DNA from: Nevskia soli
Lineage (GTDB): Bacteria; Pseudomonadota; Gammaproteobacteria; Nevskiales; Nevskiaceae
DNA length: 32,758 bases
Assembly: GCA_026224805.1 (NCBI GenBank)
Contig: JAMFRN010000248.1
Coordinates: 1 to 32,758, forward strand
Direction: 5' to 3'
The notes beneath the pieces were generated by a model. It was not told the DNA's origin. It saw nothing but the letters and a program-made list of their open reading frames with translations, and ran no database searches. The position numbers were made by a program, and so were the translations under genes. This document shows positions 1-32,758 of this stretch, one piece after another; positions within the stretch are counted from its first letter, which is position 1, and each line of letters begins with the position of its first letter.

Positions 1-786
1 CGCCTGCCAAGCAACGGCGTAGTTGCCGCCGCTATCCATGGCCACGGTGGGTTGATCGACCTGGGACAGGGTGCCGGTGCCCAGCACCGTTTCGGCCTCC
101 ACCAGGGCTTCGCCGCTGTCGATGGTGACTTGCGCGTCGGGAATGCCGGAGGCGTCGTAGCGCCGCAGGTAAACGTCGGTCAGCGTGCGCGTGTACCCCA
201 CCGGCAGGCAAATGCCCGGCACGGTGCAGCCGCCCAGGTAGATGTAATAGTTGTTCTGTACCAGCGAGTCGTCCCAGGCCACCACGAAATCTCCGGCCGG
301 GTCTGTGGCCAGGGACAGGTAGCTGACGCTGGCCTTGGTGCTGGCATTCACCGTCAGCACCCCGCCTTCGGGGGTGCCGGCGGCGCTGAAGCGGCGCGCG
401 TAAACGCTGTTGGTGGTGTTGTCGAGCCAGGCCACCACGAAAGCGCCGCCCGCGGACATGGCGATCGCCGGAGAGTAGGCCCCGCCATCCCGGCCGTCGT
501 CTGCCTGCACCGCGCCGCCGAGCGGATTGCCGGAGGGATCGAACAGGCGCACGAAGATACCCACCTGGCTTCCCTGGATTTCCTGGTAAGCCAGCGCAAA
601 GCCGCCCGCAGCCGCGCGTGCCACCGCCGAGGTCTTGAAGGCGTATGGCCCGGTTTCCAGCGTGAGCAGCGGCCCCAGCGGATCGCCACCGGTAGCAGCC
701 TGTGCGGAAGCGGCGGCAAAGCCCAGCAGCAATGCCGGCGCCATACGGATACACGAACTCAAGAACGCCCCTGTCCTGGATTTCAT
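1..786 (-). CDS. Secreted repeat (propeller-like) protein, 5' part only
   Basis: An open frame starts at ATG 786 and continues without a stop through base 1, so the gene is cut by the window edge after 262 codons. A GGGGAG ribosome site lies 7 nt before the ATG. The N-terminus is a signal peptide: MKSRTG, a hydrophobic stretch at about residues 14-25, then AASAQA. The mature part repeats a unit ending in a G-G-x-F-x-(V/L)-A-(W/Y) pattern (GGFALAYQ, GGAFVVAWLD, GDFVVAWDD, GGNYAVAWQA) about every 50-60 residues. Such repeats are common in exported beta-propeller or 'FG-GAP-like' surface proteins, but I cannot name a family or a function. Two cysteines in a GGCTVPGICLP segment could form a disulfide. 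The gene is not obviously linked to the steroid genes. Being real and secreted is well supported; the role is unknown. Confidence 0.8.
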   Translation of the reverse strand, partial: MKSRTGAFLSSCIRMAPALLLGFAAASAQAATGGDPLGPLLTLETGPYAFKTSAVARAAAGGFALAYQEIQGSQVGIFVRLFDPSGNPLGGAVQADDGRDGGAYSPAIAMSAGGAFVVAWLDNTTNSVYARRFSAAGTPEGGVLTVNASTKASVSYLSLATDPAGDFVVAWDDSLVQNNYYIYLGGCTVPGICLPVGYTRTLTDVYLRRYDASGIPDAQVTIDSGEALVEAETVLGTGTLSQVDQPTVAMDSGGNYAVAWQA

Positions 787-1030
787 GAACTGTCTCCCCG
801 GCTAGATGGCGAAGCTGGCAGTGCCGCCACGCCTGTTTGGTGCTAATCATCCGCTAACATCCGGCGACGGAACCGCACGGTACCGAAGACCGGGCTGCCG
901 TATCAGCATAATCGCTTGCGCGGAACGCTGCACACGGCCGCTGCCTGGCGGCGACGGAGGCCGCATGCACGCCGCATATCAAACCGTGGATTGCCGCGTG
1001 ACGCGGTAAACGGCGGGTCGCCGACCCGCC
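787..1030. other. Intergenic region without a gene
   Basis: This spacer lies between the 5' end of the secreted-protein gene and the 3' end of the monooxygenase-like gene. It should hold the promoter for the secreted protein, but I see no clear -35/-10 pair. Its right end contains the first copy of the 45-nt palindromic repeat described separately. No open frame here looks coding. Confidence 0.6.
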
Positions 1031-1039
1031 CTAGCGGGC
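998..1039 (+). repeat. Palindromic 45-nt repeat, copy A
   Basis: This is one of three copies in the first 3.3 kb. The core GGCGGGTCGCCGACCCGCC (1012-1030) is a perfect inverted repeat, preceded by GTGACGCGGTAAAC and followed by CTA. The other copies read GCATGACGCGGTGAAC before the core. The CTA after the core supplies the TAG stop of the minus-strand monooxygenase-like gene. The hairpin could act as a transcription terminator for that gene. Similarity to copies B and C fades right after the CTA. Confidence 0.85.
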
Positions 1040-1378
1040 ATCGACGCGCTGGTAGTTGGCGATGTCCGCCCTGATGCCAAGTCGGGCAAACAGCTCCTGT
1101 GGGTTGAAGCCCGATTTCCGGTGTTCGGCCATGACGACGGCCTTGGCCGCTTCCACGAACTCGGCGCTCTGCCACTCGACCAGGGTGACGAAATTGAACT
1201 CGCCCGGCCCGCCCGACTGCTCCAGCACGAGGTCCTGCAGAAAACCGGGCATGGTCCTGAGCAACTCGTGTGTGCTTCGCACCTTGCCGATGAACTCTTC
1301 CCGTGCCTGCGGAGGGACGACGAACTTGTCGACGCGGTAGACCCGCCCGGACTGGCTGCTGGCGTGGCTCTCGGCCAT
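1031..1378 (-). CDS. Antibiotic-biosynthesis-monooxygenase (ABM) domain protein
   Basis: A 115-residue protein starting at ATG 1378, chosen because GAGGAC lies just upstream and the sequence from here on looks like a complete small domain (MAESHASSQSGRVYRVDKFVVP). The frame stays open further upstream, but that part reads through repeats and looks non-coding. The pattern 'YRVDKFVVPPQAREEFIGKV... LLRTMPGFLQDLVLEQ... FNFVTLVEWQSAEFVEAAK' is that of the dimeric alpha/beta ABM ferredoxin-like fold: two strands, a helix, and a central Trp in a VEW segment. Members include cofactor-independent quinone-forming monooxygenases and many uncharacterised stress proteins, so the substrate cannot be assigned. 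It is divergent from the epoxide hydrolase gene across a 300-bp gap. The stop codon lies at the edge of a palindromic repeat. Confidence 0.75.
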   Translation of the reverse strand: MAESHASSQSGRVYRVDKFVVPPQAREEFIGKVRSTHELLRTMPGFLQDLVLEQSGGPGEFNFVTLVEWQSAEFVEAAKAVVMAEHRKSGFNPQELFARLGIRADIANYQRVDAR

Positions 1379-1678
1379 TGGATGTCCTCGTTTGCGGAAC
1401 CCATTTGTTCCGGCATCCAAGGTAGGTCCGGGCTGCTGACAGCATGGTGTCAGTAGCGGCGGCATGCAGGCTGCGCCGAACTTCGGAGTCCGCGGCAACA
1501 TAGGCTCGCGCCTGTTTGGCGTGAGGCGATGCGGACGTCCACACCAAGCATCAAAAAATCGTACGCTAACAGATCGCTCACATTCAAAAGCCGGCCGCAA
1601 ACGGACGGGTACTGGCGGGAGCCACGTTTCTCTCACGTCCGGCTCGTCACCGTCCATCTCCAGGAAAGAGGTGTAGTC
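1379..1678. promoter_or_regulatory. Divergent intergenic region (ABM protein / epoxide hydrolase)
   Basis: About 300 bp separate two divergent starts, so promoters for both genes should lie here. I cannot pick convincing -35/-10 boxes. It holds one copy of a second short repeat (1435-1463). There is also an imperfect palindrome, GCGCCTGTTTGGCGTGAGGCG without its first base, around 1509-1529. An upstream extension of the epoxide hydrolase frame through this region has no family resemblance and is treated as non-coding. Confidence 0.45.
1435..1463 (+). repeat. Short repeat R2, copy 1
   Basis: GCTGACAGCATGGTGTCAG followed by TAGCGGCGGC. It matches 3308-3336 over 29 nt with two differences (G/A and C/T). 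The CTGACA...TGTCAG portion is an inverted repeat with a 6-nt centre. At the second location R2 directly follows copy C of the 45-nt repeat; here the ABM gene lies between copy A and R2. Confidence 0.75.
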
Positions 1679-2755
1679 GTGGAACCTTTTCGGATTCACA
1701 TCGCGGATGAGGTGCTCGACGATCTGCGGGCCCGCTTGCACCGTACCCGATGGCCCGACCAAATACCCGGCATAGGCTGGCAACAGGGCACTGAGCTGGG
1801 CTGGTTGCAAGGGCTCGTATCCTACTGGGCCGATGAGTTCGACTGGCGGGCCTGGGAGCGCAGGCTCAACGCGCTCGATCACTACACCTCGCAGGGCATT
1901 CACTTCGTCCACCAGCGCGCGGCATCGGGCAGGGGAATGCCGCTCATCCTCACGCACGGCTGGCCCAGCAGTTTCCTCGACTACCTGGACATGCTGCCGC
2001 TGCTCGACCAGTTTGATGTGGTCGTACCGTCCCTGCCCGGGTATGGATTCTCGCCGCGTCCTGCCAGGGCCGGCATCAACTACCGGTACGTCGCGGAGCG
2101 CTGGCACCGACTCATGTCCGAGCTAGGCTATTCCCGCTATGGTGCCAGCGGTTATGACTTCGGCGCCGGGGTGACGACGATCCTGGCGCTGGACCATCCG
2201 GAGTCGGTGATCGGCATCCATCTCACCACCCTGGAGTCCGATCTCGCCCCCGTGGTGGACGATGCCGGGCTATCCGATGCCGAGCGTTCGTATCTCGCGG
2301 TGAACCGCGCCTGGGATACGACGGAGCGTGGCTACAGCGCGATCCAGTCCACCAAGCCGCAGACGGTCGGCTATGGACTCAACGACTCGCCGGCAGGGCT
2401 CGCCGCATACCTGGGCGAGAAGTGGCACTCGTGGAGCGACGTTACATCGGGCTACGACTCCCTCTGCGCCACGCTCACCCTGTATTGGGTCACGCAAAGC
2501 ATCACCACGTCGATGCGCGACTATTGGGACAATCGCTGGCACCCGGTCGAACCCGCCTACGTCGGCACGCCCACGGCGTTTGGCGTGTTCGCGCAGCAGA
2601 CGGTTCCCGAGGGCGAGTTGCCGCGCTCGTATCTGGAGCGCTCGTACAACATACAGCGCTGGACGGTATTTCCGCGCGGCGGACATTTTGCGCCGGCGGA
2701 GGAACCGTGGGCGGTAGCGGGGGACCTGAGCGCTTTCTTTCGTGGCCGCAGCTGA
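1679..2755 (+). CDS. Epoxide hydrolase, EHN-type alpha/beta hydrolase
   Basis: Hydrolyses epoxides to vicinal diols through an aspartate-ester intermediate. I start it at GTG 1679, giving 358 residues: AGGAAAGAGG sits 7 nt upstream and the family N-terminus (EPFRIHIADEVLDDLRARL...RTRWPD, residues 2-27) begins there. The N-terminal lid region typical of EHN hydrolases is followed by the oxyanion motif HGWP (93-96), a PGYGFS segment (120-125), the nucleophile Asp160 in GYDFG (usually GGDWG), and the catalytic His336 in GGHF. The length fits the family (about 360-400). The gene stands alone between the ABM gene and the ACT-domain gene, each separated by palindromic repeats. Whether it acts on steroid epoxides or is a general detoxifier cannot be told from sequence. 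Family call firm, substrate unknown. Confidence 0.88.
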   Translation: MEPFRIHIADEVLDDLRARLHRTRWPDQIPGIGWQQGTELGWLQGLVSYWADEFDWRAWERRLNALDHYTSQGIHFVHQRAASGRGMPLILTHGWPSSFLDYLDMLPLLDQFDVVVPSLPGYGFSPRPARAGINYRYVAERWHRLMSELGYSRYGASGYDFGAGVTTILALDHPESVIGIHLTTLESDLAPVVDDAGLSDAERSYLAVNRAWDTTERGYSAIQSTKPQTVGYGLNDSPAGLAAYLGEKWHSWSDVTSGYDSLCATLTLYWVTQSITTSMRDYWDNRWHPVEPAYVGTPTAFGVFAQQTVPEGELPRSYLERSYNIQRWTVFPRGGHFAPAEEPWAVAGDLSAFFRGRS

Positions 2756-2788
2756 AGGCCAGGCTGTGTGTCGCAGGGTACATTCGCG

Positions 2789-2833
2789 GCATGACGCGGT
2801 GAACGGCGGGTCGCCGACCCGCCCTACCGTGCT
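2789..2833 (+). repeat. Palindromic 45-nt repeat, copy B
   Basis: Identical over 45 nt to copy C at 3266-3310, with the perfect inverted-repeat core at 2805-2823. It begins 34 nt after the epoxide hydrolase stop. It may serve as that gene's terminator, but no T-run follows. Upstream similarity to copy C extends weakly for about 10 more bases (GTAC.TT pattern). Confidence 0.9.
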
Positions 2834-2857
2834 TTTAGTCCCCTCTGAGGATCGGCC

Positions 2858-3271
2858 GTGACCAAGACTTTGCGATTACAGGTATTGCCGGAGCGCTACG
2901 CAGTCTCCCGCCTGGAACCGGGCTCGCCCCTGCCCGCCTGGGCAGACGGTCCGGGCTTCGTGACGATCAGCCGTACCGGGGACGAGCTGTCCATTGTCTG
3001 CCGTGAGGATCGCGTGCCGACCGATATCGTCAGCGTACGCGGCTGGATCGCGCTGCAGTTTCTCGGCCCGTTCGCATTTGACGAGACCGGTATCGTCCTG
3101 GCCGTGGTGAGGCCACTCTCGGAGGCGCGAATCGGAGTATTCGTCGTATCAACATTCGACGGCGACCATCTGCTCTTGAAGGCCAGCGACTTCCCCGCCG
3201 CTGAACTGGCATTGACCAAGGCAGGCCACGCCGTGCTGCCGCCGGGTTCGCACCGTACGATTGCTGCATGA
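2858..3271 (+). CDS. ACT-domain protein (ACT_7 type)
   Basis: A 137-residue protein with a GTG start at 2858, preceded by GAGGATC. The C-terminal half is a recognisable ACT domain of the small stand-alone proteins often annotated as 'ACT domain-containing' or aspartate-kinase-like: GWIALQFLGPFAFDETGIVLAVVRPLSEARIGVFVVSTFDGDHLLLKASDF (split here across residues about 62-113). The pattern 'GPF-F-TGI---PL-EA-I-V-STFD-D-LL' is diagnostic. ACT domains bind small ligands, usually amino acids; no catalytic domain is attached, so it is probably a ligand sensor or orphan protein. The last codon and the TGA stop lie inside palindromic repeat copy C. No link to steroid metabolism is visible. Confidence 0.75.
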   Translation: MTKTLRLQVLPERYAVSRLEPGSPLPAWADGPGFVTISRTGDELSIVCREDRVPTDIVSVRGWIALQFLGPFAFDETGIVLAVVRPLSEARIGVFVVSTFDGDHLLLKASDFPAAELALTKAGHAVLPPGSHRTIAA

Positions 3272-3310
3272 CGCGGTGAACGGCGGGTCGCCGACCCGCC
3301 CTACCGTGCT
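3266..3310 (+). repeat. Palindromic 45-nt repeat, copy C
   Basis: Identical to copy B over 45 nt; core inverted repeat at 3282-3300. The first bases, GCATGA, supply the final Ala codon and stop of the ACT-domain gene, so the repeat defines the C-terminus of that protein. It runs directly into the second copy of repeat R2. Confidence 0.9.
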
Positions 3311-3336
3311 GACAGCATAGTGTCAGTAGTGGCGGC
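3308..3336 (+). repeat. Short repeat R2, copy 2
   Basis: GCTGACAGCATAGTGTCAG followed by TAGTGGCGGC, matching 1435-1463 with two differences. It overlaps the end of the 45-nt repeat copy C by three bases, so the two repeat types are contiguous here. Confidence 0.75.
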
Positions 3337-3356
3337 GCGACGGGAGAGAACTTGTG

Positions 3357-3402
3357 GGGCGGGAGCATCCCGCCTTTCGCGGAAGGCGGGATGCTCCCGC
3401 CC
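3357..3402. terminator. 20-bp perfect hairpin between convergent genes
   Basis: GGGCGGGAGCATCCCGCCTT (3357-3376) and its exact complement (3383-3402) enclose a 6-nt loop. It sits between the ACT-domain gene on the plus strand and the GIY-YIG gene on the minus strand, whose stop is 8 nt away. That position suits a bidirectional terminator, though no T-tract follows on either side. A REP-type dispersed palindrome is an equally good reading. Confidence 0.7.
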
Positions 3403-3409
3403 TACATTG

Positions 3410-4255
3410 CTATGCACCCAACTCTTTAAGCGTCTTCCCTTGTATTGTCTTCCACGCAGTGAGTCCGTTGGCTCCGCCTCCATGAACCACTGCTGCCGCA
3501 GCGCTGGGACTCGTGAACTCAGTGTCTTTTGTAAATTCGTAGTAGCCGTCACGCTGAACTAAGACTCCGTCCGCAATGAGCTGTTGCCTTAGTGAAACAA
3601 CAAATGGATGTTGATTTGCTGCTGACGGGCGATCAGCCAAGACAGCTTTTGAACCCTTGAAAATTACGAACCCATTTGATGTCTGTTCACCGTAGGCCTC
3701 AAGGCCTTTGATTGCGCAGATTAAGCGTTCTGGCTTTCTCTGGTCGGAAGCAGTCGCAACAACCGGCGTAAGCAGTTCTGAACCCAGAACCGGAAGCATC
3801 TGTTGAATTTTTCCGAGAAATATCTCCATATCCTCTCGATCTGATTCAGGGAGCCGCGCGCCACTGGCTTGACCGTTTTCAAGCTTGAAGCGACCTGCTA
3901 GCTTTGCCTCTTCAATCAAGCGGCCTTCCAGGTAACGGATATGCGACTTTGTGAGATTCTCATCCTTGCTCGTAAATGCGAATGCTTGGATCCAGAAGTC
4001 ACGGCCTTTATGAGCCTTCAGTCGATCTCGAAGGACTTCAGCTTCACCGATGTAAGCCAGAGGAGCACCGGTATTTGGGTCGGCACCCGAGAGAATATAG
4101 ACGCCTGATTGAACTGCTTCATCACGGGCCAGCAACTCATCAAACTCTGTTCGGGGAGCGGCGATGGCTTTTCCACTCCAATTCGATAGCTCGGCCGTAC
4201 GAAGCCTTTTAGGATCCCCATATATGAGGAACAGCTTGATTGTTGCAGACGGCAC
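3410..4255 (-). CDS. GIY-YIG nuclease-family protein with C-terminal DUF4357
   Basis: A 281-residue protein from GTG 4255, with the strong site AGGGGGGAG just upstream. The GIY-YIG core is visible: GVYIL at 51-55, AYIGEA at 67-72, an Arg in RDRLKAH (77-82), and Glu110 in RYLEGRLIE, the position of the metal-binding Glu. The C-terminus (GLTAWKTIQGKTLKEL) has the short DUF4357 pattern that commonly closes such proteins. Members are usually small DNA-nicking or structure-specific nucleases of unknown biology, often in defence or mobile contexts. The gene is visibly AT-richer and less codon-biased than its neighbours, and it is flanked by a long hairpin and a short spacer. This suggests recent transfer. 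No partner gene (methylase, toxin, recombinase) is adjacent. Confidence 0.85.
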   Translation of the reverse strand: MPSATIKLFLIYGDPKRLRTAELSNWSGKAIAAPRTEFDELLARDEAVQSGVYILSGADPNTGAPLAYIGEAEVLRDRLKAHKGRDFWIQAFAFTSKDENLTKSHIRYLEGRLIEEAKLAGRFKLENGQASGARLPESDREDMEIFLGKIQQMLPVLGSELLTPVVATASDQRKPERLICAIKGLEAYGEQTSNGFVIFKGSKAVLADRPSAANQHPFVVSLRQQLIADGVLVQRDGYYEFTKDTEFTSPSAAAAVVHGGGANGLTAWKTIQGKTLKELGA

Positions 4256-4320
4256 TACGCTCCCCCCTAAAAATACCCGGCCAGATAGATAGTGCCTGAT
4301 CCAGAAATGGACAGTGCATG

Positions 4321-5340
4321 TCAGTCCTGCTCTAACCCACCCAATCGATACTCACTCGGACTGATCCCCGCCCAGTTCTTGAGCGCACGCGACAACCCAT
4401 TGGGTTCCGCGAAGCCGGCCATCAGCGAAACCTCCCCGATGCGGACATTGCTGTGCCCCAACCATTCCAGCACCGCCTCCCGCCGCACCTCCTCCTTGAG
4501 CAAGCGATAGCTGGTGCACTCCGACTGCAAGCGCCGCCGCAGCGTCTGGCTGCTGATGTTGTAGTGGGCTGCCGCGTCCTCGATCGACAGCAGGGCCTGG
4601 GTCTGGCCCAGGTGCTCGCGCATGCGCGAGCGCAGCATGGAGCGGAAGCTCCGGTGGACGCCGAAGGCGTTGACGATGTCCTGGCCGCTGGGGCGGAGGA
4701 AGGACTCCAGCTCGTCGGGCCGGCGGATCAGGGGCAGGCGCAGGGACTGCACCGGCACCAGCAGGCTGCCGACCGGACGGGAGAAGCGGCAATTGCCGGT
4801 AAAGCTGTCGCCGTACTCCTCCAGCAAGCCGGCGCGCGGGTGCGGGAAATCGGCGGCGACCACCGGCACTTCCTCGCCGATCAGCCAGGCGCCGAAGCCG
4901 GCCCAGACGATGAACCACCATTCGTAGAGGAAGTTGTAGCGGTCCAGCTCGGGATGGGCCAGGCCCATGCGCAGGCTGGCGGTGTCCTCGTGCGCATCCA
5001 GCTCGAAGCCGATGTCGTGGGTGACCTGGCCATAGAAGTGGAAGGCGCGTTCATAGGCTTCGCCCAGGGTCTTGGCTTCCAGCGCGCATTCGCACATGCG
5101 CTCGAAGGCGCCGATGCGGACGGGGGCGGTGGTGAAGCCGCAGAACTCGTCGTCCATCAGCAGCTTGACGTTGCGCGAGACGCGGCAGAAGGTCTCGGCG
5201 TCGAAGCGGGCTTCGCGATCGCGCACCACGGAGGGCGGCAGCTGGAGCGCGTCGCAGATCACCTCGAGGTGATAGCCCTTGGAGGCGGCGTTGCCGATCA
5301 TGGCGCGCGCGAAGCGATTGATCAGTCCTGAAGCTACCAT
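4321..5340 (-). CDS. AraC-family transcriptional regulator
   Basis: A 339-residue DNA-binding regulator from ATG 5340, with GAGGAGGGATC immediately upstream. The N-terminal about 220 residues resemble the Arabinose_bd (PF12625) sensor domain of OruR/AraC-like regulators: an early 'GLINRFARAMIGNAASKGYHLE' helix, then SRNVKLLMDDEFCG and FEL-...HPELDRYNFLYEWWFI. The C-terminus carries the two AraC helix-turn-helix motifs: SIEDAAAHYNISSQTLRRRLQ and VRIGEVSLMAGFAEPNGLSRALKNWAGISPSEYR. It lies 176 nt downstream of the RND transporter on the same strand, so it may be co-transcribed or have its own promoter. Regulators of this type often control lipid, alkane or steroid degradation genes. Control of the adjacent transporter or of the catabolic operon is plausible but unproven; the inducer is unknown. 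Confidence 0.9.
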   Translation of the reverse strand: MVASGLINRFARAMIGNAASKGYHLEVICDALQLPPSVVRDREARFDAETFCRVSRNVKLLMDDEFCGFTTAPVRIGAFERMCECALEAKTLGEAYERAFHFYGQVTHDIGFELDAHEDTASLRMGLAHPELDRYNFLYEWWFIVWAGFGAWLIGEEVPVVAADFPHPRAGLLEEYGDSFTGNCRFSRPVGSLLVPVQSLRLPLIRRPDELESFLRPSGQDIVNAFGVHRSFRSMLRSRMREHLGQTQALLSIEDAAAHYNISSQTLRRRLQSECTSYRLLKEEVRREAVLEWLGHSNVRIGEVSLMAGFAEPNGLSRALKNWAGISPSEYRLGGLEQD

Positions 5341-5516
5341 GATCGATCCCTCCTCTGAAGTTCCAGGGCCGGCGTGCGGCGGCCACAGGCCGCCCTACTT
5401 TAGCTGCCTCTCCCTGCGGGCGAGGCAGCACCCCTCACCCTGGCCATCTCCCCTTTATCTGGCGGCCCGGTGGCCGCGGACAAGGGGAGAGGGGATTTGG
5501 GTGTGGTATCCACAGT
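5341..5516. repeat. Intergenic stretch rich in palindromes
   Basis: The spacer between the transporter stop and the regulator start holds several inverted repeats. These include GGCGGCCACAGGCCGCC around 5377-5393, CTGCCTC...GAGGCAG (5404-5428), and an imperfect long hairpin with arms TCTCCCCTTT and AAGGGGAGA around 5447-5490 enclosing GGCGGCC/GGCCGC. These look like dispersed intergenic repeats. The last could also terminate transporter transcription, and the regulator promoter must lie somewhere here. No open frame is convincing. Confidence 0.55.
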
Positions 5517-8138
5517 CTAGCTTAGCGCACGCTCCGCGGCCTTGGGCTGGACCTTGGCGGCGGGCTTGCCCTGGCCGTAGTAGAACCAGGCGCCCAGGGC
5601 CGGCAGCAGGCAGATGGCGCCGAGCATGTTGACCAGGAACATGAAGGACAGCAGCAGGCCCATGTCGGCCTGGAACTTCAGGGCGGACAGGGTCCAGGTG
5701 CCGACGGCGACAGCCATGGTGATCGCGGTGAAGACGGCGGCGGTGCCGCGCTGGCGCATGGCGGCGTGAAAGGCGTCATGGAACGTCATGTCGTCGCAGC
5801 GCATGTGGTGCTGGATGCGCTCGAACAGGTAGATGCCGTAGTCCACGCCCACGCCGACGCCGAGCGCGATCACCGGCAGAGTCGCCACTTTCAGGCCGAT
5901 GCTGAGCGAGGCCATCAGGGCGTTGCAGAAGATCGAGACCATGGTCAGCGGCACGATGACGCAGATCACGGCGGTGACCGAGCGGAAGGTGAGCAGGCAT
6001 AGCAGGATCAGGGCGCCAAAGATCGCCAGCAGCATCTTCACTTCCGCCGCGCCTACCGTTTCGTTGGTGGCGGCCATGACGCCGACATTACCGCTGGCCA
6101 GGCGCATCTTGACTCCGTCCACCGGGTTGGCGGCGATGAATTTCTTCACCTCCTCGATGACATGAGCCACGGTGGGGCCGTCGTGGTTCTTGGTGAAGAT
6201 CATTACCTGGATGGCTCGGCAGCTTTCGTTGTTGAAGCCCAGGTTGGGATCGAAGGCGCGGGAGCCGACCGACAGACCGGACTCGCTGCGCGGCAGCGCT
6301 TCCCAGCGCGGACTGCCCTCGTTGAAGGCGGAGATCACCAGCCGGCCGACGCCGCCCACGCTGAGCACCGACTGCACGCCGGCAACGCCGCGCATGTTCA
6401 GCTCGAAGCGGTCGATGAGGTTGGTCACCGGGTAATGCAGACAGGAGTCGCCCTCGAAGGCCTTGGCCTCGACCATGATGGTCAGCACATCGACACCGAT
6501 CAGGTAAGTGCTGGCGATCTGCTCGCTGTCGCGGTTATAGCGGGAATCCGGGCGCAACTCCGGCGCGCCGTGGCCGGAATCGCCGATGACCAGGCCGCGC
6601 GACAGCCAGGTGGTGCCCAGCAGCAGCACGCCGCAGACCACGAAGACGTAGACGGCGCAGCGCGGCTCGGCGCACTTGGCGATGATGCTCCAGATTTTCG
6701 CGCCGCCGCCGTCCTGCTTGGCGTCGTCGGTATGACGACGGCAGGAGTCCTCCAGCCGGATGTGGGTCAGGATGATCGGCAGGATCATCTTGTTGGTGAT
6801 GATCATCAGCAGCACGCCGATGCAGGCGGTGATGCCCAACTCGTGCACGATGGGGATCTGGATGAACATGATCACGGCGAAGCCCAGGGCGTTGGTCAGC
6901 AGCGCCACCGCACCCGGCACGAACAGCTTGCGGAAGGCGTTGCGCGAGGCTTCCACCGCGCTGGACCCGGCCACCACTTCCTGGCGCCAGGCATTGGTCA
7001 TCTGCACCGCATGCGAGACGCCGATGGAGAAGATCAGGAACGGCACCAGGATCGACATCGGGTCGATGCCGAAGCCGATCAGCGGCAGGATGCCTAGCAG
7101 CCATAGCACCGGCAACAGGGCCACCACCAGGGCGGTCAAGGTCAGGCGGATCGAGCGGGTGTAGAGGAACAGCAGCGCCAGTGTGACGACAAAGGCCAGT
7201 CCGAAGAAGATACCGACACCGAACAAGCCCTTCATGACATCGCCCAGCAGGCGGGCGAAGCCGATGACGTTGACCTCGATGTTGGGGTTGTATTCCGGAT
7301 TCTTGACCGTCTCGACGCTGACGTCGCTGCCCTTCACCGGCACCGCTTCCCCGGCCTCGCCGTTGGCGTTCTTGGGGATGCCCTGGAAGGTTTCGTAGCG
7401 CAGCAGCCAGCCGTAGTCGACATAACCCTCGCTGACCACGTCGCCGGCCTTGAACGGGCCTTGGTCCTGCTTGATCTTGTAGACGTATTTCTGCGGATTT
7501 TCGAAGCGGCCGCGGATTTCCTCCAGCTTCTTCTGCACATCCCAGTAGTCGACGCGCATCTGGTCCGGCGGCGCACTGGGGTCGACATCCTGCAGGTCGG
7601 CGCGGATCAGGGAACCCTTGAGGTCGTTGGTCACCAGCAGGCCGATCTGGCCGGACAGGGTGACGTTATGGCGCACCCGCTCCAGTTCCTCGTCGGTGGC
7701 GCTAAACTTCGCCGGCACCACCGGCTCGCCGCGGAAGCCGTCCTCGGTGATCTCCAGGTACCAGGTGTTCGGGGTGAACAGCGAGGTGACGTGGGTGCGG
7801 TTGATGCCCGGGATGAAGAAGACGTCATCGGTGGCCTTGCGCAGGTCATCCATGAACTCCTTGTTGTAGATGTCGCCCTGCCCTTTCCAGCGCAGGTTGA
7901 CCAGCAAGGTATTGGCGCCGGAGAAGTCCTTCATGTACTCCATCATGGTGCGCATGTATTCATGCTTCACCGGCAGGAGCTTGAGGAAGCCGGGGTCCAG
8001 CTTGACGTTGGTCATGCTGTAGCCAAAGAACAAGGTCATGGCGGCGAACACCACGGACAGCAGGTGGCGGCGGCCGATGAGGACGTTGGAGATGCCCTCG
8101 ACCGTGCGGTTGATGAAGCTGCCTTTGTTGTTCTTCAT
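5517..8138 (-). CDS. RND/MMPL-family transporter
   Basis: An 873-residue inner-membrane transporter of the MMPL/RND type. A first membrane helix (about residues 23-43) is followed by a large periplasmic domain to about 305, then a membrane bundle from GVGIFFGLAFVVTLALLFLY through about 460. A second helix (about 500-517), a second periplasmic domain and a C-terminal bundle (about 690-865) follow. The conserved proton-relay type motif GVDYG is at about 764-768 (Asp766). The length is typical. The start ATG overlaps the stop of the YCF48-like gene upstream (TAATG), which indicates translational coupling. In hydrocarbon- and steroid-degrading proteobacteria such pairs often accompany DUF1302/DUF1329 outer-membrane proteins, which are absent here. 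It probably moves hydrophobic substrate or CoA-pathway by-products across the envelope, but neither direction nor cargo can be read from sequence. Confidence 0.9.
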   Translation of the reverse strand: MKNNKGSFINRTVEGISNVLIGRRHLLSVVFAAMTLFFGYSMTNVKLDPGFLKLLPVKHEYMRTMMEYMKDFSGANTLLVNLRWKGQGDIYNKEFMDDLRKATDDVFFIPGINRTHVTSLFTPNTWYLEITEDGFRGEPVVPAKFSATDEELERVRHNVTLSGQIGLLVTNDLKGSLIRADLQDVDPSAPPDQMRVDYWDVQKKLEEIRGRFENPQKYVYKIKQDQGPFKAGDVVSEGYVDYGWLLRYETFQGIPKNANGEAGEAVPVKGSDVSVETVKNPEYNPNIEVNVIGFARLLGDVMKGLFGVGIFFGLAFVVTLALLFLYTRSIRLTLTALVVALLPVLWLLGILPLIGFGIDPMSILVPFLIFSIGVSHAVQMTNAWRQEVVAGSSAVEASRNAFRKLFVPGAVALLTNALGFAVIMFIQIPIVHELGITACIGVLLMIITNKMILPIILTHIRLEDSCRRHTDDAKQDGGGAKIWSIIAKCAEPRCAVYVFVVCGVLLLGTTWLSRGLVIGDSGHGAPELRPDSRYNRDSEQIASTYLIGVDVLTIMVEAKAFEGDSCLHYPVTNLIDRFELNMRGVAGVQSVLSVGGVGRLVISAFNEGSPRWEALPRSESGLSVGSRAFDPNLGFNNESCRAIQVMIFTKNHDGPTVAHVIEEVKKFIAANPVDGVKMRLASGNVGVMAATNETVGAAEVKMLLAIFGALILLCLLTFRSVTAVICVIVPLTMVSIFCNALMASLSIGLKVATLPVIALGVGVGVDYGIYLFERIQHHMRCDDMTFHDAFHAAMRQRGTAAVFTAITMAVAVGTWTLSALKFQADMGLLLSFMFLVNMLGAICLLPALGAWFYYGQGKPAAKVQPKAAERALS

Positions 8139-9178
8139 TACTGTACCCCGCCGGCGCCGGTGGTGGCCGCAAGCGATTTCTGGATGCTCAGGCCCGGTTC
8201 GCCGGCCACCAGCACCTCGCCGTCGGCCAGCGGCAGCACCGCCGCCAGGGTCTGGCGCTCGCCCTGGGCGAAGATTTTGAACTGCGCGCCGCCGTCATCC
8301 GACACCAGCACGGTGCGCTGCGCCCCGGCCAGGAAGATCTTGCCGTCGGACTGCACGGCGCCGCCGAAGATCGACAGCGGCGCCGGGGTGACGCTGTCCT
8401 TCCAGGTCTGGCCCTGATCGTGGCTGATGAAGACGTGGCCGCGCATGCCGTAGACCAGCCAGCCCTTATCCGGCAACGCCAGGGCGCCGAAGAAGGAGCC
8501 GTTGTAAATCTGCTTCAGCGGCTGCCAGCTGACGCCGCCATCGGTGGACTTGAGCATCAGCCCCTGCTCGCCGACCAGCAGCAACGTGCCGCCGCCGTCG
8601 AGCATGCCGTAGAGATGCTTGTCGCCGATCGCATCCGACTTCAGGGATTGCCAGGTCTTGCCCTGGTCGGCGGACTGCATGAGGGTGCCGAAGGCGCCGA
8701 AGGCGTAAACCTTGCCCTCGAAGGGGCCGGCCACGCCGAACAGCGGCGCCGCTTGGTCGGCGTCCTGGTTGTAGGAGACTTCCTTCCAGGTCTGGCCGTT
8801 GTCCTCGCTGCGCACGATCCAGTCGTCATGGCCGACCGCCAGGGCCACGCCGTCGCCGATGTACTGCACCTGGGTGAAGGTGTCGCCGCGCTGCGGCGAT
8901 ACCGTGGCATCGAGCCAGGGGCCCTTGGGATCGTCGGCGATCAGGATGTGACCCTCTTCGCTGGCCGCGAGCAGGCGCTTGCCGTTTTCGGCCAGGCCGT
9001 TGACCAGCAGGCGGTCCGGGTACACCTGGGTCGCCGGGAACGGCGGCGCCGGGCGCGGCGAGAACGCGAACAGGGCGGCACCCAGCACCATGCCGGTGAA
9101 GACCGCCGCCGGCCAGCCGTGATTACCCGCCTTTTCGCCTTGCTGCACCTTAGCCAGCGATGGCACCGTTTGATTCAT
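8138..9178 (-). CDS. YCF48-like membrane-anchored beta-propeller protein
   Basis: A 346-residue protein from ATG 9178, chosen over an upstream in-frame start because GGAGGAGC stands just before it. One N-terminal membrane anchor (about residues 22-40, WPAAVFTGMVLGAALFAF) is followed by a periplasmic propeller. The propeller has five Asp-box/BNR-like units: SEDNGQTWKEV, SADQGKTWQSL, STDGGVSWQPL, SHDQGQTWKD and SDDGGAQFKIF. This is the YCF48/HCF136-like fold named after a photosystem II assembly factor, but outside phototrophs it is regularly paired with MMPL transporters. Here it overlaps the transporter start by one base, so the two are presumably made together. The likely role is a periplasmic subunit or chaperone of the transporter (inference). 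Confidence 0.88.
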   Translation of the reverse strand: MNQTVPSLAKVQQGEKAGNHGWPAAVFTGMVLGAALFAFSPRPAPPFPATQVYPDRLLVNGLAENGKRLLAASEEGHILIADDPKGPWLDATVSPQRGDTFTQVQYIGDGVALAVGHDDWIVRSEDNGQTWKEVSYNQDADQAAPLFGVAGPFEGKVYAFGAFGTLMQSADQGKTWQSLKSDAIGDKHLYGMLDGGGTLLLVGEQGLMLKSTDGGVSWQPLKQIYNGSFFGALALPDKGWLVYGMRGHVFISHDQGQTWKDSVTPAPLSIFGGAVQSDGKIFLAGAQRTVLVSDDGGAQFKIFAQGERQTLAAVLPLADGEVLVAGEPGLSIQKSLAATTGAGGVQ

Positions 9179-9349
9179 GGACCGCTCCTCCACGCTTTCG
9201 GTCGTCACGTCGCGGGCCGGATGAACCGGAACCAGGGCGTACGATTCTCGTAATTGGCAACACATCCACACTACGCAAGCACCGCCCCGCTGGCGAATCC
9301 GGCGACGCTTGCCGATCAAGCGCGCCTCGCCTCAGGGCGGCAAAAACCT

Positions 9350-10555
9350 TCACCCAGGCAACTCGAACAGCGCCGCGGCCCCCATGCCGCCGCCGATGCA
9401 CATGGTCACCACCGCGTACTTCACGCCGCGGCGGCGGCCTTCCAGCAGAGCATGCCCGACCATGCGCGCGCCCGACATGCCGAACGGGTGGCCGATGGCG
9501 ATTGCGCCGCCATTGACATTGAGCCGGTCGTTCGGAATACCGAGCTTGTCGCGGCAGTAGAGCACCTGGCAGGCGAAGGCCTCGTTCAGTTCCCACAGGC
9601 CGATGTCCGACACCTTGAGGCCGTGCTTGGCCAGCAGCTTGGGCACGGCGAACACCGGGCCGATGCCCATTTCGTCCGGCTTGCAGCCGGCCACGGCGGA
9701 ACCGCGATAGATGCCCAGGGGCTTGAGGCCGCGGCGTTGCGCTTCGGCGCGGCTCATCAGCAGGGCGGCGGCGGCGCCGTCGGAAAGCTGCGAGGCGTTG
9801 CCGGCGGTGACGTGCTGACCCTGCTTGACCCAGCGGCCGTCCTTCCACACCGGCTTCAGGCCGGCAAGGCTCTCCAGCGTGGTTTCGGGGCGGTTGCCTT
9901 CATCCTTGGCCAGGGTCACCTGCTCTTTGGTGGTGGGCTTGCCTTCCTTGTCGAACAGCTGCTTGGTGCTGGTCAGCGGCACGATCTCGTCGGCGAACAG
10001 GCCGGCTTTCTGCGCGGCGGCGGTGCGCTGCTGGCTTTGCAGGGAGTATTCGTCCTGCGCCGCGCGGCTGATGCCGTAGCGCTCGGCCACCAGCTCGGCG
10101 GTCTCGATCATCGGGATGTAGGCGGTGGGCTGGGCGGCGATGGCCGCCTCGGATAGCGCGCGGTAGTTGTTCTTGTGCGCGTTCTGCACCAGGGAGATCG
10201 ACTCGAGGCCGCCGCCGATGGCGATGTCCACCTCGCCCACCATGATGCTCTTGGCCACCGCGGCGATGGTCATCAGGCCGGAGGAGCACTGGCGGTCCAC
10301 CGTCATGCCCGGCACGGTGTCCGGGAAGCCGGCGGTATAGGTGCAGAGGCGGGCCAGGTTGTAGGCCTGGGTGCCCTGCTGCGCGGCGGCACCGAGCAGC
10401 ACATCTTCGATCGAACCCGGCTCCACGCCGGCGCGCTCGGCCACCGCGCGCAGCACATGACCGCCGAGCACCGGCGCCTCGGTGTCGTTGAAGGCGCCGC
10501 GGAAAGCCTTGCCAATGGGGGTGCGGGCGACGGAGACGATGACAGCTTCGTTCAT
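9350..10555 (-). CDS. Thiolase (acetyl-CoA C-acyltransferase)
   Basis: A 401-residue degradative thiolase cleaving 3-oxoacyl-CoA to release acetyl-CoA. All catalytic elements are present: nucleophile Cys90 in [13 protein letters not shown], His356 in GHPFGMSG, and Cys386 in MCIGGG. Start ATG 10555 gives the standard N-terminus [16 protein letters not shown]. The gene follows the MaoC hydratase by 11 bp and is the last gene of the minus-strand catabolic block. Next to a hydratase and downstream of FadE30- and IpdF-like genes, it probably does the thiolytic step that shortens the propionate side chain of the C/D-ring intermediate, a job distinct from FadA6 in the same cluster. The exact substrate is inference; the enzyme class is firm. 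Confidence 0.93.
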
Positions 10556-10566
10556 GGAGATTCAGC

Positions 10567-11022
10567 CTAGAAGTAATAGCGGGAAATGGTGTCGGCCACG
10601 CAGCCGGGACGGCTTTCGCCCTCGATCTCGACGGTGACACGGATGGTGGCCTGCACGCCGCCGTCCTTGGTTTTTTCCGCGGCGATCAGCTCGCCGCTGC
10701 CACGCACGCGGGCGCCGACTTTCACCGCATTGGGGAAGCGCACCTTGTCGCTGCCGTAGTTGACACCCATCTTCATGCGCACCTGCACGATCTGCGGCAG
10801 GAAGCGGGAGACCAGGGACAGGGTCAAGTAGCCATGAGCGATGGCGGCGCCGAAGGGACCATCCTTGGCGCGCACCGGGTCGACGTGAATCCACTGGTGG
10901 TCGTCGGTGGCGTCGGCGAACAGGTTGACGCGCTCCTGGGTGATGGTCAGCCACTCGCTGCTGCCGAGTTTCTGGCCGACCGCCGCCAGGATGGCGTCGC
11001 CGTTTTCGAAGACGGTGGTCAT
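10567..11022 (-). CDS. MaoC-family enoyl-CoA hydratase
   Basis: A 151-residue single hot-dog (R)-specific hydratase. The hydratase motif is intact: FADATDDHQWIHVDP with Asp41 and His46 in the D-x4-H arrangement, then GPFGAAIAHGYLTLSL (56-70). Start ATG 11022 is preceded by AGAAGGGC. It adds water to a 2-enoyl-CoA. Between ipdF upstream and a thiolase 11 bp downstream, it completes a beta-oxidation trio and most likely hydrates the product of the FadE30-type dehydrogenase. A 146-bp gap containing a dispersed palindrome separates it from ipdF, so its transcription may be partly independent. Confidence 0.9.
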   Translation of the reverse strand: MTTVFENGDAILAAVGQKLGSSEWLTITQERVNLFADATDDHQWIHVDPVRAKDGPFGAAIAHGYLTLSLVSRFLPQIVQVRMKMGVNYGSDKVRFPNAVKVGARVRGSGELIAAEKTKDGGVQATIRVTVEIEGESRPGCVADTISRYYF

Positions 11023-11047
11023 CAGAGTGCCCTTCTCTGGATTACTT

Positions 11048-11130
11048 CGTCACCCCGGCGGAAGCCGGGGTCCAGGGCCTTCAGCGCCGAAGCCTGGCCT
11101 TCCTGGATTCCCGCTTTCGCGGGAATGACG
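11048..11130. repeat. Composite intergenic palindrome (two facing hairpins)
   Basis: CGTCA-CCCCGGC-GGAA-GCCGGGG-TCCAGG on the left faces CCTGGA-TTCCCGC-TTTC-GCGGGAA-TGACG on the right. Each half is its own 7-bp hairpin, and the outer ends (CGTCA/TGACG, TCCAGG/CCTGGA) are complementary to each other. This is the look of a widespread dispersed intergenic element found in many proteobacteria. It separates ipdF from the MaoC gene and could fold in the mRNA and affect processing. Confidence 0.8.
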
Positions 11131-11167
11131 ACGACCATCAGGTTCAGTTCTTTCATCTGAGGTGACC

Positions 11168-11959
11168 TCAGGCCCTTTGGCTCGAAGCAGAAATCACTTC
11201 GCCCACCAGGTAGGAGGAATAATCGGAGGCCAGGAACACCATGATGTTGGCGATCTCCCAAGCCTCGGCGCCGCGGCCGAAGGCTTCGCGGCTGGCCAGC
11301 TCGTTGAGCAGGGCTTCGGGGGCGCTCTTGCGCAGGTGATCGTGGAACACGATGGAGGGCGACACGGCGTTGATGCGCACACCGAACTCTGCCGCTTCCA
11401 GCGCGCTGCAACGGGTCAGGGCCATCACGCCGGCCTTGGCGGCGGCGTAGTGCGCCTGCTCTTTCTGCCCGCGCCAGCCCAGAACCGAAGCGTTGTTGAC
11501 GATGGCGCCGCGGCCGCGCGGCTGCATGCACTTGAGCATGGCCCGGGTCATGCGGAAGGTGCCGGTGAGGGTGATGTCCAGCACCTTGTGCCATTCCTCG
11601 TCGGACATGTCGACCACGCGTTTGCTGCCGCCGAGGCCGGCATTGTTGAGCAGCACGTCGACGCCGCCGAGCTTTTGCTCCGCTTCATCAACCAGGGCCT
11701 GGACATCGGCTTCGACAGCGACATTGGCGAGTTTGCCGTGGATTTCCTGATCCGGATGATCCTTGTGCAAGGCCGCCACCGCCTCGTCCAAACGGCGCTG
11801 GTGGATGTCCGAGATGAGCAAGGCGCGGCAGCCTTCCTCCAGGCAGCGGCGGGCGGTGGCGAAACCGATGCCGCCGCCGGCAGCGGCGGTAATCAGGATC
11901 GACTTGCCCTTGAGCAGGCCGTGGCCGGGGACGTAAGGGGGCGCGGGGATGGTGATCAT
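11168..11959 (-). CDS. ipdF: IpdF-like short-chain dehydrogenase
   Basis: A 263-residue SDR from ATG 11959, with GGAGGGAGAG upstream. It closely follows the mycobacterial IpdF (Rv3559c) pattern as I remember it: start region PGHGLLKGKSILITAAAGGGIG split by the cofactor loop (24-32), NNAGLGG (105-111), VVDMSDEEW, and the catalytic Ser158, Tyr171 and Lys175 in NNASVLGWRGQ...HYAAAK. It ends in SSYLVGEVISASSQ. In the HIP pathway IpdF oxidises the ring hydroxyl of a CoA-bound indane intermediate. The glycine loop TAAAGGGIG is the unusual IpdF variant of TGxxxGxG. It is separated from fadE30 by a cloverleaf-like repeat. Assignment by remembered similarity is strong; activity is not demonstrated here. 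Confidence 0.85.
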   Translation of the reverse strand: MITIPAPPYVPGHGLLKGKSILITAAAGGGIGFATARRCLEEGCRALLISDIHQRRLDEAVAALHKDHPDQEIHGKLANVAVEADVQALVDEAEQKLGGVDVLLNNAGLGGSKRVVDMSDEEWHKVLDITLTGTFRMTRAMLKCMQPRGRGAIVNNASVLGWRGQKEQAHYAAAKAGVMALTRCSALEAAEFGVRINAVSPSIVFHDHLRKSAPEALLNELASREAFGRGAEAWEIANIMVFLASDYSSYLVGEVISASSQRA

Positions 11960-11972
11960 TTTCTCTCCCTCC

Positions 11973-12074
11973 GCTCGTCCCGAGTGGCGTTGCGCAGCAA
12001 CGTTGTATCGAGAGACCAGCACCGCGCGTGGCCCCTCGATACGTTCCCTTCGGGAACACTCGGGGCAAACGGAC
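11973..12074 (+). repeat. Cloverleaf-like palindromic repeat, copy 1
   Basis: The outer arms CCCGAGTG (11979-11986) and CACTCGGG (12057-12064) enclose three hairpins. The first is GTTGC-GCA-GCAAC. The second is a longer imperfect one with GTATCGAG/CTCGATAC. The third is GTTCCC-TTC-GGGAAC. The same architecture, with the same GCA and TTC loops, recurs at 27896-28011. It lies between fadE30 and ipdF. It is not a tRNA: there is no T-loop motif and the stems are too long. Confidence 0.8.
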
Positions 12075-12113
12075 AGGGGTTATTGGTGCGAGTAATTTTC
12101 ATGGATATTTCAT

Positions 12114-13301
12114 TCAAACCGCCGGGCGCGGTTCGCGCGGCATGTCCAGCCCACGTTCCGCGATCAGGTTGAGCTGGATTTCGTTGGTGCCGGCATAGAT
12201 GGTGTCGGCGCGCGAAAAGAAGAATAGTTGCTGCAGGGGGCGGATGCGCGGATCGTCGGAGATCGCATCGCCAGCCGGTCCCAGCACGTCCATCGCCAGC
12301 TTGCCCAGTTCGCGGTGCCAGTTGGACCAGTAGTACTTGTAGATCAGCGCTTCGCGCTTCAGCCCCGGCCGTTCGCCTCCTGACAACATGCGCAGGGCGT
12401 TGTAGCGCATCACGCGCAGGCCGCACCAAGCCTGGGCGATGCGCTGGCGGATCTGTGGGTTGGCGGAGGCGCCGTTGGCCTGCGCCGCCTTGACCACCAG
12501 GTCGAACTCATAGGCGAAATGCATCTGCTGGCCCAGGGTCGATACGCCGCGCTCGAACTCGAGCAGGCCCATCGCCACCTTCCAGCCTTCGCCCGGCTTG
12601 CCGACCAGGTGACCGGATTCGGCCACGGCGCCGTCGAAGAATACTTCGTTGAACTCGGATCCGCCGCTCATCTGGCGGATCGGCTGGATGCGCACGTTGG
12701 ACTGGCTCAGCGGCAGCAGCAGGAAGCTGAGGCCGTTGCGGCTCTTGCTGCCCGGCTCGCTGCGCGCCAGCACGAAGATCCATTCCGATTCGTGCGCCAG
12801 CGAGGTCCACACTTTCTGGCCCTGCACGCGCCAGCTGCCGTCCGCTTCCTGCCAGCATTTGGTCTGGACGTTGGCAAGGTCGGAGCCGGCGCCCGGCTCG
12901 GAATAGCCCTGCGCCCAGAATTCGGTGCCGGCAACGATGCCGGGCAGGAAGCGCCGCTTTTGCATCTCGCTGCCGAAGGCGATCAGGGTCGGCCCGATCA
13001 GGCCTTCGCCGATATGACCCATGCGGCCGGGGCCGCCGGCGCGTGCATATTCCTCGTGGAAGATCACCTGCTGCTCGATGCTGAGGCCGCGCCCGCCCGC
13101 TTCGGCGGGCCAGCCGACGCAAGTCCAGCGGCCGGCGGCGAGCTCGCGCTCCCATTCCTTGCGCAGGGCCGGATCGGCTTCCTCGTCGCCGGGGCCGCCG
13201 CGATGCAGCAGGCTGGCAAAGCGGCCTTTCAGATGCCGGCGCATCCAGTCGGCCACTTCGGCGCGGAAGGCTTCGTCGGTGGGGCTGGGCTGGAGATTCA
13301 T
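12114..13301 (-). CDS. fadE30: FadE30-like acyl-CoA dehydrogenase (large subunit)
   Basis: A 395-residue flavoenzyme that introduces a double bond into an acyl-CoA. I start it at ATG 13301, because the sequence becomes family-like there (MNLQPSPTDEAFRAEVADWM) and it is 8 bp after the stop of the preceding gene. Visible motifs are WAQGYSEPGAGSDL (129-142), KVWTSLAH (163-170), and FERG with Glu250, which aligns with the isovaleryl-CoA-dehydrogenase-type catalytic base. The MCAD-type Glu position in IYAGTNEIQ is Ala. The run EWERELAAGRWTCVGWP and FERGVSTLGQQ match FadE30 (Rv3560c) as I recall it, the enzyme acting on HIP-CoA. It follows a small dehydrogenase subunit lacking this Glu, so a heteromer is likely. 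Confidence 0.85.
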   Translation of the reverse strand: MNLQPSPTDEAFRAEVADWMRRHLKGRFASLLHRGGPGDEEADPALRKEWERELAAGRWTCVGWPAEAGGRGLSIEQQVIFHEEYARAGGPGRMGHIGEGLIGPTLIAFGSEMQKRRFLPGIVAGTEFWAQGYSEPGAGSDLANVQTKCWQEADGSWRVQGQKVWTSLAHESEWIFVLARSEPGSKSRNGLSFLLLPLSQSNVRIQPIRQMSGGSEFNEVFFDGAVAESGHLVGKPGEGWKVAMGLLEFERGVSTLGQQMHFAYEFDLVVKAAQANGASANPQIRQRIAQAWCGLRVMRYNALRMLSGGERPGLKREALIYKYYWSNWHRELGKLAMDVLGPAGDAISDDPRIRPLQQLFFFSRADTIYAGTNEIQLNLIAERGLDMPREPRPAV

Positions 13302-13309
13302 GGCGGAGG

Positions 13310-14446
13310 TCAGGCGATCAGCGCCTGCGCGATGCGTTCGCGCAGGCCATCGGCATTCCCCAGCCAATGACTGCTGGCCTGGGCGCGCTTGAAATAGAGC
13401 TGGGGATCGTATTCCCAGGTGAAGCCAACGCCGCCGTGCAACTGGATCGCTTCCTGTGCGCAGTAGAAATAAGTGTCCGACGCAAGGGTGCGCGCCACGG
13501 CGCATTCGAGCGCCAGCGCATCGGCGGTGGTCTTGCTGGCGGCAAGCGCGGCGGCGCCGTAGACGGCCGAGCGCGTCGCCTCGATGCGCACCATCATCTC
13601 GGCGCAGCGATGCTTCACCGCCTGAAACGAGGCGATGGCGCGGCCGAACTGCTTGCGCGCGGCGGTATAGGCCACGGTGAGGTCCAGGCACTGCTGCGCC
13701 CCGCCGAGCTGCTCGGCGGCGATGGCCAGGCGCGCCAGCGCGGCGGCGCGCGATAGGCCATCTTCGATGCGTGAGGCATCGTCGATGCGGTCTTCGGCAG
13801 GCAAGGTCACTCCGTCCAAGGTGATGCTGCTGAAACGGCGTGTTGCGTCCCAGCCTTCGAGCGCTTCGATTTTCAGGCCTGCCACTTCGCGCGGCACGGC
13901 GAACAAGGCGGCCTTGCGCTCTCCCTCCACCTGCGCGAACAGCAGCAGCCAGTCGGCGGCAGCGGCATCCGGCACGCGCGGGCAATGACCACTCAGGGTC
14001 CACACCTCACCCTTGCGCCGCGCCTGTATCTGCGCGGCGGCATCAAGCCAATCATCGGCGCCGCTGCTCAGCGGCGCCGTGGCGCAAAGATGTCCCTCGG
14101 CAATCGCGGGCAGGAAGCGGCGTAGCGCCTGCTCGTTGCCGACTTGCGTCAGCAGGTTGGCCGCCAGACAGACCGTGGAGAAATACGGCGCGCACAAAAG
14201 CTGCCGCCCCATCTGCTCCAACACCAACACCAGTTCCACCGCACCCAGACCTAGACCGCCGTGTTCCTCGGCCACCGGGATGGCGCACCAGCCCAGCTCG
14301 GAGCCGATGCGCTGCCACACGCCCGCATCGAAGCCGGTCTCGCTGGCCGATGCCGCGCGTACCGCGGCCGACCCGCTTTCGTCCGCCAGAAAGCTCTGCG
14401 CGGCGTCGCGGATCATGACCTGGTCGGCGGTGAAGGCGAAGTTCAT
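13310..14446 (-). CDS. Acyl-CoA dehydrogenase, small/non-catalytic-type subunit
   Basis: A 378-residue acyl-CoA dehydrogenase fold protein from ATG 14446. The C-terminal flavin region is recognisable: ARKQFGRAIASFQAVKHRCAEM and AIQLHGGVGFTWEYDPQLYFKRA. The segment where the FadE30-like partner has FERG reads GLSRAAALARLAIAAEQLGG, so the catalytic Glu is missing. That is the hallmark of the beta-type subunits in the alpha2beta2 steroid dehydrogenases (FadE26-27, FadE28-29). It sits 8 bp upstream of the FadE30-like gene and 15 bp after an SDR gene. It probably supplies FAD-binding residues to a heterotetramer acting on a C/D-ring CoA ester (inference). Confidence 0.85.
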   Translation of the reverse strand: MNFAFTADQVMIRDAAQSFLADESGSAAVRAASASETGFDAGVWQRIGSELGWCAIPVAEEHGGLGLGAVELVLVLEQMGRQLLCAPYFSTVCLAANLLTQVGNEQALRRFLPAIAEGHLCATAPLSSGADDWLDAAAQIQARRKGEVWTLSGHCPRVPDAAAADWLLLFAQVEGERKAALFAVPREVAGLKIEALEGWDATRRFSSITLDGVTLPAEDRIDDASRIEDGLSRAAALARLAIAAEQLGGAQQCLDLTVAYTAARKQFGRAIASFQAVKHRCAEMMVRIEATRSAVYGAAALAASKTTADALALECAVARTLASDTYFYCAQEAIQLHGGVGFTWEYDPQLYFKRAQASSHWLGNADGLRERIAQALIA

Positions 14447-14461
14447 GCGCGTGTTTCGGTC

Positions 14462-15340
14462 TCAGGTTCCGTAGACTTTCTGCGGCTTCGGCGCCTCGGC
14501 GATCAGCGACTCGACCACTTCGGTCAGCTCCGCCGGCTGCCAGCGCGCTTTCTTGTCGCGGACCTGGCCGGTACGCCAGCCATCGCCGACGGAGAGCTTG
14601 CCGCCTTCCACCTCGAACACCTTGCCGCTGACGCCAGCCGACAGCGGGCTGCACAGCCACACCACCAGCGGGGCCACATTGCCGGGATGGAAGTGATCGA
14701 ACGCCTCGCCATCCGGTTTCTTCATCACGTCGGCGAAGACCTTCTCGGTCATGCCGGTGCGGGCCGCCGGGGCGAGCGCGTTGGCGGTGATGCCGTAGCG
14801 GCCCAGTTCCGCCGCCTGCACCAGGGTCAGCGAGGCGATGCCGCCCTTGGCGGCGGCGTAGTTGCTCTGCCCGACCGAGCCTTGCAGGCCGGCACCGGAG
14901 CTGGTGTTGACGATGCGCGCATCGACTTTCTGGCCGTTCTTGACCTGGTCGCGCCAGCGGCGCACCAGGATGCTGGCCACGCAGAAATGGCCTTTCAGAT
15001 GGACGCGGATGACATCGTCCCAGTCCTGCTCGGACAGGCTGGCGAACATGCGGTCGCGCACGATGCCGGCATTGTTGACCAGACCCTGCACGTCGCCGAA
15101 GCGCGCCACGGCGCCGTCGACGATGCGCTGCGCGCCGTCCATGCTGGTGATGTCGTCGTTGCTGGCCAGGGCCTTGCCGCCGGCGGCTTCGATCTCCTTC
15201 ACTACTGCGGCCGTAGCCTCGGGACGGATGTCGTTGACGATGACGTTGGCGCCTTCGCCTGCCAGCAGCAGCGCGTACTCGCGGCCCAGGCCGCTGCCCG
15301 AGCCGGTGACGATGATGGTGCGGTTGTCGCAGATGCCCAT
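14462..15340 (-). CDS. SDR of the multifunctional-enzyme / hydroxyacyl-CoA dehydrogenase type
   Basis: A 292-residue short-chain dehydrogenase from ATG 15340, which overlaps the FadA6 stop (TGATG). Rossmann motif TGSGSGLG at 12-19, NNAG at 89-92, catalytic Ser147 or Ser148, Tyr161 and Lys165 (YAAAK). The N-terminus (TIIVTGSGSGLGREYALLLAGEGANVIVNDI, here split across residues 8-38) and the long C-terminal tail (WLCSPLSAGVSGKVFEVEGGKL, then about 40 more residues) resemble the 3-hydroxyacyl-CoA dehydrogenase unit of peroxisomal MFE-2 and mycobacterial Hsd4A/Rv3548c-type proteins. It most likely oxidises a 3-hydroxyacyl-CoA in C/D-ring or side-chain degradation. The exact step cannot be told. 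Confidence 0.85.
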   Translation of the reverse strand: MGICDNRTIIVTGSGSGLGREYALLLAGEGANVIVNDIRPEATAAVVKEIEAAGGKALASNDDITSMDGAQRIVDGAVARFGDVQGLVNNAGIVRDRMFASLSEQDWDDVIRVHLKGHFCVASILVRRWRDQVKNGQKVDARIVNTSSGAGLQGSVGQSNYAAAKGGIASLTLVQAAELGRYGITANALAPAARTGMTEKVFADVMKKPDGEAFDHFHPGNVAPLVVWLCSPLSAGVSGKVFEVEGGKLSVGDGWRTGQVRDKKARWQPAELTEVVESLIAEAPKPQKVYGT

Positions 15341-16494
15341 CAGGCCAGCCTCTCGATGATCGTCACGTTGGCGACGCCGCCGCCTTCGCACATCGTCTGC
15401 ATGCCGTAGCGCTTGTTGGTGCGTTCCAGTTCGTTGAGCAGGGTGCACATCAGCTTGGCGCCGGTAGCACCGAGCGGATGGCCCAGAGCGATGGCGCCGC
15501 CGTTGACGTTGGTCTTGGCGTGTGGGTAGCCGATCTCCTTGAACCAGGCCAGCACCACCGAAGCGAAAGCCTCGTTGATCTCAACCAGATCGATGTCCTC
15601 CAGCTTCATGCCGGACTTCTTCAGGGCATGGCGGGTGGCGGGGATCGGCGCGGTGAGCATCATGATCGGGTCGTCGCCGAGCACGCTCATGTGATGCACG
15701 CGGGCGCGCGGCTTGAGGTTGTAGCGCTTGAGGGCTTTCTCGGACACCACCAGCAGTGCGGAGGAGCCGTCGCAGGTCTGGCTGGAGACGGCGGCGGTGA
15801 GCTTGCCGCCCGGTTCCAGCGGCTCCAGCGTCGCCATCTTTTCCAGCGAGCTCTGGCGCGGTGTCTCGTCCTGCTCCAGGCCTTCGAGCGGGATGATTTC
15901 CTTGTTGAAGCGGCCTTCGGCGATGGCCTTCAGCGCGCGCTGGTGGCTCTCCAGAGAGAAGCGCTCCATGTCTTCGCGCGAGATGTTCCACTGGTCGGCG
16001 ATCTTCTGCGCGGCATAGAACTGCGATACTGGTACGTTGCCGAAGCGCGCGGTCCAGCCCTTGCTGCCGGAGAAGGGATCGCTGAAGCCCAGCGGCTTGG
16101 CGGCGATCATGGCGGAGGAAATCGGGATCTGGCTCATGGTCTGCACGCCGCCGGCGACGACCACGTCGTTGACGCCGCTCATCACCGCCTGCGCGGCGAA
16201 ATGCAGCGCCTGCTGCGAGGAGCCGCACTGGCGGTCCACGGTCACGCCCGGCACGGTCAGCGGCAGGCCGGCGGCGAGCCAGCAGGAGCGCGCGATATTG
16301 CCGGCCAGCGGGCCGATGGCGTCGAGACAGCCGAACACCACGTCGTCGTAGTCTTCCGCCGGGATGGAGGGATTGCGCTCGACCAGCGCCTTCAGCACAT
16401 GCGCGCCGAGATCGGCGCCGTGGATGTGGGCCAGCTTGCCGCGGCGCTTGCCGACGGGGCTGCGCACCGCATCGACGATATAGGCTTCTGCCAT
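15340..16494 (-). CDS. fadA6: FadA6-like thiolase
   Basis: A 384-residue thiolase whose sequence follows mycobacterial FadA6 (Rv3556c) along its length as I recall it. The N-terminus is [19 protein letters not shown], then [22 protein letters not shown] with nucleophile Cys90, and [16 protein letters not shown]. The C-terminal part has [11 protein letters not shown], His339 in [12 protein letters not shown] and Cys369 in MCEGGG. In the HIP pathway FadA6 thiolytically cleaves the open-chain product after ring C opening. The gene overlaps the SDR downstream by one base and follows the small dehydrogenase subunit by 24 bp. The assignment is among the most secure in the cluster. Confidence 0.93.
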
Positions 16495-16518
16495 GTCAGT
16501 TTCCGTTTGCTTGAATGA

Positions 16519-17574
16519 TCAGTTGAAAGTTTCGCCCGGGCCCAGCGCGGTGCCCTCGGCAAAAATGAATTGCGCCACGCGCGTCTTGTGGAAGGCGCGA
16601 TCGCCCCAGGCCGCATCGAGGGCCCAGGCGCGCTTCATGAACATCTGCAAATCGGCCTCCCAGGTGTAGCCCATGGCGCCATGCACCTGCATGCTGCGAC
16701 GCGCGGAGGCCCAGGCGGCTTCGCAGGCGGCGAGCTTGGCGTGGGAAACATGCACCGCCGCGCGCGGCCGGTTGTTAGCCAGGCAATGCGCGGCGCGGAA
16801 CACCACCGGCTTGGCGAACTCGATCTTTACCGCCACATCGGCAAGCTGGTGCTTCACCGCCTGGAACGAGCCGATCGGCTTGCCGAACTGCTTGCGCTGG
16901 GCACTGTGGTCGATGCCGAGGTCGAGCATGCGCTGCGCCAGGCCGAGCTGCTGCGCGCTCACCGCTAAGGCGGCGCGGTTGAGCACGCCCTCCCAAAGCT
17001 CGCGGCCGATGCGCGCGGGGGCGACACGGGTGGCATCGCTCGGCGTCCATTTCACCTGATACAGGCGCCGCGACATCTCGATGCTGGGATTGAACGACAG
17101 CTTGACCTGGTCGCGCTGCACCGCGTGTACCTCATCGTCATGCCACAACAGCAGCAGGTCGGCCAATTGCGCGTCGGAAACGAAGGGGTTGACCGGATGG
17201 CCGATGGCAATGCGCGCGGTGCCGTTGGCGATGCGCGGCAGCCAGGCCTTCTTCAGCGCGACGTCGCTGGGCAGGCGGGTCAGCAGCCAGGCCGCGAGAT
17301 AAGCCGTGTCCGACAGCGAATCGGGAATGGCGTAATAGCCCAGCTCCTGGTTGATCAGTACCCAGTCCAGATCGCCCAGGCCGATGCCGCCGAATTCCTC
17401 CGGCACCGACAGCGCGGTGATGCCCTGGTCGGCGAGCTTGGCGCGCAGATCCTTGGAGCGGCCGCTCTCGGTCTCCCAGATCTCGCGCAGCATTTCCGGC
17501 GCCGCCTCGACCATCAGGAATTTGCGCACCGCGTCGCGGAAGGCGACTTGTTGTTCTTCGAAAGTGAAGTCCAT
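16519..17574 (-). CDS. Acyl-CoA dehydrogenase, small/non-catalytic-type subunit
   Basis: A 351-residue acyl-CoA dehydrogenase fold protein from ATG 17574, 9 bp after the large subunit. The N-terminal helical domain (MDFTFEEQQVAFRDAVRKFL) and flavin-contact segments (AQRKQFGKPIGSFQAVKHQLADV, MQVHGAMGYTWEADLQMFMKRA) are intact. The stretch matching the catalytic-Glu helix reads GVLNRAALAVSAQQLG, without Glu. It is shorter than a typical full ACAD (about 380), as are FadE32 and FadE33 of the KstR2 regulon (about 320). With the gene upstream it probably forms a heteromeric dehydrogenase that acts late in ring C/D degradation, on an open-chain CoA ester (inference). Confidence 0.87.
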   Translation of the reverse strand: MDFTFEEQQVAFRDAVRKFLMVEAAPEMLREIWETESGRSKDLRAKLADQGITALSVPEEFGGIGLGDLDWVLINQELGYYAIPDSLSDTAYLAAWLLTRLPSDVALKKAWLPRIANGTARIAIGHPVNPFVSDAQLADLLLLWHDDEVHAVQRDQVKLSFNPSIEMSRRLYQVKWTPSDATRVAPARIGRELWEGVLNRAALAVSAQQLGLAQRMLDLGIDHSAQRKQFGKPIGSFQAVKHQLADVAVKIEFAKPVVFRAAHCLANNRPRAAVHVSHAKLAACEAAWASARRSMQVHGAMGYTWEADLQMFMKRAWALDAAWGDRAFHKTRVAQFIFAEGTALGPGETFN

Positions 17575-17583
17575 GGCTTGGCC

Positions 17584-18750
17584 TTATGACCTCGGCAGGC
17601 CGAGCATGCGCTCGGCGATGATGTTGCGCTGGATTTCGTTGGTGCCGGCGTAGATCGGCCCAGCCTGCGCGAACAGGAAGCCGTCGAGCCAGCGGCCGAT
17701 GTCGCCGGCGTCCGGCGCATGCGGCATCAGTTCGGCGCGGGCGCCGAGGATGCGCATGGCGGTTTCGTGCATCAGCAGATCCAGCTCGGACCAGAAGATC
17801 TTGTTGGTGCTGGCCTCGGCGCCGATCTGGCCACCCTTGGCCAGGCGGCAGGCGGTGCGATAGGTGGCCAGGGCATAAGCCTCGGCGCCCATCCAGCTCT
17901 GCAGCACGGCGTCGCGGATCGAGGGATCGGCGTCGATGCGGGCCTGGTGGCGCAGGTACAGGTCGACCAGCGCCTTGGCGGTCTGCTGGAAACGGCCGGG
18001 CGAACGCAGCATCAGGCCGCGCTCGAAGCCGGCGGTGGCCATCGCCACCTGCCAGCCGGCGCCCTCGTCGGCCAGACGATTGCTCACCGGCACGCGCACT
18101 TCGTCGAAGAAGATCTCGGCGAAGCCGGTCTCGCCGTTGAGCTGCTGCACCGGGCGGATGGTGATGCCCGGCAAGTTCAGCGGCAGCAGGATGAAGGTGA
18201 GGCCGTGATGGCGCACGGAATTGGGGTCGGTGCGGAACAGGCCGAACAACCAATCAGCCCACACCGCGCGGGTCGACCAGGTCTTCTGGCCGCTGATGAC
18301 GTAGTGATCGCCGTCGCGGACGGCCTTGCAGCGGATCGCCGCCATGTCGGAGCCGGCGCCGGGCTCGGACCAGCCCTGTGCCCAGATGTCCTCGCCCGTG
18401 GCCATGCGCGGCAGGAAGCGCTGCTTCTGCTCTTCGGTGCCGTATTCCATCAAGGTCGGCGCCAGCAGGAAGATGCCGTTCTGGTTGACGCGCAGTGGCG
18501 CGCTCGCGCGCCAGTATTCTTCCTCGAAGATCAGCCACTCGATCAGGTCGCAGCCGCGGCCGCCGACTTCCTTGGGCCAGGTCACCGCGCTCCAGTGGCC
18601 GCCGGCGAGCTTGCCTTCCCAGGCGCGATGCTCGGCGAAACCCTCCTCGGTGTCGAAGCTGCGCAGCGGCTGCTTCGGTACGTTCTGCTCCAGCCAGGCG
18701 CGCACTTCCTTGCGGAAGCGCTGCTGGCGTTCAGTGTATTCCAGTCTCAT
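17584..18750 (-). CDS. Acyl-CoA dehydrogenase, large/catalytic subunit (FadE31-like)
   Basis: A 388-residue acyl-CoA dehydrogenase starting at ATG 18750, which overlaps the echA20 stop (ATGA). Motifs: WAQGWSEPGAGSDM (123-136), KTWSTRAVWADW (156-167), and GFERG with Glu243 at the isovaleryl-CoA-dehydrogenase-type catalytic position. The C-terminal IYAGTNEIQRNIIAERMLG has Ala where medium-chain enzymes carry their Glu. Full length and gene position beside a short partner are like FadE31 next to FadE32/33 in the mycobacterial HIP cluster. Its own role is probably dehydrogenation of an acyl-CoA formed after ring opening; the substrate is inferred only. Confidence 0.87.
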   Translation of the reverse strand: MRLEYTERQQRFRKEVRAWLEQNVPKQPLRSFDTEEGFAEHRAWEGKLAGGHWSAVTWPKEVGGRGCDLIEWLIFEEEYWRASAPLRVNQNGIFLLAPTLMEYGTEEQKQRFLPRMATGEDIWAQGWSEPGAGSDMAAIRCKAVRDGDHYVISGQKTWSTRAVWADWLFGLFRTDPNSVRHHGLTFILLPLNLPGITIRPVQQLNGETGFAEIFFDEVRVPVSNRLADEGAGWQVAMATAGFERGLMLRSPGRFQQTAKALVDLYLRHQARIDADPSIRDAVLQSWMGAEAYALATYRTACRLAKGGQIGAEASTNKIFWSELDLLMHETAMRILGARAELMPHAPDAGDIGRWLDGFLFAQAGPIYAGTNEIQRNIIAERMLGLPRS

Positions 18751-19541
18751 TTGCGGGCCCCCGATGGCCCTTTCGTCCCTGTATTAGTATTGAGCTCGGC
18801 CTCGCGCTTCTCGACAAAGGCGCGGCGCGTCTCGGCGGATTCGGCGCTCATATAGGCCTGGAGGGTGAAGCCCTGCTCCCAGCGGTACTTGTTTTCGAGG
18901 TTGCCGTCCTCGATGCCGTTGAGCGATTCCTTGGCCAGGCGGATCATGGCGCTGCTCTTCGCCGCGATCTTGCGGGCGATGGCCAGCGCGGCCTCGCGCA
19001 GTTCGGCGCGCGGCACCACTTTCTCGATCGCGCCCAGGCGGTAAGCGTCGGCGGCGGTGATGGGATCGCCGGTGAAATACATCATGCGCACCTTCTGCAC
19101 CGGGAACAGGCGCTGCAGGTGGGCGCCGCCGCCCATGGCGCCGCGATCCACTTCCGGCACGCCGAAAGTGGCGTCCTCGGCGGCGACGACAATGTCGGCC
19201 GCGCCGGCTAGGCCGATGCCGCCGCCCAGCACGAAGCCATGCACTGCCACGATCACCGGCAGCGGGCTGCGGTGCACTGCCTCGAAGCTGCGGTAGTTGC
19301 CGGCATTGACCGAGACGATCTTCTCCGGGTGCTTGTCCAGTTCCTTGATGTCGACGCCGGCGCAGAAACCGCGGCCCTCGGCGCGCAGCACGATGACGCG
19401 CGCCGCCGGGTCGTTGCCGGCCGCGATGATGGCGTCGGCCAGACCATGCCAGCCGGCATCGTTGAGCGCATTGACCGGCGGCCGGTTGATGACGATTTCG
19501 GCGATGCCCTCGCTGACGGTGATGCTGAACTGCTCGCTCAT
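18747..19541 (-). CDS. echA20: EchA20-like ring-opening crotonase
   Basis: A 264-residue crotonase-superfamily enzyme from ATG 19541, overlapping the ipdC stop (ATGA). It follows EchA20 (Rv3550) closely from memory: PPVNALNDAGW, AEGRGFCAGVDIKEL (54-68), FVLGGGIGLAGAADIVVA (103-120, oxyanion hole), ATFGVPEVDRGAMGG (124-138) and YRWEQGFTLQ. In the established HIP pathway EchA20 hydrolytically opens ring D of a bicyclic dione CoA ester, forming the substrate of IpdAB. The gene lies in a run of overlapping frames with ipdC upstream and the FadE31-like subunit downstream. The tail after SAETRRAFVEKREAEL is a short, low-complexity extension. High confidence. Confidence 0.92.
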   Translation of the reverse strand: MSEQFSITVSEGIAEIVINRPPVNALNDAGWHGLADAIIAAGNDPAARVIVLRAEGRGFCAGVDIKELDKHPEKIVSVNAGNYRSFEAVHRSPLPVIVAVHGFVLGGGIGLAGAADIVVAAEDATFGVPEVDRGAMGGGAHLQRLFPVQKVRMMYFTGDPITAADAYRLGAIEKVVPRAELREAALAIARKIAAKSSAMIRLAKESLNGIEDGNLENKYRWEQGFTLQAYMSAESAETRRAFVEKREAELNTNTGTKGPSGARK

Positions 19542-20644
19542 GCGACGATCCCGGGATGGTTGGTGGAGCCGGCCAGAGCGCCGAGGCGCGCCTCGGCCTC
19601 GGCGACAATGGCGGCGATCAGCTCGGCCACGCTGGGCAGGCTGTCGATGTTGGAAGCGACCTGGCCGCTGGGCAACACGCCCTCGTCCGGCCGGCCCTCG
19701 ACCATGGCGCGCTGGATCAGCACCGGAGCGTTGGCGGCCATCATGGTCTGGATGGCGGAATCGCCCTCGCCCACCGCGGTGATGGCGGTGCGCAGCATGT
19801 GGCCGATGGACATGCCGGTATGGGCGCGCCATTGCCAGGCGCTGCTCAGCGCCACCAGCAGGCGATGCAGTAGGCCGCCGCTTTCCAGGCGCAGCAGGTA
19901 GGGATTGTCGATCATGCGCTGCGGCATGCCGTCGACCGCGGTGGAGGCGCGGATCTTCGCGGGGTCCTTGGCGTCGAGATACTTCTGCAGGGTGGCGCGC
20001 GGCACCGGCGACTCGGCGGTCATCAGGAAGCGTGTACCCATGGCGATGCCGGCAGCGCCGAAAGCCAGCGCGCCGGCCAGGCCGCGGCCGTTGTAGAAGC
20101 CACCGGCGGCGACTACCGGCACTTTCACTGCATCGAGTACCTGCGGCAGCAGCAAGGTGGTCGGCACCGAGCCGGTGTGGCCGCCACCCTCGGCGCCCTG
20201 CACCGTGATGATATCGGCGCCCAGCTCCACCGCCTTCTGCGCATGCTTGAGCGCACCGACGGTGGGCATGCATAGCACACCGGCCTGCTTGAAACGGGCA
20301 ATGGTTTTGGCGTCCGGGCCGCGGCCGTAGCTGACGGCGCGCAGGCGGTGCTGGATGGTGAGGTCGATCACCTGCTGCGCGTTCGGCTGGAACATGTGGA
20401 AGTTGATGCCGAACGGGCGATCGGTGAGCGAGCGCACCTTGAGAATCTCGGCCTCGAGCTTGTCCGCTTGAATCGTGGCGGCGGCGAGGAAGCCGAAGCC
20501 GCCGGCATTGCTGGTGGCGGCCACCAGTTTGGCGTCGGCCACCCAGCCCATCGCGGTCTGCACGATGGGATAGCGGCAACCGAGACGTTCGCACAGGAGC
20601 GTGTGCAGCACGCCCTGAGCAATGATGGGAGCAGCCTGGTTCAT
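19538..20644 (-). CDS. ipdC: IpdC-like flavin oxidoreductase (nitronate monooxygenase fold)
   Basis: A 368-residue TIM-barrel FMN protein from ATG 20644. Characteristic segments are PIVQTAMGWVA (26-36), GGFGFLAAATI (48-58), RPFGINFHMF (76-85), VQGAEGGGHTG (148-158), and the FMN-phosphate loop VVAAGGFYNGRGLAGALAFGAAGIAMGTRF (split, 177-206). It is annotated generally as nitronate monooxygenase/2-nitropropane dioxygenase, but the context is decisive. IpdC (Rv3553) is encoded with ipdA, ipdB and echA20 and is a CoA-thioester-acting oxidoreductase of the HIP pathway. Here a thiolase-like/DUF35 pair separates it from ipdB. It overlaps echA20 by 4 bp and follows the thiolase-like gene by 7 bp. Confidence 0.9.
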   Translation of the reverse strand: MNQAAPIIAQGVLHTLLCERLGCRYPIVQTAMGWVADAKLVAATSNAGGFGFLAAATIQADKLEAEILKVRSLTDRPFGINFHMFQPNAQQVIDLTIQHRLRAVSYGRGPDAKTIARFKQAGVLCMPTVGALKHAQKAVELGADIITVQGAEGGGHTGSVPTTLLLPQVLDAVKVPVVAAGGFYNGRGLAGALAFGAAGIAMGTRFLMTAESPVPRATLQKYLDAKDPAKIRASTAVDGMPQRMIDNPYLLRLESGGLLHRLLVALSSAWQWRAHTGMSIGHMLRTAITAVGEGDSAIQTMMAANAPVLIQRAMVEGRPDEGVLPSGQVASNIDSLPSVAELIAAIVAEAEARLGALAGSTNHPGIVA

Positions 20645-20651
20645 GTGGATT

Positions 20652-21833
20652 TCAGCGCTTCACGATCACGGAGGAGCCGTGACCAAACAGGCCCTGGTTG
20701 GCGGTAATGCCCACCTTGGCACCCTGCACCTGGCGCGAGCCGGACTGATCACGCAACTGCCAGGTCAGCTCGCACACCTGTGCCAGGGCCTGCGCCGGGA
20801 CGGCTTCGCCGAAGCAGGCCAGGCCGCCGGAGGGGTTCACCGGCAGGCGTCCGCCGATGCGGGTGACGCCTTCGCGCACCAGCTTAGCCGCATCGCCGCG
20901 CGCGCAGAATTGCAGGTCTTCCATCCAATCCAGTTCCAGCGCGGTGGACAGGTCGTAGACCTCGGCCAGGCTGACGTCTTCCGGCCCGATGCCGGCTTCC
21001 TCGTAGGCCTTGCGCGGCAGCGCGGCACGGAAGCGCAGCGGCTCGGCGGCCACGGCAGAGTCGGTGGCGAGGTCGGGCATTTCCACCGTATCGGTGGCGA
21101 AGGTCGGCGTCACGGTGGAGATGGCGGCGACGCGCGGCGCATTCTGCTTGCCGATACGGCGGGCGTAGTCGAGGCTGGAAACGATCAGGGCGGCGGCGCC
21201 ATCGGAAGTGGCGCAGATGTCCATCAGGCGCAGCGGGTCGGCCACCATGGCCGAGGCCGCAACGTCCTGCGCGCTGAATTTCTTGCGGTAGCGCGCGTTG
21301 GGATTATCGAAGCCGTGTTCGGCGTTCTTCACCTTGACCAGGGCGAAATCGTCCTGGGTATCGCCGTACAGCGCCATGCGGCGGCGCGCGTAGAGGGCGA
21401 AATAAGTGGGATTGGTGATGCCGACACGAAAGCGCACCCAATCCGGATCGTCCGGGCGCTCGCCTTTCTGCGGCGCCAGGAACCCCTTGGGGGTGGTGTC
21501 GGCGCCGATGACCAGGGCCACCTCGCACTCGCCGGAGAGGATCTTGGAACGAGCCGCCGCCAGCGCCTGCGAACCGGAGGCGCAGGCCGCATACGAAGTA
21601 TTGACCTGAGCACCCTGCCAGCCGAGGGCCTGGGCGAAGGTGGCGCCGGCAACATAGCCCGGATAGCCATTGCGCATGGTGGCCGCGCCGGAGACGAACT
21701 GCACGTCGCGCCAGTTGACGCCGGCATCGGCCAGGGCGGCACGCGCCGCGACCACGCCGTATTCGACGAAATTCCTGCCCCACTTGCCCCAGGGGTGCAT
21801 GCCGACGCCGAGGATGGCGATGTCCTTGCTCAT
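20652..21833 (-). CDS. Thiolase-fold lipid-transfer protein (SCP-x/Ltp type)
   Basis: A 393-residue thiolase-superfamily protein from ATG 21833, overlapping the DUF35 stop (ATGA). The N-terminal half (DIAILGVGMHPWGKWGR, VNTSYAACASGSQAL with Cys84) is SCP-x-like. In the C-terminal half the usual NPSGG...GHPLGATG reads NPSGGLACFGEAVPAQALAQ, so the catalytic GHP histidine is missing, and the last motif is NQGLFGHGSS. Loss of GHP together with an adjacent DUF35 gene recalls the Ltp2/ChsH2 retro-aldolase and the BbsAB enzyme, in which a thiolase fold and a DUF35 protein act together. It may cleave a carbon-carbon bond by retro-aldol or act as a specialised thiolase. The gene is not part of the mycobacterial ipd set I know. 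Confidence 0.82.
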   Translation of the reverse strand: MSKDIAILGVGMHPWGKWGRNFVEYGVVAARAALADAGVNWRDVQFVSGAATMRNGYPGYVAGATFAQALGWQGAQVNTSYAACASGSQALAAARSKILSGECEVALVIGADTTPKGFLAPQKGERPDDPDWVRFRVGITNPTYFALYARRRMALYGDTQDDFALVKVKNAEHGFDNPNARYRKKFSAQDVAASAMVADPLRLMDICATSDGAAALIVSSLDYARRIGKQNAPRVAAISTVTPTFATDTVEMPDLATDSAVAAEPLRFRAALPRKAYEEAGIGPEDVSLAEVYDLSTALELDWMEDLQFCARGDAAKLVREGVTRIGGRLPVNPSGGLACFGEAVPAQALAQVCELTWQLRDQSGSRQVQGAKVGITANQGLFGHGSSVIVKR

Positions 21834-22264
21834 CGCGCGTCTCCGGCCAGAGGCTTCCACTTCCAGCTCAGCTTGCTGTCGTCCAGCGCTTCCAACACCA
21901 GTTCCACTTCCATGCCGACATGCAGCGCCTCCACGCCGACACCGCTGGCGACCTGGCCGAGCACGATCATGCGCTCCCGCTCCAGTTCCACCGCGGCGAT
22001 GCTGTAGGGCACGAAGGGATCATTGGAGATGTAAGGCTCGGGCGGCTTGTAGGCGGCATTGGTGTAGGACCAGATGCGGCCCTTGCGCGACAACTGCACT
22101 TCCTCGAAGGCCTCGCCGGCGCAGTCCGGATGGCGGCAGAACTTGATCTGCTTGGGGAAGTAGTAGGTGCCGCAGGCGCTGCAGCGCGCGCCGAGCAGGT
22201 GCGGCTCGCGCTGGTCGAGCGTGAACCAGCCTTCCAGCACGGGTGTCTTGGGCGGGGCGTCCAT
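21830..22264 (-). CDS. DUF35 OB-fold zinc-ribbon protein
   Basis: A 144-residue protein from ATG 22264, which overlaps the ipdB stop by one base. A rubredoxin-like zinc ribbon (CSACGTYYFPKQIKFC, then HPDC, about residues 28-48) precedes an OB fold (GRIWSYTNAAYKPP..., VPYSIAAVELERERMIVLGQV, VGMEVELVLE). DUF35 proteins are structural or CoA-positioning partners of thiolase-fold enzymes: they bridge acetoacetyl-CoA thiolase and HMG-CoA synthase in archaea and form the Ltp2-ChsH2 aldolase in steroid degradation. It overlaps the Ltp-type gene by four bases, so the pair is almost certainly one complex. Confidence 0.9.
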   Translation of the reverse strand: MDAPPKTPVLEGWFTLDQREPHLLGARCSACGTYYFPKQIKFCRHPDCAGEAFEEVQLSRKGRIWSYTNAAYKPPEPYISNDPFVPYSIAAVELERERMIVLGQVASGVGVEALHVGMEVELVLEALDDSKLSWKWKPLAGDAR

Positions 22265-23061
22265 CAGGCGGCTTTCAGCGCCGGCGGATTGTTCTTCAGC
22301 ACCGCGCCGCGAAAGTTGTGCGGATCGAGGCGCTGGATGATGGCCAGTTGCTCGGCCGTAGGCAGCGGCGTCTCGCCCAGGTTATCTGCCTTGAGCAGGG
22401 GGAAGCCGGTGGCGGCCTGCACCTGCTCGAAGCTGACGCCAGGATGCAGCGACTTGACGCGGATCGCGTGCTGCGGACCGCCGAAATCCAGCACGCACAG
22501 GTCGGTGACGATCAGGCGCAGGTCGAGATAGTCCTGCTTCATGCCCTCGCCCCAGCGCTTGGGGTTGTAGCCCACGCCGGAGACCATGTCCACTTCCCCG
22601 GCGACGAACACGCGCGGGCCGTGGTTGGGCACGAATAGCGAATTGATGTGGTTGATGCTGTTACCCGGCAGGCCGCGCACGCCCAGCATGGCCGACTTCG
22701 GCTTGGCGTAGTCACCGATCACCGACAGGTTGGTCTGGCCCCAGCGGTCGATCTGGGTGGGCCCGATCATGACGTGGCGCTTGCCGCCCCAGACGCATTC
22801 GAACACGCGGTCAAAGGACATATAGCCTTCGTACTTCGGCTTGTAGTCGCCGCGCGGTCCCAGCGGCACCGGCTCGGACACCAGGAAGGCCTCGCTGTCG
22901 GTCATCAGTAATTCGGGCGAGTGGGTCAGCTTGGCCAGCGAGGCGCCCAGGCGCGGGATGGTGGTGATGCCAGAGGCCAGCACCTCGCCGTTGTCGCGCC
23001 AGGTTTCGGAAGCGGCGACGATCAGCAGCTCGGCCAGAGTCACTTGTGTGGTTTCGGTCAT
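22264..23061 (-). CDS. ipdB: IpdB-like CoA-transferase-fold subunit
   Basis: A 265-residue protein. I start it at ATG 23061 (MTETTQVTLAELLIVAASETW), one base after the ipdA stop; a longer in-frame start would overlap ipdA and lacks family resemblance. It shows the class I CoA-transferase beta-subunit pattern: LASGITTIPRLGASLAKL, WGGKRHVMIGPTQIDRWGQTNLSVIG, GLPGNSINHINSLF, and VTDLCVLDFG...VKSLHPGVSFEQVQAATGFPL. With IpdA it forms the hydrolase that opens ring C of the HIP-derived CoA ester (COCHEA-CoA in mycobacteria), rather than a true CoA transferase. Order ipdA-ipdB matches other steroid degraders. Confidence 0.92.
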   Translation of the reverse strand: MTETTQVTLAELLIVAASETWRDNGEVLASGITTIPRLGASLAKLTHSPELLMTDSEAFLVSEPVPLGPRGDYKPKYEGYMSFDRVFECVWGGKRHVMIGPTQIDRWGQTNLSVIGDYAKPKSAMLGVRGLPGNSINHINSLFVPNHGPRVFVAGEVDMVSGVGYNPKRWGEGMKQDYLDLRLIVTDLCVLDFGGPQHAIRVKSLHPGVSFEQVQAATGFPLLKADNLGETPLPTAEQLAIIQRLDPHNFRGAVLKNNPPALKAA

Positions 23062-23062
23062 G

Positions 23063-23944
23063 TCAGAACACCGGCAGCTTGAGCTTGCCGACACGTTCGG
23101 CCCCACCCACTTTCGTCAGGTACTCGGCTTCGCCGCCGTTGACAAACTCGTCCAGGTATTTCTGCCAGCCGTTTTCCTCCGTGGCGGAGGCGTTGTAGCG
23201 CTTGAAGTGATCCATGTCCCAGCCGTAGTTCGGGCCGAAATAGGTCGGATGGGCGCCGCAGGGCGCATGCACCACGCCGGTGACGAGATAGCGCTCGAAC
23301 GGATTGAGCTTGGCCGTGTCGGCATCGAGCGCCAGCTTGTCGTGCAGCACTTCGGTGCTGACATAGCAGCGATCCGCCGCGCGGGCGAACAGATGATCGA
23401 AGAAGGTATCGGCACCGCGCACCAGGGTATTGCCGAGGCGGTCGGACTCGTTGACATGCAGCAGCGCGGCATCGAGTTTCAGCGCCGGCATGGCGACGTA
23501 GACCTCGCCATCGGCATACGGCGAGGTGATAGTCTTGATCTGCGGGTGCTTCGCCAGCACGTCGGTGGCCAGGCCAACCCGTGTCGGCAGAAAGGATAGG
23601 CGCATGCCGGCGGCGCGCAGGCCCCACTCGAACATGCCCTCGTCCAGCTCCATTACTTCGATGGCGCCGCTCTCGCGCGCCTTGCGGTAGTACGGTTCCA
23701 GCGGGATCGCATCGAGGGTGACGAAGGGGAAAATCAGTTTCTTCACCTTGCCGGCGGCGCAGAGCATGCCGACATCGGGGCCGCCGTAGGACACCACGGT
23801 CAGGTCCTTGAGACCGGAACGCAGCATTTCGCGCACCAGGGCCATCGGCTTGCGTCGCGGGCCCCAGCCGCCGATGCCGACGGTCATGCCGGAGCGCAGC
23901 TGCGCTACCGCAGCCGTTGCCGTCAATTCCTTGTTGAGTGCCAT
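23063..23944 (-). CDS. ipdA: IpdA-like CoA-transferase-fold subunit
   Basis: A 293-residue protein, the same length as the mycobacterial IpdA (about 292), from ATG 23944. It has the class I CoA-transferase alpha fold: the glycine-rich SGMTVGIGGWGPRRKPMALVREML at 18-41, LTVVSYGGPDVGMLCAAGKV at 48-67, and an acidic IEVMELDEGMFEWGLRAA segment at 95-112. That segment includes Glu102 and Glu106, one of which should be the conserved glutamate IpdAB uses. The end of the protein (NYGWDMDHFKRYN...WQKYLDEFVNGGEAEYL) is IpdA-like. IpdAB opens the last ring of the steroid nucleus by hydrolysis without transferring CoA. It is 16 bp downstream of the dioxygenase gene. Confidence 0.93.
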   Translation of the reverse strand: MALNKELTATAAVAQLRSGMTVGIGGWGPRRKPMALVREMLRSGLKDLTVVSYGGPDVGMLCAAGKVKKLIFPFVTLDAIPLEPYYRKARESGAIEVMELDEGMFEWGLRAAGMRLSFLPTRVGLATDVLAKHPQIKTITSPYADGEVYVAMPALKLDAALLHVNESDRLGNTLVRGADTFFDHLFARAADRCYVSTEVLHDKLALDADTAKLNPFERYLVTGVVHAPCGAHPTYFGPNYGWDMDHFKRYNASATEENGWQKYLDEFVNGGEAEYLTKVGGAERVGKLKLPVF

Positions 23945-23960
23945 TCGTGTGCTTTTATGG

Positions 23961-24857
23961 TTATTTGAAGCCGACAGAGAAATCGTGGCCCCACAGGCTC
24001 ACGGCGGTGGATTCGAAGGCCTGGTGCTTGTCCCAGTCCACCATCAGCCCGCCGTAGCCGTATTCCAGCGCGAAGTTGGACGGGGTGTTCATGTAGAACG
24101 AGGTCATGCGGTCGTTGACGTGACGGCCCAGCGTGGCCATCAGCTTGACGCCCTGCTTCTGCATGCGGTCGTAGGCGCGGCCGACTTCGTCCATGCTCGG
24201 CACTTCGATCATGATGTGCACGCAGCCGCTCGGCATCGCCATCTCGAACAGCGCCAGGCTGTGATGGCGCGGGTTGGCGCAGTGGGTGAAATAGATGCGC
24301 TTAACCGGCTCGTTCGGGTCCGGGGTGAACTTGTGGCGGAAGATGTCGGACAGGTTGAAGCCGAGCACGTCGCGGAACAGTGCCCAGGTGGCATCGAACT
24401 CCACCGCCGGCAGCACGGTGTGGCCGACGCCATGTTCGCCGGTGAGAAAGCCTTCCACACCGATCGGCGAGACGAAGCGCGCGAAATCGGTGGTGAAGCC
24501 CCAGGACACTTCGTGCAGGTTGCCAGAGGGATCGGTGAAGGACAGCAGGTCCTGCACGCAGCGGGCCTTGCGCTGTGCCTCGCTGCCTTTGGTGGTCTTT
24601 ACACCGGCTTTTCCCAGCGCGGCGGCGACGGCGTCGAAGGCGGTCTCGTTGGCCACTTCCCAGCCGGAGGCGAGGTAGCGGTCTTCCGGGCCCTTGACGA
24701 TGGCGATGCGGTACTTGCGTTCGTCCAGTTTCAGGTACAGGCCGCCTTCCGGGGCCTCGGAGGTGGCGACACCCAGAACCTCCTCGCCGAAGTGCTTCCA
24801 CTTGGAAACGTCGGTGCTTTGCGCCACGACATAGGCCAGTGCGTCGATCTTCACCAT
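23961..24857 (-). CDS. hsaC: Extradiol dioxygenase, HsaC/TesB (BphC) type
   Basis: A 298-residue two-domain type I extradiol dioxygenase from ATG 24857 (HsaC is 300); an upstream ATG at 24875 is possible, but neither has a strong ribosome site. The iron ligands are in the right places: His146 (GVGH), His214 (CVHIMIEV) and Glu265 (ALEYG). The second-shell residues HH (198-199 in NPRHHSLAL), His246 (LGRHVND) and Tyr255 (SFYM) are also present. The C-terminus ESTAVSLWGHDFSVG is the HsaC/TesB signature end. It meta-cleaves the aromatised A ring of 3,4-DHSA. It heads the minus-strand operon and is followed 16 bp on by ipdA. Its usual partners (hsaA, hsaB, hsaD) are not in the window. Confidence 0.92.
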   Translation of the reverse strand: MVKIDALAYVVAQSTDVSKWKHFGEEVLGVATSEAPEGGLYLKLDERKYRIAIVKGPEDRYLASGWEVANETAFDAVAAALGKAGVKTTKGSEAQRKARCVQDLLSFTDPSGNLHEVSWGFTTDFARFVSPIGVEGFLTGEHGVGHTVLPAVEFDATWALFRDVLGFNLSDIFRHKFTPDPNEPVKRIYFTHCANPRHHSLALFEMAMPSGCVHIMIEVPSMDEVGRAYDRMQKQGVKLMATLGRHVNDRMTSFYMNTPSNFALEYGYGGLMVDWDKHQAFESTAVSLWGHDFSVGFK

Positions 24858-25173
24858 GGGGTGTCCGCCGTACATTGATTGGATTGAGGTTGGATGACCG
24901 CAATTATCAATACCCGGCGGGGGGCAGTGCTTCACCCAATTAGACGAGACCTTGGAGCGGAAATGCTCTATATGGCTAGTCTCATTGGATGATGAATCGC
25001 CGAGGCGAATGGAAATAATGCTCTAGTCTCTGCCCTGTCCCCCGTTTTGGCCTTTCCAGGGCCAAAATCCGCCGACATTGCGCCGTGGCAGCAGAACATG
25101 TCGCCCGGCGCCGATTTTGGCGCCGCGCAACGCAACAATACCGATTTTCACGAATTCCAACGAGGAGCAGCAC
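24858..25173. promoter_or_regulatory. Divergent promoter/leader region of the two catabolic operons
   Basis: About 316 bp between the divergent dioxygenase and SDR starts. It holds the inverted repeat listed separately (24936-24988). It also holds two hairpins in the plus-strand leader: TTTTGGCC/GGCCAAAA at 25045-25067 and GGCGCC...GGCGCC at 25107-25124. I could not choose convincing -35/-10 boxes for either direction. No open frame here looks like a gene. Confidence 0.7.
24936..24988. promoter_or_regulatory. Candidate operator: inverted repeat in the divergent promoter
   Basis: CCAATTAGACGAGAC at 24936-24950 faces GGCTAGTCTCATTGG at 24974-24988. The complement of the second arm is CCAATGAGACTAGCC, matching the first in 12 of 15 positions with CCAAT-AGAC-AG conserved. 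The 23-nt centre contains a small palindrome, GAGC-GGAAAT-GCTC. Each arm could be one binding site of a dimeric repressor, or the pair could bind a looping tetramer. It does not match the KstR2 consensus as I recall it. It is the only clear symmetric element between the two operons. Confidence 0.55.
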
Positions 25174-25941
25174 ATGGGCAGGGTGCAGGACAAGGTGGCC
25201 ATCATCACCGGCGCCGCCAGCGGCGTGGGCAAGGAAGACGCAATCCTGCTGGCCAAGGAAGGCGCCCGGGTGGTGCTGACCGACCTCAACGAGGACGCCG
25301 GCCGCGCCGTCGCCGCCGCCATCGGCGAGCAGGCGCTGTTCGTGCGCCAGGACATCAGCTCCGAGGACGACTGGAAAGCGGTGATCCAGGCCACCGAGGA
25401 CAAGTTCGGCGGGGTCGACATCCTGGTCAACAATGCCGGCATCCTGCAATACGGCACCATCGAGGACACCACGCTGGAGCAGTGGCAGAAAGTGCAGCGG
25501 GTCAACTCCGACGGCTACTTCCTCGGCTGCAAGTACGGCGTGCTGGCGATGAAGAAGCGCAAGAGCGGCTCCATCGTCAACATGTCCTCCATCGCCGCCA
25601 TCTCCGGCATGTCGGCGTTCTGCGCCTATAGCGCCTCCAAGGGCGCGGTGGCCGCGCTGACCCGCAATGTCGCCATTCACTGCCGGCGCTTCGACCTCAA
25701 GATCCGCTGCAACTCAATCCATCCCGACGGCATCAAGACACCGATGGTGGCCAACCTGCATTCCACCACCAAGCCGGGACAGATGCCCGAGGTGAAGGAT
25801 CTCAAGCAAGCCATGTCGCGCATGGCCGATCCGAAGGACATCGCCAACCTGGTGCTGTTCCTCGCTTCCGAGGAATCGCGCTTCATCAACGGCGCCGAAA
25901 TGCACATCGACAATGGCTGGCGCATCTGGGCGGAGAGATAG
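25174..25941 (+). CDS. Short-chain dehydrogenase (hydroxysteroid-dehydrogenase-like)
   Basis: A 255-residue classical SDR from ATG 25174, preceded by CGAGGAG; the longer open frame upstream reads through the leader and is non-coding. TGAASGVG at 12-19, NNAG at 86-89, Ser139, Tyr152 and Lys156 (YSASK). The layout with NSIHPDGIKTPM and a C-terminal FINGAEMHIDNGW is like the 3alpha/20beta- and 7alpha-hydroxysteroid dehydrogenase group. It starts the plus-strand operon divergent from the HsaC-like gene, which suggests a steroid or ring-hydroxyl oxidation. SDR sequence alone does not fix the position or stereochemistry. Confidence 0.88.
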   Translation: MGRVQDKVAIITGAASGVGKEDAILLAKEGARVVLTDLNEDAGRAVAAAIGEQALFVRQDISSEDDWKAVIQATEDKFGGVDILVNNAGILQYGTIEDTTLEQWQKVQRVNSDGYFLGCKYGVLAMKKRKSGSIVNMSSIAAISGMSAFCAYSASKGAVAALTRNVAIHCRRFDLKIRCNSIHPDGIKTPMVANLHSTTKPGQMPEVKDLKQAMSRMADPKDIANLVLFLASEESRFINGAEMHIDNGWRIWAER

Positions 25942-25968
25942 TGTCGTCATGTTCATCCTGAACAAGAC

Positions 25969-25986
25969 GGCGCCATCCTTGGCGCC
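25969..25986. repeat. GGCGCC hairpin between SDR and ferredoxin genes
   Basis: GGCGCC-ATCCTT-GGCGCC, a 6-bp stem with a 6-nt loop, in the 75-bp spacer before the ferredoxin. The same GGCGCC stem with a different loop occurs in the operon leader at 25107-25124. It may be a weak attenuator or simply GC-rich chance. Confidence 0.4.
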
Positions 25987-26016
25987 GACTGTCAAAACAA
26001 GCAGAGTGGTCTCCTC

Positions 26017-26316
26017 GTGACTGTTGCCGTACATGATGGAACCGTCACCATCGAGGCCGAACTCGATGGCGTCAACCACAGCGTCAACGCCTATCCCGGC
26101 CAGATCCTGCTGGAGGCGCTGGAAGATGCGGGGCTGTCGCCGCCCTACTCCTGCCGCGCCGGCGCCTGCGCCTCCTGCATCTGCAAGCTGGAGGAAGGCG
26201 AAGTGGAGATGCTGGAGAACCATGTGCTCGACCAGGGAGAGCTGGACGAACGCTGGATTCTCGGCTGCCAATCCGTACCGAAGACGCCGCGGATTCGCGT
26301 GCGCTACGTGAAATGA
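26017..26316 (+). CDS. [2Fe-2S] ferredoxin, plant/KshB type
   Basis: A 99-residue electron carrier with a GTG start at 26017; the ribosome site is weak. The cluster ligands are Cys46, Cys51, Cys54 and Cys84 in YSCRAGACASC...LGCQS, the C-x4-C-x2-C...C pattern of plant-type ferredoxins. Cys56 is extra and probably not a ligand. The segment KLEEGEVEML and the end IRVRY resemble the ferredoxin domain of KshB, the reductase of 3-ketosteroid 9alpha-hydroxylase, but here it stands alone with no flavin/NAD domain. It overlaps fadD3 by four bases. It probably feeds electrons to a Rieske oxygenase or a P450 encoded elsewhere. Confidence 0.92.
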   Translation: MTVAVHDGTVTIEAELDGVNHSVNAYPGQILLEALEDAGLSPPYSCRAGACASCICKLEEGEVEMLENHVLDQGELDERWILGCQSVPKTPRIRVRYVK

Positions 26317-27878
26317 CCCCGATGAGCCATACCGTTCCACAAGCATTCGCCGCGGCCGTACAGCGCTATGCAAGCCGCATCGCCCTGGTTGGCGAGGACG
26401 GCCAGGTGCTGAGCTTCGAGCAGCTCGACCGCCTGCGCGTCGACGCGGCCCGGGCCCTGCTGGCCCTGGGCGTGCAGCCGGGCGAGCGCGTCGGCCTGTG
26501 GGGCCAGAACTGCGTCGAGTGGGTGGTCGCCGCGCTGGCCGTGCACAGCGTCGGCGCCGCGGTGGTGCCGGTGAACACGCGCATGCGCGGCAGCGAGGTG
26601 GCTTATGTGCTGGAGCGCAGCGGCGCGCGCCTGCTGTTCAGCGCCGGCCGCTTCCTCGACCAGTACTATCCGGAACTGCTGGCGCCGCACCGCCCCAAGA
26701 GCCTGCACACCATCGTGGTGATGCGCGATGCCGCCGCCGGTGACCTGGACTGGCGGGGCTTCCTGGCCCGCGCGGAGGGCATACCGGAGAACGCGGTCGC
26801 GGAACGCGAGCGCGCGGTGACGCCGGACAGCCTGATGGATGTGATCTTCACCTCCGGCACCACCGGCCTGCCCAAAGGGGTGATGACCTCGCATGGGCAG
26901 AACCTGCGCACAGTAGCGGAGTGGTCGCGCCACATGGGCCTGGTGCCGGAAGACCGCTACCTGGTGGTCAACCCGTTTTTCCACACCTTCGGCTACAAGT
27001 TCGGCTGGCTCGCCGGCCTGCTGGCCGGGGCCATGGTGCTGCCGCACGCGGTGTTCGACGCCGCCGCCCTAATGGCGCGGGTGGCGCACGAGCGCGTCTC
27101 GGTGCTGCCCGGCCCGCCGACCCTGTTCATCAGCATCCTCAACGATCCGCGGCGCGAGGCCGCGGACCTGTCCAGCTTGCGCGCCACCATCACCGGGGCC
27201 GCCGCGGTCGCCCCCGCCCTGATTGAGCGCATCCGCGCCGAACTGGGCTTCAAGGTGGTGCTGACCGGCTATGGCCTGACGGAATCCTGCGGCGTGGTGT
27301 CGCTATGCGGCGCCGCGGACGACGCTGAAACCGTGGCCCTGACCAGTGGCAAGCCGCTGCCGGGCACCGAGGTGCGCTGCATCGACGGTGACGGCAAGGC
27401 GGTGTCGCCCGGCGAAGCCGGCGAGATCGTGGTGCGCGGCTACAACGTCATGCAGGGTTACCTCGACGATGCCAGGGCCACCGCCGAGACCATCGACGCC
27501 GAAGGCTGGATGCATACCGGCGACATCGGCATCCTCGATGCGCGCGGCTACCTGCGCATCACCGATCGCCTCAAGGACATGTATATCGCCGGCGGCTTCA
27601 ATTGCTACCCGGCGGAGATCGAGCGCATCATCGCCGGCCACCCGGCCGTGGCCCAGGTGGCCGTGGTCGGCGTGCCGGACGAGCGTCTGGGCGAGGTCGG
27701 CAAGGCCTTCGTGGTGCTGCGGCCGCAGGCACAGCTCGGCGACAGGGAGCTAATCGGCTGGTGTCGCGACAATATGGCCAATTACAAGGTGCCGCGCTTC
27801 GTCGAAATGGTGGGCAGCCTGCCGACCAATGCGGCGGGCAAGGTGCTCAAGTTCGAATTGCGTAAGGCGGCTGGATGA
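26313..27878 (+). CDS. fadD3: FadD3-like HIP-CoA ligase
   Basis: A 521-residue ANL-superfamily acyl-CoA synthetase that adenylates a carboxylate and transfers it to CoA. The start is ATG 26313, overlapping the ferredoxin stop (ATGA); ATG 26322 (MSHTV) is an alternative. Motifs: A3 loop FTSGTTGLPKG (179-189), GYGLTE, HTGDIG, the hinge RITDRLKDMYIAGGFNCYPAEIE, and the C-terminal catalytic Lys510 in NAAGKVLK. The HSVGAAVVPVNTR segment and length fit FadD3 (about 500), which activates the C/D-ring propionate HIP. The assignment to HIP rests mainly on the surrounding ipd genes. It is the only CoA ligase in the window, so it is the natural entry point for the whole minus-strand set. Confidence 0.9.
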   Translation: MTPMSHTVPQAFAAAVQRYASRIALVGEDGQVLSFEQLDRLRVDAARALLALGVQPGERVGLWGQNCVEWVVAALAVHSVGAAVVPVNTRMRGSEVAYVLERSGARLLFSAGRFLDQYYPELLAPHRPKSLHTIVVMRDAAAGDLDWRGFLARAEGIPENAVAERERAVTPDSLMDVIFTSGTTGLPKGVMTSHGQNLRTVAEWSRHMGLVPEDRYLVVNPFFHTFGYKFGWLAGLLAGAMVLPHAVFDAAALMARVAHERVSVLPGPPTLFISILNDPRREAADLSSLRATITGAAAVAPALIERIRAELGFKVVLTGYGLTESCGVVSLCGAADDAETVALTSGKPLPGTEVRCIDGDGKAVSPGEAGEIVVRGYNVMQGYLDDARATAETIDAEGWMHTGDIGILDARGYLRITDRLKDMYIAGGFNCYPAEIERIIAGHPAVAQVAVVGVPDERLGEVGKAFVVLRPQAQLGDRELIGWCRDNMANYKVPRFVEMVGSLPTNAAGKVLKFELRKAAG

Positions 27879-27895
27879 GACACGAATTCATTCCC

Positions 27896-28011
27896 AAGGT
27901 CCATTCGCCCCGAGTGCGTTGCGCAGCAACGCGTATCGAGGGGCCAGCACCAACGGTGACGCTGGCCCCTCGATACGTCCGCTTCGCGGACACTCGGGGC
28001 GAACGGACCTT
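27896..28011 (+). repeat. Cloverleaf-like palindromic repeat, copy 2
   Basis: Outer arms at 27896-27916 and 27991-28011 are complementary over 21 bp with one mismatch. They enclose three perfect hairpins: CGTTGC-GCA-GCAACG (27917-27931), a 17-bp stem beginning CGTATCGAGGGG (27932-27948 with 27961-27977, 12-nt loop), and GTCCGC-TTC-GCGGAC (27977-27991). The whole element is a four-way junction. It shares architecture and loops with 11973-12074. It lies between fadD3 and the next SDR and may stabilise or terminate the upstream mRNA. Confidence 0.88.
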
Positions 28012-28054
28012 GCACTAAATCAAATCCATAAACCAAACCCGGAGGAGCATTCCC

Positions 28055-28927
28055 ATGAGTCAGGACAAACCGCTGCAAGGCGTGGTCGCCGTCGTCACCG
28101 GCGCCTCGCGCGGCGCCGGCAAGGGCATCGCCCTCGCCCTCGGCGCCGAGGGCGCCACCGTCTACGTCACCGGCCGCTCGCAGAAGGAAGGCGATGCCGC
28201 CCTGCCCGGCACCATCCACGCCACCGCCGAGGCCGTGACCAAGGCCGGCGGCAAGGGCATCGCTGTGAGCGTCGATCATGCCGACGACGCCCAGGTGCGG
28301 CGCCTGTTCGAGCAAGTGAAGAAGGAACAGGGCCGGCTCGACATCCTGGTCAACAACGCCGCGGTGATCCACGACACCCTGATCGAAAAAGGCGGTTTCT
28401 GGGAAAAGCCGCTGGAGCAGGTGCATATCCTCGACGTCGGCCTGCGTTCCGGCTACGTGGCGAGCTGGTACGCGGCTCCGCTGATGGTGGCGCAGAAGCG
28501 CGGCCTAATCGCCTTCACCTCCTCCTTCGGCGCCAGTTGCTACATGCACGGACCAGCTTATGGCGCGCAGAAGGTCGGCGTCGACAAATTCGCCAAGGAT
28601 ATGGCGGTGGATCTGCGCAAGCATGAGGTCGCCGCAGTGTCGATCTGGATGGGCATGCTCAAGACCGACCGCACCCGCCGCGTGATGGACGCGGACGCGG
28701 CCAAGTACGCCGGCTTCTGGGACATGGCGGAGAATCCCGAGTTCACCGGGCATTTGATCAGCAAGATTTATCGCGATCCCAAGCGCATGGAGAAATCCGG
28801 CCAGGTCATCATCGGCGCCGAGCTGGCGCTGGACTACGGCCTCAAGGATATCGACGGCAAGCAGCCGCCGTCGCACCGCCCGATGCTGGGCGGCCCGACG
28901 CAGGCGCATCCGGCCATCGTCGAATAA
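28055..28927 (+). CDS. Short-chain dehydrogenase (DHRS1-like)
   Basis: A 290-residue SDR from ATG 28055 with GGAGGAGC upstream. TGASRGAG at 15-22, NNAA in place of NNAG at 100-103, Ser157, Tyr169 and Lys173 (YGAQK). The long insert around IEKGGFWEKPLEQVHILDVGLRSGYVASWYAAPLMV (split, about 110-145) is like that of DHRS1-type SDRs and differs from the four other SDRs in this window. The C-terminus is extended. It probably reduces or oxidises a carbonyl or hydroxyl group of a steroid-derived metabolite; the substrate is not inferable. Confidence 0.85.
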   Translation: MSQDKPLQGVVAVVTGASRGAGKGIALALGAEGATVYVTGRSQKEGDAALPGTIHATAEAVTKAGGKGIAVSVDHADDAQVRRLFEQVKKEQGRLDILVNNAAVIHDTLIEKGGFWEKPLEQVHILDVGLRSGYVASWYAAPLMVAQKRGLIAFTSSFGASCYMHGPAYGAQKVGVDKFAKDMAVDLRKHEVAAVSIWMGMLKTDRTRRVMDADAAKYAGFWDMAENPEFTGHLISKIYRDPKRMEKSGQVIIGAELALDYGLKDIDGKQPPSHRPMLGGPTQAHPAIVE

Positions 28928-28993
28928 AGCATTGCGGCCGCCGGTCGCGGCATTTGTACCCCATACACAATAACGAGCGGTTGGAGGAGAACG

Positions 28994-29773
28994 ATGGCTA
29001 GACTGGATGGCAAGGTGGCAATCATCACCGGCGGCGCCCGCGGCATGGGCGGGGCGACTTCGCGGCTGTTCGCGGCGGAGGGTGCCAAGGTGGTCATCGC
29101 CGACGTGCTGGACAAGGAAGGCGCGGAACTGGCGGCGGAGCTGAAAGGCTCAGCCATCTTCCAGCATCACGACGTCACCGACGAGGCCAGCTGGAGCAGC
29201 GTGGTGGCCAAGGCCATCGCCACCTTCGGCAAGGTCGACATCCTGGTCAACAACGCGGGCATCCTGCTGTTCAAGACCCTGCTCGACACAAGCAAGGCCG
29301 ACTACGAGCGCGTGCTGGGCGTCAACCTGATGGGCGCCTTCCTCGGCATCAAGGCGGTGGCGCCGCACATGATCGAGCGCGGCAGCGGCTCCATCGTCAA
29401 CGTCTCCTCGGTCGACGGCATGAAGGGTGCCAACAGCCTGGGCGCCTATAGCTCCAGCAAGTGGGGCCTGCGCGGCCTGACCCGCGTCGCCGCGATGGAA
29501 TTCGGCCACAAGGGCGTGCGCGTCAACTCGATCCACCCGGGCGGCATCGACACGGCCATGGGCAATCCCTACAGCGAGAATCGCACCGAGGTGAACAAGC
29601 GCTACACCATGGTGCCGCTGCAGCGCGTGGGCGATCCGATCGAAGCGGCGCGCACCAGCCTGTTCCTGGCCAGCGACGATTCCTCCTACCTCTGCGGCGC
29701 GGAGATCGCGGTGGACGGCGGCATGCTCACCGGGCAGTACTACGTCGGCTTCCCGGGAGCGCCTGGGGTCTGA
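28994..29773 (+). CDS. Short-chain dehydrogenase (3alpha/20beta-HSD-like)
   Basis: A 259-residue classical SDR from ATG 28994, with the very good site GGAGGAGAACG. TGGARGMG at 12-19, NNAG at 86-89, Ser139, Tyr152 and Lys156 (YSSSK), and VNSIHPGGIDTAM. Overall pattern and length fit the 3alpha(20beta)-hydroxysteroid dehydrogenase/FabG3 group, with an N-terminus (MARLDGKVAIITGGARGMG, residues 1-19) characteristic of it. It is followed 3 bp later by the methyltransferase, so the two are co-translated. A role in oxidising a steroid hydroxyl is likely but not proven. Confidence 0.87.
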   Translation: MARLDGKVAIITGGARGMGGATSRLFAAEGAKVVIADVLDKEGAELAAELKGSAIFQHHDVTDEASWSSVVAKAIATFGKVDILVNNAGILLFKTLLDTSKADYERVLGVNLMGAFLGIKAVAPHMIERGSGSIVNVSSVDGMKGANSLGAYSSSKWGLRGLTRVAAMEFGHKGVRVNSIHPGGIDTAMGNPYSENRTEVNKRYTMVPLQRVGDPIEAARTSLFLASDDSSYLCGAEIAVDGGMLTGQYYVGFPGAPGV

Positions 29774-29776
29774 GTC

Positions 29777-30631
29777 GTGACTCCGACCGCTTCCGAGCGG
29801 ATCAGCCCGACAGCCTACGCCACCGGTTACTTCTGGTATCGCCACGGCCTGTCGCATCCGGCCCTGGCAACCGAGGAAGGACGCCGCATCGACCGCATCG
29901 TGCGGCCGCTGCTGCTCGGCACCCGGCTGCTCGGCGGTTTCTCGCTCGACGCGCTGATGCTGGCGCGCCATCGCGGCATCGACCGCGTGCTGGGCGATGC
30001 CATCGAGCAGGGCCGGATCGGCCAGGTGATCGAGATCGCCGCCGGCCTGTCGCCGCGCGGCTGGGATTTGAAGCAGCGCTTCGGCGAGCGGCTAACCTAC
30101 ATCGAAACCGATCTGCCGCAGATGGTGGCGCTGAAGCAGCGGTTGCTTGCCGACGGCGGCCTACTCACGCCCGGCCACAGCGTGGTGGCGCTCGATGCGC
30201 TGGCGGACAGCGGTCCGCAGTCGCTGGCGGCGCTGGCCAAGACCCTTGATCCCAAGGTGGGCACGGCCATCGTCACCGAAGGCCTGATGAACTACCTGGA
30301 CCCGGCCACAGCCCAAGGCGTGTGGCGGCGCATCGCCGCGACCCTGGCGCAGTTTCCACAGGGCTTTTACCTCAACGATCTCTACCTGAAGCAGCGGCGC
30401 AACAACCCGGCCGCCGCGGCTTTCGGCGCCCTGCTCTCCGCCTTCGTGCGCGGCCGCATGCATGTCCACTTCAGCAATGCGGAAGAAGTCGCGGCGGTCA
30501 TGAAAAGCTGCGGCTTTGCCGACGTCATGCTGCATCAGCCCAGCACGCTGGAGGAAACGCGGCGCTATGCCGGCATTCGTGGCGGCGACAGCGTGCTGAT
30601 TCTGGAAGCTCGCGCCGCAGGCAAGGCATAG
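29777..30631 (+). CDS. PPM1/LCMT-type class I methyltransferase
   Basis: A 284-residue SAM-dependent methyltransferase of the leucine-carboxyl-methyltransferase-like (PF04072) family, with a GTG start at 29777, 3 bp after the SDR. Seen: RIDRIVRPLLLGTRLLGGFSLDALMLARHRGID (split, 37-69), the SAM loop VIEIAAGLSPRGWDL (about 84-98), YIETDLPQM (112-120), and VTEGLMNYLDP (about 170-180). Family members methylate carboxylates of proteins or small acids and polyketides. Its place at the end of a steroid operon suggests a small carboxylic acid or CoA-pathway by-product as substrate, but there is no direct evidence. It is convergent with the OYE-type gene, with only 9 bp between the stops. Confidence 0.85.
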   Translation: MTPTASERISPTAYATGYFWYRHGLSHPALATEEGRRIDRIVRPLLLGTRLLGGFSLDALMLARHRGIDRVLGDAIEQGRIGQVIEIAAGLSPRGWDLKQRFGERLTYIETDLPQMVALKQRLLADGGLLTPGHSVVALDALADSGPQSLAALAKTLDPKVGTAIVTEGLMNYLDPATAQGVWRRIAATLAQFPQGFYLNDLYLKQRRNNPAAAAFGALLSAFVRGRMHVHFSNAEEVAAVMKSCGFADVMLHQPSTLEETRRYAGIRGGDSVLILEARAAGKA

Positions 30632-30640
30632 CCCGGATTC

Positions 30641-31861
30641 TCAGGACGCCGCGGGTGTCCTGTTCAGCTCCGCGTCGTTCGGCGCGTTCAACACGCAGCT
30701 AGTCCCGCCCGGCGTGTACATCATCACCACGCATTCGTTGCAGGCGGTGCAGCCGGAGCGGGTGGCTGCACCGCTGCGGAACTTGTTGACCAGCTGCGCA
30801 TCGTGAATCAGGGCGCGCGCCATCACCACGCAGTCGAAGCCCTCGGCCATGGCCTGCTCCACGCCGGCCATCGAGGTGACGCCGCCGAGATAGCCCAGCG
30901 GCATGCGCACCGCCGCGCGCACCTGGCGCGAATGCTCCATGAAGTACAGCTCATGGAAGCTGATCTTGGGTTCCCACAGCCGCAGGATGCGGGTGGCGGT
31001 GCGGATCACCGGGTTCTGCAAGGTGTCAGTGGCGGCTCGCGGCATCGGGCTGCCGAAGATGGCCCAGGGTGCTTCCACGTTCATGCCGCCACTGAGCACC
31101 AGCAGGTGCGCGCCTTCCCGCTCCAGCACGCGCGCCACGGCGGCCGCATCTTGCGCGGTGGCGCCGCCCTTGAAACCTTCGGTGACGCAGATCTTGCAGC
31201 TGACCGCGAGGTCCTTGCCCACTGCGTCGAGCACGCGGCGCAACACCATGGCGGGGAAGCGGGCGCGCTGTTCCGCGCCGCCACCGTATTCATCGCGGCG
31301 CTTGTTGTAGGCGGGAGAGAGGAACTGGCTGAGCAGGTAGCCGTGGCCCATGTGGATTTCCACGGCATTGAAGCCGGCCTCCCGCGCCAGCTTCGCGGCG
31401 GTGACGAATTCGTCCGCCGTGCGCTCCAGGTCTTCCAGCTTCATCGCAGTGCGGAACAGGCGGCCGCTGATCACGCCGGCGGCGTTGAAGCCGCCTGAGG
31501 CACTGCGCGGATAGCGCGTGCTCAGCTCTGGCAGGAAGGTGAAAGCGCCGCCGTGGGTGATCTGGGCGCAGACCGCCGCGCCCTCGCCGTGCACCGCATC
31601 GGTCAGCACGCGCAGGTGCTTCACCGAGCCGGGCTCGAGCCGCACCTGGTCGACGAAGGTGCGGCCGTCGGCGCTGACGGCGCAGTAGGCCACCGTGGTC
31701 ATGGCGGCGCCGCCGGCAGCAATGCCGCGGTGATGCTCCACCAGCATCTTCGACGGCACCCCGCCCTTGGCCATACCTTCGTTGGCGCCGGACTTGATGA
31801 AGCGGTTGCGCAGATTCAGCGGACCGATACGGACGGGGTCAAATGGGGATGGATTGCTCAC
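30641..31861 (-). CDS. Old-yellow-enzyme family NADH:flavin oxidoreductase
   Basis: A 406-residue FMN enzyme with a GTG start at 31861 preceded by GCGGAG. Barrel motifs: RIGPLNLRNRFIKSG (11-25), AQITHGGA (99-106), VEIHMGHGYLLSQFLSPAYNKRRDEYGG (split, 167-194; His170 and His173 at the usual His/His position). The C-terminal Cys371, Cys374, Cys377 and Cys389 (CTACNEC...SC) resemble the iron-sulfur-type cysteine set of the 2,4-dienoyl-CoA reductase/BaiCD branch, but the C-terminal FAD/NAD domain of those long enzymes is missing. It probably reduces an enone or dienone, such as a steroid ring double bond or a dienoyl-CoA intermediate (inference). Confidence 0.9.
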   Translation of the reverse strand: MSNPSPFDPVRIGPLNLRNRFIKSGANEGMAKGGVPSKMLVEHHRGIAAGGAAMTTVAYCAVSADGRTFVDQVRLEPGSVKHLRVLTDAVHGEGAAVCAQITHGGAFTFLPELSTRYPRSASGGFNAAGVISGRLFRTAMKLEDLERTADEFVTAAKLAREAGFNAVEIHMGHGYLLSQFLSPAYNKRRDEYGGGAEQRARFPAMVLRRVLDAVGKDLAVSCKICVTEGFKGGATAQDAAAVARVLEREGAHLLVLSGGMNVEAPWAIFGSPMPRAATDTLQNPVIRTATRILRLWEPKISFHELYFMEHSRQVRAAVRMPLGYLGGVTSMAGVEQAMAEGFDCVVMARALIHDAQLVNKFRSGAATRSGCTACNECVVMMYTPGGTSCVLNAPNDAELNRTPAAS

Positions 31862-31884
31862 GGCCAGACTCCGCTAGTTGGTTT

Positions 31885-31952
31885 GTCATCCTGAGCGCAG
31901 CGAAGGATCTGGCCCCGCGCACAGCCAGATCCTTCGCTGCGCTCAGGATGAC
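31885..31952. repeat. 29-bp perfect inverted repeat
   Basis: GTCATCCTGAGCGCAGCGAA and the next nine bases (31885-31913) have an exact complement at 31924-31952 with a 10-nt loop. The TCATCCTGAGC...GAAGGATC unit is a widespread intergenic element. It stands in the 102-bp spacer between the partial gene at the right edge and the OYE-type gene, both on the minus strand. It may act as a terminator or mRNA stabiliser. Confidence 0.85.
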
Positions 31953-31963
31953 AGGGGGATATT

Positions 31964-32758
31964 TCAGTACGCGGGAAACTGCTGCACTTCTTCGTATTTC
32001 GGATAACCCTTTGCCACGGCGTATTCGATAATCCCGTAGCCGACCTCGTCGCCCTCGCGTACTTCCACCACGTGGTCGCTGAGAGTGCGCGCGACGCGGC
32101 GCGTTTCGGCGTCGCGCAGATCCCAGCGCTCATGCTCGACGTGCAGCTCGCCGCGATCGTCGCCGTGGAAGCAGCCGCGCAGACCCCCGTAGAGTCCGCC
32201 CTTGAGGAAGTAGCGCGCCGGCAGGGCACGCAGCTCCAGATGACGCTTGCTGCCGTTGGCCAGGGTCAGGTCGAACACGGCGTGTTCCAGGGTCTGCCCT
32301 AGCCCATCCTTGGCCCAGACGATTTCATGTTTGACGTCGTCGATGTGCAGGCCGCGGCTGGCCCTCTGCCCCAGCGGCAGGGTTTCCTCGCCGGTGAGAT
32401 AGGCGATATCGCCCGGGGCGCGCTCGGTGAAGGACCAGAGCAGGCCGCGCTTGGGGAACTGCACCGCCACCCAGGTCCAGAACGAGGGCTGCACATGGGT
32501 CAGCGGCGGGCTGGTTTCGTCGGTGCGCAGCTCGCCGCGGATGCCCCAGGAATGATCGCGCTGGCCGCACCACTGCTGCGGATTCAGTTCGTAACGCTGA
32601 CCCTCGACCTTGAGCCAGCCGCAGTAGCGGCCAAGCTGCTGCGCCCGCGCCAGGTTCTCGCTGATGCGGCCGTTGCGGCGGCGGAAGCGCTGCGCCTCCT
32701 CGTGCGGATTGAAGGCGCCGAGGAATTCGATGTCGAAGCTGATGCCGGATTCGTTCTC
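31964..32758 (-). CDS. Lipocalin-like (AttH/CrtC-type) protein, C-terminal part
   Basis: An open frame enters from the right edge and ends at the TGA at 31964-31966, giving 264 residues without an N-terminus. The start lies outside the window; the internal GTG at 32494 is not a real start because the coding signal continues upstream. Seen: ISFDIEFLGAFNPHEEAQRFRRR, the motif GQRDHSWGIRGE, SFWTWVAVQFPKRGLLWSFTE, and DVKHEIVWAKDG. The QRDHSWG motif and beta-rich pattern are those of double-lipocalin AttH/hydroxyneurosporene-hydratase-like proteins (DUF7064/7065 type), which are frequent beside steroid and terpenoid catabolic genes. The function in steroid degradation is unknown. Confidence 0.75.
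   Translation of the reverse strand, partial: ENESGISFDIEFLGAFNPHEEAQRFRRRNGRISENLARAQQLGRYCGWLKVEGQRYELNPQQWCGQRDHSWGIRGELRTDETSPPLTHVQPSFWTWVAVQFPKRGLLWSFTERAPGDIAYLTGEETLPLGQRASRGLHIDDVKHEIVWAKDGLGQTLEHAVFDLTLANGSKRHLELRALPARYFLKGGLYGGLRGCFHGDDRGELHVEHERWDLRDAETRRVARTLSDHVVEVREGDEVGYGIIEYAVAKGYPKYEEVQQFPAY

Follow-up and report, generated by a model that had tools for sequence, protein, structure and literature searches.

Two stretches of the window, by which we mean the 32,758 nucleotides of Nevskia soli DNA analysed here (contig JAMFRN010000248.1, positions 1 to 32,758), fold into similar cloverleafs although one of their stems differs in sequence on both sides. Such paired changes had led to the original prediction that the cloverleaf itself is, or was, maintained. 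Does the compensation reflect selection for a structure at these two sites, or do the copies belong to a repeat family whose members had to fold for another reason?

Two cloverleaf elements between co-directional genes

Each element consists of two inverted units, which we scored with the model R1 searched against the window's own genome. In copy A, the first unit (11971..12020, + strand; 54.2 bits, E 2.2e-8) carries a CGTTGC-type inner hairpin with a GCA loop, and the second (12027..12072, - strand; 63.8 bits, E 1.5e-10) a GTTCCC/GGGAAC hairpin with a loop that reads GAA on its own strand. Copy B combines a CGTTGC-type hairpin (27901..27948, + strand; 68.5 bits, E 1.3e-11) with a TCCGC hairpin (27961..28006, - strand; 72.5 bits, E 1.7e-12). 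The two copies are 83% identical across about 100 aligned nucleotides. Reading of the sequence confirmed the predicted exchange of GTTCCC/GGGAAC for GTCCGC/GCGGAC in the third stem, and the predicted four-way junction with GCA and TTC loops was recovered in both copies: the minimum-free-energy DNA fold is a closed four-way junction on both strands of each. The fold of copy B is far more stable than expected from shuffled sequences (z = -12.9/-12.4; none of 200 shuffles folded as well on either strand). For copy A, whose central arm is imperfect (GAGAGACC against GGCCCC), the z values were -3.8/-3.9, and 0/200 shuffles of the + strand and 1/200 of the - strand folded as well.

Each element separates two genes of an operon, and the two operons are transcribed in opposite directions, as had been proposed. 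Copy A is preceded on the transcribed strand by an acyl-CoA dehydrogenase gene (12114..13301, - strand; Pfam Acyl-CoA_dh N/M/C) and followed by an SDR-family gene (11171..11959, - strand; PF13561/PF00106), the start codon of which is 11 nt from the unit. The dehydrogenase start was set by a simple gene caller; the open frame extends to 14003, and the three domains occupy residues 241-618 of this 629-aa frame. Copy B is located between an upstream AMP-binding (acyl-CoA synthetase-like) gene (26313..27878, + strand; PF00501, PF13193) and a downstream SDR-family gene (28055..28927, + strand; PF00106).

The conserved structure is a single hairpin

The original prediction depended on the presence of further copies, and the search with model R1 revealed 44 units at 36 sites of the own genome, 28 of them singles and the others forming 8 doublets. 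The unit is a palindrome of 46-50 nt with the pattern CCGTTC-G-NNNN-GAG-T-hairpin-TATC-GA-NNNN-C, a length and copy number that fit a REP. Its 5' end is a conserved, unpaired CCGTTC tag, exact in 35 of the 44 units and with at most one mismatch in 42. Above a variable lower stem (G-NNNN with NNNN-C), GAG faces CGA in a kink that hardly varies and that can adopt tandem G-A mismatches or a 2-nt bulge; the variable upper stem usually ends in a GC-GNA-GC apex (33 of 43 units with a parsable apex). CCA follows the unit in 21/44 cases. Both the GTAG tag and the CGTC tag are absent from the CCGTTC-tagged units, and neither the consensus nor the alignment contains a CGTC/TGTC/CCTC tag with AT first stem pairs.

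All eight own-genome doublets are inverted, with the CCGTTC ends pointing outward and gaps of 0-15 nt. Among the 50 neighbour pairs found within 120 nt across relatives, 29 were outward, 3 tandem and 18 inward, the last class possibly including pairs between doublets of arrays. Doublets, whose predominance marks REPINs, are the minority in the own genome, and in one relative (G006), which has 48 units, all 35 examined were single. The partner of some singles may have decayed beyond what the model recognises, as exemplified by a 92-nt match (C70:2622-2713). The two halves of a doublet always carried different inner hairpins (0/29 doublets identical).

The RNAalifold consensus of single units is a single hairpin, and this hairpin covaries strongly. 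Changes on both sides were observed in 7 of 14 pairs among 37 own units (49 such cells against 14.1 in shuffled data) and in 9 of 14 pairs among 133 distinct units from several genomes (245 against 60.2). With one doublet taken from each of 21 loci, pairing within units was 0.919 against 0.772 in shuffles, none of which (0 of 2000) attained 0.919, whereas pairing between units was 0.738 against 0.766 with shuffled partners. At arm positions that differ between the two halves, pairing was kept within the unit in 107/132 cells but between units in only 47/132 for 29 doublets, several of which come from the same arrays; one doublet per locus (21) gave 75/90 against 35/90, and the 8 own doublets by themselves showed a smaller contrast (24/30 against 15/30). 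The prediction that paired changes indicate a maintained structure thus stands for each hairpin and falls for the cloverleaf, which we rejected as the conserved structure because units pair with each other no better than with shuffled partners.

The compensatory differences separate independent insertions, whose copies had to be foldable while spreading. They are no sign of selection at the two window sites, because the element is missing from both sites, A and B, in each of the 7 same-genus genomes where the two flanking genes are present. It is tempting to read compensation between two insertions of one repeat as selection for an RNA structure where they sit; the present case corrects that inference.

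Placement, spread and carrier elements

The repeat is of the REP/REPIN type, a known general kind, with a sequence signature of its own. The cloverleafs are inverted pairs (REPIN/BIME-like) of this palindrome, which we consider likely to spread as a non-autonomous element recognised in the form of a single-stranded DNA hairpin. The placement in the own genome is mostly intergenic. A simple codon-usage gene caller placed 30 of the 36 sites: 15 between tandem, 8 between convergent and 1 between divergent genes, 2 in called open reading frames and 4 at contig edges. Both neighbours could be called at 26 sites, of which 23 have tandem or convergent genes. At sites A and B, the spacers that we compared also diverge outside the element, so that neither a target duplication nor the precise junction of an insertion could be defined.

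Whether covariation also exists at homologous loci, as the original prediction would have it, received a mixed answer from five pairs of units with common gene flanks in the own genome and G006. One pair (L025/L035), upstream of a gene whose frame starts MPELPEVETIR and which we take to be mutM-like, clearly occupies the same site; one stem pair is compensated (C-G against T-A), and a single mismatch without compensation occurs in each of the two copies. Given this combination, maintenance at the level of sites may occur; five pairs are too small a sample to decide it. Another pair (L018/L333) differs little, by one wobble. In L022/L327, units that follow the same gene at an equivalent position show a compensated lower-arm pair, and their inner hairpins are wholly different yet paired; compensated change, conversion and independent insertion are all candidate causes. 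The units of the remaining two pairs (L008/L041 and L352/L339) failed to align.

Within the family, the repeat has a patchy distribution (13 of 58 genomes, the own genome included), and it was not seen in 273 other genomes sampled from the class. A search for plasmid copies of the exact doublet gave none at E <= 0.05. A literature search with motif strings returned nothing about the repeat among the matches listed, judged by title and start of abstract; these matches were presumably 16S primer strings. Recent multi-copy spread was evident in two relatives, G058 and G063. The former has a tandem array of six doublets as well as a single unit within a repeated element of about 151 nt that carries GTAGGAGC-type sequence at both ends. 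In G063, a doublet lies inside an element of about 194 nt present in four copies of 97-99% identity; its inverted ends (CTAGTCC/GGACTAG), a feature of MITEs, were seen solely in this larger carrier.

These recent copies are carried by larger elements, so the unit may be a passenger that does not move by itself. The palindromes would then be cargo or relics, spread inside IS-derived MITEs, GTAGGAGC-type REP elements or mosaic intergenic repeats, and now without a mobilising enzyme of their own. Mosaic flanking repeats of about 170 nt, common to some units of the own genome and of G006, agree with such a history. By eye, however, the own-genome doublets have no common flank past the units, and their differing inner hairpins point to many founder types, which makes an origin as cargo rather doubtful to us.

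Candidate mobilisation and comparison with known repeats

If, as we favour, the hairpin-recognised element itself spreads, the unit would fold as a DNA hairpin when a single strand is exposed, for example in replication. A hairpin-reading strand-transfer enzyme would recognise the tag, kink and apex instead of the stem sequence, and would copy or move single units and pairs into intergenic DNA. Recognition of this kind would leave the stems free to drift provided that pairing stays. The cognate enzyme may lie in the missing 16% of the genome, may have been lost, or may belong to another family.

An obvious candidate partner is a REP-associated transposase (RAYT), merely missing from the incomplete genome: the repeat shares the overall architecture of imperfect palindromes in intergenic inverted pairs, and RAYT-like genes (PF01797) occur in 30 of 41 relatives' genomes, whereas the own genome, which is 84% complete, gave no match. 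The unit lacks the GTAG tag, however. Of the 12 YafM-type RAYTs inspected by eye in seven repeat-bearing genomes, all had at least one GTAG-type palindrome within 300-350 nt and none had the CCGTTC repeat in that range; 12 of 42 matches yielded no locus and were left out of this inspection. When 30 RAYT-like loci of 10 repeat-bearing genomes were scanned with the model, a unit was found next to the gene at L264 only; it lies on just one side, and this gene is flanked by GTAGGAGC-type palindromes too. The proposed association with a RAYT therefore found no counterpart, as no RAYT-like gene examined in relatives was bounded by the repeat, and we regard a RAYT-mobilised family as improbable.

An operon-specific RNA signal is unlikely, and a four-way junction transcribed in both catabolic operons and kept by selection at both sites as an attenuator, riboswitch-like element or message stabiliser seems to us very improbable: the RNA folds are very stable (z = -7.0 for A and -13.0 for B), both copies sit between co-directional genes and the SDR ribosome-binding region bordering copy A partly pairs with the element in the predicted fold, but further units occur at many other loci, pairing between units shows no excess, relatives have the flanking genes without the element, transcription runs along opposite strands in A and B and meets their half-types in opposite order, no Rfam family matched at gathering score in the window, and consensus scans found no terminator or promoter at either copy. 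The pairs would nevertheless form very stable RNA hairpins between cistrons at the two window sites, probably as a side effect, through which the upstream message might decay differently or the ribosome-binding site downstream become more or less accessible.

Like the REPINs of Pseudomonas fluorescens, the repeat reported here pairs two palindromic units in inverted orientation across a short spacer, is extragenic and multi-copy, and the clover fold of a doublet is given for those REPINs in the Figure S11 legend (Bertels & Rainey 2011, PMC3116915). Our family differs in that it consists mostly of singles, its doublets have unlike halves, and none of the RAYTs examined has the unit at its borders. 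With the group 2 REPs of Escherichia coli, described by Corneloup et al. (2021, PMC8266576), it shares a long hairpin in which a conserved mismatched zone lies between a lower stem and an upper stem of free sequence, as well as a conserved, unpaired 5' motif. This motif, however, reads CCGTTC here and GTAG there, and the mismatched zone is GA/GA here and AA/GC there. According to the same paper, E. coli TnpA-REP needs the mismatched bulge more than the stem or loop sequence. E. coli REPs have TnpA-REP, whereas a cognate enzyme was found neither in our genome nor at the relatives' loci examined.

Palindromes of the form CGTTCG-NNNN-GAG...TCGA-NNNN in the relative G023 and in Sphingobium, Comamonas and Moraxella plasmids have the same CGTTC(G/A) tag, GAG/CGA core and pairing arms, but a short simple loop in place of the second, GNA-capped hairpin; the likeness is one of motif and need not reflect common descent. 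We tentatively envisage a third REP tag class beside GTAG and CGTC, found in alpha-, beta- and gammaproteobacteria and defined by the CCGTTC tag, the GAG/CGA kink and free stems, of which our family would be the two-hairpin form. Such repeats might move in single-stranded form through an enzyme that is none of the known RAYTs, their heterodimeric left/right doublets resembling the two unlike ends of IS200/IS605 elements.

The CGTC-tagged REPs described by Di Nocera et al. (2013, PMC3733652) are likewise tagged palindromes in which dimers are common and a dedicated transposase was not found; most of their tails fit CCA. Our unit differs from them in lacking the CGTC tag and the AT first stem pairs, and its stem is longer, consists of two parts and is kinked internally. 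REPs for which no transposase is known, such as the CGTC class, are an open problem. In the CCGTTC family, the hairpin covaries clearly, the tag is unusual, the apex is a DNA mini-hairpin (GCGNAGC) and relatives have near-identical recent copies, so that what moves such repeats becomes a testable question.

The repeat unit and its copies

Both elements, REPIN A (units at 11971-12020, plus strand, and 12027-12072, minus strand) and REPIN B (27901-27948, plus strand, and 27961-28006, minus strand), agreed exactly in sequence with the original prediction, and folding predicted a four-way junction for each, as DNA and as RNA. Element A, between acyl-CoA dehydrogenase and SDR genes, is transcribed on the minus strand, with the SDR start codon 11 nt from its end, and element B, between AMP-binding and SDR genes, on the plus strand.

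A DNA search found more copies in the same genome (G000), many matching one half of the element only. The RNAalifold consensus of 37 single units from this genome was an imperfect hairpin; a cloverleaf could not emerge from this step because the input consisted of single units. The proposed covariance search, run with a model (R1) built on that consensus, retrieved 44 units at E <= 0.001 (R1 E-values are rough) from an assembly of 267 contigs with 84% completeness. Sixteen of them form 8 doublets, with the CCGTTC ends facing outward in 8/8 and gaps of 0-15 nt, and 28 stand single. A simple gene caller, based on codon usage in the window, placed 30 of 36 sites. Tandem genes flank 15 of these and convergent genes 8; one lies between divergent genes, 2 fall within a called ORF and 4 are at the edge of a contig.

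In order, the unit consists of CCGTTC, G, a variable tetranucleotide, GAG, T, an inner hairpin, TATC, GA, a second variable tetranucleotide and C. The tag is exact in 35/44 and the GAG...TATCGA core in 39/44 of the genome's units; the apex GC-GNA-GC occurs in 33 of its 43 parser-readable units, and in 110 of 162 readable ones when the 168 distinct units of every sampled genome are pooled. In the stem GA faces GA, presumably allowing tandem G-A mismatches or, as the energy model has it, a 2-nt bulge. Folded alone, the left half of copy A (locus L001, 1512-1561) is predicted to take a different shape, so the family hairpin is not predicted for every unit. GCGAAGC and other GNA-looped, G-C-closed DNA mini-hairpins are exceptionally stable to heat and nuclease (PMC4686876), and the apex suggests by analogy that the unit may be read as single-stranded DNA.

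Pairing within and between units

Among the 37 units, both sides of a pair had changed in 49 cells, whereas shuffles gave 14.1; of all cells, 96.5% were paired. The corresponding values for 133 distinct units from this genome and its relatives were 245, 60.2 and 94.8%, in an alignment fitted to the model that kept 150 of 158 matches and in which sequences, not events, are counted. A shift of the partner by 1-3 columns abolished the covariation signal in both sets. The outermost stem pair is weak, being unpaired in 45/133 sequences, and further pair types showed no excess in the 37 units (16 vs 15.2).

A cloverleaf requires the arms of the left unit to pair with those of the right. We rejected it as the conserved fold: at differing positions in 29 doublets, pairing within units held in 107/132 cells and between units in only 47/132, and the 8 doublets of the genome itself gave 24/30 and 15/30. 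With one doublet per locus (n=21), pairing within units was 0.919 against 0.772 in shuffles, none of 2000 shuffles reaching the observed value, whereas pairing between units was 0.738 against a shuffled-partner mean of 0.766, 1848 of 2000 shuffles equalling or exceeding it. The compensatory stem changes, originally taken to indicate that the structure is or was maintained, are real within the single hairpin, whereas the inter-unit pairing shows no excess over shuffles.

Identical inner hairpins in both halves were seen in 0/29 doublets. The CGTTGC hairpin occurred in 7/16 doublet units vs 1/28 singles of the genome (Fisher p = 0.0019; exploratory, the class having been picked post hoc). Across all sampled loci, neighbouring units at most 120 nt apart were oriented outward in 29 cases, inward in 18 and in tandem in 3.

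Distribution, turnover and carrier elements

At E <= 1e-5, R1 detected the repeat in 13 of 58 family genomes, including its own, and in 1 of 274 genomes of a class sample, again its own. The class scan scored at most 22 candidates per genome under stricter filters and showed 22/44 units in the source genome; it may therefore have missed weak or rare copies.

Turnover of the repeat is fast. Among 17 same-genus genomes, the genes flanking site B adjoin in seven (G003, G005, G006, G008, G012, G014, G017), and none of these carries the repeat there; at site A the same seven have both flanks, and the repeat is likewise absent from all of them (both by eye; G012 was viewed as G041 at site A, and G012 and G041/L094, apparently one genome by contig coordinates and sequence, were counted once). 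The nearest of them, G006 (91% identity), is itself repeat-rich, with 48 R1 matches, and its gap at site A is only ~14 nt. Stenotrophobium rhamnosiphilum also has no repeat at site A. Five G000/G006 pairs with common gene flanks were aligned and gave a mixed picture: at one clearly common site a single pair differs in a compensated manner and each copy has one uncompensated mismatch, a second shows little change, another holds wholly different but paired inner hairpins at the same place, and the units of the remaining two do not align.

The B gap of S. rhamnosiphilum (L095 ~6550-6680) holds a different inverted palindrome of GTAGGAGC / GTAGGAGCG type, as if two REP families had independently used one gap.

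Six doublets alternate in an array in G058, which also has ~151 nt repeated elements (L270-L274) bounded on either side by GTAGGAGC-type sequence and enclosing one CCGTTC unit; it looks as though one REP family were moving another. In G063 (L279, L280, L281, L285) the element that carries a doublet is ~194 nt long, has CTAGTCC/GGACTAG as its inverted ends and is present in 4 copies 97-99% identical. Many single units lie in ~170-500 nt mosaic repeats, in the source genome (L018, L023, L029, L349) and in G006 (L047, L317-L320, L333), ~70-83% alike between the two; CGTC-type palindromes and GGGAGAGGG-type repeats adjoin the units.

Candidate mobilising enzymes and known REP systems

The suggested link to a RAYT (TnpA-REP transposase, PF01797) found no support in the source genome, which at 84% completeness gave 0 PF01797 matches. 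The domain was matched in 30 of the 41 genomes searched, this one included in the search. Of 11 relatives that carry the repeat, 10 contained it, giving 42 matches, 30 of them with loci. Twelve inspected proteins, from 7 of these genomes, we take to be YafM-type; their 300-350 nt flanks contain at least one GTAG-type palindrome in 12/12 cases and the CCGTTC unit in 0/12 (by eye). Among 13 other inspected proteins, GTAGGAGC-type or degenerate forms occur at L264, L243, L244, L241 and L265, 8 have neither, and a unit lies near L264 only, on one side (by eye). When 67 RAYT-region loci were scanned with the model, 5 gave matches (L264, L078, L079, L081, L082), and in none of these does the repeat bound the gene.

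Other palindromes occur in the window: three apparent GTAG-type copies (GGCGGGTCGCCGACCCGCCCTA) of a different REP family at 978-1040, 2771-2833 and 3248-3310, spanning 2.4 kb; TGTCATCCTGAGCGCAGCGAAGGATCTGGC as a perfect inverted doublet at 31884-31953, resembling TGTC-tagged REPs; and a CGTC-type palindrome at 11103-11130 (reverse complement of CGTCATTCCCGCGAAAGCGGGAATCCAG), a stretch of which the genome of Stenotrophobium has 8 or more copies.

A palindrome in G023 (L082) shares the CGTTC(G/A) tag and GAG/CGA core but has a simple loop, and matches 36 plasmid records (Moraxella, Sphingobium, Comamonas, others). At four plasmid loci read, the arms pair at 4/4 positions in copies of L370, L371 and L373 and at 3/4 in L372; on the Comamonas plasmid the arms of adjacent copies are compensated in different ways, as TGGT/ACCA (by script) and TCCT/AGGA (by eye). 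The window's exact doublet had no plasmid match. The likeness to the CCGTTC unit does not by itself establish common ancestry. On the Comamonas endophytica plasmid (L370 1450-1600), three CGTTC-tagged hairpins cluster between Ku and DUF3606 genes.

According to Di Nocera et al. (PMC3733652), most REPs sort into GTAG and CGTC tags, lie chiefly between tandem and convergent genes, and, for CGTC REPs, have no dedicated transposase. REPINs are defined, and a clover fold mentioned, by Bertels & Rainey (PMC3116915). Corneloup et al. (PMC8266576) show that the E. coli TnpA-REP requires a mismatched zone and GTAG, loop and upper-stem sequence being of minor weight. The CCGTTC unit would work like a bulged REP, but its tag is different and it bounds none of the RAYT-like genes inspected; we therefore keep it out of the GTAG REPs, the CGTC REPs and the RAYT-REPINs.
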